From assembly GCF_029946165.1 (NCBI RefSeq), contig NZ_JAQSDZ010000008.1:124001-188000 (forward strand): a DNA stretch of 64,000 nt, given 5' to 3'. Positions within the stretch are counted from its first letter, which is position 1, and every line of letters begins with the position of its first letter. Under the pieces are notes generated by a model. That model did no database searches, was not told the DNA's origin, and worked only from the letters and a program-made list of their open reading frames with translations. A program made the position numbers and the translations under genes. Shown piece after piece: positions 1-64,000 of the stretch. This DNA comes from Methylotenera sp. (GTDB taxonomy: Bacteria > Pseudomonadota > Gammaproteobacteria > Burkholderiales > Methylophilaceae).

Positions 1-119
1 GTGATATTAGCTTTTTAGTGCAAGTAATTAGAGATTAGAACTACTATTTAGATAAAATAAAAGTTTATAAATTATGTGTATTTTCACGTAGTTTATATCA
101 AGTTAAGTTATGAACTTTC

Positions 120-128
120 TGTGGATAA
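120..128 (-). promoter_or_regulatory. DnaA box
   Basis: Perfect match to the TTATCCACA consensus on the minus strand. Confidence 0.8.
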
Positions 129-177
129 AAGTAGGAAAAGGTTGTGTATTTAAGAATTACATTATTTTCTCAACAAT

Positions 178-186
178 TTATCCACA
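178..186 (+). promoter_or_regulatory. DnaA box
   Basis: Perfect TTATCCACA on the plus strand, facing the box at 120-128 in inverted orientation. Confidence 0.8.
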
Positions 187-254
187 GTAGAATATGCTTT
201 TATTAAGATAAAAAAATTAGAGTTAATATATTGATTTAATTAAAAAATAATCAG

Positions 255-263
255 TTATCAACA
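255..263 (+). promoter_or_regulatory. DnaA box, one mismatch
   Basis: TTATCAACA differs from the consensus at one base. It lies just before the AT-rich ATT-repeat tract, the usual place for a box that guides DnaA onto the unwinding element. Confidence 0.55.
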
Positions 264-320
264 GAAAATTGCAACATTATTATTATTATTATTTATATAT
301 ATATTATTTAGGTTATAAAG

Positions 321-1421
321 ATGAATATACAAATCAACCGCGAAACATTGTTAAAGCCTTTGACTTCAGTCACTAGTATTGTAGAAAAAAGACATACCTT
401 ACCAATATTGTCTAATTTGTTATTAGAGGCTAAACAAAACAAAATTCATCTAACCGCCACAGATTTAGAAATGCAAATATCACTTTCAATAGAAAGTGCA
501 GCAACAGGTGATTTCTCAACTACGATATCAGCTAAAAAATTACTTGATATTTGTCGTTCATTGCCAGATAGCTCAGAAATTAATATGGCGACTAATGACA
601 GCCGTATTACATTAAAAGCTGGTAAAAGTAGGTTTAATTTACAAACGCTGCCTGCGGCAGATTATCCAGTAATGACTAAAACACAAGGTGAAAGTACTTT
701 GGTAACAGTTGGTCAACGTCAGCTAAAAGATTTGTTAAAGCAAGTTGAATTTGCCATGGCACAACAAGATATTCGCTATTACTTAAATGGCTTGTTATTT
801 GAAGTTGTTGCTAATCGTTTAAACATTGTCGGTACAGATGGGCATAGACTAAGCTTTACCTCAACAGAACTTAAACAAAATTACGATAAACAAGATGTTA
901 TCTTGCCGCGTAAAACTGTGATTGAGTTAATCAAGCTGCTAGATGATAGTGATGAAGATGTACAAATTGAATTAGCAAGTAACCAAGTTAACTTCAGTTT
1001 TAGTCATTTTAAATTAATCTCAAAAGTGATTGATGGTAAGTTCCCAGATTACAACCGTGTGATTCCAACAGGGCATCAAAACAGCTTTACAACGGATAGA
1101 GTAGGCGTGTTGTTAGCAATGCAGCGCGCTTCAATTTTATCAAACGAAAAATATCGCGGTATTCGCATGGTGCTAAGTAATAATAATTTAAAACTCATCA
1201 GCACAAATAGCGATCAAGAAGAGGCTGAAGAAGAATTAGAAATTGATTACGCAGGCGATAGCTTAGACATAGGTTTTAACGTTACCTATTTAATTGATGT
1301 GTTAAATAATACGAGTAGTGAGCAAGCCACGTTCTCATTTGCAGATGCAAATAGTAGCTGCTTAATCACAGTACCTAAGAATAATGATTACAAATATGTA
1401 GTCATGCCGATGCGTATTTAA
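321..1421 (+). CDS. dnaN: DNA polymerase III beta subunit (sliding clamp)
   Basis: DnaN forms the ring-shaped dimer that tethers DNA polymerase III to DNA and recruits other repair and replication factors. The protein is 366 residues, the family's normal length, and begins with the typical MNIQINRETLLKPL stretch and the VEKRHTLPILSNLLLEA block. It ends with VVMPMRI, matching the conserved C-terminal MPMR(I/L) motif that closes the third clamp domain. An AGG at 310-312 gives a modest ribosome binding site before ATG 321. The gene sits between the origin-like region and gyrB, the usual dnaA-dnaN-gyrB order. No anomalies were seen and the identification is secure. Confidence 0.98.
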   Translation: MNIQINRETLLKPLTSVTSIVEKRHTLPILSNLLLEAKQNKIHLTATDLEMQISLSIESAATGDFSTTISAKKLLDICRSLPDSSEINMATNDSRITLKAGKSRFNLQTLPAADYPVMTKTQGESTLVTVGQRQLKDLLKQVEFAMAQQDIRYYLNGLLFEVVANRLNIVGTDGHRLSFTSTELKQNYDKQDVILPRKTVIELIKLLDDSDEDVQIELASNQVNFSFSHFKLISKVIDGKFPDYNRVIPTGHQNSFTTDRVGVLLAMQRASILSNEKYRGIRMVLSNNNLKLISTNSDQEEAEEELEIDYAGDSLDIGFNVTYLIDVLNNTSSEQATFSFADANSSCLITVPKNNDYKYVVMPMRI

Positions 1422-1426
1422 GCGCT

Positions 1427-1442
1427 TGTTTCACGTGAAACA
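1427..1442. promoter_or_regulatory. parS: parS centromere-like site (ParB binding)
   Basis: TGTTTCACGTGAAACA is a perfect 16-bp palindrome identical to the canonical bacterial parS sequence. It begins six bases after the dnaN stop codon, in the dnaN-gyrB gap about 1.2 kb from the DnaA boxes. ParB loads at such sites to segregate the new origins. The exact match and origin-proximal position make the call strong. ParA and ParB themselves are not in this window. Confidence 0.9.
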
Positions 1443-1464
1443 GTTAAACCCAAATATTTACTAA

Positions 1465-3909
<2,445 letters not shown>

Positions 3910-3983
3910 GGTAGTGTAGGTTCCCACTGATTTCTAGATTTTTCCCAAAAAAATAGATTTTTAATTTTTAAACTGAAATTCAT

Positions 3984-4012
3984 AAAGGGTCCTAATTGGA
4001 CCCTTTTTCTTT
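3984..4012 (+). terminator. Rho-independent terminator of gyrB
   Basis: AAAGGGTCC (3984-3992) pairs perfectly with GGACCCTTT (3998-4006) around a five-base loop, followed by a T-rich tract. It lies about 75 bases after the gyrB stop codon. Confidence 0.88.
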
Positions 4013-4298
4013 ATATGCTTGTGATAGGTTCTCGGCCCAGAATTAACCATAGAGTTGTTGACGGTTAACTTACTCACAGACTAACGTTAGTAATATTAGG
4101 ATATTTATAAATGTTTATTTATACTAATTCAACATTATTGAATAAGAGTGTCAATGCTGTTAAGACTTTAAAACTTCTCACGATATTAAGAAGTTAGTTT
4201 CGTGTTCTTCACTGAATAATAAAAATATAATACTCAAACAATTAGACATAAAAAAATGTCGGCGTTTGTAAGAATGATTTTAATAGGGGTTGTAAAGA
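4013..4298. other. Gene-free stretch between gyrB terminator and M48 protease
   Basis: AT-rich sequence with no convincing reading frame. AGGGG near 4286 is the likely ribosome binding site for the ATG at 4299. CTAACGTTAG at 4081-4090 is a short palindrome without a recognised binder. No promoter is clear by eye. Confidence 0.4.
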
Positions 4299-5612
4299 AT
4301 GAAAATAATAATAACAATAGGCCTTGTCCTTACCTCACTCTTAACGGGCTGCGCCACCAACCCAATGACAGGTAGATCACAACTTATCTTAGTTTCAGAG
4401 GCTGCTGCCATTAACAAAAGTTCATCACTTTATGAGTCTATGATTAATGGCTATGGAAAAGAAAGCAAAATTAGTAGTGATCCAGCAGTCAATGAGCGTG
4501 TTCAAAAAATTACCAACCGACTTGTCGAGCAAGCTGTTTTATATAAACCTAACTCTCAAAAGTGGCAATGGCAAGTCAATGTAATTGAATCGGAAGAAGT
4601 AAATGCTTTTTGTATGGCTGGCGGAAAAATGGCCGTTTATACAGGTTTACTAAATAAGGTTCAGCCAACTGATGATGAGCTAGCACAGGTCATGGGACAT
4701 GAAATATCCCATGCTTTGGCAAATCACACCACAGAAAAAATGTCTGTGCAAATCTTAACTCAAATTGCTGTAGGGGCTGTAACCGTTGCAGCGGCGGCTT
4801 CTGATAGAAGTGCTTACCAGTCACAACGAAATTACAACACGCAAGCGGTGCAAAACACAGCAGTTTTAGCGGGTGCTGCATTTGTTACCTTACCAAATAG
4901 TAGGGGTGCAGAAACCGAGGCTGATAAGCTAGGCATCGAGCTTGCTGCCCAAGCGGGTTATAACCCAGAGGCAGCAGTTTCGCTGTGGCATAAAATGATG
5001 GAGGCAACTGGTAATAAAGTTAAAGGTGACTTTATGAGTACTCATCCTTCACCACCGAATAGAATTGATGCTTTAACTGCTCTGCAGGAGCCGATGAAAA
5101 AAATTTACGATGTAAAAGCTCCGCTTTATGCCAATTACAAACCAACATTCCAATATGTAAAAACCGCTAGTGAGTCGTCAGGCTTTGGTTCCAATGTTCG
5201 CGTTGTTTCAGAAGGGTCTTCTCTGGCACCGGCACCAGTTTTAGACGAATCAAAGACTATGGCATTCTACTCAGCTGATTATGAATCATTCAAAGCTGGT
5301 ACTTTTGAGTTCAATTGTAAAACTTGTAGCTTAAAATTTTATATGAACCAAGTTGAGTTACGAAGATTGCATGACACCCGTGATTGGCGGGGACTGGCAC
5401 AGAAGCTTATAAAAATTGGATATCAATTTGATCTCTCTTACTATTATCTTGCAACAGCGGCAAAGGGATTAGGGCAAATAGATAGCTCTAAAATTTATTT
5501 TAAAAAGGCAAAAGAGCTCACTGAAAGTGATGATACTAATTGTAAAAAAGCAAAAATGATTAAGTGTGAAGGAGTTGATATAGCAGCAGTATCAGATTTA
5601 GCGCTGAAATAA
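4299..5612 (+). CDS. M48-family zinc metalloprotease lipoprotein
   Basis: A predicted periplasmic, membrane-anchored zinc peptidase of the M48 (Oma1/LoiP/YcaL-like) group, which handles envelope protein quality control. The N-terminus is a lipoprotein signal peptide with lipobox LLTGC (Cys18), followed by ATNPMTGRSQL, typical of M48 lipoproteins. The zinc-binding motif HEISHALANH starts near residue 133, and the third-ligand region ETEADKLG is near 206. The M48 core ends around residue 265 with STHPSPPNRI. A further 170 residues follow, holding four Cys and a helical, TPR-like segment; this extension is longer than in short LoiP-type proteins and its role is unknown. The gene appears monocistronic. 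Confidence 0.85.
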   Translation: MKIIITIGLVLTSLLTGCATNPMTGRSQLILVSEAAAINKSSSLYESMINGYGKESKISSDPAVNERVQKITNRLVEQAVLYKPNSQKWQWQVNVIESEEVNAFCMAGGKMAVYTGLLNKVQPTDDELAQVMGHEISHALANHTTEKMSVQILTQIAVGAVTVAAAASDRSAYQSQRNYNTQAVQNTAVLAGAAFVTLPNSRGAETEADKLGIELAAQAGYNPEAAVSLWHKMMEATGNKVKGDFMSTHPSPPNRIDALTALQEPMKKIYDVKAPLYANYKPTFQYVKTASESSGFGSNVRVVSEGSSLAPAPVLDESKTMAFYSADYESFKAGTFEFNCKTCSLKFYMNQVELRRLHDTRDWRGLAQKLIKIGYQFDLSYYYLATAAKGLGQIDSSKIYFKKAKELTESDDTNCKKAKMIKCEGVDIAAVSDLALK

Positions 5613-5620
5613 AATATTAG

Positions 5621-5650
5621 TGACCTGATTTTGAAGTGAGGTCATTAGTT
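5621..5650 (+). terminator. Possible weak terminator after the M48 gene
   Basis: TGACCT (5621-5626) pairs with AGGTCA (5639-5644) across a 12-base loop, followed by a short T-rich tract. The stem is short, so this is tentative. Confidence 0.35.
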
Positions 5651-5830
5651 TTCGACCTTCAAACTGGAAAATTAAAGTTTATTTAACCAATTAAAAATTT
5701 GCATCTTGGCTTTTTTAGTAATTTATTAAATTAAACTCGCTTTTAGGCTTAATGGTCGCGTGCTTAATTACGCTCACTCCAACACCACAACGCGAGTTCA
5801 TACTATTTTTATTTCCAAATCTACCTTATT

Positions 5831-5854
5831 AATGAATGTATTCCTACATTCATT
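5831..5854. repeat. 10-bp perfect inverted repeat upstream of the CBS gene
   Basis: AATGAATGTA (5831-5840) and TACATTCATT (5845-5854) form a perfect inverted repeat with a four-base spacer, about 80 bases before the CBS-protein start. No T-tract follows, so an operator or mRNA structure is more likely than a terminator. Confidence 0.5.
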
Positions 5855-5934
5855 TCATCATAACTCTGATAATCCATCTTAGGCTGAATCATTAAAGTGT
5901 CCTTTTGATCAATTTCTTTTTGAAGGAGTTAATG

Positions 5935-6348
5935 ATGTATATCAGCGAAGTAATGACGAAAAATGTGCGGATTGGATCTCCTGAGGACACACTGCAGATG
6001 GCTGCGGAAATGATGGGGGACTGTGATTTCGGGATTTTACCGATTGAGGATAACAATCAATTGGTAGGCATGTTATCTGATCGTGATATCACCATTCGCG
6101 CTGTTGCCAAAGGTTTTTCACCTAATGAACATCATGTAAGGGAAATTATGACCCGAGATGTACAATTTATTTATGAGGATGAGACCGTAGAAGATGCAGC
6201 TCAAATGATGAGTAGTCTGCAAGTGCGTAGACTTCCAGTGGTAGATATTGACGAACATTTGGTAGGCATTGTTTCGCTCGGAGACCTTGCAATTTCTGGT
6301 GATGAAGCTGCTGGGGATGCGCTTGAGTCAATCTCACAGCCAAATTAA
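5935..6348 (+). CDS. Tandem CBS-domain protein
   Basis: A soluble 137-residue protein made of two CBS domains only (about residues 1-60 and 70-127). Such pairs bind adenine nucleotides and act as stand-alone regulators. Visible CBS signatures are VGMLSDRDITIRAVAKG in the first repeat and VGIVSLGDLA in the second, each preceded by the VxDIMTxxV-type opening (SEVMTKNV and REIMTRDV). The start is placed at ATG 5935 because AAGGAG at 5923-5928 is six bases upstream. ATG 5932 is adjacent and an upstream TTG at 5905 lacks a binding site. The gene stands alone and is followed by a strong terminator. The ligand cannot be told from sequence. Confidence 0.88.
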   Translation: MYISEVMTKNVRIGSPEDTLQMAAEMMGDCDFGILPIEDNNQLVGMLSDRDITIRAVAKGFSPNEHHVREIMTRDVQFIYEDETVEDAAQMMSSLQVRRLPVVDIDEHLVGIVSLGDLAISGDEAAGDALESISQPN

Positions 6349-6377
6349 CTAGAGCTTACTTTAAGCTAAGATTCTTT

Positions 6378-6406
6378 AACCCGTGGATAAATATTCACGG
6401 GTTTTT
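6378..6406 (+). terminator. Rho-independent terminator of the CBS gene
   Basis: AACCCGTG (6378-6385) pairs with CACGGGTT (6396-6403), followed by a run of T ending at 6406. Confidence 0.88.
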
Positions 6407-6719
6407 TGTCTAAATTTCATGATTGCTTACTTCTACGCTTAATAAAGTCTACGACACTTAGCCTAGCTATTAGCCTGACACAAGCATCAAACTCTCGGAT
6501 AGGGGTCCATTTTGTGCAAGAACCTACTTGCTGGGGTTAATAGTAAATGCGTTATTAGAATATTCGTCTTTACCTGCTGAACCAAGGGTAGATAATTGTA
6601 GTTTTAATTGCAGTAGAAAATATTCTTGAAGATATGTTTATATCTTCGAACGCTTGCTAACAGACGCAAAATCAGGAGAAGCATAATTTTAAGTTCACCA
6701 TATAGGAAAGGATTATCAA
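6407..6719. other. Gene-free stretch
   Basis: No convincing gene. A small hairpin GAAGATAT (6628-6635) / ATATCTTC (6640-6647) has a four-base loop and no T-tract. The AGGAAAGG motif near 6704-6711 serves the small reading frame that follows. Confidence 0.4.
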
Positions 6720-6824
6720 ATGAGAAAGTCTCTGGCAATTAAAGCGTTAACATTTGTGGCTTTGTATCTTTGGCGAAAGAAGAGTAAAGCTAGTAGGGCA
6801 AAATCACCAATGAATAACGTATAA
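6720..6824 (+). CDS. Possible 34-residue small basic protein
   Basis: ATG 6720 to TAA 6822-6824 encodes 34 residues starting MRKSLAIKALTFVALYLW, a hydrophobic helix, and continuing with a lysine/arginine-rich tail (RKKSKASRAKS). A good ribosome binding site, AGGAAAGGA at 6704-6712, lies seven bases upstream. This arrangement looks like a small membrane-associated protein. I recognise no family. It stands alone in an 850-base gap and is followed by a large inverted repeat at 6859-6912. Coding status rests on the binding site and amphipathic composition only. Confidence 0.4.
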   Translation: MRKSLAIKALTFVALYLWRKKSKASRAKSPMNNV

Positions 6825-6858
6825 CTTCAAAATTATATAAAGCAATCATAGGATTTGA

Positions 6859-6912
6859 TTTGAGTACCTTAGTCTAATTTTGTAAGTCTAATTTTGTACT
6901 AAGGTACTCAAA
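6859..6912. repeat. 15-bp perfect inverted repeat enclosing a direct repeat
   Basis: TTTGAGTACCTTAGT (6859-6873) and ACTAAGGTACTCAAA (6898-6912) are exact inverted copies. The 24-base spacer contains most of two adjacent copies of AGTCTAATTTTGTA. A weak T-rich run follows. It could be a terminator for the small reading frame at 6720, an operator, or a small mobile-element remnant. Confidence 0.7.
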
Positions 6913-7144
6913 CTTGTTATATATATTGCATTTTCAAATGCTATATATTTCTTTTAGTTTTATGCAAGGTCAAACAAGGAATACTCCTTGTCCATATTTG
7001 ACTGTCGACATTAATCTCTACTAGCAGTAAGATAATTGTATTGATTTAAGGAAATTAATCAGTGGCGTTCTTAGCGCAAGCTGCATCAAGGGATAATTAT
7101 GTCCCAATTGAGGCGAAATTGGTTCAGTTTCCATTTTTTATAAC
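6913..7144. other. Gene-free leader upstream of the AsmA-like gene
   Basis: No gene recognised. A 14-codon frame (ATG 7099 to TAA 7143) ends immediately before the GGAGGT ribosome binding site at 7145-7150. It might couple translation to the next gene but has no other support. Confidence 0.3.
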
Positions 7145-7198
7145 GGAGGTCATATCATACATCCGTGGAAGCAAAAGCTGGTATGGTTTGCGGCTATT

Positions 7199-8494
7199 GT
7201 GGCAGTACTATTTGTTGTGCCATTCTTAGTTCCCATGAGTGCATATATTCAGCAGGTAGAAGCGTTGGCAACGAACACGCTCGGCCAACCAGTCAGCATT
7301 GGGTCGCTTCGCGTAGCCTTATTGCCAAGCCCGCGTCTTAACGTGGGTGATGTCGTGGTGGGTAAACATCGAGAGTTAACTATCGCGCATATTTCTGTGG
7401 TTCCTGCCCTTACATCTTTATTGTCAGAGACCAAGGTAATATCAAGCTTGCGAGTGATAAAGCCCATGAGTACAAAGGACGCGCTTAATATTTTAGCTGG
7501 TTTAGCCACGGAAGCAGAGGGGAAACCCAGCAACAATGCTGTAAATGTACGTCAAATAATTATAAAGGATGCAAAGCTTGATTGGCCAGGCATGCGCTTG
7601 CTAGAGATGAATGCTGATATCAGCTTAAGCGCTGAAAGTAAGCCTGAAGCAGCTAAGATAGAGAGTGTAGATGGCCAGCTAAAGTTTAATTTTATCCCCC
7701 AGAGTAGTCGGCAATTAATCACGCTCACTGCCAAAGAGTGGATTTTGCCGATGGGAGCGCCTTTGCTCATTAACCAGCTACAGATGAATATGGTGCTAAC
7801 CGAAAGCAAGTTGGAGGTTTCTAAAATTGACGGCACATTTTATGGTGGTAAGTTAAGCGGCGTTGCTAATTTAACTTGGGGTAAAAGCTATAAGATTAAC
7901 GGAAAAATCAAGCTTGATAACCTAGCGCTACATGAGCCAGCAACGTTACTGACCAAGTCTACAAGCGTGAGTGGCCAACTTTTTAGCAGCGGCCAATACA
8001 CTGCGACAGCAAAAGAGCCCGCACAGCTAGCGGATAACTTGCATGCGAATTTTAAATTTAATGTAAAAGATGGTGTGCTCTATGGTTTTGACTTGGCAAA
8101 AGCGCCATTAATGCTTTTAGGGCAGGGTAAAGGCGGTGAAACCAAGTTTGATGAGTTCACTGGCTTGCTTGGAATCTCAGGTAAAACATATCAATTACGT
8201 AATTTACAAATAAGTTCTGGACTGATGTTAACCTACGGCGCAGTGAAAATAAACCCGAATAAAAGCCTAAATGGCGAGGTGAAAGTAGAAGTCAAGAATA
8301 GCATGAAGATTGCAGCAATTCCGTTACAAGTTTCTGGTACTTTAGACAACCCAACAGTATTCCCAACCAAGGCTGCTATAGCTGGCGCTGTTGCAGGTAC
8401 CGCCCTTTTAGGACCGGTAGGGACGGGAGTTGGCATTAAGGCTGGCGAGGCTATAGGAGACTTGAAAGGCTTATTTATCGGTGATGAAAAATAA
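7199..8494 (+). CDS. AsmA-family inner-membrane protein
   Basis: AsmA-like proteins are anchored in the inner membrane with a large periplasmic part and are linked to phospholipid transport and outer-membrane assembly. After an N-terminal hydrophobic helix, GQPVSIGSLRVALLPSPRLNVGDVVVG (near residues 29-56 counted from GTG 7199) is the classic AsmA opening. The C-terminal AsmA_2-like part includes GVLYGFDLAKAPLML near 295. The start is uncertain. A perfect GGAGGT (7145-7150) lies too far from GTG 7199, and the open frame continues upstream as HPWKQKLVWFAA, giving the expected positive residues before the helix. No ATG, GTG or TTG is correctly placed; ATA 7157, six bases after GGAGGT, is the best placed codon. 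Confidence 0.75.
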   Translation: MAVLFVVPFLVPMSAYIQQVEALATNTLGQPVSIGSLRVALLPSPRLNVGDVVVGKHRELTIAHISVVPALTSLLSETKVISSLRVIKPMSTKDALNILAGLATEAEGKPSNNAVNVRQIIIKDAKLDWPGMRLLEMNADISLSAESKPEAAKIESVDGQLKFNFIPQSSRQLITLTAKEWILPMGAPLLINQLQMNMVLTESKLEVSKIDGTFYGGKLSGVANLTWGKSYKINGKIKLDNLALHEPATLLTKSTSVSGQLFSSGQYTATAKEPAQLADNLHANFKFNVKDGVLYGFDLAKAPLMLLGQGKGGETKFDEFTGLLGISGKTYQLRNLQISSGLMLTYGAVKINPNKSLNGEVKVEVKNSMKIAAIPLQVSGTLDNPTVFPTKAAIAGAVAGTALLGPVGTGVGIKAGEAIGDLKGLFIGDEK

Positions 8495-8569
8495 ATAGCC
8501 ATGTTTGCAACATACTGTAGGGCAATAGGTAAGATAGTTGGTATAAATTAACAAAATAGGTGGTCTGTT

Positions 8570-8782
8570 ATGTTTAAATTTAAAAAGTGGTTGTGGGCAA
8601 AAATTACAAGATTTTTGGGGCTTAATCGAGCTTATGAAAAATACTTAGCTCATTTTAATCATTATCAAACGAATGTGGTGGATGGGGAATTGCAAAAGGA
8701 CTTGAATGTAAAGGCCATGAGCAAAGAGGAATTCACGAAAGTGTGGAAGCCAACTAAAAAAAGTAAAAGCGGATGTTGTTAA
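8570..8782 (+). CDS. Small protein resembling the YbdD/YjiX family
   Basis: A 70-residue basic protein with an aromatic N-terminal helix (MFKFKKWLWAKITRFLGL), a YEKYLAHFNHY segment, an MSKEEFTKVW segment and a Cys-Cys C-terminus. YbdD/YjiX (DUF466) proteins share the Y..Y..H spacing, the M..EEF motif and a terminal CC, so membership is plausible, although the middle is longer than usual and no CstA-type carbon-starvation permease is adjacent. AGGTGG upstream of ATG 8570 provides a ribosome binding site. The gene lies 75 bases after the AsmA-like gene and could share its transcript. The function is unknown. Confidence 0.55.
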   Translation: MFKFKKWLWAKITRFLGLNRAYEKYLAHFNHYQTNVVDGELQKDLNVKAMSKEEFTKVWKPTKKSKSGCC

Positions 8783-8796
8783 TTTATACATCAAAA

Positions 8797-9171
8797 TTAT
8801 TTCGCAATAAAAAGATAGCCTGCTAGAAGTAACCCCACTAATGCAATTGAAAAGCTAAATAATGAAGCCAACCAAGGAATTGCTAATTTGGGTACATCTT
8901 CAGGTGGAAGCGTTTTAAGATAACGATAATGGTTTAATTGCGCCCCTACTGAAATGATAACTCCAATCATCACCAGCGAAACGCCCAAGATACCTGCAGT
9001 ACCATTACTCGGTTGCAAGGTATTATTAGTTTGATTTGATAATGACAATACCGATAAAAATAAGCCAAATTTAGCTACAACAAACCCAAGTGCCATTACG
9101 GTCATACTCGACCGCAGCCAAGCTAATAAAGTACGTTCTGCAGCAAAAAAGACACTTGGGTCAGAAGCCAT
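8797..9171 (-). CDS. DUF202 (YidH-type) membrane protein
   Basis: A 124-residue inner-membrane protein of the DUF202 family. The diagnostic opening FFAAERTLLAWLRSSMTVMALGFVVAKFG (residues 8-36) contains the conserved ERTxLAWxR motif. Three hydrophobic helices are visible, at about 20-42, 57-78 and 98-120. The biochemical role of the family is not established. It converges on the YbdD-like gene with only 14 bases between stop codons. The iron-permease-like gene lies upstream on the same strand with a gap of about 100 bases. Confidence 0.9.
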   Translation of the reverse strand: MASDPSVFFAAERTLLAWLRSSMTVMALGFVVAKFGLFLSVLSLSNQTNNTLQPSNGTAGILGVSLVMIGVIISVGAQLNHYRYLKTLPPEDVPKLAIPWLASLFSFSIALVGLLLAGYLFIAK

Positions 9172-9275
9172 TTGTATTCCTTAAAAGTTATCTTGATTAT
9201 AAAAAATAAGTAAGTTGATATATCAATTAAGTAGTTATTCAAATCTAAATATTAACCCTATATGCTAACTTTTAA

Positions 9276-9686
9276 TCATGGTTCTGGTGAATCAGTATCA
9301 AAATTCCCTTGGCTTAAGCTAGTCCGCGCAGCCGCCGCTAGTGCCTGATATTTCTTTTTGAATTCATCGAGATTCTCCTCTTCAAGATCTTCCAAATCCA
9401 GGAGTACATTATGAGCGCCTTTTGTAGCGCGGATTAACTCGTCAAGCTTGACCTGAATGGCCTCAGTATCTCTATTTTGTGTATTTTGAATTAAGAAAAC
9501 CATTAAAAATGTGATGATGGTTGTTCCTGTATTAATAACCAATTGCCATGTATCGCTAAAATTGAAGATCGGACCTGTAAGAATCCACACGACAACAATC
9601 GCAGTTGCAAAGGCAAACACGCGCGGTCGACCGCAGAAGTGAGCTGTGACCTTAGCAAAATTTGAATACCAAGAAGTGTTGCGCAT
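9276..9686 (-). CDS. Low-affinity iron permease-like membrane protein
   Basis: A 136-residue protein matching the bacterial low-affinity iron permease-type family. The FAKVTAHFCGRPRVFAFATAIVVVWILTGP opening, the FNFSDTWQLVINTGTTIITFLMVFLIQNTQNRD core and the QVKLDELIRA tail are the recognisable family blocks. Two membrane helices (about 22-41 and 52-69) are followed by an acidic helical tail. In bacteria the transport role is inferred from weak similarity to fungal proteins and is not proven here. No iron-regulatory box was recognised upstream. Confidence 0.85.
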   Translation of the reverse strand: MRNTSWYSNFAKVTAHFCGRPRVFAFATAIVVVWILTGPIFNFSDTWQLVINTGTTIITFLMVFLIQNTQNRDTEAIQVKLDELIRATKGAHNVLLDLEDLEEENLDEFKKKYQALAAAARTSLSQGNFDTDSPEP

Positions 9687-10057
9687 AAGTTTTATTTCCT
9701 TGATGGTGTTTGTTTAACTTTATTGTTTAACAATTAAACCACATTTTATTTACTTAAACTTTTACTGACTATCCAGCAAAGTTACGCGACCATACTAATT
9801 TTATACTTAACTAGTACTTAACTAGGTTAAAAAAAACAAATTTCCGGTACGACGGAATTAAAACTAAAGATAACGGTGTTAACCTTCTAATAAGAACATG
9901 ATTAAGTGTTTATTTTAACAATGATACTTTTATCCTTGGTGTATCCTTATTCTTAATCATTTAATTTCCATAATTGGGTAGTAATACTCATAAAGTTATA
10001 ATTTGTTATATATATTTTTCGGGTTAGAGCAAAGCCTAATTTATTAAGGGTTAGTAA
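9687..10057. other. Gene-free stretch with a tandem 11-bp repeat
   Basis: Intergenic region between divergent genes. TACTTAACTAG occurs twice head to tail at 9804-9814 and 9815-9825, followed by an A-run. AAGGG near 10046-10050 is a ribosome binding site for GTG 10058. No gene is seen. Confidence 0.5.
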
Positions 10058-10219
10058 GTGGCAAATCAAATAAAATACCTGAGTATTTCCAAGAGTTATC
10101 GACTAACGTTAGTTATGTTGCTTATTCTATCTGGCGTATTTGTTGCATATATTCGTTCAGAAATACAGGTTGACCGCGCTAATGAACTAAGAATTCAATC
10201 GTATCTTTTAGCTGATTAA
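10058..10219 (+). pseudogene. 5' fragment of the GGDEF-EAL gene, cut by an in-frame TAA
   Basis: GTG 10058, with AAGGG eight bases upstream, opens a frame in phase with the 983-residue GGDEF-EAL protein that follows. It encodes a basic start, then a membrane helix (LTLVMLLILSGVFVAYI), then the beginning of a periplasmic sensor (RANELRIQSYLLAD). It stops at TAA 10217-10219, and the frame continues with LRQSSDDLTRMVRTYVITGD. Homologous sensors typically read ADELRQSSDDLTRM, so TAA most likely replaces a Glu codon (GAA to TAA). The fragment and the downstream frame together would make a protein of about 1,047 residues. A sequencing error is possible. Confidence 0.75.
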
Positions 10220-10249
10220 CTACGTCAATCATCTGATGACCTTACGCGC

Positions 10250-13201
10250 ATGGTGCGCACTTATGTAATCACTGGCGATAGTATTTATAAGCAACATTAT
10301 CAAGAGATTTTGGATATACGTAATGGCAAGCTCCCTCGCCCAACTTCCTACAACAATATATATTGGGATTTAGTATTAGCTGACAACATCAGGCCTCGCG
10401 CTTATGGTGAAAATAAGCCCTTACTGCAGAGGATGAAAGAAGCAGGGTTCACCAATATAGAGTTTGCAGAGTTATCAAAAGCTAAGTCTAACTCTGATTT
10501 GTTGACGAACAGAGAGTTCGCTGCAATGAAGTTAATCGAACCTACGAATGCCACTACGGCCCTTGTTCGTAATAAAGCTAGCTTAATGTTACATGACATG
10601 GCTTACCATCAGGCTAAGGCTGCCATTATGCAGCCCATCTCTAATTTCAACCAAATGATGGAAATACGGACTTTAGCAAATATTCATTATGCTGAAACAA
10701 CGGCTTTGGTGTTGAGAATACTTGTCATTTTCTTCGGAGTAATGTTCTCTTTTGCCTTATGGCGTCACTATAAATTACTAAATGCCATATTAGGGGCATC
10801 TGCAGATGAGGTGCACAGGCATTTAGTAAGAATTGGCAGTGGGGAGCTGTTATCAAAGATTCCAGTCGGAAAAGGTATGGAAAACAGTGTGATGGGGTGG
10901 CTCTCTCAAACCCAAATCAAATTGGCTCAAATTAATAATGAACATCAAGCTGCAGAACTACGAAGCCATCGGCAAACTCAACTATATGCAGCTTTAAGTC
11001 AATGCAATCAGGCGATTGTGCGTAGTAAAAATGAGAGGGAACTATTTCCTAAAATCTGCCAAGATGCCGTGCTCTTTGGCGGCATGAAGATGGCTTGGAT
11101 AGGGATTTTTGATGAAAAGAGTCAATTATTAATTCCTGTTGCCTCTTATGGAACGGGGACAGAATATTTAGATTTTCTTAAAATTTCCGTTGACGCTAAA
11201 GTGAATACTGGACGTGGCCCTAGCGGCACAGCATTTCGTGAAGATAAACCGTTTTGGTGTCTTGATTTTCGTCATGACCCTTCAACAGGATTTTGGCATG
11301 AACTAGGTTCAAAATTTGAATGGGGTGCTTCTGCGGCATTACCGCTGCATCGCAATGGTAAGGTTGTAGGTATCTTTAATATCTATGCCAATGACCAAAA
11401 TGTGTTCGATAAACAAGGTCAAAATCTGTTGATTGAAATGACTTCAGATATTGATTTTGCGCTGGATAATTTTGATATTGAAAATGAACGGGAACAATTT
11501 AAAGGGAAATTGTTAGAGAGTGAAGAAGTCTCGAGATTAGTGCTGGAAAACTCCTTAGATGCAATCATCAATATGGACAGCCAAGGCTTAGTGATTGAGT
11601 GGAGTGGCGCCGCATATAAAATGTTTGGCTACCAACGAGAGGATGCTATGGGTCAAAAACTCTCTGATCTTATAATTCCCGAAAGAGACCGTGAAGCGCA
11701 TTTAAAAGGAATGAAAAGAGTCATTGCCACAAATCAGTCAAACATGACTGGTCGACGTGTTGAGGTATCTGCGTTAAGGCTTGATGGTACAGAAATGCCA
11801 GCGGAAATGTCTATAGCAAAAATTGAAACAGGTAACTTAGTCTTTTTTAGCGCATTTATTAGAGACATTACTAATCGTAAAGAATATGAAAAGCAAATAC
11901 AGCAACTCGCCCATTTTGATGCGTTAACTAATTTACCTAATCGGATTTTGTTGCAAGACCATTTCAAATACGCATTAAGTTTGGTTAAGCGCAATAATGG
12001 AAAATTGGCCATTATATTCCTCGATCTTGATCACTTTAAAGACATTAATGACACACTAGGTCACAGTATTGGTGACTTATTACTAAAAGAGGTAGCGAGT
12101 AGATTACAGTTGACCTTGCGTGAAGAAGATACGCTGTCACGTTTAGGTGGAGATGAATTTATATTAATATTACCAGGGACAGATTCGCTAGGTGCGGCTA
12201 ACGTATCGCAAAAACTGCTAAATATTATGGCTATGCCTTATCACATTGATTCGTTTGAACTCACTGTCACTGGTTCATTAGGTGTTGCGTTGTATCCTGA
12301 CGATGGCAATGATTTTGAGATACTCTCTCAAAAAGCCGATACCGCAATGTATCGAGCCAAACAAGAGGGAAGAAACAATTATCGTTTCTTTACTGCTGAA
12401 ATGCAGGCTAAATCTTCCAGAAATTTACAATTGGTGAATGCTTTACGTTACGCACTGGAACGCAATCAACTACATTTGCATTATCAACCTCAGATATCTC
12501 TTAATAAAAATTGCATCATCGGTACAGAAGCTTTATTGCGCTGGTATCACCCAGACCTTGGTACTATTTCTCCTGCGGAATTCATACCAATTGCTGAAGA
12601 TTCAGGATTGATAATTTCTATCGGGGAGTGGGTGTTACGGCAAGCCGTGAAACAAGCTAAATTATGGATGGACGAGGGTAACGACCCATTAATCATGGCG
12701 GTGAATATCTCAGCAATACAGTTCCGTCATCCAGATTTACCTAAATTAGTCACACAAATACTTGAAGAAATTGGACTGGCTCCAGAATATCTTGAGTTAG
12801 AGCTCACTGAAGGCGTTGCAATGTATGACCCTCTAGGTGCCATTGAGATGATGAATAATTTACATGAGCTGGGTATTCGCTTATCTATTGATGATTTTGG
12901 TACAGGCTATTCTTCATTGAGTTATTTAAAGAGGTTTAAAGTCTATAAACTCAAAATTGATCAATCTTTTGTGCGAGACATTAATACCGACCCTGAAGAT
13001 AAAGCAATTGTGAGCGCCGTGATTAGCATGTCTAAAAGTCTTGGTTTACAAACTATCGCAGAAGGGGTGGAAACCATTGAGCAATTAACCTATTTGCGGG
13101 CGCAAGGGTGTGACGAAGTGCAAGGTTTTTACTACAGCAGAGCTATGCCAATAGAACAATTAGACAAGTATTTCAGAGAGTTTAAATCATTGAAACATTA
13201 A
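10250..13201 (+). CDS. Diguanylate cyclase/phosphodiesterase (GAF-PAS-GGDEF-EAL), missing its native N-terminus
   Basis: A c-di-GMP signalling protein. From ATG 10250: the rest of a periplasmic sensor region (1-150), a membrane helix (about 153-172), a HAMP-like linker (to about 230), a GAF domain (about 250-400), a PAS domain (about 425-545), a GGDEF domain with RLGGDEF near 628-634, and an EAL domain with TEALLRWYHP near 757 and DDFGTGYSSLSYLK near 881. Both catalytic motifs look intact, so synthase and phosphodiesterase activity are both possible. Upstream, an in-frame TAA separates it from its original first membrane helix, so any product from ATG 10250 lacks that helix and may be misoriented. 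No good ribosome binding site precedes ATG 10250. It may be a decaying gene. Confidence 0.8.
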   Translation: MVRTYVITGDSIYKQHYQEILDIRNGKLPRPTSYNNIYWDLVLADNIRPRAYGENKPLLQRMKEAGFTNIEFAELSKAKSNSDLLTNREFAAMKLIEPTNATTALVRNKASLMLHDMAYHQAKAAIMQPISNFNQMMEIRTLANIHYAETTALVLRILVIFFGVMFSFALWRHYKLLNAILGASADEVHRHLVRIGSGELLSKIPVGKGMENSVMGWLSQTQIKLAQINNEHQAAELRSHRQTQLYAALSQCNQAIVRSKNERELFPKICQDAVLFGGMKMAWIGIFDEKSQLLIPVASYGTGTEYLDFLKISVDAKVNTGRGPSGTAFREDKPFWCLDFRHDPSTGFWHELGSKFEWGASAALPLHRNGKVVGIFNIYANDQNVFDKQGQNLLIEMTSDIDFALDNFDIENEREQFKGKLLESEEVSRLVLENSLDAIINMDSQGLVIEWSGAAYKMFGYQREDAMGQKLSDLIIPERDREAHLKGMKRVIATNQSNMTGRRVEVSALRLDGTEMPAEMSIAKIETGNLVFFSAFIRDITNRKEYEKQIQQLAHFDALTNLPNRILLQDHFKYALSLVKRNNGKLAIIFLDLDHFKDINDTLGHSIGDLLLKEVASRLQLTLREEDTLSRLGGDEFILILPGTDSLGAANVSQKLLNIMAMPYHIDSFELTVTGSLGVALYPDDGNDFEILSQKADTAMYRAKQEGRNNYRFFTAEMQAKSSRNLQLVNALRYALERNQLHLHYQPQISLNKNCIIGTEALLRWYHPDLGTISPAEFIPIAEDSGLIISIGEWVLRQAVKQAKLWMDEGNDPLIMAVNISAIQFRHPDLPKLVTQILEEIGLAPEYLELELTEGVAMYDPLGAIEMMNNLHELGIRLSIDDFGTGYSSLSYLKRFKVYKLKIDQSFVRDINTDPEDKAIVSAVISMSKSLGLQTIAEGVETIEQLTYLRAQGCDEVQGFYYSRAMPIEQLDKYFREFKSLKH

Positions 13202-13287
13202 TTGTGCAATCACATCTTGGGATTGGCTATTTTGGATGCACGTTTAAAAAAGCCCTTTCAGACTTTTTAAAGAGCATTTAACAGGCA

Positions 13288-14016
13288 TCAACACCAATCA
13301 GGATTTGGGATTTCGGCAAATACTTTACGTAAACCCTCACCCCAATGTTGACGCACTGAGAGAAAGTAAGGGTCGTCTTTTGCAATGCGGTGATTGTAAT
13401 CGATGCTAAGTTTATTATTTCTATACACCAGCACGTCCACTGGCAAATCAACAGACACATTACTGCGAATGGTCGAATCAAATGAGATGAGTACGCATTT
13501 AAGTGCGTCCTCTAGGCTACATTTGTAATTAATTACCCTGTCTAAAATCGGCTTGCCGTACTTAGTTTCGCCTATCTGAAAATATGGGGTTTCTTTGCTG
13601 GCTTCAATAAAATTTCCAGCAGAATATATATGGAAAAGCCGTGTAGGCTCACCCGCTATTTGCCCAGCAAACAGAACCGAGATATTAAAGTCTGTATTGT
13701 GGTGGCGTAAATGTTCGGCATCTTCTTTATGCACAGTACGGATGGCCAAACCAATTAGTCGCGCAGCATCGAACATATCGCTGACATTGAGTAAATGCTG
13801 CGTTTCATTGTTGGCGATGTCTTTATGTAAGTGTTGCAATACAGCTTGTGTAACGGCTAAATTACCAGAAGTGAGCATAATCATCGTGCGCTCGCCAGGT
13901 ACTTCAAAAGTAGTCATTTTAGGAAAAGTAGCTACTTGATCCACCCCCGCATTTGTACGGGTATCTGATGCCATGACTAATCCAGATTCTAGAAGTACTC
14001 CAACACAATAAGTCAT
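13288..14016 (-). CDS. Anbu-type proteasome-like peptidase
   Basis: A 242-residue Ntn-hydrolase fold protein of the 20S proteasome/HslV superfamily, matching the Anbu (ancestral beta subunit, also called BPH) group in length and neighbourhood. After removal of Met1, Thr1 would be the nucleophile (MTYCVGVLLESG). The MASDTRTNAG motif supplies Asp17, and FPKMTTFE supplies the basic Lys near 32. The sequence TMIMLTSGNLAVTQAVLQHL corresponds to the conserved SGxxA turn, and NYKCSLEDALKCVLISFDSTIRSNVSVDLPVDVLVY to the proteasomal C-terminal half. It is divergent, by about 200 bases, from ATP-grasp/alpha-E and transglutaminase genes, the neighbourhood characteristic of Anbu. The substrate is unknown. 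Confidence 0.87.
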   Translation of the reverse strand: MTYCVGVLLESGLVMASDTRTNAGVDQVATFPKMTTFEVPGERTMIMLTSGNLAVTQAVLQHLHKDIANNETQHLLNVSDMFDAARLIGLAIRTVHKEDAEHLRHHNTDFNISVLFAGQIAGEPTRLFHIYSAGNFIEASKETPYFQIGETKYGKPILDRVINYKCSLEDALKCVLISFDSTIRSNVSVDLPVDVLVYRNNKLSIDYNHRIAKDDPYFLSVRQHWGEGLRKVFAEIPNPDWC

Positions 14017-14217
14017 AAATGCAGCTTGAGAAATAAAGCATTAATAATAACTTTTTAATGATTAAACAAGCAACTTGTTTGCGCTGTAAATCGCGCCAAA
14101 TCAAGCTTCATTTAGGTGATTCTAGGATTTTATTTGTTAAAACTTGTTTCTATTAATGCAACTTAACCGCTGAGCCGAATTTAAGCTTAAAATGTGCTTA
14201 GGTTTTTGAGACTACAC

Positions 14218-16806
14218 ATGGCAACTTCAAATCAAAATTCACAAGCTTCTAAAGTTAATTCTTGGCTAGGTAATACGGCTGGCTATTCCGCAGGCGCAAG
14301 CAAATTGGATGAAATGCTTGATCAATCAGGCAAGGTTCGCCCGCATTGGTCATATTATATTCAAGCCTTACAAAAATTAGGGTCAACTGAAGTAAGTTTA
14401 AGGCAGAATGAAATTCACAAGTTACTCCGTGAGAACGGCGTCACTTACAATGTGTATGGTGACCCTGATGGCAGCAGTAGGCCTTGGCAGCTAGATTCCG
14501 TTCCATTGCTACTTGCGAATGAAGAGTGGCGCGAGATTGAGCTTGGTCTGCTTGAGCGTGCAGAGCTTCTTAACCTAATTTTGGCGGACATTTACGGGCC
14601 GCGCGAGCTTATTCGACAAGGCTTGTTACCGATTGAGATGTTGTATAACCACAGCGGTTTTTTACGCGCTTGTGACAAAATTAAAATACCAGGTAAACAT
14701 CAATTAGTGCTTTATGCGGCAGACTTAGCCCGCGGTCCTGATAATCGTATGTGGGTCATTGGCGACCGCACCCAAGCGCCTTCTGGGGCTGGATATGCTT
14801 TGGAAAACAGGCTGGCAATGTCGCGTGTTTTTCCCAATATTTTTCGTGACACACAAGTACAACGCTTGGATGGCTTTTTTCAATCGTTGCGTCATGGTAT
14901 GCAAGAAATTGCACCGCAAAATTCAGATGCGCCAAGAGTAGTTGTACTTACACCGGGGCCGTTTAATGAAACCTTCTTTGAACATGCTTATTTAGCTTCA
15001 CATTTAGGCTATCCTTTGGTTCAAGGGGATGACTTAACCGTGCGTGATGGCTTTGTTTGGTTGAAATCACTGAATGGTTTGCAGCGCGTAGATGTGATTA
15101 TGCGCCGTATGGACGATGTATTTTGTGATCCACTAGAGTTGCGTGATGATTCACGTTTAGGTATTCCAGGCCTGTTAGAAGTAGCGCGCAGAGGCAATGT
15201 GACGATTGCAAACCCTTTAGGCAGCGGCGTATTAGAAAGCCCAGGTTTATTGCCATTTTTACCAAAAATAGCACAATACTTTTTAGGCAAACCACTGCGT
15301 TTGCCTAGTGCCGCCACATGGTGGTGCGGTCAGCCCAAAGAGCTAGATTATGTGCTTAATAATCTAAATAAATTGGTCATTAAACATATTTGCCGTGGCG
15401 CTGTTACCTCGGTTTTTGGTATTCAGTTGAATCACCAACAAATCACTTATTGGCGCGACCGTATTCGTGCCAACCCAGCATTTTTTGTCGGGCAAGAACA
15501 TGAAATTTTCTCTACCGCGCCCTCATTGGTGGATGGTCATTTAGAGCCGCGTCAGTCATTGATGCGCTGTTTTATGGTTGCCCAAGAAGGTGGTTATAAG
15601 CTCATGCCTGGCAGCCTCACACGCAGCGCGGCGCAAACAGAAGATGTGCTGGTTTCAAATCAGCTAGGCGCAATGAGTAAAGATACCTGGATAGTGGGTG
15701 GCAATACCACGCAACAAAACAGTCCTGCAGCAAGTAAGCATAATGAATTAAATAGTAACAGTTACTCCAGCACGCTTTCAAGCCGCGTTGCCGAAAATTT
15801 ATTTTGGGTGGGGCGTTATGCCGAACGTACAGAAGGTAGCATTCGCCTGCTTCGCACGACAGTTAAAAAACTTTATATCAATCCAGATAATAGTAATGTG
15901 TATTTTCAGCATAGTTTGCACACGATGTTGCGTAGCTTAACTAACATTACCAATACTTACCCAGGTTTTTTGGGTGATGCAACTAAAGAAGCCACCGCAT
16001 TACTGCAAACACCAGATGGCGAATTGTTGGCATTAATGTTAGATGAAGAAAAAGTCGGTAGCATTGCCAATAATCAGCGTAGTTTGGTGCAAGCGGGTTA
16101 TACCGTGCGTAATTTGTGGTCATCGGATACTTGGCGGGTAATGGACGACATTAAGTCCCACTTAGAACAATCCCAGCAACTCACAGAATCTACATTGTGG
16201 AATATTCAAGAGCACATGGATGGATTAATCACCGCATTATCAGCATTCAGCGGCTTGATTATGGAAAGCATGACACGTGGTAACGGTTGGCTATTTTTAG
16301 ATATTGGCCGTCGCCTAGAGCGCGCATTACTGCTAATTTCACTATTACGAAGTAGCTTCTCTACCGCGCAAGCTTCAGGCACAGAACAACTTTTAATGGA
16401 ATCATTGCTGGAAACCAGCGATAACCTGATTTGCTACCGTGAGCATTATCGCAATAGCATAGAGCTACCTTCATTTATCGAATTGCTGATGTTAGATAAA
16501 AATAATCCACGCTCTTTGGCCTACCAATTTAGTCGCATTCAAGAACACGTGAACAAAATGCCGCGAAAACAAAGCAACGCACAGCTTAGTGTAGAAGAAC
16601 GTCTCATATTAGAAGCGTGTAGTCTGTTAGATCTAACCAATATTAACGACTTGATTAAAACTACACAGGCGCATGTGCGTGAGAATTTAGATCAAACACT
16701 AAGCCGTTTGTATTATTTAATCGCCACCTTATCCGACAGCATTACTGTTACCTATTTCAAACACGGGCAGCTACAACATTCTCTCAACGAAGTCAGGCCA
16801 GTTTAG
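14218..16806 (+). CDS. Fused circularly permuted ATP-grasp / alpha-E protein
   Basis: The first 480 or so residues are a circularly permuted ATP-grasp (DUF404/DUF407-type) module with LRENGVTYNVYGDPDGSSRPW, VIGDRTQAPSGAGYALENRLAMSRVFP and VVVLTPGPFNETFFEHAYLA blocks. Residues from about 520 (SSRVAENLFWVGRYAERTEGSIRLLRTT) to the end are an alpha-E domain, an all-helical partner. ATP-grasp enzymes activate carboxylates with ATP to form amide-type bonds, so peptide or isopeptide synthesis is the family-level inference. ATG 14218 is preferred; a GTG at 14194 is the alternative. The next gene, a transglutaminase-fold protein, follows after nine bases. A split version of the same two modules lies at 28942-31385. 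Confidence 0.88.
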   Translation: MATSNQNSQASKVNSWLGNTAGYSAGASKLDEMLDQSGKVRPHWSYYIQALQKLGSTEVSLRQNEIHKLLRENGVTYNVYGDPDGSSRPWQLDSVPLLLANEEWREIELGLLERAELLNLILADIYGPRELIRQGLLPIEMLYNHSGFLRACDKIKIPGKHQLVLYAADLARGPDNRMWVIGDRTQAPSGAGYALENRLAMSRVFPNIFRDTQVQRLDGFFQSLRHGMQEIAPQNSDAPRVVVLTPGPFNETFFEHAYLASHLGYPLVQGDDLTVRDGFVWLKSLNGLQRVDVIMRRMDDVFCDPLELRDDSRLGIPGLLEVARRGNVTIANPLGSGVLESPGLLPFLPKIAQYFLGKPLRLPSAATWWCGQPKELDYVLNNLNKLVIKHICRGAVTSVFGIQLNHQQITYWRDRIRANPAFFVGQEHEIFSTAPSLVDGHLEPRQSLMRCFMVAQEGGYKLMPGSLTRSAAQTEDVLVSNQLGAMSKDTWIVGGNTTQQNSPAASKHNELNSNSYSSTLSSRVAENLFWVGRYAERTEGSIRLLRTTVKKLYINPDNSNVYFQHSLHTMLRSLTNITNTYPGFLGDATKEATALLQTPDGELLALMLDEEKVGSIANNQRSLVQAGYTVRNLWSSDTWRVMDDIKSHLEQSQQLTESTLWNIQEHMDGLITALSAFSGLIMESMTRGNGWLFLDIGRRLERALLLISLLRSSFSTAQASGTEQLLMESLLETSDNLICYREHYRNSIELPSFIELLMLDKNNPRSLAYQFSRIQEHVNKMPRKQSNAQLSVEERLILEACSLLDLTNINDLIKTTQAHVRENLDQTLSRLYYLIATLSDSITVTYFKHGQLQHSLNEVRPV

Positions 16807-16815
16807 CAAAATCAC

Positions 16816-17712
16816 ATGCACTATAAAATCACTCATATCACTAAGTACGATTACACCAATAAAGTTTCTCTGTCATACAGCGAAGCCCGCTTAATGCCAA
16901 GAAACTGTAAGAATCAACAAGTGATTTCATCCACGCTGGATATAGAACCTTACGCGGCAGACTTTCGTATTCGCGAAGACTTTTTTGGTAATCCTGTGGC
17001 GCATTTTTCTATGCAGCAAGCACATAATGTTTTCACTATTACCGCAATAAGCGAAGTACAGCTACAAGAAAACCCAACCCAACTAGACTTTTATCAGGGG
17101 TATAAGTGGGAAGAAGTGCGGGACATGTTAGCGCAACAGCAGTATTTTTTAGCACAATCTGCAGAAATGTTAGATGCCCGTCAATACACACTAAATTCAC
17201 CATTGGTGGCTGTAAGTGCAGAGCTGGCGGAATACGCGCAACCTTCTTTCACAAAGGGCAGGTTAATCACAGATGCGGTGAATGACTTAATGCAACGTAT
17301 TTATAAGGACTTTACCTTTGATCCAGACTTTACCACCCTCGCCACGCCGCTGGCCACTGTATTAGAGCACAGAAGAGGGGTTTGTCAGGATTTTGCACAC
17401 CTTGCAATTGGCTGCTTACGTTCATTAGGATTAGCCGCACGCTATGTGAGTGGCTACATAGAAACCATACCACCCGCGGGCAAAACCAAGTTGATTGGCG
17501 CAGATGCCTCACATGCTTGGTTTTCAGTCTACGTGCCCGAACAAGGCTGGGTAGATTTTGACCCCACCAATAACCAAATGCCCAGCACCAAACACATCAC
17601 GCTGGGCTGGGGAAGGGATTATGCCGATATTACCCCACTAAAAGGCGTGATATTTGGCGGCCAACAGCACGAGTTAGATGTTTCGGTGCATGTAGAGTGT
17701 TTAGATTCGTAA
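16816..17712 (+). CDS. Transglutaminase-like cysteine protease-fold protein
   Basis: A 298-residue protein with the bacterial transglutaminase N-terminal beta region (MHYKITHITKYDYTNKVSLSYSEARLMPR) and a transglutaminase core. The catalytic triad is visible as Cys190 (RRGVCQDFAH), His233 (ASHAWFSVYV) and Asp249 (WVDFDPTNN). Such enzymes can hydrolyse or form peptide and isopeptide bonds. It lies nine bases downstream of the fused ATP-grasp/alpha-E gene, so both are likely one transcript, and Anbu is divergent. The three genes form the classic Anbu-associated set. It has no signal peptide, so the site of action is probably cytoplasmic. Confidence 0.9.
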   Translation: MHYKITHITKYDYTNKVSLSYSEARLMPRNCKNQQVISSTLDIEPYAADFRIREDFFGNPVAHFSMQQAHNVFTITAISEVQLQENPTQLDFYQGYKWEEVRDMLAQQQYFLAQSAEMLDARQYTLNSPLVAVSAELAEYAQPSFTKGRLITDAVNDLMQRIYKDFTFDPDFTTLATPLATVLEHRRGVCQDFAHLAIGCLRSLGLAARYVSGYIETIPPAGKTKLIGADASHAWFSVYVPEQGWVDFDPTNNQMPSTKHITLGWGRDYADITPLKGVIFGGQQHELDVSVHVECLDS

Positions 17713-17719
17713 GCCTAAT

Positions 17720-18385
17720 TTACCTTATAGGGTTTTTGATTACTTGATTACGTCTCCGTGTTACAAACCCTACAACCCCAAGACCTAATATGAGCATGCC
17801 ATAAGTTTCAGGTTCAGGAACAGGGCTCACTGAGACTTTCCAAGAACCTGGCTGACCTCTGTGTTCTCCTTCGAATGTGACAAATGGTTCATCATAACCA
17901 TTAATGCTATCACTAAGATTTGATGAGCTCATATCAATAAAATGGCCGCGTCCACCGTAAAATGCAAATCGATTTAGATTGATATTCCAAGTGCTTGGCA
18001 GTCCATCTGCACTAAAACTACCTATATTTAGATATCCGCCTACTTGTGGATTGAATTCATCGGGAGTTGGCCCAGGATAAATCAACTCTGTGGGGTTTGT
18101 TAAGCTTGTAGTAAAAATTTTCAGTGAAGTTATATTGTCGATACTCGAGCTGGTAGTTAAAAGTCCAACAGTCTGAATCTCGATCCCTAATGAAATTTCA
18201 TCTGTATAGCCCACCATTTCCCATTGGACGTCATCGATCTGAGTCATTACATGGTAAGTTTCTAGAAACGGGTTTCCAGTGTAACTGTATATATAGTTAG
18301 CCTTAGCTAGACTAGGAAACATTGTGAGAAGGATAAAGCCGAGGGGAAGGATTGTTTTGATAAACTTAGAAAAAGCCTTTTTCAT
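17720..18385 (-). CDS. PEP-CTERM sorting-domain exported protein
   Basis: A 221-residue secreted protein. It has a signal peptide (MKKAFSKFIKTILPLGFILLTMFPSLAKA) and a C-terminal PEP-CTERM signal: VPEPETYGMLILGLGVVGF followed by TRRRNQ, that is, a Pro-Glu-Pro motif, one membrane helix and a basic tail. Exosortase (EpsH/XrtA-type) cleaves such signals in species that make exopolysaccharide, and no exosortase gene is in this window. The middle is a Ser/Thr/Gly-rich beta-type sequence with no recognised fold. It ends seven bases from the convergent transglutaminase gene and appears monocistronic. Confidence 0.88.
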   Translation of the reverse strand: MKKAFSKFIKTILPLGFILLTMFPSLAKANYIYSYTGNPFLETYHVMTQIDDVQWEMVGYTDEISLGIEIQTVGLLTTSSSIDNITSLKIFTTSLTNPTELIYPGPTPDEFNPQVGGYLNIGSFSADGLPSTWNINLNRFAFYGGRGHFIDMSSSNLSDSINGYDEPFVTFEGEHRGQPGSWKVSVSPVPEPETYGMLILGLGVVGFVTRRRNQVIKNPIR

Positions 18386-18586
18386 GGGGAACTCCTTTCA
18401 GAAATCCACTTATTTAGAGATGTTAGAAAACATTGCTAAATACATAAAGCTTAATGAGTAAATATTGCGTTTTAACCAATATCGGCAAAATACAATATTT
18501 ATCATTGTTCTAAGTTTACGCTGCTAAATTTGCTAATACAATAAACTCAGTGGATTGTGAAGGTGAGTTTTAATTATTAGTTTATT

Positions 18587-19438
18587 CTAATTTTTCAACG
18601 GGTTATCTTCCGCATAAGCGAATCCAATTTTCTTTAGCTTAGCTTGATACATGGCTTTATCTGCAGAGTTAATCAACTCTTCCGAAGAGTTTCCATCTTT
18701 AGGATAAATGGATATGCCAATACTAGGATTGATCACTATATCCTGCCCTGCTAAACGACAAGGTTGCTGAATTGAGTTAATGATTTTATGGGCAATTAAA
18801 TCAATATCGCTTTTACTTTCCATTTGCATTAACAAATAAAGAAACTCATCACCCCCATGCCGGCTAACTGTGTCATCTTCACGCGTTACATCTAACAAAC
18901 GTTTAGATATGGTTTGCAACAAGGTATCTCCGACACCATGTCCATAAATATCATTAATTTCTTTAAATTTATCAAGGTCCAAAAACATCACTGCTAAAGT
19001 CCAGTGATATCGATTAGCCTGCGCCAGTGCATGTTCTAGCCTATCAGTAAACAGAGCGCGATTAGGCAGACCTGTTAATGTGTCATGCAGTGCATCGTGG
19101 CGATCAGAATCTCCTTGAGCCTTAACCTCGATTAACTGATCTTCTAATCGCTCTCGCTCTACAATTTCTTCTGCAAGCGCTTCATTAACAATGGTTAGTT
19201 GTTCAGCGACATCCTCTACTTTATCTTTAACAGCATCACTCTTTTCAATAGCATTTTCTACTTCTAAATTCGTCTCTTGATTTGCTAATTCTTGCTTAAG
19301 TACTTCGTTGACTGAAGAGAGCTCCTCGACACAATTCGTCACATTGTCTTTTATAAGCTCACTCTTTTTCAAAACCTTAGACAAGGAAATTGTTTTTTTA
19401 TTTGGATTAGATACATCTGAAGCTTTATTTTTTTTCAT
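18587..19438 (-). CDS. Soluble GGDEF diguanylate cyclase with duplicated coiled-coil N-terminus
   Basis: A 283-residue protein that should make c-di-GMP. The GGDEF domain begins at HDTLTGLPNRALF (about 118) and carries an intact RHGGDEF (Gly195-Phe199). No RxxD inhibitory site was recognised five residues ahead of it. No membrane helix or signal peptide is visible. The N-terminal 110 residues are a helical, charged coiled coil containing two related copies of about 30 residues, at about 25-54 and 66-95 (KSELIKDNVTNCVEEL versus KSDAVKDKVEDVAEQL). It is alone on its strand and upstream of the divergent Crp-like regulator. Confidence 0.88.
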   Translation of the reverse strand: MKKNKASDVSNPNKKTISLSKVLKKSELIKDNVTNCVEELSSVNEVLKQELANQETNLEVENAIEKSDAVKDKVEDVAEQLTIVNEALAEEIVERERLEDQLIEVKAQGDSDRHDALHDTLTGLPNRALFTDRLEHALAQANRYHWTLAVMFLDLDKFKEINDIYGHGVGDTLLQTISKRLLDVTREDDTVSRHGGDEFLYLLMQMESKSDIDLIAHKIINSIQQPCRLAGQDIVINPSIGISIYPKDGNSSEELINSADKAMYQAKLKKIGFAYAEDNPLKN

Positions 19439-19741
19439 GTGCTGAGAAATATCCGAGTTTTAAGTAGTTAAGAGTGAGTTTAATTCAGATTGCAAATACG
19501 TTTAAATGGTTCAAGTGTTATACAAGCATAAGGCAAATGAGCTCATTTACCTACAAAGCCTTTAGCTAACTATCTAATCATCACAATCTAGTATTCTTAA
19601 TGAGAAATTAGAGGGTCATGTATACTTAACAACAGTTTTATTACACTAAAACTTTACTTATTTAACTAGTTCTTGGCGACCTTTAAAGCACAATCTAGTT
19701 ATACATCTTTTTGATTTAATCCTCTAAATAAGATTTTACTG
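19439..19741. other. Divergent gene-free stretch
   Basis: This region should hold promoters for the GGDEF gene (minus) and the Crp-like gene (plus). It is AT-rich. I see no symmetric CRP-type operator, repeat or small gene. Confidence 0.35.
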
Positions 19742-20461
19742 ATGTCAATATCACCTAAATTACCTCATGATCCTCTGCAAAATAAAATACTTGCAGCACT
19801 AAATAAGTCTGATTACCAACGTATTATTTCTGACTTAGAGCTAGTAGAAATGCCGCTTGGATGGAAGCTTGCTGAAGCGGGCGACCACGTGAAATATATT
19901 CACTTTCCAATTAGTGGAATCGTTTCACTTATTTACGATTTAGAAGATGGCTCATCAAGTGAAATAGCGATTGTGGGCAACGAAGGGATGATCGGTATTT
20001 CAGTCTATATGGGTGGAGATAGCATGCCAAGTAGCACAGAGGTTCAGTGCGCAGGCTATGCTTATCGCCTCAGTAGAAAAATTCTGAAACGAGAATTTTC
20101 CTTAGGCGGCCAACTGCAACAAATTGCTTTGCTTTACACGCAAGCCTTGATTGCGCAAACCTCTCAAACAGCCGTTTGTAACCAACATCACACAATAGAT
20201 CAGCAACTTAGCCGCTGGCTACTAATGAGCTTAGATAGATTGCACGATGATAAAATGTTAATCACTCAGAGCTTAATTGCTAGGTTACTAGGTGTACGCA
20301 GAGAAAGCGTGACCGAGGCCGCTGGTAAATTGCAAAAAGTAGGGTTAATTACCTACACTCGCGGCCGTATAACAGTGCTGGATCGTCCCAAACTAGAAGA
20401 ACGCGTATGTGAATGTTATTCTGCAGTTGCAAAAGAATACGCACGTTTGCTGCCAGCCTAG
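19742..20461 (+). CDS. Crp/Fnr-family transcriptional regulator
   Basis: A 239-residue DNA-binding regulator. The N-terminal cyclic-nucleotide-binding-like beta roll spans about residues 20-140 (HFPISGIVSLIYDLEDGSSSEIAIVGNEGMIG). The dimer helix and a C-terminal winged helix-turn-helix follow (ITQSLIARLLGVRRESVTEAAGKLQKVGLITYTRGRITVLD, about residues 178-218). No cysteine cluster is visible at the N-terminus, so it is not an FNR-type oxygen sensor. The cAMP-contact arginine/serine pair of true CRP is not apparent either, and the ligand is unknown. It converges on ppc. Regulatory targets cannot be read from the sequence. Confidence 0.9.
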   Translation: MSISPKLPHDPLQNKILAALNKSDYQRIISDLELVEMPLGWKLAEAGDHVKYIHFPISGIVSLIYDLEDGSSSEIAIVGNEGMIGISVYMGGDSMPSSTEVQCAGYAYRLSRKILKREFSLGGQLQQIALLYTQALIAQTSQTAVCNQHHTIDQQLSRWLLMSLDRLHDDKMLITQSLIARLLGVRRESVTEAAGKLQKVGLITYTRGRITVLDRPKLEERVCECYSAVAKEYARLLPA

Positions 20462-20490
20462 TTAATGTTTTTTTTTGATATAAAAATCAC

Positions 20491-23286
20491 TCAACCCGTA
20501 TTACGCAAACCCGCCGCAATACCATTAATTGTTAAATGAATCGCGCGTTTCACTAGCACGTCGGTTTCACCGCTTCTATGGCGTTTAATGAGTGCGACTT
20601 GTAGGTGATTTAGCGGGTCTAGGTAGGGGAGGCGGTTTTTGATTGAGTTAGCCAATGTTGGGTTATTGGCTAGGCGTTCGGTACTTTGTAAAATTAAATT
20701 AAGTGCTTGGTTAGTGAGTGCATGCTCTCTTTGAATGCGTTCAAACACGGAGTTTCTTAGAATTTCATCCTGAACTAATTCAGAATAACAGGCGGCTATG
20801 TTAAGGTCTGTTTTTGCTAGCATCATGTCCATATTTGAGATGAGCGTTTTGAATAAAGGCCAAGCGGTGAGCATGTCTCTTAATACTTCTATGCGTTGAT
20901 TTCTGTCGGTTTCATCTTTGCTTGCGCTTAAATAGTTATTAATGGCGCTGCCAAAGCCGTACCAACCCGGCAGTAGTAATCGGCATTGCCCCCATGAGAA
21001 ACCCCATGGTATTGCGCGTAAGTCTTCAATGCGTTGGGTGGATTTACGCGATGCAGGGCGGCTGCCTAGGTTTAAATCGGCAATTTCTGAAATGGGCGTT
21101 GAGCTGAAAAAGTATTCGGCAAATCTTGGCGTTTCATAAACCAAATCTCGGTAAGCGTGCATGGCGCTGGCTGAGAGTTGATCCATTAACATTTCATAAG
21201 CTCTACGCTGCGTTTGGGGCAACTGATCTTGCGGAAATAGCGAAGCATCTATGGTTGCGGCTATAAATGCCTCTAAATTGCGCCTTGCCACTTTGGGGTC
21301 TGAAAATTTATTGGCGATAATTTCACCTTGTTCCGTTAAGCGTATTTGCCCTGCAACTGTGCCCAGCGGTTGCGCCATAATCGCCTGATAAGTTGGCCCG
21401 CCGCCACGACCAACTGCGCCGCCACGGCCGTGGAATAAACGCAATCTCACGTCTGCCTGACTGAATAGCTCAACTAAATAGACTTCGGCTTTGTATAACT
21501 CCCAGTTTGAGGTTAAGAAGCCGCCGTCTTTGTTGCTGTCGGAATAGCCGAGCATGATTTCTTGCTCATTGCCTTGGTGGCGAATTAAATGGCGAATGCC
21601 TAGCAAGCTTAACCATTCACTCATGATTTTTGGCGCATTGCGTAAATCTTCAATGGTTTCAAATAGCGGGACGATATTGAGTTCCATCTCTACGCTGGAT
21701 GAACCCCATGCACCACGCAATAAGCCTGCTTCTTTTTGTAGCAAAGCCACTTCAAGCAGGTCAGACATCGTTTCGGTATGCGAAATAATATAGTGGCGCA
21801 CCGTGCGACTGCCAAATTTTGCACGAACTTCTCGCGCTTTTCTCATTACATTCATTTCTGTTTGGAGCAAGTCTGAATATTGTTGAAAAGGTGAGTACAA
21901 CAAACGTGGCTGCCTGAGCTCTTCTAGCAGAATATTTACTTTTTCTGTCTCCGTGAGCGCTGCATAGTCAAAACTATAGCCAGCATTCACAAACAGCTCT
22001 TTTAACACGGCTTCATGCACGTCTGAGCTTTGTCTTAAATCGATGGTGGCTAAATGAAAACCAAAGGTTTCAACTGCCTTAATCAGCTTGCCCAGCCTTG
22101 GGTACACCAGCAATTCACCATGATTTTTAATCAATGAATTGGCAATAATATTAAGGTCAGCTAGCAACTCATCTGCACTAGTATAAGGTTTTAGATTTTC
22201 GGCTACGTTGGTTTCGATATGCAGGCTGGCTTCGCTACCGATTAAATTTTGAAAGCTGAGTGACAAGCGCCCCATGACCGCCATGATGGCAAGCCGATAA
22301 GGTTCATCTTGTCGGTGTGGAGATTGGTCTTGCGAAGTGCTAGCTAAATCTAATAACTCTTGTGAAACGTTCACTAAGCGCGTGGTGGGCGTTAGCTCTT
22401 TATGCAAGCTGCTGATTTCGCGTAAATAATGTTCAAATGCTACGGTTGCTTGCTGTACTGTTGCAGTGTCTAAGGTAGCGGCGTTTACATTGGGGTTGCC
22501 ATCACGGTCACCGCCAATCCAACTGCCCATTTGCAAAAAGCTTGGTAATTGGTAACGCTCGGTGCCAGTTTTACCAAATAAATCGCCTATGTCTTGTTCT
22601 AAATCTTGCAATAGCTCAGGTATGGCATCGAGCAAACTCAAGCGGTAATAAGAAAGCGCATTGTCAATTTCATTATTAACCGTGAGTTTGTCAAAGCGCA
22701 ACATTCTGGTTTGCCACAAAGCCGTTACGGCGGCGTAGAGCATACGCGAGTTTTTTTCGGTTTCTTGGCGCGACATCAGTTGCGCTTTATTGGCGAGCAA
22801 TGATGAAATGACTTGTTCCGTGTCTAACAGGCTTTTTCTTTGCACTTCGGTTGGGTGTGCGGTTAACACTGGTGAGATTAATGCTGATTTAAAAAAATCA
22901 TCAATTTGTTTTAAGGTTAACTTCTCATCTTTGAAAGATCGGATAGAGTTTGCCACGCCGCCTGGCGCTTCAACGCTTTCTTCCATTCGATATTGGTAGT
23001 TGCTGTAAAGGTCTTCAGCAATATTGACCAAGTGTTTAAAGTAACTAAACGCTCTTGCCACTGAAATGGTTTGGCTGTTCGTGAGCTCTTTTAATAAGCC
23101 ATCTAATTTTTGTGTAAACTCCTGGTCACCTTCGCGATGAAATTTAACGGCAGACTGACGAATCGCCTCTATGGTTTCAAAAGTTTTTTCGCCTTCGTTA
23201 TCTTTAATCACCTCGCCGAGAATGCGCCCAAGGTAACGAATATTTTCTTTAAGCGCGGTTTCAGCCGCGGTCTTCGGTGCATTCAT
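20491..23286 (-). CDS. ppc: Phosphoenolpyruvate carboxylase
   Basis: Converts phosphoenolpyruvate and bicarbonate to oxaloacetate, replenishing the TCA cycle and supporting C1 assimilation in methylotrophs. The protein is 931 residues. Family motifs are VLTAHPTEVQRKSLL with the catalytic His near residue 144, GYSDSNKDGGFLTSNW near 576, and the glycine loop HGRGGAVGRGGGP near 617. The C-terminus ends RLTINGIAAGLRNTG, matching the conserved RNTG terminus. It lies 56 bases downstream of the transglutaminase-DUF2126 gene on the same strand, so co-transcription is possible but unproven. No anomalies. Confidence 0.97.
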   Translation of the reverse strand: MNAPKTAAETALKENIRYLGRILGEVIKDNEGEKTFETIEAIRQSAVKFHREGDQEFTQKLDGLLKELTNSQTISVARAFSYFKHLVNIAEDLYSNYQYRMEESVEAPGGVANSIRSFKDEKLTLKQIDDFFKSALISPVLTAHPTEVQRKSLLDTEQVISSLLANKAQLMSRQETEKNSRMLYAAVTALWQTRMLRFDKLTVNNEIDNALSYYRLSLLDAIPELLQDLEQDIGDLFGKTGTERYQLPSFLQMGSWIGGDRDGNPNVNAATLDTATVQQATVAFEHYLREISSLHKELTPTTRLVNVSQELLDLASTSQDQSPHRQDEPYRLAIMAVMGRLSLSFQNLIGSEASLHIETNVAENLKPYTSADELLADLNIIANSLIKNHGELLVYPRLGKLIKAVETFGFHLATIDLRQSSDVHEAVLKELFVNAGYSFDYAALTETEKVNILLEELRQPRLLYSPFQQYSDLLQTEMNVMRKAREVRAKFGSRTVRHYIISHTETMSDLLEVALLQKEAGLLRGAWGSSSVEMELNIVPLFETIEDLRNAPKIMSEWLSLLGIRHLIRHQGNEQEIMLGYSDSNKDGGFLTSNWELYKAEVYLVELFSQADVRLRLFHGRGGAVGRGGGPTYQAIMAQPLGTVAGQIRLTEQGEIIANKFSDPKVARRNLEAFIAATIDASLFPQDQLPQTQRRAYEMLMDQLSASAMHAYRDLVYETPRFAEYFFSSTPISEIADLNLGSRPASRKSTQRIEDLRAIPWGFSWGQCRLLLPGWYGFGSAINNYLSASKDETDRNQRIEVLRDMLTAWPLFKTLISNMDMMLAKTDLNIAACYSELVQDEILRNSVFERIQREHALTNQALNLILQSTERLANNPTLANSIKNRLPYLDPLNHLQVALIKRHRSGETDVLVKRAIHLTINGIAAGLRNTG

Positions 23287-23342
23287 TTTTCAATTCCTAA
23301 AACCAAGCATGTTCAATGGCTCACTTATTTAGAGTGCAATCT

Positions 23343-26300
23343 CTAATTCGCATGCCACCTTAAATCTAACGTAAATGGATAGTCACGGTTATTTAACTCA
23401 GTGGGCGGTTCCATTTGTTTCACCGCTATATTAGCGGCATCCTTCGGCGATTTAATTGTGCCTGGTGTATGTTCAAGAACGGTAAAACGGCTTACGCGGC
23501 GGCCTTCAGCTTCATAAGCATTGACTGGCAAGGTGTCATAGTTACGACCTCCCGGATGCGTGACATGATAAGTACAACCGCCAACAGAGCGGCCATTCCA
23601 TGTGTCGATCACATCAAACACCAGCGGTGCTTGCACGCCTATGCTTGGGTGCAATGCAGAAGGTGGGTTCCAAGCGCGGTAACGTACCCCTGCGACCATT
23701 TCACCTTGTGTGCCAGTGTCACGTAGCGGCAAGCGGCGACCGTTGCAGGTAATTACATAGCGTTCACCTGTAATGCCAGTGAGTTTAACTTGCAGGCGTT
23801 CAACCGAAGAATCGACATATCTAGCTGTGCCGCCGCTAGTGATTTCCTCACCTAATACATGCCAAGGCTCAATTGCGGTTCTGAGTTCAAGTTGTAAGTC
23901 TTGAATTTCTAATGTGCCGCAACGTGGAAAGCGGAATTCAATAAACGGCGCAAACCAATCTTTAGAAAATGCATAGCCAGCAGCTTGTAAATCTTGCGCG
24001 ACATCTTCAATATCGCGTTCAATAAAGTGCGGCAGCATAAAGCGGTCATGTAACTGTGTGCCCCAACGTACCAGTGGTTTTTTGTAGGGCTCTTTCCAAA
24101 ATCTTGCCACTAAAGCGCGTAGTAGCAATATTTGCACCAAGCTCATATGCGCATGCGGTGGCATTTCAAAAGCACGGAGTTCTAATAAGCCAAGTCGACC
24201 AGTATCTGAGCCCGGCGCATAGAGCTTATCAATACAGAATTCACTGCGATGCGTATTGCCCGTCATATCCACAAGCAAATTGCGTAATAAGCGATCTACC
24301 AACCACGGCGCGGGTACTTCACCATCTGGCATTTGTTGAAAGGCGATTTCTAACTCGTACAAGCTATCATTACGCGCTTCATCAACGCGCGGTGCTTGGC
24401 TAGTTGGGCCAATAAACAAACCTGAAAACAGGTATGACAATGAAGGGTGATGCTGCCAATACGTTATTAAGCTGCGTAGCAAATCAGGGCGGCGCAAAAT
24501 GGGGCTATCCGCTGGCGTAATTCCACCCAGCGTGACGTGATTACCGCCTCCCGTGCCAGTATGACGGCCATCCAGCATGAATTTCTCAGAGCCTAGTCTG
24601 GTTAAACGTGCTTGTTCATACAATATCGTTGTGTTGTTAACCAAAGCATCCCAACTGGCGGCTGGGTGAATGTTAACTTCAATCACACCAGGGTCTGGCG
24701 TGACAGGTAAGCGAGTTAAGCGTAAGTCGTGAGGCGGTTGATAACCTTCAATCACCACAGGCATGTTTAAGGTGCTAGAGGTGGCTTCAATGGAGGCAAT
24801 GATGTCTAAATAATGTTCTAACTTATTGGTGGGCGGTAGAAAGACATGCAAGCGTCCGCCTCTGGTTTCTACGCACAAGGCTGTATGCGGCGTAAATTCT
24901 GGGTCTGCTGGCGGTGCTTCTTCATCAGCTTCAACATCAACACCGTCATCCACCACGCCCATCTCGTTTCTATGCATATTCTCTTTGGTGAATTTGCTAT
25001 AACGGCGGCTAACTTCAGAATCAATATCCGCTAGTGGCTCTACCGCTTCATACAAGCTACGCTCATGTTCGTGGTCGCGGTCTTCAAAGGCTATCCAAGG
25101 CAATGAGCTTAATGGCAGGCGCAATCCCATAGCGGAATCGCCCGGCGCTAGAAACATTTCTCCACGTCTAAATTCCCAAGCGCTGCTGCTCCAAGCGTTG
25201 CGCTGGTGACTCCAATGCAGTGGAAGTAAATAGCCAACTGGCGCGCCTAAATCTCCCGTGAGCACTTTTGTCAGGCGCTTGCGCTCTAAATCATCTTTAA
25301 GGTCTGATTTGAGTGGGTTTAGATTGTTTGGTAATAAGCCTTCAGCTAATAAGTAGTAAAGCGGGTCTTCATAACCCGCACAAATATGGCTGCCTTTCAG
25401 ACCTAGTCGTTTTGCTAGGTCGCGAATGAAGGTGTCAGCTTGTGTTTGATTTAAGCCATAGTCTTTGTTTTCATCGGCTAAAAGCTCAGGGTTACGCCAA
25501 ACGGGTTTGCCATCTTTACGCCAAAAGCAGGCGAGTTGCCAACGAGGTAGCGCTTCGCCCGGGTACCATTTTCCTTGTCCAAAATACAGCAAACCGCCTG
25601 GTGCAAAGCTATCGCGTAAACGTCTGACTAACTGACCAGCTAATTGACGTTTTTCCACACCATCAGCATCAATATTCCATTCTGGCGCATCCATATTATC
25701 GATAGAGATAAAAGTCGGTTCGCCACCCATGGTGAGGCGCACATCTCCTGCTTCTAATTCAACATCTATCTTTTGACCTAGCGCATTAATCTCTACCCAT
25801 TGCTGTTCGCTATAAGGTTTGGTGACGCGCGGATCTTCGTGAATACGGGTGACATTATTGCTAAAACTAAATTCGATATTGGCTTGACCTGTATAGCCGC
25901 CAGTCACAGGGGCTGCGCTGACATAATCAGCCGTGCAAGCGAGTGGGATATGACCTTCACCAGCCAATAAGCCAGAAGTTGCATCTAAGCCTATCCAACC
26001 TGCGCCGGGAATATACACTTCAGCCCATGCATGCAAGTCGGTAAAGTCAACTTCGGTACCAGATGGGCCATCCAAAGATTTAACATCAGCCGTGAGCTGC
26101 ACCAAATAGCCAGAAACGAATCGAGCGGCTAAGCCCATGTGGCGCATGGCTTGCACTAGCAACCAAGCAGAATCACGACAAGAACCTAATCTTTTGTCTA
26201 AGGTTTCTTCACATGTTTGCACGCCTACTTCCATGCGAATAGAGTAATTGACCGTTTGATTAACGCGCTGATTTAAGTACACCAGAAAATCTACAATGGC

Positions 26301-26717
26301 TTTTTTACCAACGTCAATTTCTGCTAACCACGCTTTGAGCGAAGGCCCTTGTTCGCGCACTTCTAAGTAGGGCGCAAGCTCTTTAAGTAACTGCTCTGGA
26401 TAAGCAAACGGATAATTCTCTGCGTATTCTTCCAAGAAGAAATCGAAAGGATTAATCACCGTCATTTCAGCAATCAAATCCACTTCAATAGAAAGCACGG
26501 TAGATTTTTCTGGAAAAACCACGCGCGCAAGATAATTGCCAAATGGATCTTGCTGCCAACTAATAAAATGATTCTCAGGTAATATTTTAAGTGAGTAAGC
26601 GCTCACAGGCGTGCGCGAGTGCGCCGCTGGCCGAAGACGGAAAACATGCGGAGTAAGTTGCACAGGGTTATCATAGTGATAAGCTGTTTTATGGTGTAGC
26701 GCGACTCGAATAGTCAT
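23343..26717 (-). CDS. Transglutaminase-DUF2126 giant protein
   Basis: A 1,124-residue protein. The N-terminal 290 residues are a transglutaminase-like module with the bacterial N-terminal beta region and a complete triad: Cys180 (KRLGSCRDSAW), His229 (TDLHAWAEVYIPG) and Asp245 (WIGLDATSG). The rest, from about residue 300, is a long DUF2126 region with motifs such as DVRLTMGGEPTFIS, LDGRHTGTGGGNHVTLGG and LRAFEMPPHAHMSLVQ. DUF2126 is often considered related to circularly permuted amidoligases; that link is family knowledge, not visible here. It is the last member of the minus-strand ATP-grasp/alpha-E operon, and 39 bases separate it from the HPPD-like gene. Confidence 0.9.
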   Translation of the reverse strand: MTIRVALHHKTAYHYDNPVQLTPHVFRLRPAAHSRTPVSAYSLKILPENHFISWQQDPFGNYLARVVFPEKSTVLSIEVDLIAEMTVINPFDFFLEEYAENYPFAYPEQLLKELAPYLEVREQGPSLKAWLAEIDVGKKAIVDFLVYLNQRVNQTVNYSIRMEVGVQTCEETLDKRLGSCRDSAWLLVQAMRHMGLAARFVSGYLVQLTADVKSLDGPSGTEVDFTDLHAWAEVYIPGAGWIGLDATSGLLAGEGHIPLACTADYVSAAPVTGGYTGQANIEFSFSNNVTRIHEDPRVTKPYSEQQWVEINALGQKIDVELEAGDVRLTMGGEPTFISIDNMDAPEWNIDADGVEKRQLAGQLVRRLRDSFAPGGLLYFGQGKWYPGEALPRWQLACFWRKDGKPVWRNPELLADENKDYGLNQTQADTFIRDLAKRLGLKGSHICAGYEDPLYYLLAEGLLPNNLNPLKSDLKDDLERKRLTKVLTGDLGAPVGYLLPLHWSHQRNAWSSSAWEFRRGEMFLAPGDSAMGLRLPLSSLPWIAFEDRDHEHERSLYEAVEPLADIDSEVSRRYSKFTKENMHRNEMGVVDDGVDVEADEEAPPADPEFTPHTALCVETRGGRLHVFLPPTNKLEHYLDIIASIEATSSTLNMPVVIEGYQPPHDLRLTRLPVTPDPGVIEVNIHPAASWDALVNNTTILYEQARLTRLGSEKFMLDGRHTGTGGGNHVTLGGITPADSPILRRPDLLRSLITYWQHHPSLSYLFSGLFIGPTSQAPRVDEARNDSLYELEIAFQQMPDGEVPAPWLVDRLLRNLLVDMTGNTHRSEFCIDKLYAPGSDTGRLGLLELRAFEMPPHAHMSLVQILLLRALVARFWKEPYKKPLVRWGTQLHDRFMLPHFIERDIEDVAQDLQAAGYAFSKDWFAPFIEFRFPRCGTLEIQDLQLELRTAIEPWHVLGEEITSGGTARYVDSSVERLQVKLTGITGERYVITCNGRRLPLRDTGTQGEMVAGVRYRAWNPPSALHPSIGVQAPLVFDVIDTWNGRSVGGCTYHVTHPGGRNYDTLPVNAYEAEGRRVSRFTVLEHTPGTIKSPKDAANIAVKQMEPPTELNNRDYPFTLDLRWHAN

Positions 26718-26756
26718 TAATGTGTCACCTTCTGTTGAGTCGTCATTATTGTGATG

Positions 26757-27989
26757 CTAGCTAGCACTTTCAGCTTGTAATAAACGTAAGCTCTCTTCAA
26801 CACCAGCTGCTTTAGTTAATTCAGCCACGTTCTGTTTGGTGAAGAATCCATCAAAATCGCCAAAGCGTTGTACATATTCAATGATGAGTGAGGAGTGTTC
26901 TGAGGCGCTGGAGAAAATTTGTTTTAGGCCTTCTTCGCGTGAGCCAATCACATCTAATAAAAAGTCTTTACCTTTTTCTCTAATCACATCGACCACGTAA
27001 TCAATATTAATCTGACCATTGGTTTCGCCATCTGCCACGCCCAGTGCAATGTGGTGCAAACGCGGACCATAATTACGCACAAAGTTTTCAGTTGGTGACG
27101 GTAAGCCGACTAAGTGATTAACGAAGTAAGGATGATTAGCCGCCGTGAAAACTTTTGCAGGGCTTTTTTGCTCATTATTATAGTGCGCGCTTTTAGTCAC
27201 ATTGGTTGAAGAGTTTTGGCTGGCAATATCGTATGAGCCCCAGTAGTAATAGCTGGAAAGCGTGAGATACTCAAGTATTGCCACCTCACGATTTTGGCTG
27301 TAAATACGCGTTGCTAAGTGGTCAATTGGTAAAATTAACTTATCCAAACCTAGTTTGGCTTGCGTGTCTTTGGCTTCAAGATATCCGCGATTCACATCTT
27401 GATGAATCACACTTACGCCAAGCGCATAAATACGAATATCACCGACTGGTCGCTCCCAATAACCCACAATATTGTGGGTGTAGGGCGATGGTTTGACGAT
27501 AGACATATTGCCAGGTAGTTCTAACTTGCGAATTTGATCTTGATTGAAAAAGCGAATCTCGCGGGCTTTTTGTAGCTCAACCACTTCATGCTGATTAGTT
27601 ACCCGGAAGATTTCGCCCATATAGCGCGAGTTTGGCTTGTGCGCGCCTATCGGGTAAACCTCATTCAAACTGCGGAAAATACCATGCGTATTGGGGTCGC
27701 GTACTTCGCGCACCAAAATGTCTGGTGAATTCATATCGATACGTAAAATATGCGTCCAATGTGATTCTGATTCTAGCGTGACTAAGTAGTGGTAAGGCGT
27801 CATTAACGCCAACTCGCTGATGTAAGCCACCGAGCAACCCGGCTCAACAGTAATCATCATGGCGTCAATTTCATGCACCATGTCAGTCAAGCCGATGCGA
27901 TCTCTATCTTCCAATAGTTTGGGTAGAAACTCTTCAAACCAAGGTGAATTAACCTTGTCGCCGTGGCGTTGGTATTGCAGTGAGTTCAT
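26757..27989 (-). CDS. HPPD-like vicinal-oxygen-chelate (VOC) fold protein
   Basis: A 410-residue protein I cannot name with confidence. Its second half resembles 4-hydroxyphenylpyruvate dioxygenase-type VOC enzymes: PIDHLATRIYSQNREVAILEYL gives a candidate iron ligand His224, GPRLHHIALGVAD gives His312 or His313, and LIIEYVQRFGDFDGFF gives Glu371, the 2-His-1-Glu pattern. The first 200 residues lack any family I recognise. A non-heme iron oxygenase is therefore the best guess. It lies between the Ser-type transglutaminase gene and the giant transglutaminase-DUF2126 gene on the same strand, with gaps of about 59 and 39 bases, so it probably belongs to this operon. Confidence 0.6.
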   Translation of the reverse strand: MNSLQYQRHGDKVNSPWFEEFLPKLLEDRDRIGLTDMVHEIDAMMITVEPGCSVAYISELALMTPYHYLVTLESESHWTHILRIDMNSPDILVREVRDPNTHGIFRSLNEVYPIGAHKPNSRYMGEIFRVTNQHEVVELQKAREIRFFNQDQIRKLELPGNMSIVKPSPYTHNIVGYWERPVGDIRIYALGVSVIHQDVNRGYLEAKDTQAKLGLDKLILPIDHLATRIYSQNREVAILEYLTLSSYYYWGSYDIASQNSSTNVTKSAHYNNEQKSPAKVFTAANHPYFVNHLVGLPSPTENFVRNYGPRLHHIALGVADGETNGQINIDYVVDVIREKGKDFLLDVIGSREEGLKQIFSSASEHSSLIIEYVQRFGDFDGFFTKQNVAELTKAAGVEESLRLLQAESAS

Positions 27990-28048
27990 TAGGATTTCCG
28001 AAATGTAAAAATAATTATGGCTAATTGCTAGAAAATTGAAAGACTTAG

Positions 28049-28876
28049 TTATTGCTGCATTTGCGAAATTTCATGCACTTTAAAATCTACCGACATTTTA
28101 TCGTTGGCAATGTCATGCATCACGCTGCTTACCGGGCATGCATCACGGTAATCCAGACCAGTGGCTAGCCTAATATGTATGCCGTTTGACGGCATATTAT
28201 TGGCTATATCGAAGCTTTGCCAGCCAGTTTCTAGCAGCCAAGCATCCGCCCAGCTATGGTTTTCAATTTGTTTAGTTGCGGGGTTAAAACAGTAGCCATG
28301 TACTAATCGCGCGGGAATCTTTAAAGCCCTGCAACAACTAATAAATAGATGCGTCATACCCTGACTTAATGCTTTGCCAGCAGCAAAAGTTGAAATCGCT
28401 GATTGTTGATTTTCAGCAGTGGTTTTATCCCACTTAATAGTTTGAGAAACGCCATCCATTAATGCTGTTAATAAGTTTTGGTTAATAGTGTCATGCTGTG
28501 ATGCTATATTTTGCGCAAACTTAATAATGGCTTCATTGGCTATAGTGAGTGAGGTATTTCTCAAGTAAATAGGTAGCGCCAAGTCATCGTGTTTAATTTT
28601 ATTTGTTTCTAACAAATCTTCGGAGCTATCAAGATCAGTTTCTACTTCACCCGTAGCGATAATCATAATTTCTTGATGTGGTGCATCCTTCACCAAGGTG
28701 TGTGTGATATTGCCAAAAGCATCAGTCTGAGTGGATGATAGCCCGCTTACCTTCAATTGCCAGTTGTTCACGCGCTGACCAAAGCCATCTTGAGGTGTGA
28801 GGCGTAATTGCTGTATGGTATACCCAACAAGCTTGTTGAATGCGAAGCGGGTATGGTGTTCAATATTAAACTTCAT
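28049..28876 (-). CDS. Transglutaminase-fold protein with Ser replacing the catalytic Cys
   Basis: A 275-residue protein with the N-terminal beta region (MKFNIEHHTRFAFNKLVGYTIQQLRLTPQ) and a transglutaminase core. Where active relatives read G-V-C-Q-D-F-A-H, this protein reads A-L-S-Q-G-M-T-H, so Ser171 stands in the nucleophile position. His207 (ENHSWADAWL) and Asp223 (SFDIANN) are kept, as are the HLFISCCRALKIPARLVHGY helix and strand. The codon is AGT, one change from TGT. It may be a pseudoenzyme, a binding subunit, or use serine. It lies between the alpha-E gene and the HPPD-like gene on one strand. Confidence 0.85.
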   Translation of the reverse strand: MKFNIEHHTRFAFNKLVGYTIQQLRLTPQDGFGQRVNNWQLKVSGLSSTQTDAFGNITHTLVKDAPHQEIMIIATGEVETDLDSSEDLLETNKIKHDDLALPIYLRNTSLTIANEAIIKFAQNIASQHDTINQNLLTALMDGVSQTIKWDKTTAENQQSAISTFAAGKALSQGMTHLFISCCRALKIPARLVHGYCFNPATKQIENHSWADAWLLETGWQSFDIANNMPSNGIHIRLATGLDYRDACPVSSVMHDIANDKMSVDFKVHEISQMQQ

Positions 28877-28941
28877 CGCGATCTCCCCACTTATAAGTTT
28901 ATCTTTACGGCGAATAGTTAAGCCTAATCATTAATTTCAAA

Positions 28942-29952
28942 TTAGGCTGATACTTTGCTTTGGCTTTGCGTTTGACCTCCCACTACATTCACTTTTTCAG
29001 GTTCGTTGACTAATGGCGCATTCAAATAAGTGCGCTGAATCTCAATACCGAGGCGATTGTTCTGCCTGAGGAATGCTTCTAAAAACTCATGCAACCCGCC
29101 TCTGAAAATATCTTCAATACGACCGTAATGCAAACTTGAATGCATTTCACCCGCTAAACGTTTGCATTCGCGACCCGCATCGCCCGTGAGTTGGTCAAGT
29201 ATTGTCGTAAGTTCATTCATACATGCGTGCAGCGATCGCGGCATGTCTTGACGTAACACCAGAAGTTCAGCGACACGCAAAGGCATCACTGCATCGCGAT
29301 ACACTTTTAAATAGGCTTCATAAGCACTGGCAGAACGTAGCAGTGCGCTCCATTCGTAATAATCTACTGCGCCGCCCACATCGCTGGCTGAAGGTAACAA
29401 TAGGTGATATTTCACATCAAGCAGGCGCGCCATGTCGTCAGCGCGTTCGATAAACCCACCCAAACGTGTGAATCTGAAGCCATCATCACGCAACATCGTG
29501 CCGTAAGTCACGCCGCGGAACAGATGTGAGCGTGATTTCACCCAATCACAAAATTCTGACAAGCCGCTTTCTAAAATTAGCTTTTTGTCCATTTGCTGAA
29601 ACTCTAGCCATAAGCTATTAATGTTTTCCCACATTTCGGAAGACATGGCTACACGCACGGCATGTGCATTTTCGCGCGCAGCACGTAGGCAATTGTAAAT
29701 ACTCGACAAATTGCGACTGTCCATTGCAATGTAGTAAATCACATTGTGCGCGGTGACTTCATCATAAGCTTTATGAAAATCTTCTTTGGTGTCAGAAATA
29801 TGTAGCAATGGCACCCAAAGCGCCGCCTCACTTTGAGCGGCATTTTGTACTAGCGACATGCGATAAGTAACTTCCAGCATACGCGCCATGTTTTCTGCAC
29901 GTTCAATATAACGAGCCATCCAATAAAGGTGATCAGCGGTGCGACTTAGCAT
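28942..29952 (-). CDS. Alpha-E domain protein
   Basis: A stand-alone alpha-E (all-helical) protein of about 336 residues, the usual size for the family. It opens with MLSRTADHLYWMARYIERAENMARMLEVTYRM, the diagnostic alpha-E block, and contains FRGVTYGTMLRDDGFRFTRLGGFIERADDMARLLDVKYHLLL near residue 165. The start at 29952 is chosen because ATGCTAA overlaps the stop codon of the ATP-grasp gene, the signature of translational coupling; a start at 29964 is less likely. Alpha-E domains always accompany circularly permuted ATP-grasps and are thought to form a complex with them. Confidence 0.9.
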   Translation of the reverse strand: MLSRTADHLYWMARYIERAENMARMLEVTYRMSLVQNAAQSEAALWVPLLHISDTKEDFHKAYDEVTAHNVIYYIAMDSRNLSSIYNCLRAARENAHAVRVAMSSEMWENINSLWLEFQQMDKKLILESGLSEFCDWVKSRSHLFRGVTYGTMLRDDGFRFTRLGGFIERADDMARLLDVKYHLLLPSASDVGGAVDYYEWSALLRSASAYEAYLKVYRDAVMPLRVAELLVLRQDMPRSLHACMNELTTILDQLTGDAGRECKRLAGEMHSSLHYGRIEDIFRGGLHEFLEAFLRQNNRLGIEIQRTYLNAPLVNEPEKVNVVGGQTQSQSKVSA

Positions 29953-31385
29953 TGCAACACCCATGTATCTTTAGTGCCGCCACCTTGCGATGAGTTAACC
30001 ACTAAAGACCCTTCATTCATTGCCACACGACACAATGCGCCAGGCACGACTGAGGTTGTTTTACCTGTTAAGACATAAGGGCGCAAATCTACATGGCGTG
30101 GCGCCACGCCTTGCTCAACCATGGTTGGACAAGTAGAAAGTGCTAATGTAGGTTGGGCAATGTAATTATCAGGGTCCGCAATAATACGTAATCTAAATTC
30201 TTCAATTTGCGCTTTGCTTGAGGTAGGGCCAACGAGCATGCCATAGCCACCAGAGCCTTGCACTTCTTTAACCACCAATTCAGCAAGGTGATCTAACACA
30301 TATTTTCTATCGTCTTCCTTACTGAGCTTATAGGTTGGAACATTTGACAAAATCGGCTCCTCACCCAAATAAAACTTAATCATTTCAGGCACATAGGTAT
30401 AAGTTGCTTTGTCATCAGCTACGCCTGTGCCGATGGCATTCGCTAACGCTACACCGCCATTACGATAGACTGAAACCAACCCAGGTACACCCAACATGGA
30501 GTCTTGCCTGAATGCCAATGGGTCAATAAAGTCATCGTCTATACGGCGATAAATCACATCAATCTTTTTAGGCCCTTCGGTGGTGCGCATGAAAACAGCA
30601 TTGTCTTTCACAAACATATCGCGACCTTCAACTAGCTCAATGCCCATTTGTTGTGCAAGAAAGGCATGCTCAAAGTAGGCGCTGTTGTATGCACCAGGCG
30701 TCATTAGTACTACGGTAGGGTTACTGGTTGCGCCACGGGGCGCAACTGCTCTAAGGTTTTCAAGCAGAAGTTGCGGATAATGTTCAACGGGTGAAATAGG
30801 ATATTGTCTGAAAAGTTCAGGGAATAATCGCATCATCATGCGACGATCTTCCAGCATGTATGAAACACCAGAAGGCGTTCGTAAGTTATCTTCTAATACA
30901 TAAAATGTATCCGCTTCGGTGCGCACAATATCAATGCCTGCGATATGTGCATACACGCCGCCCGGCACGTCTACCCCTTGCATCTCTGGCCTGTACATTT
31001 CGTTGGTCAGTATGCTGTCAGGCATGATGCCAGCTTTAATAATGTCTTGGCCGTGATAGATGTCATTCAAAAACATATTAAGTGCCCGCACACGTTGGCA
31101 AGCGCCTGCGGAGAGCTTTGCCCATTCACTTGCGGCTAAAATTCGGGGGATTACGTCAAATGGAATCAAGCGCTCAGCGCCTTCTTCTTCGCCATAAACC
31201 GCAAATGTGATGCCAACTCGTCGAAACAATAGTTCAGCATCGCGAGATTTTTGCGCAAGTTGAGAAAAGTCTTTGCCACCTAACCACTTAGCATAAGGCG
31301 CGTAAACTTGTCTAACGCCTTTTTTTGAATCTACAGATTCATCAAATGCCGTGAGCAGTTTATTTTTATAATCAATAGAAGCCAT
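29946..31385 (-). CDS. Circularly permuted ATP-grasp protein
   Basis: A 479-residue circularly permuted ATP-grasp, corresponding to the first 480 residues of the fused protein at 14218. Shared blocks include FRRVGITFAVYGEEEGAERLIPFDVIPRI, VLEDNLRTPSGVSYMLEDRRMMMRLFPELF, VVLMTPGAYNSAYFEHAFLA and VIYRRIDDDFIDPLAFR. ATP-dependent carboxylate-amine ligation is the family-level inference; substrates are unknown. It leads the minus-strand operon, followed with a stop-start overlap by alpha-E. A divergent gap of 378 bases separates it from a second set of transglutaminase genes on the plus strand. Confidence 0.9.
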   Translation of the reverse strand: MASIDYKNKLLTAFDESVDSKKGVRQVYAPYAKWLGGKDFSQLAQKSRDAELLFRRVGITFAVYGEEEGAERLIPFDVIPRILAASEWAKLSAGACQRVRALNMFLNDIYHGQDIIKAGIMPDSILTNEMYRPEMQGVDVPGGVYAHIAGIDIVRTEADTFYVLEDNLRTPSGVSYMLEDRRMMMRLFPELFRQYPISPVEHYPQLLLENLRAVAPRGATSNPTVVLMTPGAYNSAYFEHAFLAQQMGIELVEGRDMFVKDNAVFMRTTEGPKKIDVIYRRIDDDFIDPLAFRQDSMLGVPGLVSVYRNGGVALANAIGTGVADDKATYTYVPEMIKFYLGEEPILSNVPTYKLSKEDDRKYVLDHLAELVVKEVQGSGGYGMLVGPTSSKAQIEEFRLRIIADPDNYIAQPTLALSTCPTMVEQGVAPRHVDLRPYVLTGKTTSVVPGALCRVAMNEGSLVVNSSQGGGTKDTWVLQC

Positions 31386-31764
31386 AAGTCATTACTTGCA
31401 AGGGCCGTGCCAACTCATACAAAAATTATCAATCTCTATATTGAATGCGCTTTCCAGAGCTGTTCCTAATTAAATTAATTGCATAAGCAATAGGTGTTAT
31501 TAAGTCCACTTTAACAGATGCGCTGGTTTGGTGCATACCTAACTGAGCAAAGTGTTTTGTTAGTGCGTAATTTCATCAAATTTCCCTCAACGTAAACTCT
31601 GTAGCCTATTTCAGGCTAATTAGGTGAAGTAGACTGGTCAAACTTAAAAAAATTAGCTTTTGGTACAATTGTTGCTGTATCTTCTGGGTAATTTCTTTAG
31701 ATATGTGGCTTCGTTAACAGATGCTTAACCATAGATTGCTTAGAATAATAAAAAGGAGACAACT
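31386..31764. other. Divergent intergenic region of the ATP-grasp/transglutaminase operons
   Basis: This stretch should contain the start sites of both the minus-strand ATP-grasp operon and the plus-strand transglutaminase pair. AAAGGAG at about 31751-31757 is the ribosome binding site for ATG 31765. No clear operator, repeat or extra gene was found. Confidence 0.45.
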
Positions 31765-32562
31765 ATGTGGCTACATACCCAATGCGATATTACTTTTGAC
31801 GTTGCTATACCAACACCGTTCATTTTGATGCTTAGGCCGCGCAGCGGTGTTAATCAATGGATAGCACGCGAGTCGTATACGCTAAATCCGAGCGTACCAG
31901 TGGTTGAGTATACCGATAACTATGGCAATCTTTGTCAGCGCTTAATCGCGCCACAAGGTGAATTTTCAATTCATACTTCTGCTGACATTATGACCGCAGA
32001 CAACATCGATGTTTGTGCTGGCGCGCCGTTTGATGAAGTGCAGAATCTGCCTAACGAAGTGCTTACTTACCTGTTACCTACGCGCTATTGTGAGTCAGAT
32101 CGCTTTATCGATTTAGGTCAGGAGCTAGTTGCTGGCGTGGCGCCCGGTTATGACCAAGTCGCTACCATCGTGGCTTGGATACAGAACAATATTAAGTTTA
32201 ATTCAGACTCCATGCACTTTCAGCTTTCTGCGGTAGAAGTGAATCAGCAGCGTGAAGGCGTATGTCGTGAGTTGGCGCATTTGGGCATCGCACTTTGTAG
32301 AGGTTTGTGTATTCCTGCGCGTATGGTGGTGGGTTACTTGCATGGGTTAAAGCCTATGGATTTTCATGCATGGTTTGAGGCATACGTTGGTGGACGCTGG
32401 TATACCTTTGATCCAACACAACCGCATCCTATCGGAGGTCGTGTTACTGTGGCTTATGGGCGCGATGCAGCGGATGTTGCGATATTTAACCAATTTGGCC
32501 CAGCGCTATTTCCACTAGCCATGTCGGTGAGTGTGAAGATGTTAGATGCAGCACCTACCTAA
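31765..32562 (+). CDS. Transglutaminase-like protein (short form)
   Basis: A 265-residue protein of the transglutaminase fold, with a short N-terminal beta region ([28 protein letters not shown]). The triad is intact: Cys167 ([10 protein letters not shown]), His201 ([13 protein letters not shown]) and Asp216 ([12 protein letters not shown]). It forms a pair with the next gene, 18 bases downstream, and is divergent from the ATP-grasp operon. A strong AAAGGAG precedes the start. The role is presumed to be hydrolysis or transfer on peptide bonds in the same ATP-grasp system. Confidence 0.9.
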
Positions 32563-32580
32563 GGGCTATTTAATTTAAGC

Positions 32581-33435
32581 ATGCAAAGATTACGCATTAA
32601 ACATCTGACCGAATATACCTTCCCAGCGCAGGTAACGTTGAATCAACATAAGCTTTTACTGCGACCAAGAGTAGGCCATGACGTCCGTATTGAGTCTTCA
32701 AAATTAGAAATTTCGCCTAGTTATAATATTAAATGGCAGCGGGATGTATTTGATAACTCTCTGGCCATTGTCAATTTCTTAGAGCCTTCAAATAAGCTCA
32801 CTATCGCTAGTGAGGTCATTATTGAACACTATGATCAGGCACTTTTTGACCCCATGTTAGAAAGCTATGCTTCTCAATATCCATTTAGTTATGCTTTAGA
32901 TGAACAAGCGGATTTGGCAAGTTTTCAACAAAGCAGCTTTTACAACGACCAACAAGTCGTAAACACTTGGTTGCAACAACAAAACTTAATTGGCATGCAA
33001 ACTTTTAGCTTGTTAATCAATTTAAATCAAAATATTAGCAAAAATTTTCGTTACCAAATGCGAGAAGAAGCGGGGGTGCAATCGCCTTCGCAAACCCTTT
33101 CACAACGGAGCGGATCTTGTAGAGATTACGCGACGCTCTTTATTGAAGCATGTCGGTGTTTGGGGTTAGCGAGTCGATTTGTCAGTGGCTACTTACATGC
33201 CCCAGCAACAGAAGCTGGAAACGCAACCACCCACGCATGGGCTGAAGTATATTTGCCCGGCACTGGTTGGAAAGGATTCGACCCTACTTCAGGAGAGATT
33301 ACGGGTAACCACCATATTGCGGTAGCTGTTGCGCGCAATCCAGAATCAGTTCCACCAATTTCTGGTAGCTTTACTGGACTGGGCTTAATGGCCACTACGA
33401 TGCTAGTAAACGTGCAGGTTAATTTGCTGCTTTAG
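32581..33435 (+). CDS. Transglutaminase-like protein
   Basis: A 284-residue transglutaminase-fold protein whose architecture matches the N-terminal module of the giant transglutaminase-DUF2126 protein: IKHLTEYTFPAQVTLNQHKLLLRPR at the start and QRSGSCRDYATLFIEACRCLGLASRFVSGYL in the core. The triad is complete, with Cys180, His218 (TTHAWAEVYLPG) and Asp234 (WKGFDPTSG). It follows the 265-residue paralogue by 18 bases and probably shares its transcript. It could be a free-standing counterpart of the giant protein's N-terminal module. Confidence 0.9.
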   Translation: MQRLRIKHLTEYTFPAQVTLNQHKLLLRPRVGHDVRIESSKLEISPSYNIKWQRDVFDNSLAIVNFLEPSNKLTIASEVIIEHYDQALFDPMLESYASQYPFSYALDEQADLASFQQSSFYNDQQVVNTWLQQQNLIGMQTFSLLINLNQNISKNFRYQMREEAGVQSPSQTLSQRSGSCRDYATLFIEACRCLGLASRFVSGYLHAPATEAGNATTHAWAEVYLPGTGWKGFDPTSGEITGNHHIAVAVARNPESVPPISGSFTGLGLMATTMLVNVQVNLLL

Positions 33436-33481
33436 CGATACACATTTAGCATTAAGTAGGCAATGCCAGCCGATTTACTAC

Positions 33482-33646
33482 TTAAAATTCAACCATTTCA
33501 AATTCTGCTTTAGAAACACCGCATTCAGGGCATGACCAATCAGCAGGTACGTCTTCCCAGCGCGTGCCGGGTGCAATACCATCTTCAGGCCACCCTTTTT
33601 CTTCTTCATATACAAATCCGCATACTACACATTGCCACATTTTCAT
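33482..33646 (-). CDS. Rubredoxin
   Basis: A 54-residue iron protein recognised directly from the nucleotide sequence. It opens [20 protein letters not shown] and ends with [18 protein letters not shown]. The two CxxC pairs (Cys6/Cys9 and Cys39/Cys42) bind a single iron, and the [10 protein letters not shown] and W..VP..W spacing matches the family. Rubredoxin carries electrons, often for oxygen or peroxide detoxification, which fits the catalase/oxyR neighbourhood. The start is ATG 33646, with a second in-frame ATG two codons later. It lies in a gap between the transglutaminase pair and catalase. Confidence 0.93.
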
Positions 33647-33750
33647 GATTTTTCCATTATTAAGCTTTAAAGCTTTGAGATTGAAGTCTTACTATTTTGT
33701 CGTTTGCTAGCTTAAAGCCTTACAGGAAACTTTTCAAATAAAAGCTGATT

Positions 33751-33794
33751 AAATAAAAAGCCCGTACTTGATAATAGTTTCAAGTACGGGCTTT
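33751..33794 (-). terminator. Rho-independent terminator downstream of catalase
   Basis: AAAGCCCGTACTTG (33757-33770) and CAAGTACGGGCTTT (33781-33794) form a perfect 14-bp stem with a ten-base loop. On the minus strand, the stem is followed by a T-rich run, so it terminates catalase and separates it from rubredoxin. Confidence 0.92.
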
Positions 33795-33830
33795 GAATAG
33801 CAAGTTTAGATTTGCTAAAAGATAGCTAAC

Positions 33831-35267
33831 TTACAAGCCTAAAGCCTTAGCTATACCAGCACCATATGCTGGGTCTGCTTTAGAGCAGTTGGCAATATGA
33901 CGTTTTTGAATTTCAACAGAAGCGCCACCAATAGAGCGAGCTGTATTTTCAAACAACACTTGCTGTTCGGCAGGCGTCATTAAACGGAACAAATTGCCAG
34001 GTTGAGAATAGTAGTCCTCGTCCACGCGATGATTCCAATGATCTGCCTTGCCCTCAATGGCTAATGGAGGCTCACTGAAATCTGGTTGCTCTTGCCATTC
34101 GCCTTTAGTGTTTGGCTCATAACCAATGGTTGAACCATGGTTGCCATCGGTGCGCATCGCACCATCACGATGATAGCTATGAACTGGACATTTAGGCGCA
34201 TTAACAGGTATTTGATGATGATTCACCCCTAATCTGTATCGCTGTGCATCACCGTAAGCAAACAAACGCGCTTGCAACATCTTGTCTGGCGAGAAGCTAA
34301 TACCAGGTACGACTGCCGCTGGGTTAAAGGCAGACTGCTCAACTTCAGCAAAGAAGTTTTGAGGGTTACGGTTAAGTTCCATCACGCCCACTTCAGTCAA
34401 TGGGTAGTCTTTATGTGGCCAAACTTTGGTTAAATCAAATGGATTTAGAGAGTAAGAGCCTGCATCTTTCTCAGGCATGATTTGTACAGCAAGTGTCCAT
34501 TTTGGATAATCACCATTTTCAATACTATCAAACAAATCGCGCTGATGACTTTCACGGTCTTTACCCACAATAGCTTCTGCTTCCGCATCAGTTAAATTCT
34601 TTATACCCTGTTGGGAAGTAAAGTGAAATTTCACCCAATAACGCTCATTGTTAGCATTAATCAAACTAAATGTATGGCTACCAAAACCATGCATGTGACG
34701 ATAACTTGCTGGTATGCCACGGTCGCTCATCACAATGGTGACTTGGTGCAAGGCCTCAGGTAATGATGTCCAGAAATCCCAGTTGTTTTCTGCACTACGC
34801 ATGTTAGTGCGGGGGTCACGTTTTACTGCATGGTTTAAATCTGGAAACTTAAGAGGATCGCGTAAAAAGAATACGGGTGTGTTATTACCAGCTAAATCCC
34901 AGTTACCTTCTTCAGTATAGAACTTTACTGAAAAGCCGCGAATGTCACGCTCGGCATCTGCAGCGCCACGCTCCCCAGCTACGGTAGTAAAGCGTGCAAA
35001 CAATTCAGTTTTTTTACCGACTTGTGAGAATATTTTCGCACGCGTGTATTGGCTAATATCATTAGTCACAGTAAAAGTACCATATGCACCTGAGCCTTTA
35101 GCGTGCATACGGCGTTCTGGAATCACCTCTCGGTTAAAATGCGCAAGTTTCTCTAACATCCATACATCTTGCAATAATACTGGTCCACGCGGTCCAGCTG
35201 TCATGGTATTTTGGTTATCTGGCACTGGTGCGCCAGCTGCGGTAGTCAATTTCTTTTTAATGCTCAC
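33831..35267 (-). CDS. katA: Catalase (small-subunit heme catalase)
   Basis: Converts hydrogen peroxide to water and oxygen. The 478-residue length fits the small-subunit monofunctional heme catalases. The catalytic His55 ([12 protein letters not shown]) and Asn128 ([13 protein letters not shown]) are present, and the proximal heme Tyr338 lies in [14 protein letters not shown]. The start is GTG 35267, supported by AAGGAG at 35275-35280 on the minus strand, seven bases away. A 24-codon reading frame with its own AAGGAG ends 23 bases upstream. The gene is divergent from oxyR, so peroxide-responsive activation by OxyR is likely. It is followed by a perfect terminator. Confidence 0.96.
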
Positions 35268-35290
35268 GAGATTTCTCCTTATTAATATGA

Positions 35291-35365
35291 TTAATTATTT
35301 GCTGCAAAGTTGGCGAGTAGTTCTATCAGGTCTTGTCTATTAGATTCAATCATTATTTTTAACAT
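35291..35365 (-). CDS. Possible 24-residue upstream peptide of catalase
   Basis: ATG 35365 to TAA 35291 encodes 24 residues beginning [17 protein letters not shown] and ending ANN. AAGGAG lies six bases upstream of the start, as strong as the site of catalase itself. The stop codon lies 23 bases before the catalase start, so both would be on one mRNA and may be translationally linked. The composition is acidic and amphipathic. No family is recognised. It is either a leader peptide or a small functional protein. Confidence 0.5.
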
Positions 35366-35456
35366 TTTTTACTCCTTAATCACCGTCATCACTAGCGATG
35401 TGTGTAGCCATTCTATAGGGTGATAATTGATATGTATAATTGTATGTTTCAATGGC

Positions 35457-35479
35457 ATTGATAAATATAATTTATCAAT
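35457..35479. promoter_or_regulatory. Palindromic operator candidate in the katA-oxyR gap
   Basis: ATTGATAAAT (35457-35466) and ATTTATCAAT (35470-35479) are exact inverted copies with a three-base spacer, ending 34 bases before oxyR. LysR-type proteins bind such T-N11-A interrupted palindromes. A site for OxyR autoregulation is plausible but unproven. Confidence 0.55.
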
Positions 35480-35513
35480 GTATGATGAAAAAAACTGAGG
35501 ATATTGAGCTTAA

Positions 35514-36416
35514 ATGAGTCTAACAGAATTAAAATTTATTGTAGCTGTGGCGCAAGAGCGCAACTTTAGGCGTGCTGCGGAAAAGTGTTTTGTCTCGCAA
35601 CCTGCGCTTAGTATGGCGATTAAAAAACTTGAAGAAGAGCTGAATGTGATTATTTTTGAGCGTAGCAGAAGCGAAGTCAGTATGACTGAAATTGGCGAAA
35701 AAATAGTGGAGCAAGCCTCAAAAGTTTTAGAAGAAACCGCCTACATTAAGCAGTTAGCAGAACTCGGTAAGAATCAGCTAAAGGGTACATTAAAACTGGG
35801 CATGATACATTCAGTAGGGCCATATTTATTACCCGAGATTATTCCGATATTACGCAATAGCGCACCAGATATGCCTTTGGAAGTGGAAGAAAACTTAACG
35901 GCTAATTTAGAAGTGCAATTACGTAATGGCATTATTGATGCGGCCATTATTGCCTTGCCATTTAATATCCCTGGCTTGCAATATCGTGCTTTATACGATG
36001 AAGAGTTTGATGTAGTCATACCAAGCGATCATCACTGGGCAAATCGTAAACATATTAAACCCGAAGAGTTGGCAGATGAAAAAGTACTGTTACTAAATAG
36101 TGGCCATTGTTTTAGCAACCAAGTTACGCAGGCATGCCCAGAACTCTCACGTAAGGGAGAGGTTTTGCAGGGTAATTCTTTAGAAACTATTCGTAATATG
36201 GTGGCTTCCAACCTAGGTATTACCGTATTGCCTTGCTCGGCCACAGCAGAACGCTACAATAACCCACTGATTAAAGTAATTCCATTTGCCCGCCCAGCGC
36301 CAACAAGACGTATAGCGATTGCGTGGCGTAAGAGCTTTATGAGATTAGAAGCGGTAGAAAAAATTGCTGAGGCGATTAAAGCAATTGATTCAAATTACAT
36401 GCTGTTGATTGAGTAA
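35514..36416 (+). CDS. oxyR: OxyR hydrogen peroxide sensor regulator
   Basis: A 300-residue LysR-type regulator. The N-terminal helix-turn-helix reads FRRAAEKCFVSQPALSMAIKKLEEELNVIIFER (residues 18-50). The regulatory domain contains Cys199 and Cys208 in NSGHCFSNQVTQACPE, the peroxide-sensing disulfide pair at exactly the E. coli OxyR numbering. Other hallmarks are LPEIIPILRNSAPDMPLEVEENLTANL and GITVLPCSA. Divergence from catalase and the intergenic palindrome suggest it controls catalase and itself. A bidirectional hairpin follows. Confidence 0.95.
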   Translation: MSLTELKFIVAVAQERNFRRAAEKCFVSQPALSMAIKKLEEELNVIIFERSRSEVSMTEIGEKIVEQASKVLEETAYIKQLAELGKNQLKGTLKLGMIHSVGPYLLPEIIPILRNSAPDMPLEVEENLTANLEVQLRNGIIDAAIIALPFNIPGLQYRALYDEEFDVVIPSDHHWANRKHIKPEELADEKVLLLNSGHCFSNQVTQACPELSRKGEVLQGNSLETIRNMVASNLGITVLPCSATAERYNNPLIKVIPFARPAPTRRIAIAWRKSFMRLEAVEKIAEAIKAIDSNYMLLIE

Positions 36417-36485
36417 GTATATAAACTTCAATGAGCATACTTACTTAGTAAGAGTCCGACTTATTGACGCGGTAAATCAAAGGCA

Positions 36486-36512
36486 ATAAAAAAGGCGCCT
36501 AAGGCGCCTTTT
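36486..36512 (-). terminator. Terminator of pqqA (also faces oxyR)
   Basis: AAAGGCGCC (36491-36499) pairs with GGCGCCTTT (36503-36511) with a three-base loop. On the minus strand it ends in a run of six T, terminating pqqA. On the plus strand a shorter T-run could serve oxyR. Confidence 0.85.
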
Positions 36513-36528
36513 CCGTAATAAAGAACAA

Positions 36529-36600
36529 TTATTTGTTCATTACGTACATTGTAACTTCGAAACCGAAACGCATTTCAGTAGCTGCTGGTGTTGTCCACAT
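36529..36600 (-). CDS. pqqA: PQQ precursor peptide PqqA
   Basis: A 23-residue peptide, read as MWTTPAATEMRFGFEVTMY followed by VMNK. It matches PqqA: the RxGFEVTMY block holds the conserved Glu15 and Tyr19 (E-x-x-x-Y) that are cross-linked to become pyrroloquinoline quinone, the cofactor of methanol and other dehydrogenases. AGGAG lies seven bases before the ATG, and a strong terminator follows. No pqqB, C, D or E gene is next to it, so it is an orphan or extra copy and the processing enzymes must lie elsewhere. PQQ use fits a methylotroph. Confidence 0.93.
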   Translation of the reverse strand: MWTTPAATEMRFGFEVTMYVMNK

Positions 36601-36738
36601 AATAATTCTCCTGTAAGTTAATTAATTAAGTAATACATAATCTATGACTTACATAATACATTGCGGTTGCAATTACTAGCTATGTAAAGCAATTAAATTA
36701 GACTAATGATTTTCATTAGAATAGGTTTTGAGGCTAAT

Positions 36739-37554
36739 TTAATAACTCACGGAAAGTCGATAACCAGCCACAGCTTTATCTTGAGCAGTCAGTGCTAATT
36801 TAACTTTGATTTCAGCGCCCGCAGGCAAGCCACGAGTAATATCAGTATGCTCAGGCAGATACTCTGCAGGAGTGAATATGCGTCTAAATTTAGGTTTGTC
36901 CTCAATATCGGTTAGGGTCAGCTCAATATTCGGGTAAGTTTGATTGAATGCAGCTTGATTTATCAAAGTGGTAGAAAAGTGGACAAAACCTTCGTGGGCT
37001 TCATCTTCTCGCATGTCTGAATCATCAATGATGATAAATTCAATTTTCTTAGGGAGCTGAATATTACAAGAAATTTTCTCGCATAGTTGAGTAAGCAAAG
37101 GTTTGAGTTTTGGATAGTAAATAGCAATATCACTACGCCAATAATAGAGGCTTTGTGCCAGAGCTGCGAGAAATAGAATAATGGCTAACAGACTTAATAA
37201 CCAATTAGATAAACGACTTTTAGATTTGGCTTTGTGGTCAATCGCTTCAAAGTAATTTGCTTGACTGTGTTGTAAAACAACATCTTGCACAATCTCACTG
37301 TCTTCGCTACTTACTTGGGGACTTTCTTGCTGTTCATTCTGTGTAACTTCAGCCGGATTCACTGTCTTGATACTGGCTAAATCAGTGCCTTCTTTAATAT
37401 CAGCTTCAGACTCGGTAATGTTCACCAACTCTATTTTTGCATCAAATACATTTAAACAATGGCCGCAACGTACTTTGCCATTGTGTTGGTTTAATTGATC
37501 ATCAGTAACAATAAATTGCGTTTGGCAATTAGGGCAATTAGTGATGTTGCTCAT
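36739..37554 (-). CDS. Zinc-ribbon and DUF3426 membrane protein
   Basis: A 271-residue protein with an N-terminal MJ0042-type zinc ribbon: NCPNCQTQF (Cys7, Cys10) and VRCGHCLNVF (Cys30, Cys33). One membrane helix lies at about 118-139 (WLLSLLAIILFLAALAQSLYYW). A DUF3426 beta-sandwich domain follows, with DDSDMREDEAHEGFVHFSTTLINQAAFNQTYPNIELTLTDIEDKP typical of it. The function is not established. The position directly downstream of prmA, eight bases away, is the usual betaproteobacterial arrangement. Confidence 0.9.
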   Translation of the reverse strand: MSNITNCPNCQTQFIVTDDQLNQHNGKVRCGHCLNVFDAKIELVNITESEADIKEGTDLASIKTVNPAEVTQNEQQESPQVSSEDSEIVQDVVLQHSQANYFEAIDHKAKSKSRLSNWLLSLLAIILFLAALAQSLYYWRSDIAIYYPKLKPLLTQLCEKISCNIQLPKKIEFIIIDDSDMREDEAHEGFVHFSTTLINQAAFNQTYPNIELTLTDIEDKPKFRRIFTPAEYLPEHTDITRGLPAGAEIKVKLALTAQDKAVAGYRLSVSY

Positions 37555-37562
37555 TTTCCACT

Positions 37563-38450
37563 CTATTTTTTAGTGCCAGTTAGCATTACCCAAGAATCCA
37601 TTGTTTGTGGGACATGCATGTTAAACCATTCAGCATAAATAGCACTTACGTCAGTAGCTTGTTCTTTTAAAATACCCGAAAGCGCGATTTTCCCACCAGT
37701 TTTGCAGGATTTTGCCAGTGCAGGCGCCAGTACGCTTAGTGCACTTGAGAGGATATTAGCAACCACGATATCGAACTCACGTGATTGATATTTGCTAGCA
37801 TGATAAAAAGCCGCAGCCACATCATTCTGCTCGGCGTTATATACGCTAGATTGAATGGCTTGAGGGTCAATATCAGTTCCGATAACTTCAGATGCGCCTA
37901 GTTTTTTTGCCGCAATCGCTAAAATACCTGAGCCGCAGCCGTAATCTAAAACGGTGTCTTGTTCAGATACTGTCTCAGTCAGCCATTTCAAACAAAGATG
38001 GGTCGTGGGATGACTACCTGTGCCAAAAGCTAGGCCTGGGTCTAATATGATGTTGATTGCATCTGCATTTGGCGCACTATGCCATGTTGGCACAATCCAT
38101 AAATTATCGGTAATTTTAATCGGCTCAAATTGAGATTGGGTCGCGCGCACCCAATCTTGCTCTTGTATGATTTCGGTAGAATATTGCAAATTGCTTAATT
38201 TGGTTTCTCGCTCCAAATCAGCAATCACTTTTGCAACATCAACACCTTCATCAAACAAAGCGCTCACAAGGTTTTGTTGCCAAATACCCGGTGGTGGGTC
38301 ACCTGGCTCGCCGAATATAGGCTGCTCATCTAATGTATCGGCATTTGCATCTTCAATAATGGCAGATAGCGCACCTTGTTCCATTAAAGTATCGCTAATT
38401 AAATCAGCCGTATTGTCTTGTGCTTCAATTTTTAACGATACCCATGCCAT
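37563..38450 (-). CDS. prmA: Ribosomal protein L11 methyltransferase
   Basis: PrmA methylates lysines and the N-terminus of ribosomal protein L11 using S-adenosylmethionine. The protein is 295 residues. The N-terminal L11-recognition domain (AWVSLKIEAQDNTADLISDTLMEQGALSAIIED) is followed by the SAM-binding core with DYGCGSGILAIAAKKLGA near residue 160, TDIDPQAIQSSVYNAEQND, and the substrate-site VVANILSSAL motif. It lies between accC (21 bases upstream) and the DUF3426 gene, and probably shares the accBC transcript. Confidence 0.96.
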   Translation of the reverse strand: MAWVSLKIEAQDNTADLISDTLMEQGALSAIIEDANADTLDEQPIFGEPGDPPPGIWQQNLVSALFDEGVDVAKVIADLERETKLSNLQYSTEIIQEQDWVRATQSQFEPIKITDNLWIVPTWHSAPNADAINIILDPGLAFGTGSHPTTHLCLKWLTETVSEQDTVLDYGCGSGILAIAAKKLGASEVIGTDIDPQAIQSSVYNAEQNDVAAAFYHASKYQSREFDIVVANILSSALSVLAPALAKSCKTGGKIALSGILKEQATDVSAIYAEWFNMHVPQTMDSWVMLTGTKK

Positions 38451-38471
38451 GCAAAACCCACTTACTTATGA

Positions 38472-39827
38472 TTATTTGTTATAAATGCCAAGCTTTTGTT
38501 CAAGGTAGTGAATGCTAGTACCACCTAGATGAAAAGCTGCGTCAGCCATCAGATCTGCGTGCAATGCTACGTTAGTGCTAATGCCGCCAATCATCATTTC
38601 TGATAGCGCAATACGCATGCGAGCAATGGCTTGGTCACGCGTGTCACCGTAAGTAATAAGCTTACCAATCATAGAGTCATAATTTGGTGGCACGGTATAG
38701 CCCGCGTATGCATGCGTATCAATACGTACACCAGGCCCGCCTGGCATATGGAACGTCGTGATTTTGCCTGGAGATGGTATAAAGTTGTATGGATCTTCCG
38801 CATTAAGGCGGCACTCAATCGCATGGCCTTTGAGTACAACGTCCTTTTGGCGGAATTTTAGTTTTTCACCAGCCGCTACAAAAATTTGTTGTTGAACTAA
38901 ATCAATACCGGTAATCATTTCTGTTACGGTATGCTCAACTTGTAAACGCGTGTTCATCTCAATGAAGTAAAACTCATTGTTTTCATATAAGAATTCAAAA
39001 GTACCAGCACCACGATACTTAATTTTGCGACAGGCTTCCGCACAGCGTTCGCCAATTTTGTCGCGTAATCTTGGGTTAAGTAATGGCGCAGGCGCTTCTT
39101 CAAGAATTTTTTGGTGCCGACGCTGCATCGAGCAATCCCGTTCACCTAAAAACACTGCGTTACCATGTTGGTCTGCTAATACTTGAATTTCAATATGGCG
39201 TGGTTTTTCTAGGTATTTCTCCATGTAAACCACTGGGTTACCAAATGCTGCTTGCGCCTCGGCTTTGGTCATATTCACTGAGGCAATTAGTGCGGCTTCG
39301 GTATGCACTACACGCATACCACGACCGCCGCCGCCGCCAGCTGCTTTAATAATGACTGGGTATCCGACTTTTTTAGCGATTTTTATGATTTCTGCTGGAT
39401 CATCTGGCAATGCGCCATCTGAACCAGGTACGCAGGGTACGCCCGCTTTTCTCATCGCATCCTTAGCCGATACCTTATCGCCCATTAAGCGAATAGTTTC
39501 AGCACGAGGGCCGATAAATACAAAGCCACTTTGCTCAACACGCTCTGCAAAGTCAGCATTTTCTGATAAAAAGCCGTAACCTGGGTGAATTGCTTGCGCA
39601 TCAGTGACTTCTGCCGCACTAATTACAGCCGGAATATTTAAGTAACTTTGACCAGACGGTGCTGGCCCAATACATACAGATTCATCTGCTAATTTTACAT
39701 ATTTAGCTTCTCGGTCTGCTTCAGAATGAACGGCAACCGTTTTAATTCCAAGTTCGCGACACGCACGCTGAACGCGAAGGGCGATTTCGCCTCGGTTAGC
39801 GATTAAGATTTTGTCAAACATAGCCAT
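38472..39827 (-). CDS. accC: Acetyl-CoA carboxylase biotin carboxylase subunit
   Basis: Carboxylates biotin on AccB with bicarbonate and ATP, the first step of fatty acid synthesis. The protein is 451 residues. It contains the N-terminal [33 protein letters not shown], the ATP-grasp glycine loop [14 protein letters not shown] near residue 160, the [15 protein letters not shown] block, [28 protein letters not shown], and the C-terminal [13 protein letters not shown]. It follows accB by 26 bases, the standard accBC order. Confidence 0.97.
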
Positions 39828-39853
39828 GTTGTTAAATACCTTTTAAATTTTTA

Positions 39854-40312
39854 TTAGCCAATAATAAATAGTGGCTCGCCGTACTCAACAGCTAAGCCGT
39901 TTTCGACTAAGATTTTCTTAACAACGCCAGCTTTATCTGACTCGATTTCATTTAATAATTTCATCGCTTCAATAATACAAAGCGTATCACCTACAGAAAC
40001 TGTATCGCCCACCTCTACAAATGGTTTTGCATCTGGTGAAGAGGAGCGATAGAAAGACCCGACCATAGGAGATTTAACCGCATGGCCTTCTTCAACCACT
40101 GGTACTTCAGCAACTGCGGTTTGTGGCGCTTGAGCTTGAGGTGCAACACCATATTGCGCAGGCGCAAAATTGGCATAATGCTGTTGCACTGGTGTGCTAG
40201 ATGTAAAATTGCGGCTAATACGTACCGTTTCACCTTCTTCTGTCAGTTCAAGTTCAGCAATGCCTGACTCTTCAACAAGATCGATTAGTTTTTTAAGTTT
40301 GCGTAAGTCCAT
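39854..40312 (-). CDS. accB: Acetyl-CoA carboxylase biotin carboxyl carrier protein
   Basis: The 152-residue carrier whose biotin shuttles between AccC and the carboxyltransferase. The biotinylated Lys118 lies in [16 protein letters not shown]. The N-terminal helix ([34 protein letters not shown]) and a proline/alanine-rich linker at about 45-75 precede the biotinyl domain that begins at [22 protein letters not shown]. It heads the accB-accC-prmA transcript, with aroQ 49 bases upstream. Confidence 0.97.
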
Positions 40313-40361
40313 AGTAACCTCTAAAAATCTAGGAAAATTTTAGTTAATAACAAGAATAAAT

Positions 40362-40811
40362 TTAAGAATGATTGATGCGCCGAATTGCATAATCAAGCGC
40401 AAGTGTATAGCCGTGGGCACCTAAGCCACTGATAACTCCTACTGCAATATCGGTAAAATAAGAATGATGACGGAACGCTTCACGTGCATATACATTAGAT
40501 AAATGCACTTCAATAAATGGTACTTTAACAGCGGATAGCGCATCCCGCATCGCAACAGATGTATGTGTAAATGCGGCTGGATTGATAATCACAAAATCCA
40601 CTTTTGTCGTCGCAACAGATTGAATTTTAGTAACAAGATCGCCTTCAGTATTGCTTTGATATGCCTCTAAAGCTACTCCTGCTTTTGCTGCAATATCCGT
40701 TAAGGTTTGATTGATAGAATTTAGCGTGTCGCTACCATAATGCTCAGGTTCACGTGAACCTAATAAATTAAGGTTTGGACCATGCAATACTAAAATGGAT
40801 TTAGCAGACAT
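40362..40811 (-). CDS. aroQ: Type II 3-dehydroquinate dehydratase
   Basis: Removes water from 3-dehydroquinate in the shikimate pathway. It is about 149 residues from ATG 40811; a TTG two codons upstream is less likely. Family motifs are [20 protein letters not shown], the [14 protein letters not shown] segment, [40 protein letters not shown] and [15 protein letters not shown]. It sits upstream of accB, the common betaproteobacterial order. Confidence 0.96.
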
Positions 40812-40986
40812 GTGCAACCAATATGAAGAGCATTTTAGAATGTAAAATCGTGTAATTCATGGTTGCAAGTTTGCCGAAGTTAGCAGGTTTTGTCCAGTGA
40901 CTTCATACATTTAAACGAAATTAGCTTGCGTTCATAATTTAAGTAGTTGATTTGCTAGCTTAATCCTAATTGTTAAATAGAGGATG

Positions 40987-41541
40987 TTATTGCGGTAGTA
41001 GAGGTCGTAAAGCGGTCTCTAAAAGGGATTTATTGATGCGCCCAAAGTAAGTATCTACCACTGCTCCGCTCTCATTAATAATCACGGTATAAGGTAATAC
41101 GCCTTTATCATTACCTAAATCATTGCCAAGCACCATGCCTTCGTTCTCCGCCGCAAGTAAAGGGTAGCTTACAGGCGTTGTTGCCGAAAACTCTTTTACG
41201 AGTGCTAATTCATCCACAGCCATACCAAGCACAACCACATTTTTATTTTTATATTCTGTATATAATTCAGAGAGTTCTGGCATTTCTTCGCGGCAAGGCG
41301 GGCACCAAGTTGCCCAAAAATTCAGCACGATTATTTTGCCTTTAAATTGGCTTAAATCTTGGATGATACCGTCTGGATTAGATAGCTTACTTGCAAAAAG
41401 CGATTGAGTAGAAAGTTTGCTGTGGTCTGTAGCATATGTTTTTAATGTGGCATTTGGACTTAAAAAGTAGTAATAGATCGCAAAACCAAGCGCAAGCATA
41501 ATGGCTAAGTAGCCAAAATTAGAAAGTATTTTTTTTAGCAT
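40987..41541 (-). CDS. TlpA/ResA-type membrane-anchored thioredoxin
   Basis: A 184-residue protein with one N-terminal membrane anchor (about 10-28) and a periplasmic thioredoxin domain. The redox motif is WATWCPPCREEMPEL (near residue 75), preceded by LSQFKGKIIVLNFWA. Such proteins reduce disulfides during cytochrome c maturation or protect envelope thiols. It follows dsbD by 33 bases on the same strand, and DsbD is the usual electron source for this class. The c-type cytochromes nearby are consistent with such a role. Confidence 0.9.
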   Translation of the reverse strand: MLKKILSNFGYLAIMLALGFAIYYYFLSPNATLKTYATDHSKLSTQSLFASKLSNPDGIIQDLSQFKGKIIVLNFWATWCPPCREEMPELSELYTEYKNKNVVVLGMAVDELALVKEFSATTPVSYPLLAAENEGMVLGNDLGNDKGVLPYTVIINESGAVVDTYFGRINKSLLETALRPLLPQ

Positions 41542-41574
41542 AATTTGAGGGTTAGTTTTATTAATTTAGTTTGA

Positions 41575-43578
41575 TTAACACTGAGCGGTTAATCCTTGCT
41601 GATTTTGTGGTGCGATAATACAGCTATCACGTCTAGCTAAGGTTGTGCTAAAACGCTCAGCATCTTGAAAGCCAATGGTTTTAAGGGTTGTCATTTCTTT
41701 ACCTTGCGCATTAAAAAATGCAATACCAGGTGGGCCGAATAAGCCAAAGCGTTTTAGGAGGGCTTTATCTTCATCGGAATTTGCAGTGACATCCACTTGC
41801 AATAGCAGCGTGTTTTTAAGTTGCTGCTGCACTTTTGGGTCGCTAAAGGTAAATTGTTCCAGCTCCTTACAAGCCACGCACCAATCTGCGTAAAAATCTA
41901 ACATTACAGGTTGATTAGTCGTAGCTAGCTTTTGTTCTAATTCAGCAATGCTAGCAACGCGGGTAAAGTTTAACTGTGAAGGATTTTTTGATTGGTTAGC
42001 ACTGCTTAGCGTAAAGTTACTGAGTGGATTTAAGGCAGATTTAGCGCCAGAAAGCGCCCCAACAAATAGCGTTACGCCAAATATCAAAAGAACAACAGCA
42101 ACCCCTTTCCACAATTTAGTAAAGTTAGTGGCATGTGCTGGCAAACTATCTAATGCGCTGTGATAGACCGCGGTCACTATTAATAATATTGCCCATAGCC
42201 CTAATTGAATACTCACTGGAATAATTGGTGAAATCAGCCAAATAGCCATACCTAACATTAATACACCAAAAAAGTTACTCACCGCGTTCATCCAGTTACC
42301 TGTTTTTGGCAACAAGCTACCTGCAGAAGCGCCAATTAACAATAAAGGCACACCCATGCCAATGGCTAGTGCAAATAAGCCTACGCCACCTAAAAATACA
42401 TTATGGGTTTGACCAATGTAAATCAGTGCGCCAGCTAGTGGTGCGGCCACGCATGGGCTAACAATCAATGCAGAAAGTGCACCCATGACAAATACACCAA
42501 AAAAGTGACCACCTTTGAGTTTGTTGCTGGTATTGAGCATTTTGTCTTCAAAGCTTTGTGGAAGTTTAAGCTCATAAAAGCCAAACATTGATAAAGCTAA
42601 TAATATGAATATCAAGGCGCTGGCACCAAGTACCCAAGCATTTTGAAGTGATTGGCTGAGCAGGTCGCCAGATAAGCCCGCTGCGATGCCTGCTAAGGTG
42701 TAACTTAATGCCATGCCCAATACATAAGCCACAGACAAACCAAATGCATGCAGTTTTGAAGGCTTAATTTGCTTGCTTTGGCTGCCTACAATAATGCTCG
42801 ATAAAATTGGAATCATCGGCAGCATGCAAGGAGTAAGCGAAAGGAGTAAACCTGCAGCAAAAAAACCTGCGATGACTAACCATAAATTGCCGGATTTCAA
42901 TATTTTTGTCGTGTTATCCGTTTCGTTATCGTTCGAAACATTAACCACTGCGGCTTTTTCTGGGGAGCTTACAATATTTTTAGCATCAGCTAAATCTACG
43001 GTAAATGTTTTGGTCATTGGCGCGTAGCATAAGCCTTTTTCGCTGCAGCCTTGATAAGTCACGGCAATCTTAATGACATTATTTTTAATGTTAACTAAAT
43101 TGATTTTGGCGCTAAAATCATGGTTATAAACTTCCATCTTGCCAAAGTTTTTATCATTCTTAATTTCTGCAATTGGTAAATCTACTGAAGCGATTTGGGC
43201 TGATGTACTAGGTGTTAAGACGAATTTGATGCGCTCTTTGTAAAGGTAGTAACCTGAGACTACGGTAAAATTTGCTTGAATAGTTTGTGCATCTTTAACG
43301 GATAAATCCAACTGAAAAGCGGCATCAGGTGATAAAAAAGTATCTTCGCTGTTAGTTTCAATCAGAGAGTTTGTAAATGAGCTGAACTTGTTTTCAGCCG
43401 AAGAAACATTGGGTAAAAACCCCACTACGGCAATCAAGCAGAAAACTACATATTTAATAAATGCCGACGATTTAAGAAGTAAAGGGTTCACTATTAAGTT
43501 CACTAATGTTTTTTTAAAAGATTGCGCTTGAATGAAGAAAGCTAAATTTTTAGTAATTAAAATTAAACTATCTTGCAT
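41575..43578 (-). CDS. dsbD: Thiol:disulfide interchange protein DsbD
   Basis: Carries electrons from cytoplasmic thioredoxin across the inner membrane to periplasmic partners. The 667-residue protein has all three domains: an N-terminal periplasmic domain with the Cys pair in YQGCSEKGLCYAPM; a central multi-helix domain with LSLTPCMLPMIPILSSII and LIVSPCVAAPLAGALIYIG; and a C-terminal thioredoxin domain with DWCVACKELEQFTFSDP. The signal peptide (FIKYVVFCLIAVVGFLPNVSSA) begins unusually late, about residue 40, so the true start may be downstream of ATG 43578. TlpA-like thioredoxin follows. Confidence 0.94.
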   Translation of the reverse strand: MQDSLILITKNLAFFIQAQSFKKTLVNLIVNPLLLKSSAFIKYVVFCLIAVVGFLPNVSSAENKFSSFTNSLIETNSEDTFLSPDAAFQLDLSVKDAQTIQANFTVVSGYYLYKERIKFVLTPSTSAQIASVDLPIAEIKNDKNFGKMEVYNHDFSAKINLVNIKNNVIKIAVTYQGCSEKGLCYAPMTKTFTVDLADAKNIVSSPEKAAVVNVSNDNETDNTTKILKSGNLWLVIAGFFAAGLLLSLTPCMLPMIPILSSIIVGSQSKQIKPSKLHAFGLSVAYVLGMALSYTLAGIAAGLSGDLLSQSLQNAWVLGASALIFILLALSMFGFYELKLPQSFEDKMLNTSNKLKGGHFFGVFVMGALSALIVSPCVAAPLAGALIYIGQTHNVFLGGVGLFALAIGMGVPLLLIGASAGSLLPKTGNWMNAVSNFFGVLMLGMAIWLISPIIPVSIQLGLWAILLIVTAVYHSALDSLPAHATNFTKLWKGVAVVLLIFGVTLFVGALSGAKSALNPLSNFTLSSANQSKNPSQLNFTRVASIAELEQKLATTNQPVMLDFYADWCVACKELEQFTFSDPKVQQQLKNTLLLQVDVTANSDEDKALLKRFGLFGPPGIAFFNAQGKEMTTLKTIGFQDAERFSTTLARRDSCIIAPQNQQGLTAQC

Positions 43579-43664
43579 TTTAAATGCTCAGACTCCATTA
43601 CATAGAGAGTGAATGAGTATCATACGTTCAATATTACTTGTAATCCATTAAGGATGATATATCA

Positions 43665-44060
43665 ATGCGTTTAATAGTTACACTAGCCTTTCTTTCCTTT
43701 CCAATTGGGGAAATCTGGATTTTAATCAATCTATTTCAACAATATGGTTGGTGGGTATTATTATACTTAGTCGCCATGGTCTTGCTTGGCTTACAACTTA
43801 TTCGTGAGGAAAAGTTATTGTTTTCAGGTCGAATAATGCAAAGCCTTAGTCAGGGGTCCAATCCAATGAAAGCATTGTTTGGTAGCGCGCGACATATGTT
43901 TGCTGGCATATTACTCATAATTCCAGGTGTACTCACAGATGTAGTCGCCGTAGTGCTATTGTTAATACCTGTCGATAAAAGCACGATTAAGTCGTCTACA
44001 TTTAAGCAAAAAGCTGCGAATGATGATGTCATAGAAGGTGAATTTCACCGCGAAGAATAA
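43665..44060 (+). CDS. fxsA: FxsA-family membrane protein
   Basis: A 131-residue inner-membrane protein of the FxsA family. E. coli FxsA overproduction suppresses F-plasmid exclusion of phage T7. Hallmarks are LSFPIGEIWILINLFQQYGWW at the start, LLGLQLIREEKLLFSGRIMQSL, and the conserved AGILLIIPGVLTDVVAVVLLLIP segment. About three helices precede a polar C-terminal tail. It is divergent from dsbD, with 86 bases between, and is followed by the iron-sulfur reductase gene. Confidence 0.92.
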   Translation: MRLIVTLAFLSFPIGEIWILINLFQQYGWWVLLYLVAMVLLGLQLIREEKLLFSGRIMQSLSQGSNPMKALFGSARHMFAGILLIIPGVLTDVVAVVLLLIPVDKSTIKSSTFKQKAANDDVIEGEFHREE

Positions 44061-44125
44061 TGGAAATGCTTCTGTTAGTAACTTTAAGTAGAGGCACCAA
44101 TTAAGAATAAAACGAGAATCTAAAT

Positions 44126-45160
44126 ATGAGTTATCAAATCACTATTCAATCCAGCAAACATACCTACACCGCAAAAGCTTCAGAAACTATACTGGAATCA
44201 GCCATTAACGCGGGAGTGAATATTCCATATGGTTGTAGAAACGGCACTTGCGGTAGTTGCAAGGGCGATATTATTTCAGGTGAAGTGGATTATGGCGACT
44301 ATGCCTCTAGTGCGATGACCGAGGCAGAAAAAGTCGCAGGTAAAGCTTTATTTTGCTGCGCTCATCCACTGTCAGACTTAACCATAGAGTGCCGTGAGAT
44401 TCACGCCAATGTGATTCAGCCACGTATTTTGCCCGCGCGCGTAGAGCGTAAAGAGCAACTTTCACACGATGTGATGGCGCTATTTTTAAAGCTACCAAGC
44501 ACTGAGCATCTCAAATTTATGGCTGGTCAATACATAGAATTTTTACTTAAAGACGGTAAACGCCGTGCATTTTCACTAGCTAATGCACCACATATAAACA
44601 ATATATTAGAGTTGCATTTACGATTGATTCCAGGTGGTCAGTTTACCGAATACGTATTTAACGAAATGCCAGACAAAGCTATTTTGCGAATTGAAGCGCC
44701 ATTCGGTAGCTTTTTCTTAAGGGAAGATTCTGACAAACCTATCATTATGGTCGCTGGTGGCACGGGCTTCGCGCCAATCAAAGGCATCATTGAACACATG
44801 TTGCACAATAATATCATTCGCCCTGTGACTTTATATTGGGGCGCGCATAGTTTAAAAGATCTTTATATGCCATCGCTGCCAGCCGCATGGGCAGTTGAGT
44901 ATCCGCATATCAAATTCATTCCAGTATTGTCTGACGTTACCGCGGAAGACAACTGGCATGGCCGCACAGGCTTTGTGCATCAAGCCGTGCTAGATGATTT
45001 TGCCCAAATAGGTTTAGCAGACTATGAGGTATATTGTTGCGGCGCACCAGCGATGGTAGAGGTGGCGCACGCCAGTTTTGTAGAAGCTGGTTTGCCAGAA
45101 GATGAATTTTTCTCAGATGCGTTTAACTATGCAAAACCAACGCCTAAAACCATGACATAA
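44126..45160 (+). CDS. 2Fe-2S / FAD / NAD(P)H oxidoreductase
   Basis: A 344-residue reductase with three modules. The N-terminal plant-type [2Fe-2S] ferredoxin domain has CRNGTCGSCKGDIISGEVDYG (Cys near 38, 43, 46) and a fourth Cys in LFCCAHP near 76. A flavin-binding domain contains RAFSLANAPH, and the NAD(P)H domain contains MVAGGTGFAPIKGIIEHML. It resembles CDP-6-deoxy-delta-3,4-glucoseen reductase and oxygenase reductase components. No oxygenase partner is adjacent, so the electron acceptor is unknown. ATG 44126 follows fxsA by 65 bases. Confidence 0.9.
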   Translation: MSYQITIQSSKHTYTAKASETILESAINAGVNIPYGCRNGTCGSCKGDIISGEVDYGDYASSAMTEAEKVAGKALFCCAHPLSDLTIECREIHANVIQPRILPARVERKEQLSHDVMALFLKLPSTEHLKFMAGQYIEFLLKDGKRRAFSLANAPHINNILELHLRLIPGGQFTEYVFNEMPDKAILRIEAPFGSFFLREDSDKPIIMVAGGTGFAPIKGIIEHMLHNNIIRPVTLYWGAHSLKDLYMPSLPAAWAVEYPHIKFIPVLSDVTAEDNWHGRTGFVHQAVLDDFAQIGLADYEVYCCGAPAMVEVAHASFVEAGLPEDEFFSDAFNYAKPTPKTMT

Positions 45161-45241
45161 GCTTGGTTTGCTACTTAACCCTGATAATCAATTAGAACAT
45201 TTAATTCCGTAGCATTTTCCGCTCAAACTGTTGCGGATGGC

Positions 45242-45320
45242 TGTAGGAGAGGCTTGTAGCCCCGAACAAAATATCACTTCGAATCGCCCTCGCCATTCGG
45301 GGCTACAAGCCCTTCCTACA
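45242..45320. repeat. REP-like inverted repeat
   Basis: A near-perfect 25-base inverted repeat, left arm 45242-45266 and right arm 45296-45320, with one two-base difference and a 29-base spacer. The arms contain GGCTTGTAGCCCCGAA, a motif of the GGCTTGTAGCC type familiar from intergenic REP/BIME elements. It lies between the reductase and the cytochrome b561 gene. Its transposase (RAYT) is not in the window. Confidence 0.8.
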
Positions 45321-45430
45321 TTGGATTTAGGTTAATTTTATTATTTCTAATGGACAATAATCGGGGTTTAAGACTACCTTAAGAATTCAACATTATGATT
45401 TGCTCCAACCTTCAATAAAAGGAGCAAATC

Positions 45431-46078
45431 ATGGAAACTATTACTTACCAAAGAAAAAAGGTCTATGACCCCATTCTTCGGTTAATTCACCTTTGGAATG
45501 GTTTATCCATTCTATTTCTTATGACCACTATTTGGATCTCAGACCTTTTTGAAAAAGGTGTGGGAGAAAAAACGCTGTGGCAAATTCACATTTATATTGG
45601 TTATGCCTTAACAGTTGGTATTGTGGCTCGACTAGCATGGGGCGTTGTTGGCCCACGTCATGCCAGATTTTCGGATATGTGGCATCCCATTGTTTGGTGG
45701 GACGCCGTGCGAAACTTCAATTTACACGCCACGCCACGCTTCGGTCATAACACTTTAGCTAGCGGCGCCTATCTACTCGTTTATCTATTGCTGATTACCA
45801 TGGCAATCACTGGTCTTTCTCTCGCGGCAATTGAGCATAGTACGGGGCCATTTAACGCTTGGATAGGTGATATGCCTTGGTTGAAAGAGATTGTAGAAGA
45901 ACCACACGAGCTGATTTATTACTTTCTTATGGCGTTTGTGGTGGTGCATATCGCTGCTTTAATTTGGCATGAGGTCAAAGATAAAACGCCGCTTGCGCAA
46001 GCCATGGTCACTGGTTACCAATATGAAGTAGACCAAACTCAAAGCATACCTAACAATCAAGGAGATCATCATGCGTAA
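45431..46078 (+). CDS. Cytochrome b561-type membrane protein
   Basis: A 215-residue diheme membrane cytochrome related to hydrogenase cytochrome b subunits. Four helices are visible, with His residues at the expected heme-binding places (LRLIHLWNG, QIHIYIGY, EEPHELIYYF and VVVHIAALIWHE). It probably passes electrons between the quinone pool and periplasmic cytochromes. It starts a plus-strand cluster with the SHP-like cytochrome (eight-base overlap), diheme cytochrome c and a two-component pair. GGAGC is upstream of ATG 45431. Confidence 0.9.
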   Translation: METITYQRKKVYDPILRLIHLWNGLSILFLMTTIWISDLFEKGVGEKTLWQIHIYIGYALTVGIVARLAWGVVGPRHARFSDMWHPIVWWDAVRNFNLHATPRFGHNTLASGAYLLVYLLLITMAITGLSLAAIEHSTGPFNAWIGDMPWLKEIVEEPHELIYYFLMAFVVVHIAALIWHEVKDKTPLAQAMVTGYQYEVDQTQSIPNNQGDHHA

Positions 46079-46478
46079 ATCATTTTATTTACTAGGGTTA
46101 GTTTTCAGCCTGAATGCTTTTGCTGCAACACCTCAAGAGTTGCTCAAGCAATATGAGGTGCAAGCTAAGCAAGAGAATGCGGCATTTGCAGGGTTTTCTG
46201 CCGAGCGTGGAGCTAACTTTTTTAAAGCTGAGCGGACACACAGCGATGGTAAAAATGTGAGCTGTGCTACTTGCCATACCTCTGACCCGCGTAACCAAGG
46301 GAAAACTCGCGCCAATAAAGTGATTGAGCCGATGGCAACTATCGCAAATCCACAAAGGTTTACTGATGCCGCTAAGGTGGAAAAATGGTTTGGTCGCAAC
46401 TGCAAAGACGTATTGGAGCGCACTTGTACTTCGCAAGAAAAGGGCGATTTCATACAGTATTTAATCAGTGTTAAGTAA
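46071..46478 (+). CDS. SHP-like (DUF1924) monoheme cytochrome c
   Basis: A 135-residue periplasmic cytochrome with a signal peptide (MRKSFYLLGLVFSLNAFAA). The single heme motif is CATCH (NVSCATCHTSDPR). The C-terminal NPQRFTDAAKVEKWFGRNCKDVLERTCTSQEKGDF block matches the sphaeroides heme protein (SHP) family, which includes an additional disulfide pair. SHP binds oxygen and nitric oxide at an open heme site and is reduced by diheme cytochrome c, which is encoded downstream here. ATG 46071 overlaps the cytochrome b gene, indicating one operon. Confidence 0.9.
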   Translation: MRKSFYLLGLVFSLNAFAATPQELLKQYEVQAKQENAAFAGFSAERGANFFKAERTHSDGKNVSCATCHTSDPRNQGKTRANKVIEPMATIANPQRFTDAAKVEKWFGRNCKDVLERTCTSQEKGDFIQYLISVK

Positions 46479-46484
46479 TCTGGC

Positions 46485-46677
46485 TACCTTTATAAATCCA
46501 AGTTTCGTTGCTACACAGCGTTACTCACAAAAAATTACTTCTTACATATTAAATATATGTGGTGGCGCAATTTTTTGCTCGCGCCTTGTTTAGCTTATCG
46601 CACGATTGTTCTGGCTTTAGCCAGATTACAGTCGTGGTGATGCCCATCACGGGTAAAAACTAGAATTTATAAAGGTA
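46485..46677. repeat. Terminally inverted 193-bp element, MITE candidate
   Basis: TACCTTTATAAAT (46485-46497) and ATTTATAAAGGTA (46665-46677) are perfect 13-bp inverted ends. A second nested pair, TAATCTGGCT (46476-46485) and AGCCAGATTA (46619-46628), and an internal hairpin CTGGCTTTAGCCAG (46611-46624) add structure. It lies between the SHP and diheme cytochrome genes. No target duplication was recognised, so it may be regulatory instead. Confidence 0.5.
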
Positions 46678-46708
46678 CCCATAACAATTTAAAGTGATAT
46701 AGGAGAAT

Positions 46709-47233
46709 ATGATGAAAAAATGGATGCAACTATTAGTGTTAATCACCAGCATTACTTCCGCTGGAACCTTATTGGCAAGTGGAGGGTTTGGTGCGGGCGA
46801 AGGCAGTAGCAAAAATATGCCAGCTGTGACCAATGCAAAATGGAAGACAGAATGTGGCAGTTGCCATATGGTTTATCACCCAGGCTTATTGCCAGAGCGT
46901 TCATGGAATAAAGTGATGGCAGGTTTAGATAAACACTTTGGTGAGAATGCAAGTTTAGATGCGGCCACGCATGACGAAATTGCAAAGTTTCTCGCGGCCA
47001 ATAGTGCTGATAAGCAAGATAATCGCCGTTCAAACCGCATTAATGAGTCTATTCCCGCAAGTGCAGCGCTAATGAGAATAACTGAAACACGTTACTTTAC
47101 GAGCAAGCATGATGAAGTTTCGGCTAATACGTTTAAACGTAAGAGTATCGGTAGCGAATCCAATTGTATCGCTTGTCATAAGGGTGCAGAAAAAGGTGAT
47201 TTTTCTGAGTCACAGCTTAGAATTCCGCGTTAA
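46709..47233 (+). CDS. Diheme cytochrome c (DHC)
   Basis: A 174-residue periplasmic cytochrome. It has a signal peptide (MMKKWMQLLVLITSITSAGTLLAS), a first heme motif CGSCH in TECGSCHMVYHPGLLPERSW, and a second, CIACH, near the C-terminus. It matches DHC proteins, whose partner is the SHP heme protein. A gap of 230 bases holding a structured repeat separates it from SHP. The response-regulator gene follows after nine bases, so expression may be coordinated with the two-component system. Confidence 0.9.
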   Translation: MMKKWMQLLVLITSITSAGTLLASGGFGAGEGSSKNMPAVTNAKWKTECGSCHMVYHPGLLPERSWNKVMAGLDKHFGENASLDAATHDEIAKFLAANSADKQDNRRSNRINESIPASAALMRITETRYFTSKHDEVSANTFKRKSIGSESNCIACHKGAEKGDFSESQLRIPR

Positions 47234-47242
47234 TATTAGCCA

Positions 47243-47911
47243 ATGAGAGTTTTATTAGTCGAAGATGATGCCCTGCTGGGTGATGGAGTTCGCGCTGGGC
47301 TGAAACAGGCAGGGTTTGCTGTGGATTGGACGCAAGATGGACAAGCGGCAAAGCTTGCTCTAGAAACAGAAGAGTACGCACTGATGGTGTTAGACCTTGG
47401 CTTGCCAAAGTTAAGTGGAACCGAGTTGCTTAAATGGTTGCGTGGCGCCAATTCGGCCTTGCCAGTGCTTATACTTACAGCGCGTGATACGGTTGCTGAC
47501 AGGGTAGTTGGTTTGAATGCTGGCGCAGACGATTACTTAATCAAGCCTTTTGATTTAGATGAGCTGATTGCACGACTAAATGCACTATTGCGACGTAGCG
47601 CAGGCCAAGTCACCCTCACTTTACAGCATGATGATATTGAGTTAACGCCATCAACTCATCAAGTGAGTCAAGGCGGTCAAACAGTCGAGCTTTCTGCACG
47701 TGAATTTACCTTGTTACATGAACTTTTGCTGCATGTCGGCCGTGTACAGTCGCGCGAGCAGTTGGAGCAGCATTTGTATGGTTGGGGTGAAGAGGTTGAG
47801 AGTAACTCAGTTGAGGTGCATATTCATCACTTGCGCAAGAAACTAGGCTCTGGATTAATTCGTACCTTACGTGGCGTTGGTTATGTCATAGATAAGATGT
47901 CAGCAGCATGA
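47243..47911 (+). CDS. OmpR-type response regulator (QseB/PmrA-like)
   Basis: A 222-residue transcription factor. The receiver domain has VEDD acidic residues at 7-9 and the phosphoacceptor Asp51 (MVLDLGLPKLSG), plus Thr and Lys positions in LILTARDTV and LIKPFDLDEL. The C-terminal winged helix (about 128-220) ends with HHLRKKLGSGLIRTLRGVGYVIDK, typical of OmpR/PhoB proteins. The histidine kinase start overlaps its stop by four bases, so they are translationally coupled. Being next to the cytochrome genes, it may control them, but the target is inferred. Confidence 0.93.
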   Translation: MRVLLVEDDALLGDGVRAGLKQAGFAVDWTQDGQAAKLALETEEYALMVLDLGLPKLSGTELLKWLRGANSALPVLILTARDTVADRVVGLNAGADDYLIKPFDLDELIARLNALLRRSAGQVTLTLQHDDIELTPSTHQVSQGGQTVELSAREFTLLHELLLHVGRVQSREQLEQHLYGWGEEVESNSVEVHIHHLRKKLGSGLIRTLRGVGYVIDKMSAA

Positions 47912-49236
47912 AATCATTGCGGTTACGTCTAATATTGCACTTGTTTGTTGGGTTGGGTGTGGCTTGGTTAGTGGCTGCATTGTTTACGCTGCTAGAGTCT
48001 CGTGAAGAAATTAATCGGTTGTTTGATGCTCAGCTTGCACAATCTGCTCAGGTACTGCTTGGTACCACGCGGCATGAGATACATGAACGTATCGAGCATG
48101 GTGAAGATGAAATTCACGTGACTCATGAATATGAGCAAAGGCTAGCTTTTCAAATATGGAATGAGCGTGATTTGTTGCTACGCTCCAGCAATGCACCTGT
48201 CACCCCCATGACCACTAAAGATGGCTATAGTGAAACTATTATCAGCGGTCAAGCATGGCGCGTATTAACTAAATGGGACAGTAAACATGAGTTTATGATT
48301 CAAGTTGCTGAGCCTTTTGCTGGCAGAGAGCGTTTAGCGCGCCATATTACGCTCAAAATGTTGATGCCAACTTTGGCTGCTGTACCCGTGTTAGCGTTAT
48401 TGATTTGGTTTGGTATCGGCGCAGGCTTGCGTCCTTTGAATAATCTCAAATATGAGGTCACCAAGCGTGCGGCCAATCAGCTGGAACCGCTGGTGATGAG
48501 CGATGTGCCAGAAGAAGTCGCGCCCTTAGTTAAATCGTTGAATGATTTATTTGCTCGTTTAAAAGAGGCATTTGAAAGCGAAAGGCGCTTTACCGCTGAT
48601 GCTGCCCACGAATTGCGGACGCCATTGGCTGCACTTAAAATTCAGGCGCAAGTAGCATTGCGCTCTACCAATGAAGCAGAGCGCAATGCCGCATTAGAGC
48701 ATGTGTTGCATGGGGTAGATAGAGCTACCAGGCTGGTTGAGCAATTACTTACCTTAGCGAGGGTTGATCCTGAAAACGCTTCCTTGGATTATAAGCAAGT
48801 TGATTTGCGTAGTTTAGCCGCCTCCATTATGGCTGACATGGAACCTTTAGCACATGCAAAACAAATCGAGCTTCGATTGGAAAGTGAAAATGCATGTCCT
48901 GTACTTGGTGAAAGTACGCAGTTAAGATTACTGCTACGAAATCTACTAGATAATGCGATTCGCTATACGCCAGTAGGTGGTCATGTTTCAGTAAATATAC
49001 ATGATGATGACGGCATAAAATTGCAAGTACGCGATACTGGTTTGGGTATTCCAGAGGCAGAGCGTGAGCAAGTATTGAAGCGCTTCTACAGAATTACGGG
49101 CAGTGGTGAAGAAGGTAGCGGGCTAGGTTTATCCATCGTACGTCGCATTGCAGAATTACATGGCGCAAGTTTAATACTCAGTGATAATGACGCGGGGCAA
49201 GGCTTGCTTGTGAGCGTCCATTGGCCTAAAAAGTAA
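47908..49236 (+). CDS. Sensor histidine kinase (QseC-like)
   Basis: A 442-residue inner-membrane kinase: two helices (about 8-27 and 150-170), a periplasmic sensor between, a HAMP-like linker, and a HisKA/HATPase core. The phosphoacceptor His lies near residue 234 in ADAAHELRTPLAALKIQAQ. N, G1 and G2 boxes are visible as LLDNAIRYTP, RDTGLGIP and GSGLGLSIVRRI. It forms a coupled pair with the response regulator. The ligand cannot be told; a cytochrome or redox cue is one guess from context. Confidence 0.93.
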   Translation: MKSLRLRLILHLFVGLGVAWLVAALFTLLESREEINRLFDAQLAQSAQVLLGTTRHEIHERIEHGEDEIHVTHEYEQRLAFQIWNERDLLLRSSNAPVTPMTTKDGYSETIISGQAWRVLTKWDSKHEFMIQVAEPFAGRERLARHITLKMLMPTLAAVPVLALLIWFGIGAGLRPLNNLKYEVTKRAANQLEPLVMSDVPEEVAPLVKSLNDLFARLKEAFESERRFTADAAHELRTPLAALKIQAQVALRSTNEAERNAALEHVLHGVDRATRLVEQLLTLARVDPENASLDYKQVDLRSLAASIMADMEPLAHAKQIELRLESENACPVLGESTQLRLLLRNLLDNAIRYTPVGGHVSVNIHDDDGIKLQVRDTGLGIPEAEREQVLKRFYRITGSGEEGSGLGLSIVRRIAELHGASLILSDNDAGQGLLVSVHWPKK

Positions 49237-49314
49237 CTTTTTAATCGTATTATTGTCTCAGTAAAAGTAGTTGGAGCATGGTTTGTTAAGGTCTAATCCT
49301 AGTGAGGTGCTGAG

Positions 49315-50091
49315 ATGAGTGATTTATCTGCTTTAAAAGGGTTTTTGGTTGATTTGGATGGTGTGCTCTACACAGGATCAAATGCGATTAAAGGCGCTAT
49401 AGAAGCCATCGAGCAAGTTCGCGCTAGCTATAGTTGCCGCTTTGTTACCAACACTAGCACTTTATCCGTGGCTTCACTTCAACAAAAAATTAATAGCTTA
49501 GGCTTTACCATCCCTGCAAATGAAATTATCAGCGCCCCTCAAGCTACTTTGCTTTATTTACAGCGCCAAGTTAATCCAGTATGTCGTTTGTTGCTAGCCG
49601 AAGATGTAAAGCAGGATTTTGAAGCATTCAATCAATCCGTGGCGACAGCAAATTACATTGTCATTGGTGATATTGGTAGTACTTGGTCTTACCCGCTGTT
49701 AAATCAAGTGTTTAATGAGTTGATGCAAGGCGCAAAGCTCATAGCCATTCATAAAAATAAATTTTGGCAGACTGAGCATGGTTTACAGATGGATATTGGT
49801 GGGTTTGTTGAGGCGCTAGAATACGCCAGCGGTGTGAACGCCATGATTATAGGTAAGCCTTCTGCCGATTTCTTTCAGATTGCCTTAGATGATATGGGGC
49901 TCAAAGCTTCTGAAGTCGCCATGATTGGCGATGATATTGATGTGGACGTTGGTGGAAGCCAACAAATTGACCTAACAGGAATATTGGTGAAAACAGGTAA
50001 ATATCGTCAGAGCTATGCTGAGGCTTCTCAGGTTAAGCCTGATATATTAATAGATTCGATTGCTGATTTACCTAAATTACTTGGGCTATGA
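49315..50091 (+). CDS. HAD-superfamily phosphatase (NagD/LHPP-like)
   Basis: A 258-residue phosphohydrolase with the HAD catalytic aspartates in FLVDLDGVLYTGSNAI (Asp13, Asp15), the motif II Thr/Ser in FVTNTST (near 45), the motif III Lys in IIGKPSADFF (near 180), and the acidic motif IV in MIGDDIDVDVGG. The cap fold resembles NagD/LHPP hydrolases. The physiological substrate is unknown. It starts at ATG 49315 and converges with hemY with only 30 bases between. Confidence 0.9.
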   Translation: MSDLSALKGFLVDLDGVLYTGSNAIKGAIEAIEQVRASYSCRFVTNTSTLSVASLQQKINSLGFTIPANEIISAPQATLLYLQRQVNPVCRLLLAEDVKQDFEAFNQSVATANYIVIGDIGSTWSYPLLNQVFNELMQGAKLIAIHKNKFWQTEHGLQMDIGGFVEALEYASGVNAMIIGKPSADFFQIALDDMGLKASEVAMIGDDIDVDVGGSQQIDLTGILVKTGKYRQSYAEASQVKPDILIDSIADLPKLLGL

Positions 50092-50120
50092 CTCTTGGTT
50101 AAGTCATATGTGTTTAAGTG

Positions 50121-50543
50121 TTACTTAAATAAAAACCCCTGCTTATTTTTTTCTAAAGCCAGCGCCGCTAATAATTTCTCATGGTCGGCGTTTTGAATTA
50201 AATCATGCGCATTTGTAATGGCAATTTCCGCAGTTTCAAAATCACCTTCTGCGAGGGCTTGCATTCCTTCTAGCAGCCAGTCGTTGCTAGCTTTTAGGCG
50301 TTGCGCTTCTTGTTTGTTGCGCCTGTTGGCAGGTAAAAATCGTAGAAAATGCACAAATCTTAAAAAGTAATGTAATAGTAAAAAGCCCAATACAATCAAA
50401 ATCAGTAAAAAATTAAATGAAAATTGTAGCCGATAGGGCGGCCGCACAATCAGCACATAGCCTTGATTGTTACTGGCTATCAGCACCACGGCCACTAGCA
50501 GTAATGCCATTAATAACCACCAAAATATTTTACGTTTTATCAT
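50121..50543 (-). CDS. hemY: HemY N-terminal domain protein, lacking TPR region
   Basis: A 140-residue inner-membrane protein with the HemY N-terminal signature: IASNNQGYVLIVRPPYRLQFSFNFLLILIVLGFLLLHYFLRFVHFLRFLP with two helices (about 5-24 and 43-64). HemY proteins are normally about 390 residues with C-terminal TPR repeats. Here only one partial helical repeat (NDWLLEGMQALAEGDFETAEIAITNAH) remains, and no remnant is found in the 30 bases to the convergent HAD gene. It is last in the hemC-hemD-hemX-hemY operon, 14 bases from hemX. The precise role in heme synthesis is unproven. Confidence 0.85.
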   Translation of the reverse strand: MIKRKIFWWLLMALLLVAVVLIASNNQGYVLIVRPPYRLQFSFNFLLILIVLGFLLLHYFLRFVHFLRFLPANRRNKQEAQRLKASNDWLLEGMQALAEGDFETAEIAITNAHDLIQNADHEKLLAALALEKNKQGFLFK

Positions 50544-50557
50544 GATAGTTGGCCGAT

Positions 50558-51598
50558 TTAATCTGCTTTTTCTAGGCTGAGTTTGTAACGGTTAACTGCA
50601 GCAATGCTTTCAGTCAGTTGCGGTAACTGAATATCGATGTTGTTGCCGGATAATTTTTTTAATTGCTTAAACGCGAGGATGGCGTTTGGATGTTTAGCAT
50701 CATAATATTGATTGATCCATGTCGTCACTGTGGCAAGATCCGCTTTATAACTCACTTCGTCATGCTGTAATAACGCAATTCTAGCGGTGAGCAAGCGTAA
50801 TTTTAAATTCTCACGCAGATAAAAGGTATGGTCTGTTGATAATAGTGGCGGCTCGGGTTTATCAATGCGCTCTACCGTCACTAAATTTTTAATATCATTC
50901 CAAATGGGGTAAGCGGCTTTTTGGAAAGCGTTTAAGCTCTCTGTGGTAGCCGGATTTTGTTGAGCTGCGTTGGCATTAAAAGTTGGCTGGCGCGCGCTTA
51001 TTAACGGTATGGTGGCACATAAATTAGCCAATTTTTCTAGCTGAGCGCTCATGCCTACAATGTCTACTTGTGGTAGTTTGCGCAGACTTTCAATTTCAAG
51101 CGCTAGCGTTTCTCGCAATTGATTGGCGCGTGGTAAATTGAGCGGCTCCAAACGTTTATCGGCGGCTTGTAAAGCTAACAAAGCAGTTTTTACATTACCC
51201 ACAAGCTGTAGCTGTTGGTTGGCAATAGTTAATAACTGCTCCACCTCTGCCACTGCTGTAGCCTCGCGGTTCTCAGCGAGTTGATCATAAAGTGTTTGCA
51301 ATACATCTTGTTGGTCGCGCGATTCCTCAAGTTTTTGCTGCAAAATTACCGTGCGCGCATTGGCTTCAGTACTTCTTTCTTCTGCTTGCTTGGCCAGTGC
51401 CAAGCTTTGTTGATTATTTTCTTGGTAAGCTTCAAGTTTTTGGCTAAGCGATTTTTCTACTTCGTTGAATCGATGACGAGTATTTAACCACTGCCAAGCG
51501 AGTGTGAGCAAAGCGATGACAACCAGTATCAACGCGGTATTGGCGAAGAGTGAGGGCTTACGTCTATCTGAAGAGGTTGTGTTTGGAGTGTCAGCCAT
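50558..51598 (-). CDS. hemX: HemX-like membrane protein
   Basis: A 346-residue protein with one N-terminal membrane helix (about 17-38, ANTALILVVIALLTLAWQWL), then a coiled coil (about 42-110, SLSQKLEAYQENNQQSLALAKQAEERS), and a C-terminal periplasmic helical domain (AVAEVEQLLTIANQQLQLVGN and RLLTARIALLQHDEVSYKADLATVTTWINQYYD). It matches the proteobacterial HemX (DUF513) family encoded with hemC and hemD; it has been suggested as a uroporphyrinogen methylase, but the sequence here shows no such domain. 17 bases separate it from hemD. Confidence 0.92.
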   Translation of the reverse strand: MADTPNTTSSDRRKPSLFANTALILVVIALLTLAWQWLNTRHRFNEVEKSLSQKLEAYQENNQQSLALAKQAEERSTEANARTVILQQKLEESRDQQDVLQTLYDQLAENREATAVAEVEQLLTIANQQLQLVGNVKTALLALQAADKRLEPLNLPRANQLRETLALEIESLRKLPQVDIVGMSAQLEKLANLCATIPLISARQPTFNANAAQQNPATTESLNAFQKAAYPIWNDIKNLVTVERIDKPEPPLLSTDHTFYLRENLKLRLLTARIALLQHDEVSYKADLATVTTWINQYYDAKHPNAILAFKQLKKLSGNNIDIQLPQLTESIAAVNRYKLSLEKAD

Positions 51599-51615
51599 TT
51601 TAATTAATTACTCGT

Positions 51616-52398
51616 TTAATTCGCTACTTGAGATAAAGCTAATGTTGACAAACATTTAATCATCGCATCATCACCAGGCGCTTCAGTTACCAATACTTTA
51701 AAACCAAATTGCAGGGGTAACTCGGCAATTCTGGCATGATTAACGCACAGTGTGACATGGCGCAGCCATTCTGATTCGCCAGCCATGTCTAGCAAGTTGC
51801 GCATGGCTTCACTGCTCGTCACAATGACAGCATTCAGATGACCTTGCTGCCATTTACTATTTAAAAACTGTGTGTCAACTTGCGGGTTAATTCGACGGTA
51901 ACTTTCCGCAAATATAACATTTGCGCCACGAGATTTAAGCGTATCTGCCAATACATCGCGCCCGCCAACCCCACGAAAGATAATGATATTTTTATTCTCA
52001 ACATCATGCATTTCAGCAAGTGCCAATAAAGTCTCACTGTCAAAACGCGTGTGCGGTATGAGTACTTGGTGAACGCCATACAGACTAAGCTCTTTCGCCG
52101 TTTGATGACCAATGGCTGCAAATTTCAGATTTTCTGGCACATGGCCAAATTTTTTGAGAATTCTGGGTAATGAATGATCCACTGCATTGGTGCTGATAAA
52201 GATTGCCCAGTCTGCAAGTTCAAGGTCGGCAATCGCAGTTTCAAATATATGATAATCGTCTAAAGGTGAAATGGCGAGCAATGGAAATAAAATCGCATCG
52301 CCACCATGATGTTGAATCGCCTCGCAGATACTTTCAGCTTGGTCGACGGGTCTGGTAACCGCTACATGCAAACCTTTTAGTAAATTATCTGCCATCAT
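51616..52398 (-). CDS. hemD: Uroporphyrinogen-III synthase
   Basis: Closes hydroxymethylbilane into uroporphyrinogen III. The 260-residue protein is divergent in sequence, as is normal for HemD. Recognisable parts are VAVTRPVDQAESICEAIQHHGGDAILFPLLAISP at the start, WAIFISTNAVDHSLP, NIIIFRGVGGRDVLADTLKSRGANVIFAESYRR, and VIVTSSEAMRNLLDM. It lies 21 bases downstream of hemC and upstream of hemX, the usual order. Confidence 0.93.
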   Translation of the reverse strand: MMADNLLKGLHVAVTRPVDQAESICEAIQHHGGDAILFPLLAISPLDDYHIFETAIADLELADWAIFISTNAVDHSLPRILKKFGHVPENLKFAAIGHQTAKELSLYGVHQVLIPHTRFDSETLLALAEMHDVENKNIIIFRGVGGRDVLADTLKSRGANVIFAESYRRINPQVDTQFLNSKWQQGHLNAVIVTSSEAMRNLLDMAGESEWLRHVTLCVNHARIAELPLQFGFKVLVTEAPGDDAMIKCLSTLALSQVAN

Positions 52399-52419
52399 GA
52401 ATAATGACTACTCCGTTAA

Positions 52420-53394
52420 TTACTTATGACCATCAAGTGCAGAGAGAATGTCGTTAGCACCTTTAGCCAACAACTGATTGGCTAAGGCTTTACCTAAAGC
52501 ATCTGCTTGATTTCTATTGCCACTGGCAGTTTCAATTAACATTTGTTTGCCATCCACGCTCGCTACAAAGCCAGTGATGTGAATGTCATCGCCTTTACAT
52601 GTCGCATAAGCGCCAAGCGGCACGGTGCAGCTGCCTGCAAGCGCACGACTCATGGCGCGCTCTGCCTCCACACACACTTGCGTATCTGGGTGATTTAACG
52701 GCGCTAAAACAGCGAGTAAATCAGGGCGATTTGCATTGATTTCAATACCCAATGCCCCTTGGCCCACCGCAGGAATGCTCAGTTCAGGTGAAATCACATT
52801 GCGAATTCTGGCGTTAAGCCCTAAACGAATCAAACCAGCAGCAGCGAGGATAATCGCAGCATACTGACCTTCATCCAGCTTGCGTAAACGCGTTTGCAGA
52901 TTACCGCGCAAAGACTCAATTTTTAAGTGGGGTAAACGCGCTTGCAATTGGCTTTGACGGCGTAGGCTAGAAGTACCAACAATACTCCCTTCAGGCAGAT
53001 CTTCAAGTGAATCGTAATCGTTTGAAACAAAGGCATCGCGTGGGTCTTCACGTTCGCCAGTCGCGGCCATCATAAAGCCTGCTGGCAGGTTCATCGGCAC
53101 ATCTTTCATGCTATGAACAGCCAAGTCGGCACGGCCATCTTCCAATGCAGTTTCTAACTCTTTTACAAACAAACCTTTGCCACCGACTTTTGCTAAAGGT
53201 ATATCTAAAATTTGATCGCCAGTCGTGGTCATGCCTAAAATTTCAACAACAGTGGAAGGATAAAGCGCCTGCAAACGGCTTTGAATGTGCAAGGCTTGCC
53301 ACATTGCCAGCGGGCTTTCGCGCGAGGCAATCACAAGTTTACTTGGGGGTTGAATATCAGGTGTTTGATTGGAGTTAGGATTAGAAGTGTTCAT
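52420..53394 (-). CDS. hemC: Hydroxymethylbilane synthase (porphobilinogen deaminase)
   Basis: Joins four porphobilinogens into hydroxymethylbilane. The protein is 324 residues, with a slightly longer, Asn/Pro-rich N-terminus than usual ([20 protein letters not shown]). Key motifs are [46 protein letters not shown], the catalytic [12 protein letters not shown], and the dipyrromethane-cofactor Cys in [13 protein letters not shown]. It heads the hemCDXY operon and is separated from algR by about 58 bases. Confidence 0.97.
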
Positions 53395-53452
53395 GCTTAA
53401 AATAGGCTGTTTAATGAGTAAGTTTTATTTTAACACAAGCTGTGCTATCGCT

Positions 53453-54211
53453 TTAGTTTGCGCGGATGAGGTGCTGTTGGCGACGACTAACGGCAATTGT
53501 CTCATCGGTGTTTTTTAATAAGGCCACCCAGTGTTTTTCACTACTTTTATTGCCGTCTTCATCAAACTCTTGATGGCGTTTTTCATAGCCCAAAATGTAG
53601 GCCTTTGCCACCAAGCAGTTGCGATGTAAACGAATAAAAGTATTGTGAAACTCTTGCTCTAGATTATTAAGCGATTCTTCGAGAAGGTATTCCTTTTCTG
53701 CCGTGCGCACGGTGATATATTTAAGTTCAGCACGCAAGTAAATCACATCGACAACAGGAATCAATAAAATTCGCCCGCGCTCAGAAATGCAGAAATGCGT
53801 CTTTTGGGGGCTTGGTGGCGCGATTGCTTGAAGCTGACTGGGCAATAGCGCACGCGCTTTTTGTATGGCAGTTTGTAGGCGCTCCAAACGAATTGGTTTT
53901 AACAAATAATCTACCGCGCTCATATCAAAAGCCTGCATAGCGTAATTATCAAATGCTGTCGTAAAAATAATGGCGGGTGGTTTAGTTATTTTTTGCAAAT
54001 GTTGAGCGGCTTCAATGCCGTCCATGTTTGGCATACGAATGTCGAGTAAAACAATGTCGGGCTGATGGGTGTTCGCTAAGTTCAGCGCTTCTTGCCCATT
54101 TTTTGCTTCTGCGACAATGTGAATATGATTCATCTCACTCAAAAGCTCACGTAAACGGTTGCGAGCTGGCGCTTCGTCATCTACGATTAATATATTCAGT
54201 GAGTCGGTCAT
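53453..54211 (-). CDS. algR: LytTR response regulator (AlgR-like)
   Basis: A 252-residue regulator: receiver domain with DDE (11-13) and phosphoacceptor Asp57 (IVLLDIRMPNMDG), and a C-terminal LytTR DNA-binding domain (from about 140) with FHNTFIRLHRNCLVAKAYILGYEK. It matches the AlgR-type regulator that in betaproteobacteria and pseudomonads lies beside algZ, argH and hemC. It overlaps the kinase gene by four bases. Alginate control is known only from Pseudomonas; the target here is unknown. Confidence 0.93.
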   Translation of the reverse strand: MTDSLNILIVDDEAPARNRLRELLSEMNHIHIVAEAKNGQEALNLANTHQPDIVLLDIRMPNMDGIEAAQHLQKITKPPAIIFTTAFDNYAMQAFDMSAVDYLLKPIRLERLQTAIQKARALLPSQLQAIAPPSPQKTHFCISERGRILLIPVVDVIYLRAELKYITVRTAEKEYLLEESLNNLEQEFHNTFIRLHRNCLVAKAYILGYEKRHQEFDEDGNKSSEKHWVALLKNTDETIAVSRRQQHLIRAN

Positions 54212-55212
54212 TTTGTTGTATATGGCAAGGTAATATGCACTTGATATTCACCATTTGACAGACTACTTTTTAACGACGCTTCAAGGTCAAAATGCAAAGT
54301 TAAGCGTTCTTTAATGTTTTTAAGCGCCATTTGGTTGCCAATATGTCTAGTATTTTTAATGCTGTAGGGATTGCTTAGAACTAAGTGAACTTCATTACGT
54401 TTGGTGTAGAGTTGGATAGTGATTTTACCACCAGCCGCTAAGGGTTCAATGCCGTGATAGACCGCATTTTCAATCAGCGGCTGCAATAACAATGGTGGTA
54501 TAAGCGCATCGGGCGGCATATCGTCTACTTTCCACTCAATGATAAGCCGCTCTTCTAGACGTAGCTTTTCTAATGATAAATATTGCCTACATAAAGCGAT
54601 TTCCTGCGCTAATGGGACTAAATCCCGATTATCTGCCATCAACACTCGGAATAAATCCGCCATATCTTCTAGGGCAGCCTCAGCGCGTTTTGGTTGGCTG
54701 CGAATTAACGATAGCACCGCGTTAATACAGTTAAATAAAAAATGCGGACGAATACGTGCCTGAAGTGCTTGAAGTCTTGCTTCATCAATTGCTGGCGAAT
54801 AAGCGCGCTCTTGAAGATTAAAGTAATACAAGGTGATAGCGCATAGAATAAATGCATAAAAAAGCATACGTTTAGTCGATAATAAATTGTCGAATATTAA
54901 GGCTTGTGTGAGTAGCCCATGTAAACAAAAGCACGTGAATAAAATGATACCAAAGGTGGCGATTATGCCGTGCCAGTATTCTAGTTTTTTGAGTAGAGGG
55001 TAGCTTGCATATAACAATAACAAGCTCAATAACAGCATGGGTTGCGCAATTGATGAGATGTTTGTCATCAGCATTACAAATTCATTAGTATTAGTGCCTA
55101 AAATAATAGCAATGATCGCTAATAATCCATTTGTGATTATTAGAATGCGTAACATTACGCCTAAGTTACGTAAGTTAGGAATGCGGTTACTTTTTCTCAT
55201 GGCATGAATCAT
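54208..55212 (-). CDS. algZ: AlgZ/LytS-type sensor histidine kinase
   Basis: A 334-residue membrane kinase of the LytS class. About four hydrophobic helices span residues 15-130. The His_kinase domain follows with the phosphoacceptor His157 in IRPHFLFNCINAVLSLIRSQP, and the ATPase part has PPLLLQPLIENAVYHGIEPL. The start at ATG 55212 has an alternative four codons later. It forms a coupled pair with algR (four-base overlap) and is divergent from argH. Confidence 0.92.
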   Translation of the reverse strand: MIHAMRKSNRIPNLRNLGVMLRILIITNGLLAIIAIILGTNTNEFVMLMTNISSIAQPMLLLSLLLLYASYPLLKKLEYWHGIIATFGIILFTCFCLHGLLTQALIFDNLLSTKRMLFYAFILCAITLYYFNLQERAYSPAIDEARLQALQARIRPHFLFNCINAVLSLIRSQPKRAEAALEDMADLFRVLMADNRDLVPLAQEIALCRQYLSLEKLRLEERLIIEWKVDDMPPDALIPPLLLQPLIENAVYHGIEPLAAGGKITIQLYTKRNEVHLVLSNPYSIKNTRHIGNQMALKNIKERLTLHFDLEASLKSSLSNGEYQVHITLPYTTK

Positions 55213-55431
55213 GCATATAAAATTTTGTTGTTTGGCCTTTTCTGGACATTAGTTAAATCTTAATCTTTGTAATATGCATTATACTAATCACATAAGTGTA
55301 TTATTAATAAGCAATAATTGATATAAAAAGTCAATCTGGCAATTAAAAGTGATGAGATTTACCTAAGTTTTAAATTTAATCCTAAACATTGAATAGGCAT
55401 TAAAGCCATACGAAAAGAAAGAAAAGTAAAC

Positions 55432-56871
55432 GTGATAAAAAAGACGAGTGCATTAAACAACAAAAATACTAGTTGGTCAGGCAGATTTAACGAGCCTGTC
55501 GCTGAGTTAGTAAAGAAATATACCGCCTCTGTAAGCTTTGATCAACGCTTGGCGGCGTTTGATATTCAGGGCTCAATTGCCCATGCCCAAATGTTGGGCG
55601 CACAAAAAATTATAAGTTTGGATGACGTTAAATCAATTGAAACAGGATTGGCAGAAATCTTGCAGGAAATTGAAGGCGGGGAATTTGAATGGCTGTTAGA
55701 TTTAGAAGACGTTCATTTAAATATTGAAAAGCGTTTAACCGACAAGATAGGGGATGCAGGTAAGCGCTTACATACTGGCAGAAGTCGTAACGACCAAGTG
55801 GCAACAGATGTTAGGTTATGGCTACGAGCCACCACAGATGATGTAATTGCGGGTTTAAAAGGTTTGCAACTGAGTTTGTTAGACTTAGCAGAAGCGCATT
55901 TTGATACGGTAATGCCAGGTTTTACGCATTTACAAGTAGCGCAACCAGTGACATTTGGTCACCACTTAATGGCATACGTCGAGATGCTTACACGCGATAT
56001 TGGGCGATTCATGGATTGCAGAAAGCGCATTAACAAACTACCTTTGGGCGCTGCGGCATTGGCGGGCACAAGCTACCCGATTGATAGGGAATTGGTTGCA
56101 AAAAAATTGGGTTTCGATGGCGTTTGTGAGAACTCATTAGACGCGGTTTCTGACCGTGATTTTGCTATTGAATTTACCTTTGCTGCTTCATTGGTGATGA
56201 CGCATTTATCACGATTATCCGAAGAGCTGATTTTGTGGAGTTCGCCAAGATTTGCTTTCATCGACATCGCGGATAGATTTTGCACAGGCTCATCTATCAT
56301 GCCGCAAAAGAAAAACCCCGATGTACCCGAACTGGTACGTGGCAAAACGGGACGTGTTTACGGACATCTAACCGCGCTGCTGACCTTAATGAAAGGCCAG
56401 CCACTAGCCTACAACAAAGATAATCAAGAAGACAAAGAGCCGCTATTTGATACGGCTGACACTTTATTGGTCACCCTACAAATTTACGCAGACATGTTGC
56501 GTTTGCCAGTGATAGAAAACGGCGTGGTAGTTACAAAAGGCTTTACAGTCAATAAAGACAATATGCGTCAAGCTGCATTTGAAGGTTATGCAACTGCTAC
56601 CGATCTTGCTGATTATTTAGCTAAAAAAGGCATGCCTTTTAGAGATGCGCATGAAGCTGTGGCTCTGGCGGTGCGCTATGCGGTAGACAAAAAGGTAGAT
56701 TTAAGTGATTTACCACTTTCAACGTTACAAGAATTTGCATCTGAAATTGGTGAGGATGTTTATGCTGTGCTAACTTTAGAAGGCTCCTTAAACAGCCGCA
56801 ATCATATTGGGGGCACTGCACCTGTGCAAGTTAAAGCAGCCATAGCTCGAGTTAGAAAATCAATGAGTTGA
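55432..56871 (+). CDS. argH: Argininosuccinate lyase
   Basis: Splits argininosuccinate into arginine and fumarate, the last step of arginine synthesis. The protein is 479 residues. It begins with [26 protein letters not shown], has the active-site blocks [13 protein letters not shown] and [12 protein letters not shown], and the superfamily signature [12 protein letters not shown] near residue 287. GTG 55432 is the start. It is divergent from algZ across 219 bases, the standard gene neighbourhood, and is followed by a FimV-like gene after 22 bases. Confidence 0.97.
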
Positions 56872-56893
56872 AATATTAAAAGATAGGTGTGAA

Positions 56894-58453
56894 TTGATTT
56901 TTAGCGAAAAAAAATTTAAAAAAACTAGCATTGCTTGGGCTTTAATAGTCGCATTGCATGCTAGTTTTTCGCTAGCACAAGACCTGCCTCAAGAAGTATC
57001 TACTGAGTATGTTAAAACTCTAGAACTAGAAGACCTTGAATCAACAACGATTATTTGGCCATTGGTATCTGGTGAAAGTGTGGAAAGTTTAGCGTCTTTA
57101 TTTTATCCAAAAAACAAAACTATGCAGCGCTTATTTATTAAGACAACGCTAGATTTAAACAAAGAAATTCGCTCAAATCTGAACGCTTACACTACGACCA
57201 AGCAAGCTAGCGTGATTGTGATACCTACTCTTAAATATTTGGCTCTGCGCAGCGGTAGAAACAGCAATTCAAGTTCAAAAGTCGTCCGTCACACCACGCC
57301 ATTAATTCAGCCAGATCTTCTGCCAGCAATTAAAATGAACCTTGCTCAGAAAGATGCGAATCAATTTACTTTAACCTCTGAAACGCAGACCCAGTATGAA
57401 AGTTTAGTGATTAGAAATGAACAGCTAAAGCAAGACTTGGAAAAATTAGATACAAAGTTAGCGCGCTTACAAGAGGCGATGGCGACCCTTAATCTAGAAG
57501 CAAAACTTATTAAGATTTCGCAGGTAGCACCTCCAAGCTCTAATCTATTCCCTGCAACAGCCGCGCCAGTTGTGGCAACCACTCCTTTAGCTGGCGGAAC
57601 CGAGCAACCACCAACAAAGCCTAAAGTCATAAAAGGTGTGGGTTCTACTGTTAACCATATGCCAGCTAATGCACCACTAGCTTCAAATGCAGAACAAGAA
57701 TCCTTTTTTTCTCAATTTGGTTTACAAATTCCTTTGGCCTTATTTGCATTTGGTTCAATATTTGCTACCTATCGATACAGACGAAGACAATCGGTAAATC
57801 TTATAGCGGATAAATTTGAGCCTATGAATGCTAATGAGTTCATCACTGATGGCACTCAAGTAGACGAGCCTCTTTCAACAATAGATTTTTCGCTAAGCAA
57901 AAGTGAGTTCTCAGGCAGTATTACAGATAATGATTTAGAAGCAATTATGTCACTCAAACACAAAGAAGCGGGTGATTTAGTCCTTGAACAGGCTAGAATT
58001 TATGTTTCTGTTGATCGTGATAAAGAGGCTATTCTCATATTGAAAGCGCAGATACAATCTGCACCTAAAGCATCTTTAAATCACTGTCTGGCGTTGTTAG
58101 AAATTTATAGAAAAACCAATCAAAAAGAAGAGTTTTTAGAAAGTGCGCACCAACTGCATCAACTCTTTAACGTGGTTCAGCCCACTTGGGATAACATCCC
58201 TTTACTTTCAGTCGTTGCCTCTAGCTTATTAGAGTTTCCCCATATTACTGAATTTTTGACTAAGCTTTGGGCTAAATGTGATAATAGCCTAGAAAAACTC
58301 ATAGAAACAAAGAGTTATCTAGATAATCTATTGCTAGATAATCGTGATAGTGAACGGGGCGGCTTTGGTTTGGAAGTATTACTGGAAATTAAGCTTTTGC
58401 GTAATATTTTGGACATTCGAGACAAATTTTACTATGAGGGTAAGCCTAGCTAA
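56894..58453 (+). CDS. FimV-like pilus/polarity protein
   Basis: A 519-residue protein with the general layout of FimV: an N-terminal signal sequence (KKTSIAWALIVALHASFSLAQ), a LysM-like region (about 52-118, WPLVSGESVESLASLFYPKN), a coiled coil (about 168-205), a Pro/Ala/Thr-rich linker, one membrane helix (about 275-292, LQIPLALFAFGSIFATYRYRRR) and a C-terminal cytoplasmic FimV-type helical region with TPR-like LVLEQARIYVSVDRDKEAILILKAQIQ. FimV organises cell poles and type IV pili. The start is TTG 56894, with AGG six bases before it. Identification is by architecture. Confidence 0.7.
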   Translation: MIFSEKKFKKTSIAWALIVALHASFSLAQDLPQEVSTEYVKTLELEDLESTTIIWPLVSGESVESLASLFYPKNKTMQRLFIKTTLDLNKEIRSNLNAYTTTKQASVIVIPTLKYLALRSGRNSNSSSKVVRHTTPLIQPDLLPAIKMNLAQKDANQFTLTSETQTQYESLVIRNEQLKQDLEKLDTKLARLQEAMATLNLEAKLIKISQVAPPSSNLFPATAAPVVATTPLAGGTEQPPTKPKVIKGVGSTVNHMPANAPLASNAEQESFFSQFGLQIPLALFAFGSIFATYRYRRRQSVNLIADKFEPMNANEFITDGTQVDEPLSTIDFSLSKSEFSGSITDNDLEAIMSLKHKEAGDLVLEQARIYVSVDRDKEAILILKAQIQSAPKASLNHCLALLEIYRKTNQKEEFLESAHQLHQLFNVVQPTWDNIPLLSVVASSLLEFPHITEFLTKLWAKCDNSLEKLIETKSYLDNLLLDNRDSERGGFGLEVLLEIKLLRNILDIRDKFYYEGKPS

Positions 58454-58460
58454 GCCCCAA

Positions 58461-59585
58461 TTAAGGTAAAAACAGCTCTAACAGTTCGTTTAAAAATCGC
58501 TGGCCTAATAAAGTTGGCCGCATATTGCCAGCCTCAATTATTAGCAAGCCCTTGTCTTTTGCGGTTTTAATTGCGGCTTCTAGTGTGCGAATATTTAAGC
58601 CAGTGCGCTGCTGAAACAAATCAACAGGTACACCGTCAATCAGGCGTAATGCATTCATCATAAATTCAAAACCTAGTTCATCTTGCGGTATTAACCATTC
58701 ACGCTCTACAGCCTTGCCTTTTAAAGCTTGTTCCATATAGGCTTTAGGGTGTTTTGGGCGGACTTCTCGAGTAATTTTATCGTGATAGCTAAGTTTGCTG
58801 TGCGCACCTGCGCCTATGCCTAAATAATCACCAAACTGCCAATAGTTAAGGTTATGTTTAGCCTGCTTACCTTTTTTGGCAAAAGCGGAGGTTTCGTAAT
58901 GCTCATAACCATTTTCAGCTAACAGAGCTTCAATGGCAATTTGCATATCGCTGCTCGTATCATCATCTGGCAAGCTAGGCGGCGTGCGGTAAAACGGCGT
59001 ATTTGGTTCTAAAGTTAAATGATAAAAAGATAAATGTGTTGGGCTTAAGCGCACCGTAGTTTGTGCGTCGTGCATGGCATCAGCTAAGCTTTGATTTGGC
59101 AAGCCGTACATAATGTCGCAATTGACCTGTTCGAAGGTTTTCATTGCAAGCGCAACGGCGGCAAAAGCCTGTTCGCTATCGTGAATACGACCTAAAGCTT
59201 TTAAATAATCACTATTAAAACTTTGTATGCCAAGCGATAAGCGAGTTACGCCAGCCTGTTTGTAGCCGACAAAATTAGCAGCATCTACAGTGCCAGGGTT
59301 GGCTTCTAGCGTAATTTCGGCATCAAACTCTAACGGCGTAAGCATACGCACATGGCTCAAAATGCGGTCTATGGATTCCGCAGAAAATAAGCTTGGTGTG
59401 CCGCCGCCAAAGAATACACTTTTGATTTTCCGTCCCCACACTTTAGGCGTGGCAAGCTCTAAATCTGCGATTAAGGCATCGACATAAGCACTTTCCGGAA
59501 TTCCACCATCTTTGTGCCGACTTTCATGTGAGTTAAAGTCGCAATAAGGACATTTTTTAACGCACCACGGAATATGAATGTACAA
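58461..59585 (-). CDS. hemW: Radical SAM heme chaperone HemW (former HemN-like)
   Basis: A radical-SAM protein that inserts heme into respiratory enzymes. The [4Fe-4S] motif CVKKCPYC opens the gene, followed by YCDFNSHESRHKDGG, FFGGGTPSLFSAESI, ITLEANPGTVD, LGIQSF and the YGLPNQSLADAM block. The C-terminal HemN-type winged helix lies at about 300-374. The start is problematic: TTG 59585 would give MYIHIPWC, yet the frame is open upstream and reads NSPPLSLYIHIPW, a usual HemW start. No ATG or GTG is there. The closest alternative is CTG 59609. It lies downstream of rdgB and the small 76-residue gene. Confidence 0.92.
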   Translation of the reverse strand: MYIHIPWCVKKCPYCDFNSHESRHKDGGIPESAYVDALIADLELATPKVWGRKIKSVFFGGGTPSLFSAESIDRILSHVRMLTPLEFDAEITLEANPGTVDAANFVGYKQAGVTRLSLGIQSFNSDYLKALGRIHDSEQAFAAVALAMKTFEQVNCDIMYGLPNQSLADAMHDAQTTVRLSPTHLSFYHLTLEPNTPFYRTPPSLPDDDTSSDMQIAIEALLAENGYEHYETSAFAKKGKQAKHNLNYWQFGDYLGIGAGAHSKLSYHDKITREVRPKHPKAYMEQALKGKAVEREWLIPQDELGFEFMMNALRLIDGVPVDLFQQRTGLNIRTLEAAIKTAKDKGLLIIEAGNMRPTLLGQRFLNELLELFLP

Positions 59586-59688
59586 AGATAGCGGCGGTGA
59601 GTTGCTCAGCCCAGATAAAGTTGCCTCACCAGATAGTGGTGCAAACGCGTTAATTGGCTTGCGATCAAACGTTGCCGCAGGTTTTATT

Positions 59689-59919
59689 TCAATGATTTTT
59701 TTGATAAGGATTCACCAACATATCAACAAGACGATGCAATGCCTCACGCATCTGCTCTTCAGATACTTCCATTAACAAGCCATCTTCAAACGCATCTTGG
59801 GCGATTTGTTTGATTTCATCAAAGTTTTCCGTCATGACCTTGACTTTTTCTGTACAGGCAACAACGCTATTGTCGTCGCGTAACCATTTTGGCCATGCTG
59901 ATTTATCAGGCGTTGTCAT
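59689..59919 (-). CDS. Small conserved-looking hypothetical protein
   Basis: A 76-residue acidic, helical protein (begins [24 protein letters not shown] and ends VDMLVNPYQKNH). I do not recognise the family. It starts with a four-base overlap with the rdgB stop, a strong sign that it is a genuine translationally coupled gene. It precedes hemW on the same strand by about 100 bases. No cysteine cluster or membrane helix is visible. Confidence 0.7.
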   Translation of the reverse strand: MTTPDKSAWPKWLRDDNSVVACTEKVKVMTENFDEIKQIAQDAFEDGLLMEVSEEQMREALHRLVDMLVNPYQKNH

Positions 59920-60527
59920 GTGTTTAATCGCTCTATTTTTTGCAATAATTTTGCCATCGCGTGTCCACGGTGGCTGATGCGGCTTTTAATCTCCATAGAT
60001 AATTCTGCTACAGTTTTACCTGTTTTGGCATCTAAAAATAATGGGTCGTAACCAAAGCCATCATTGCCGCGATATTCGCTTAATATTTCGCCTACCCATT
60101 GGCCTTCTGCAATGATAGGTTCGGGGTCATGCTCATGGCGCACTAGCACCATCACGCAGTAAAAATGCGCATAGCGGTTTTTTTCACCCTCAAGTACTTT
60201 TAGCAATTTTTGGTTGTTAGCTTCATCTTGTTTTTCTTTTGGAAGGCTCGTCTCACTTGCATATCTGGCTGAAAGCACACCAGGTGCACCTTGCAGCGCA
60301 TCTACGCATAAGCCGGAATCATCTGCCAGCGCTGGTAAGCCAGTGTGCTTGCTGGCATGCCGTGCTTTGGCTAGCGCATTTTCAATAAAGGTGAAATATG
60401 GTTCTTCGCACTCTGGTACATTGAATGTTGATTGTGGAATCACTTCAATTTGCAATGGCGCAAGTATGTGTTCAATTTCGCGCAGCTTGCCTTTATTGCC
60501 TGATGCGATAACGAGCTTGCTAAACAC
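59916..60527 (-). CDS. rdgB: Non-canonical purine NTP pyrophosphatase (RdgB/Ham1)
   Basis: Removes dITP and XTP from the nucleotide pool. The protein is 203 residues with the family motifs [61 protein letters not shown], and [23 protein letters not shown]. It overlaps the rph gene by eight bases at its start, as expected of the common rph-rdgB pair, and the 76-residue gene by four bases at its end. Confidence 0.96.
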
Positions 60528-61251
60528 TTAATGCCTCATTTTGTTTGATAATGAGTTGGTTGATGCCGTGAGCAGCTAAATCTAGCATAGCATTCATCGC
60601 ATCGCGGCTAAATGGCTCGCCTTCAGCTGTGCCTTGAATCTCAACAAAGCCGCCATCAGCGGTCATCACTACGTTCATATCAGTATCGCAGTCTGAATCT
60701 TCAATATAATCTAAATCAAGTACTGGTGTACCTTTGTACACGCCCACTGAAATTGCAGCAACGCCTTGTTTTAATGGGCTTTCAGTGAGTTTTCCACTTT
60801 TTAATAAGGTTGAAATCGCATCATGTAAGGCCACATAAGCACCAGTAATGCTAGCAGTTCGAGTGCCGCCATCTGCTTGGATCACGTCACAATCCATATG
60901 AATGCTGCGTTCGCCTAGTTTTTCTAAATCTATAATGGCACGTAATGAGCGACCAATTAAACGCTGAATTTCTTGCGTACGGCCAGATTGCTTGCCTCTT
61001 GCTGCTTCTCTATCCATACGGCTACCTGTAGAGCGCGGCAGCATTCCGTATTCAGCTGTCACCCAGCCTTGGCCTTTGCCTTTTAAAAAGCCTGGTACTT
61101 TTTCTTCCACACTGGCTGTGCATAGCACATGCGTGTCACCAAACTTCACTAAAACTGAGCCTTCAGCATGCTTGGTGTAATGGCGAATGATTTCGACATT
61201 GCGTAATTGATCGTTAGCGCGTTGGCTGGGTCTTAAGTTACTTGATTGCAT
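60520..61251 (-). CDS. rph: Ribonuclease PH
   Basis: A phosphorolytic 3'-5' exoribonuclease that trims tRNA 3' ends. The protein is 243 residues. Motifs are [63 protein letters not shown] and the phosphate-site [52 protein letters not shown], all typical. It lies upstream of rdgB and downstream of the PP2C phosphatase gene. Confidence 0.96.
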
Positions 61252-61300
61252 GCTTCTAAATCCTGATTAATCTATTGAGGTGCGTATTATACGTTTAGTT

Positions 61301-62230
61301 CTATATTCGCTTGGTTTTCAGTAAAGCACGTTGAATTTCCGCGATGGTATTTTCAATTTCATCGTCGGTAAAATCGCCGTCTATCTCACTATCTTTCCCG
61401 CTATGCTGGTGCGGCTGTGTTGTTGGACTCATGATAGTGGTGGTTAAGCCCATCGCCATAGAAATGGTTGAAACCGCAAGACCATTGCTTTGCTTATCGC
61501 CCCATTGTAAGCCGATGGCACTCATATTATCGCCTTGTTCTTGGCTGGTATTTTCTGCGAGATCTAATAGGGTAGTGACACCGTCAGTAATAGAGGGGCT
61601 ATTGAGTGTGCGTTTTATTTGCTCGTCTGTCACAGCACCCCAAACACCATCCGTACATAATAAGATGGTATCGCCTTCAGCGAGTTCATGTCGATCAGAA
61701 AGGTCTATTTTCGGGGGAACATCGCCGCCTAAGCAGCTATAAACTTTGTGTCGGTAAGGGTGCGTAGACATTTCATCTTTATTAATCATCCCTTTTGAAT
61801 ATAGAGATTGCACAATCGAATGGTCTTCGGTGCGGTATAGCAAGTGCCCATCCCTAAAATGGTAAAGACGTGAATCTCCTACATGCGCGCAATACAATAC
61901 ACCGCGCTGCACGACCGCCGCAACAATAGTTGTGCGTGGTGCCTCTATCAATTCTCGTTCTTGCGTGAGCTGGTCTATCATGTCGTGAATCTGTTGCATA
62001 TGCTCAATTAAAAACTTAGCTGGGCTAGGAAGCGTAGGCACTGCTAAACGTTGAAAAGCATCTGTCATCGTGGTGACGGCTAATTGTGCTGCTATTTCAC
62101 CGTGTCTATGACCACCCATACCATCAGCAACCACTAGTAATAACGCATCTTTACTATATGAGTACGCCAATCTGTCTTGATTATATCGCCGTGGGCCTTG
62201 GCGGCTATTCTGAAAAATAGTAAATTTCAT
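61301..62230 (-). CDS. PP2C-type serine/threonine phosphatase
   Basis: A 309-residue metal-dependent protein phosphatase. Metal-binding residues are visible in YNQDRLAYS (Asp19), LVVADGMGGHRHGEIAA (Asp36-Gly37), LLCTDGVWG and GDNMSAIGLQW. A C-terminal acidic, Ser/Thr-rich extension (about 255-309) follows the domain. It lies 14 bases downstream of the Ser/Thr kinase gene and should oppose it. The position beside rph and yicC is common in betaproteobacteria. Confidence 0.92.
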   Translation of the reverse strand: MKFTIFQNSRQGPRRYNQDRLAYSYSKDALLLVVADGMGGHRHGEIAAQLAVTTMTDAFQRLAVPTLPSPAKFLIEHMQQIHDMIDQLTQERELIEAPRTTIVAAVVQRGVLYCAHVGDSRLYHFRDGHLLYRTEDHSIVQSLYSKGMINKDEMSTHPYRHKVYSCLGGDVPPKIDLSDRHELAEGDTILLCTDGVWGAVTDEQIKRTLNSPSITDGVTTLLDLAENTSQEQGDNMSAIGLQWGDKQSNGLAVSTISMAMGLTTTIMSPTTQPHQHSGKDSEIDGDFTDDEIENTIAEIQRALLKTKRI

Positions 62231-62244
62231 GATGGTGGTAAAGG

Positions 62245-63234
62245 CTAAATGGTTGGTGAATGCACAATAACTGTTTTTTGAATTTGTGCTTTTCTCATCA
62301 AAATAGGTTTATTGAGTGCCAGCACTATTTTATTGACTAAGCTAGATTTCTTCTTAGGAAGTGGCTTAGATTCAAGTAAAGCCTTTTGTAGCGAAAATAC
62401 ACTTTGTGGGCGCTCAAGATAATCTAAACTCAAGCAGCTATCAATAATTTCAAGCAAGCTTTGCGAGTAATGGTCTTTACCTAGTTTGACTGCTGGAATA
62501 AGCAGGTCATTTTTAATGCGCTGATTTGCAGCAAGTGGCGAAGAGCGTGTTAAGCATGAGTACATGGTTGCCCCTATGCTATAAATATCGCTCCATGGCC
62601 CAAGTAACTTTCTATCGTAATATTGTTCTGGCGAAGCGAAACCAGGGGTGTAACTAGGCGAGAATTTGGTTAAGTTTTCACTTAAAGCTTGTCTAGCTGA
62701 GCCAAAATCCAACAAAACAGGCGAACCATCTAACCGAATGTAAATATTGGCTGGTTTAATATCTAAATGCAAAAGCTTTTGTGTGTGTACTTCTCTTAAA
62801 CCATTGGCGAGTTCACCAAACACACGCCTGATAAATTGTTCAGAAACCAAGCTTTGCTGCCCGAGGATATATTCTTGCAAGGATTTACCGCGTTCATACT
62901 GCATCACCATGTAAACGGTTTCATTGGCACGAAAGAAATTAAGCACGCGAACAATATTTTTATGATCAATCTTAGCGAGGGATAAGCCTTCATCAAAAAA
63001 ACATTTTAGTCCACGTCTAAATAATGCTACATCACCTGCATTGGGTTGAACTGTTGCGCTATCAGTACGTAAAGCAATTGAAGTAGGTAAATACTCTTTG
63101 ATGGCTACTGTGTTTTGATCTTTATCATGTGCCAAATAGACGAAGCTAAACCCTCCAGAGCTCAAGACTTTTCTAATTTCATAGTCTTGTAACTGGTAAC
63201 CAGTAGGTAACGCGAAGTTTTCAGTTGAGGACAC
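62245..63234 (-). CDS. Hanks-type serine/threonine protein kinase
   Basis: A 329-residue cytoplasmic kinase. The glycine loop is VLSSGGFSFVYLAH (24-36), the ATP lysine is Lys46 (VAIKEYLP), Glu82 is the likely helix C partner, and the catalytic loop HLDIKPANIY supplies Asp158, Lys160 and Asn163, with Asp176 in LLDFGSARQ. A C-terminal polar, basic tail follows (KKKSSLVNKIVLALNKPILMRK). No membrane helix is convincing. It is co-directional with the PP2C phosphatase gene and divergent from yicC. Confidence 0.92.
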   Translation of the reverse strand: MSSTENFALPTGYQLQDYEIRKVLSSGGFSFVYLAHDKDQNTVAIKEYLPTSIALRTDSATVQPNAGDVALFRRGLKCFFDEGLSLAKIDHKNIVRVLNFFRANETVYMVMQYERGKSLQEYILGQQSLVSEQFIRRVFGELANGLREVHTQKLLHLDIKPANIYIRLDGSPVLLDFGSARQALSENLTKFSPSYTPGFASPEQYYDRKLLGPWSDIYSIGATMYSCLTRSSPLAANQRIKNDLLIPAVKLGKDHYSQSLLEIIDSCLSLDYLERPQSVFSLQKALLESKPLPKKKSSLVNKIVLALNKPILMRKAQIQKTVIVHSPTI

Positions 63235-63449
63235 TAGATATTTTCTATTTGCTTGTTTTATTAGGGTTAAATTAATTCAAATAATGCATTTAAACTTAGA
63301 GCTTATTCAGCAATATAACGCGTAATTGATTGTACTTAAAGTTATTTATGAAGTTATTTAATGGTTTATTTTGGCATCTATCGGCTTGTATTTGATAACA
63401 TGCTGTAAATTTATTAGTTTTAGTTAACGTAGCTTCAGGAATTTTCATT

Positions 63450-64000
63450 ATGACTTTCAGTATGACGGGCTTTGCAGCTCTTGAGCAATCAATCAATCAA
63501 CCTTCAGACAACGCTACTTTAATACTAGAGTTGCGTGCGGTAAATAGCCGATATTTAGATCTACATTTTAAGCTTGATGAAAATTTAAGAAGCTTTGAAC
63601 CTAGTATTCGTGAGCTGATTAGTGCAAAACTAAGTCGCGGTAAGATCGAATGTAAAGTTAACTTAATTCAACGCACACAAGCGGGGCAGGCAACGCAGTT
63701 GGATGATGCGTTAATGCAACAATTAGCTGCGATGCAAGTAAAAGCACAGCAGTATTTTCCACAGAGCCGACCGCTCAGTGTTGCGGATATTTTGCGTTGG
63801 CCGGGTGTAGTGCAAAATGATGCTTTGAGCCATGATTCACTATTAGAAGATGTGAAAAAACTCGTACAAAAGGGTTTGCAAGATTTAAATGCATCCCGCG
63901 CCCGCGAAGGTGAAAAGTTAAAGGCGCTAGTGCTAGAACGGTTAAGCCAAATTGAATCTTTAGTCGTCAAAGTTAAACCACTGCTACCTGCGCTGACTAA
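63450..64000 (+). CDS. yicC: YicC-family protein (partial, cut by window end)
   Basis: The 5' part of a YicC/YloC-family gene. The protein opens with MTFSMTGFAALEQ and continues with LILELRAVNSRYLDLHFKLDENLRSFEPSIRELISAKLSRGKIECKVNLIQR, diagnostic of the family, whose members are endoribonucleases or RNase-associated proteins. Translation is open to base 64000, giving the first 183 codons; the remainder lies outside the window. ATG 63450 is the start. The gene is divergent from the kinase-phosphatase pair. Confidence 0.95.
   Translation, partial: MTFSMTGFAALEQSINQPSDNATLILELRAVNSRYLDLHFKLDENLRSFEPSIRELISAKLSRGKIECKVNLIQRTQAGQATQLDDALMQQLAAMQVKAQQYFPQSRPLSVADILRWPGVVQNDALSHDSLLEDVKKLVQKGLQDLNASRAREGEKLKALVLERLSQIESLVVKVKPLLPALT

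Follow-up and report, generated by a model that had tools for sequence, protein, structure and literature searches.

The Anbu operon, as set out in two reports (PMC6376114; PMC5666114; after Iyer et al., 2009), comprises genes for an ATP-grasp protein, an alpha-E protein, a transglutaminase and Anbu. The first report names Thr1, Asp17 and Lys32/33 as candidate catalytic residues of Anbu, and states that the Anbu proteins tested had no peptidase activity and that the operon proteins showed no specific interactions among themselves (PMC6376114). The same four components occur in a 64,000-nucleotide stretch of Methylotenera sp. DNA (contig NZ_JAQSDZ010000008.1; hereafter the window), where the cluster consists of ten reading frames, all within positions 13288-33435 and with start codons taken as the first possible ones. 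Nine of the ten encoded proteins hit the Pfam families anticipated for them at scores well outside chance, and the components named in a first-pass annotation are all present and in place: Anbu, two ATP-grasp/alpha-E sets (one fused, one split) and five proteins with a transglutaminase fold. The system is genuine and is found again in relatives, in support of that annotation; a phylum sample has alpha-E in 212 of its 398 genomes, making the Anbu/ATP-grasp/alpha-E system widespread, and two sets within one genome are common (at least two alpha-E matches in 123 of the 398). A PADLOC search for a defence role gave no match. The cluster belongs to the known Anbu/ATP-grasp/alpha-E system, as a variant of its own.

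Relatives usually have the order ATP-grasp, alpha-E, TG_C (a transglutaminase-fold gene), Anbu; in the window Anbu (13288..14016, minus strand) instead adjoins the fused set. It matches Pfam Proteasome (5.5e-08) and the solved Anbu chains 5loy (E 1.6e-90) and 5nyw (E 1.4e-81), and after removal of the initiator Met the sequence reads Thr1, Asp17 and Lys32, in agreement with the proposed Thr nucleophile and Asp17 of an N-terminal-nucleophile hydrolase. The operon carrying the split set differs further from the described arrangement in that TG_C has Ser in place of Cys and that two genes are added, one encoding a protein resembling 4-hydroxyphenylpyruvate dioxygenase (HPPD) and the other a DUF2126/transglutaminase fusion. 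Its circularly permuted ATP-grasp (29946..31385, minus strand; PF14403 4.7e-165; solved chain 3n6x, E 7e-251) retains an intact EDNLR motif and GGYG loop, and the ExNxR metal motif, the ATP lysine and the glycine loop are kept in all 53 split ATP-grasps examined. The ATP-grasp of Y. bercovieri is described in the literature as releasing phosphate. The accompanying alpha-E protein (28942..29964, minus strand; PF04168 2.7e-102) bears the ER motif noted by Pfam, Glu21-Arg22 and Glu173-Arg174, which is kept in 45/45 split and 13/13 fused forms, while the fused form departs from the split one at several further invariant positions. Ten loci repeating a genome or a near-identical strain were left out of the motif, promoter and NtrC-site counts, and L211 was left out of the motif counts because it comes from the same genome as L068.

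The fused ATP-grasp/alpha-E protein (14194..16806, plus strand; Pfam CP_ATPgrasp_2 5.6e-149, Alpha-E 1.5e-70) aligns over its length to 3n6x (E 4.2e-95), yet it reads GDRTQAPSG where the split form has EDNLRTPSG, and its glycine loop is lost. Among 130 fused proteins, Glu165 occurs in two and Asn167 in none, so that the pair present in 53/53 split proteins is found in 0/130. Lys373 is kept in 36/130 and Gly380 with Gly382 in 2/130, in a region (373-382) where the alignment is less certain than near 165, and no fused protein has all motif features together. A tree places a single change between fused and split forms. With the metal-motif Glu and Asn and the glycine loop lost, one of the two sets is therefore predicted not to act as an ATP-grasp ligase, and the earlier description of two paralogous ligase sets is not supported. 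We predict that the fused protein is a pseudo-ATP-grasp. A similar case is human TTLL12, a pseudo-ATP-grasp protein that keeps a ligase-like domain for which the expected reaction was reportedly not found; it belongs to an unrelated subfamily with unrelated biology.

The gene is nevertheless under purifying selection, with dN/dS of 0.049-0.055 in three pairs and a fourth pair saturated; all dN/dS ratios given here are rough, because many pairs have dS values close to 1 or higher. Conservation extends to the residues that replace the motif (Arg167 in 104/130, Gln169 in 113/130, Gly175 in 129/130). One could therefore suppose that, as in some pseudokinases, the active site has been kept and its chemistry changed, the motif D-R/H-T-Q-A-P-S-G-x-G now binding a different nucleotide or an acyl or phosphorylated intermediate supplied by DUF2126. 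We consider this rather unlikely, since the glycine-loop region of the fused proteins is variable and gapped, which is what a loop without a bound nucleotide would be expected to show.

The prediction of a pseudo-ATP-grasp gains a context from the 1124-residue protein encoded at 23343..26717 (minus strand), in which a transglutaminase domain with an intact triad (TG_B, residues 1-275) is joined to a DUF2126 domain (residues 276-1124). The operon's genes are as the first-pass annotation listed them, but the DUF2126 fused to its large transglutaminase was missing from that list. The match to PF09899, "Putative amidoligase enzyme", is full-length and scores 1360 bits against a cut-off of 27, and the domain has invariant motifs across 17 rows. 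DUF2126 constitutes a third apparent ligase of the cluster and is probably the second live one, the ligase role resting on Pfam's name for the family. Structure prediction with AF2 from an alignment of seven rows gave a mean pLDDT of 35.5, and a sequence search of the PDB with DUF2126 returned only four matches, all with E 0.41 or worse. In the other DUF2126 rows scored, the domain is likewise fused to a transglutaminase domain with an intact triad.

What we report here for DUF2126 is its frequent pairing with the fused ATP-grasp/alpha-E protein that lacks the metal motif. Among the matches listed, 107 of 119 genomes with the fused protein also have DUF2126 (Fisher p 2.6e-67 over 398 genomes) and 12 do not, and 13 of 120 DUF2126 genomes have no fused partner; alpha-E is present in 120/120 DUF2126 genomes of the phylum sample. 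The two genes lie at most 400 bases apart in 29 of the 30 genomes measured, these being the best 30 of those listed. The 119 fused proteins comprise the window's own and 118 among the matches listed, which are the stronger-scoring ones, so that the sample holds at least 119, and in all 118 the alpha-E part starts in the same uninterrupted frame; rows with internal stops were dropped, as were G247:C7 and G453:C1:1439707, which are long and stop-free, because their alpha-E lies in a frame of its own. Asp152 is kept in 92 and Arg155 in 115 of the 118 further fused rows among the matches listed.

The second added gene (26757..27989, minus strand) encodes a VOC-type protein of an unnamed family. 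Its designation as HPPD-like finds no backing in Pfam or NCBIfam, where no family model exceeds its cut-off, and survives only in profile comparison (hhalign against HPPD, Prob 45, E 2.2e-4). The C-terminal half of the protein aligns with the HPPD profile, including the DH, QHIA/HHIA and FFExxQR/IIEYVQR motifs, whereas its N-terminal half is unmatched. The iron ligands of HPPD are two His and one Glu, and the residues aligned with them, His224, His313 and Glu371, are invariant in 22 rows. The genome has no match to TIGR01263. AF2 prediction from the 22 rows gave a mean pLDDT of 36.3; against the PDB, all phmmer matches of the protein had E 0.35 or worse, and the alignment found one glyoxalase only (E 0.77). 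The HPPD-like proteins form a tight family. The copies of the window lineage look closer to the gammaproteobacterial ones, and for this reason we also weighed an independent gain within Methylophilaceae; the test does not reject a single clade for the family (p-AU 0.369), and this candidate was set aside.

Might this gene simply travel along with the cluster as a passenger, without a share in its function? Of 61 near relatives only 13 carry it, as do only 7 of the 398 genomes in the phylum sample; it lies away from the cluster in 4 of 29 loci, and is reduced or split in two genomes (G004 and G021). It adjoins cluster genes in the other 25 of the 29 loci, and alpha-E is present in 18/18 genomes tested that have the gene, including the four without adjacency; the corresponding 7/7 in the phylum sample (p 0.016) is weak on its own. 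Against the passenger reading, the gene takes at least three arrangements beside cluster genes, one of them divergent from a very distant ATP-grasp/alpha-E lineage, has a sigma-54 site of its own (at most one mismatch) in 4 of 11 loci outside Methylophilaceae (L107, L111, L112 and L113), and shows rough dN/dS ratios of 0.020-0.038 in four pairs. A mere passenger is thus unlikely. The recurrence of the HPPD-like gene, like the nitrogen-regulation signature of the cluster, was absent from the first-pass annotation.

That signature begins upstream of the split ATP-grasp gene, where a sigma-54 promoter of the -24/-12 type, TGGCAC-N5-TTGCA, occurs with no mismatch (31397..31412, minus strand) and is kept at the same gene in relatives. 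Between the divergent operons lie an NtrC-like dyad with one mismatch (31519..31535), whose half-site GGTGCA aligns in five genomes, and a sigma-54-like site with one mismatch upstream of the transglutaminase gene TG_D (31661..31676, plus strand), also aligned in five genomes. Since sigma-54 sites across the whole window are no more frequent than chance (47 against 48.5 expected), the site at 31397 draws its support from position and conservation. When TGGCAC-N5-TTGCW was sought with at most one mismatch, it was present at the start of 29 of 44 split ATP-grasp frames (a broken frame in L126 counting as three) and absent from 15, compared with 0/44 for alpha-E, 0/30 for Anbu, 0/28 for TG_C, 1/17 for DUF2126, 4/12 for the fused gene, 4/30 for the HPPD-like gene and 6/840 for frames without assignment. 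Five of 41 split ATP-grasp loci have no sigma-54 site even at two mismatches; of the other 36, 18 have NtrC-like sites upstream and 18 do not, against 12 of 720 shuffles that keep base composition only. A single NtrC above the cut-off and a single RpoN are encoded in the genome. The split operon accordingly bears the marks of nitrogen-starvation control of the sigma-54/NtrC type, as predicted from these sites. At the fused gene and Anbu there is no sigma-54 site within the window, and nitrogen control may therefore not extend to that arm in this genome.

The operon PP_2685-PP_2688 of P. putida KT2440, homologous by annotation, is induced by nitrogen limitation according to two reports (PMC7801951; PMC8050072), which supply expression data, whereas for the window regulation is a prediction from sites. 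PP_2685 and PP_2688 rise by 4.44 and 3.99 log2 units on nitrate relative to ammonium (PMC8050072), and in the wild type under nitrogen limitation PP_2686-PP_2688 rise 12.6-, 11.0- and 14.7-fold, but PP_2685 (Anbu) only 1.12-fold (PMC7801951). The latter report lists 'ntrB/ntrC' as a putative regulator of the operon; it also gives increases of 14.2-, 16.0- and 19.6-fold for PP_2686-PP_2688 in an rpoN mutant, in which urtABCD is up too, and this counts against strict sigma-54 dependence in P. putida.

The sigma-54/NtrC signature and the induction in P. putida would also suit nitrogen salvage, a hypothesis put forward in PMC6376114, in which Anbu degrades proteins non-specifically during starvation and the transglutaminases release ammonia. 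Such salvage would cost ATP through at least one ligase, sits poorly with the lack of peptidase activity recorded above, and gives no account of DUF2126 or the HPPD-like protein, making it quite improbable.

From the observed gene content, motif loss, promoter sites and co-occurrence, we infer a substrate, product, order of steps and scaffold role in the following terms, which we hold tentatively: the cluster would encode a nitrogen-limitation-induced pathway that builds and dismantles an amide-linked peptide or protein conjugate by means of two interlocking modules. In the first, the classical ligase of the Anbu operon, which has the sigma-54 promoter and NtrC-like sites, the split ATP-grasp would turn a carboxylate into an acyl phosphate and join it to an amine, with alpha-E as its partner. 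In the second, the putative DUF2126 amidoligase shares one polypeptide with a transglutaminase domain that would be active, and the fused ATP-grasp/alpha-E, its ATP chemistry gone, would now serve as a scaffold or substrate holder. The transglutaminase-fold enzymes may trim or transfer, Anbu may cleave, and the HPPD-like metal enzyme may oxidize or rearrange a building block or the product. That the split and fused sets instead work in parallel, forming amide bonds on different substrates, is very unlikely given the motif losses counted above, although both match CP_ATPgrasp_2 strongly, the fused protein aligns over its length with 3n6x, most fused proteins keep Asp152 and Arg155, and the fused gene is under purifying selection.

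A more specific version of the two-module pathway, which we regard as doubtful, would have nitrogen starvation lead to an amide conjugate that carries an oxidative modification. A dioxygenase of the HPPD family would supply or alter an aromatic or 2-oxo-acid unit, the live ATP-grasp and DUF2126 would join the parts in two steps, and the pseudo-ATP-grasp/alpha-E, conserved across Pseudomonadota, would give DUF2126 a platform without catalysis of its own. Should the fused protein indeed be a pseudoenzyme that partners DUF2126, the cluster would have a single ATP-grasp ligase beside a DUF2126 ligase and a scaffold, not two ATP-grasp ligases; nitrogen starvation would then be when to look for the product, with the HPPD-like gene hinting at its chemistry.

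In this Methylotenera lineage, the transglutaminase of the first module lacks its Cys, and its role has presumably passed to the DUF2126-fused transglutaminase. The five transglutaminase folds stand as annotated (Transglut_core, E 3.6e-23 to 4.9e-17), but not every one retains the nucleophile. The Cys-His-Asp triad is intact in all rows scored of TG_A (16816..17712, plus strand; Cys190/His233/Asp249), TG_B, TG_D (31765..32562, plus strand) and TG_E (32581..33435, plus strand). TG_C (28049..28876, minus strand) keeps His207 and Asp223 and has Ser171 for Cys, a replacement shared by the seven genomes (the window, L081-L084, L091 and L105) that make up all of this lineage keeping TG_C; Cys is present in every other row scored, a fragment in L120 being left unscored. 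TG_C of this lineage has lost its predicted catalytic nucleophile. Decay of TG_C was also considered: the Ser form has rough dN/dS ratios of 0.075, 0.103 and 0.172 in three pairs, with two further pairs saturated, and the Cys type 0.031, 0.034, 0.052 and 0.094, likewise with two pairs saturated.

All ten genes described in the first-pass annotation lie where it placed them, and Pfam matches confirm nine of them; that observation holds, and its interpretation is partly supported. Its reading of a 1124-amino-acid protein was incomplete, as this protein joins a transglutaminase (TG_B, one of five such proteins, TG_A to TG_E) to DUF2126, a putative amidoligase, and the locus therefore carries three candidate ligases of two kinds. 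On the minus strand, with gaps of at most 65 bases, an operon runs in the order ATP-grasp (29946-31385; the split form), alpha-E (28942-29964), TG_C (28049-28876), HPPD-like, and TG_B-DUF2126. A PEP carboxylase gene (20491-23286) on the same strand, 56 bases 3′ of the DUF2126 gene, is possibly co-transcribed with this operon; on gene maps of loci L081-L084 and L105 it also lies 3′ of DUF2126. The region that separates the cluster's two arms encodes a predicted protein (17720-18385) ending in VPEPETYGMLILGLGVVGFVTRRR..., a C terminus that we take to resemble a PEP-CTERM sorting signal. The genome measures 2.94 Mb, and its closest relatives, judged by the cluster, are Methylotenera records.

Four results are of most value: the fused ATP-grasp/alpha-E protein (14194-16806) has lost the ligase motif in 130 of 130 examined, it pairs with DUF2126, a conserved sigma-54 site is accompanied by NtrC-like dyads, and an HPPD-like gene recurs. 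ATP-grasp enzymes grip Mg-ATP through acidic residues and a glycine-rich loop (PMC2845819). The split protein's version of the motif is E165-D-N167-L-R169, together with a GGYG loop. An ExN motif presumably carries the Mg-ATP acidic residues, as in glutathionylspermidine synthetase. In a first set, motif and loop were kept in 42/42 split proteins, whereas Glu, Asn, and Arg were kept in 0/13 fused ones. After enlargement by 11 further split frames and 118 further fused frames from among the matches listed, Glu165, Asn167, Arg169, Lys373, Gly380, and Gly382 were kept in all 53 split proteins. Among the 130 fused proteins of the enlarged set, Glu165 occurs in 2, Asn167 in 0, both together in 0, Arg169 in 6, Lys373 in 36, both glycines in 2, and all residues in 0. 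These instead share the motif D-R/H-T-Q-A-P-S-G-x-G (Arg167 in 104/130 and Gln169 in 113/130), and a separate alignment to the solved chain 3n6x gives the same replacement. A single change divides fused from split proteins on the tree, and the fused gene has a dN/dS of 0.049-0.055 (three pairs). Among the matches listed, fused protein and DUF2126 occur together in 107 of 119 genomes (Fisher p 2.6e-67), and no more than 400 bases separate their genes in 29 of the 30 genomes measured, which were the best of those matches. Judged from sequence, the fused ATP-grasp is probably no ligase. Because the motif is lost, its replacement is conserved, dN/dS is low, and DUF2126 co-occurs and adjoins, we read the fused protein as a predicted pseudo-ATP-grasp retained as a DUF2126 partner.

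Earlier reports present the Anbu operon and propose that it acts in peptide synthesis or tagging (PMC5666114, PMC6376114), and record no detectable peptidase activity for the Anbu proteins assayed and phosphate release by the operon's ATP-grasp (PMC6376114). We infer the cluster's function and product. Within the open-licence literature, outside which most subscription papers lie, no paper on point was found for DUF2126/COG4196, for HPPD with ATP-grasp and transglutaminase, or, among the papers listed, for pseudoenzymes in connection with ATP-grasp or circular permutation. The founding analysis, by Iyer et al. in 2009, may already mention inactive members or DUF2126.

Comparison with relatives (61 genomes, the window's own and 60 others) shows that the system recurs: 35 carry alpha-E, 17 carry DUF2126, and 13 have the HPPD-like gene, and the common order on the relatives' gene maps, ATP-grasp, alpha-E, TG_C, Anbu, is that of the classical Anbu operon. 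Two alpha-E matches are present in 13/61 genomes, all 13 with DUF2126. In a phylum sample of 398 genomes (alpha-E in 212, DUF2126 in 120), every one of the 120 DUF2126 genomes carries alpha-E, with at least two matches in 111; DUF2126 is present in 9/89 single-alpha-E genomes. Two sets per genome being frequent, they are nothing peculiar to this Methylotenera sp. At locus L090, a sixth transglutaminase-fold protein (4260-5048), 46% identical to TG_D, adjoins the TG_D/TG_E pair.

TG_A, TG_B, TG_D, and TG_E keep Cys-His-Asp in all rows scored. In TG_C, serine replaces the cysteine in seven genomes (the window, L081-L084, L091, and L105), and all other scored rows have cysteine. The Ser-type operons that reach far enough (window, L081-L084, L105) continue with the HPPD-like gene and then DUF2126 in 6/6; in the seventh genome (G030, L091) DUF2126 lies on a different contig. 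Gene maps of L090 and L092, of the window lineage, have no TG_C between alpha-E and the HPPD-like gene. The dN/dS of TG_C exceeds that of its neighbours yet stays below 0.2. The pattern fits a retained pseudoenzyme whose role would have passed to TG_B; a serine hydrolase is a less favoured possibility.

In the window, the split ATP-grasp start is preceded by a perfect sigma-54 site whose end is 11 bases away. Across the fetched loci, a site with at most one mismatch stands at this start in 29/44 frames, compared with alpha-E 0/44, Anbu 0/30, TG_C 0/28, DUF2126 1/17, fused 4/12, HPPD-like 4/30, and unassigned 6/840. NtrC-like dyads lie 5′ of the site in 18/36 loci versus 12/720 shuffles; that of L098 is perfect, and that of L084 falls below the criterion used for this count. 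Two elements align in five genomes of the window lineage: a half-site GGTGCA and, serving TG_D, another sigma-54-like site. No sigma-54 site was found at the window's fused gene or Anbu; in two relatives, L084 and L099, the fused gene has an exact site. The genome encodes one NtrC over the cut-off and one RpoN. In the homologous P. putida operon PP_2685-PP_2688, published tables list PP_2685 and PP_2688 as up on nitrate versus ammonium (PMC8050072, Table 2) and PP_2686-PP_2688 as up under nitrogen limitation (PMC7801951, Table 2), with ntrB/ntrC named as putative regulator (PMC7801951). Nitrogen regulation being known there, it is new in the window only as a prediction. The same source also holds contrary data: an rpoN mutant raises PP_2686-PP_2688 (14.2-, 16.0-, and 19.6-fold) and likewise urtABCD, and PP_2685 changes merely 1.12-fold in the wild type (PMC7801951). 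In the window (31383-31412), L081, L082, and L084, a single in-frame start of the split ATP-grasp occurs within about 100 bases, at a distance of 27-30 bases from where the sigma-54 site begins; because it sits about where transcription should begin, these mRNAs are predicted to be leaderless. In L083 and L105 this ATG is accompanied by one more possible start, and the leader is longer in L090, of the window lineage, and in several relatives.

The HPPD-like protein has no match in Pfam or NCBIfam. Alignment to HPPD by hhalign (Prob 45%, E 2.2e-4; two controls, Prob 0.1%, E 0.51 and 0.8) lines up the DH, HIA, and E-x-x-QR motifs, which is suggestive of a relationship but short of proof. A scan of named genomes, with patterns biased to close relatives, gave 29 loci (one a fragment; 70-97% identity) in Methylophilaceae, Sideroxydans, Gammaproteobacteria, and Zetaproteobacteria. 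The gene adjoins cluster genes in 25/29, in at least three arrangements: within the operon, where it follows TG_C or else alpha-E; in divergent orientation to ATP-grasp/alpha-E (L107, L109, L112, L113); or beside the fused gene or TG_A (L106, L108, L110). In L111, L114, L115, and L118 it lies away from the cluster, with alpha-E elsewhere in the genome. All 18 HPPD-like genomes tested have alpha-E; in the phylum sample, the gene occurs in 7/398, with alpha-E in 7/7 (p 0.016) and DUF2126 in 6/7 (p 0.0036). Because the gammaproteobacterial and Sideroxydans loci have an ATP-grasp and an alpha-E very distant from those of Methylophilaceae, but an HPPD-like protein that is not, the gene has joined two old cluster lineages. 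In L088 (G021) it is split into two frames (11796-13059), and in L089 (G004) a 118-amino-acid remnant persists (17604-17960), both with ATP-grasp, alpha-E, and TG_C kept. In Methylobacillus glycogenes (L126), the split ATP-grasp is broken into three frames (6560-7979), and the alpha-E, TG_C, and HPPD-like frames are unbroken.
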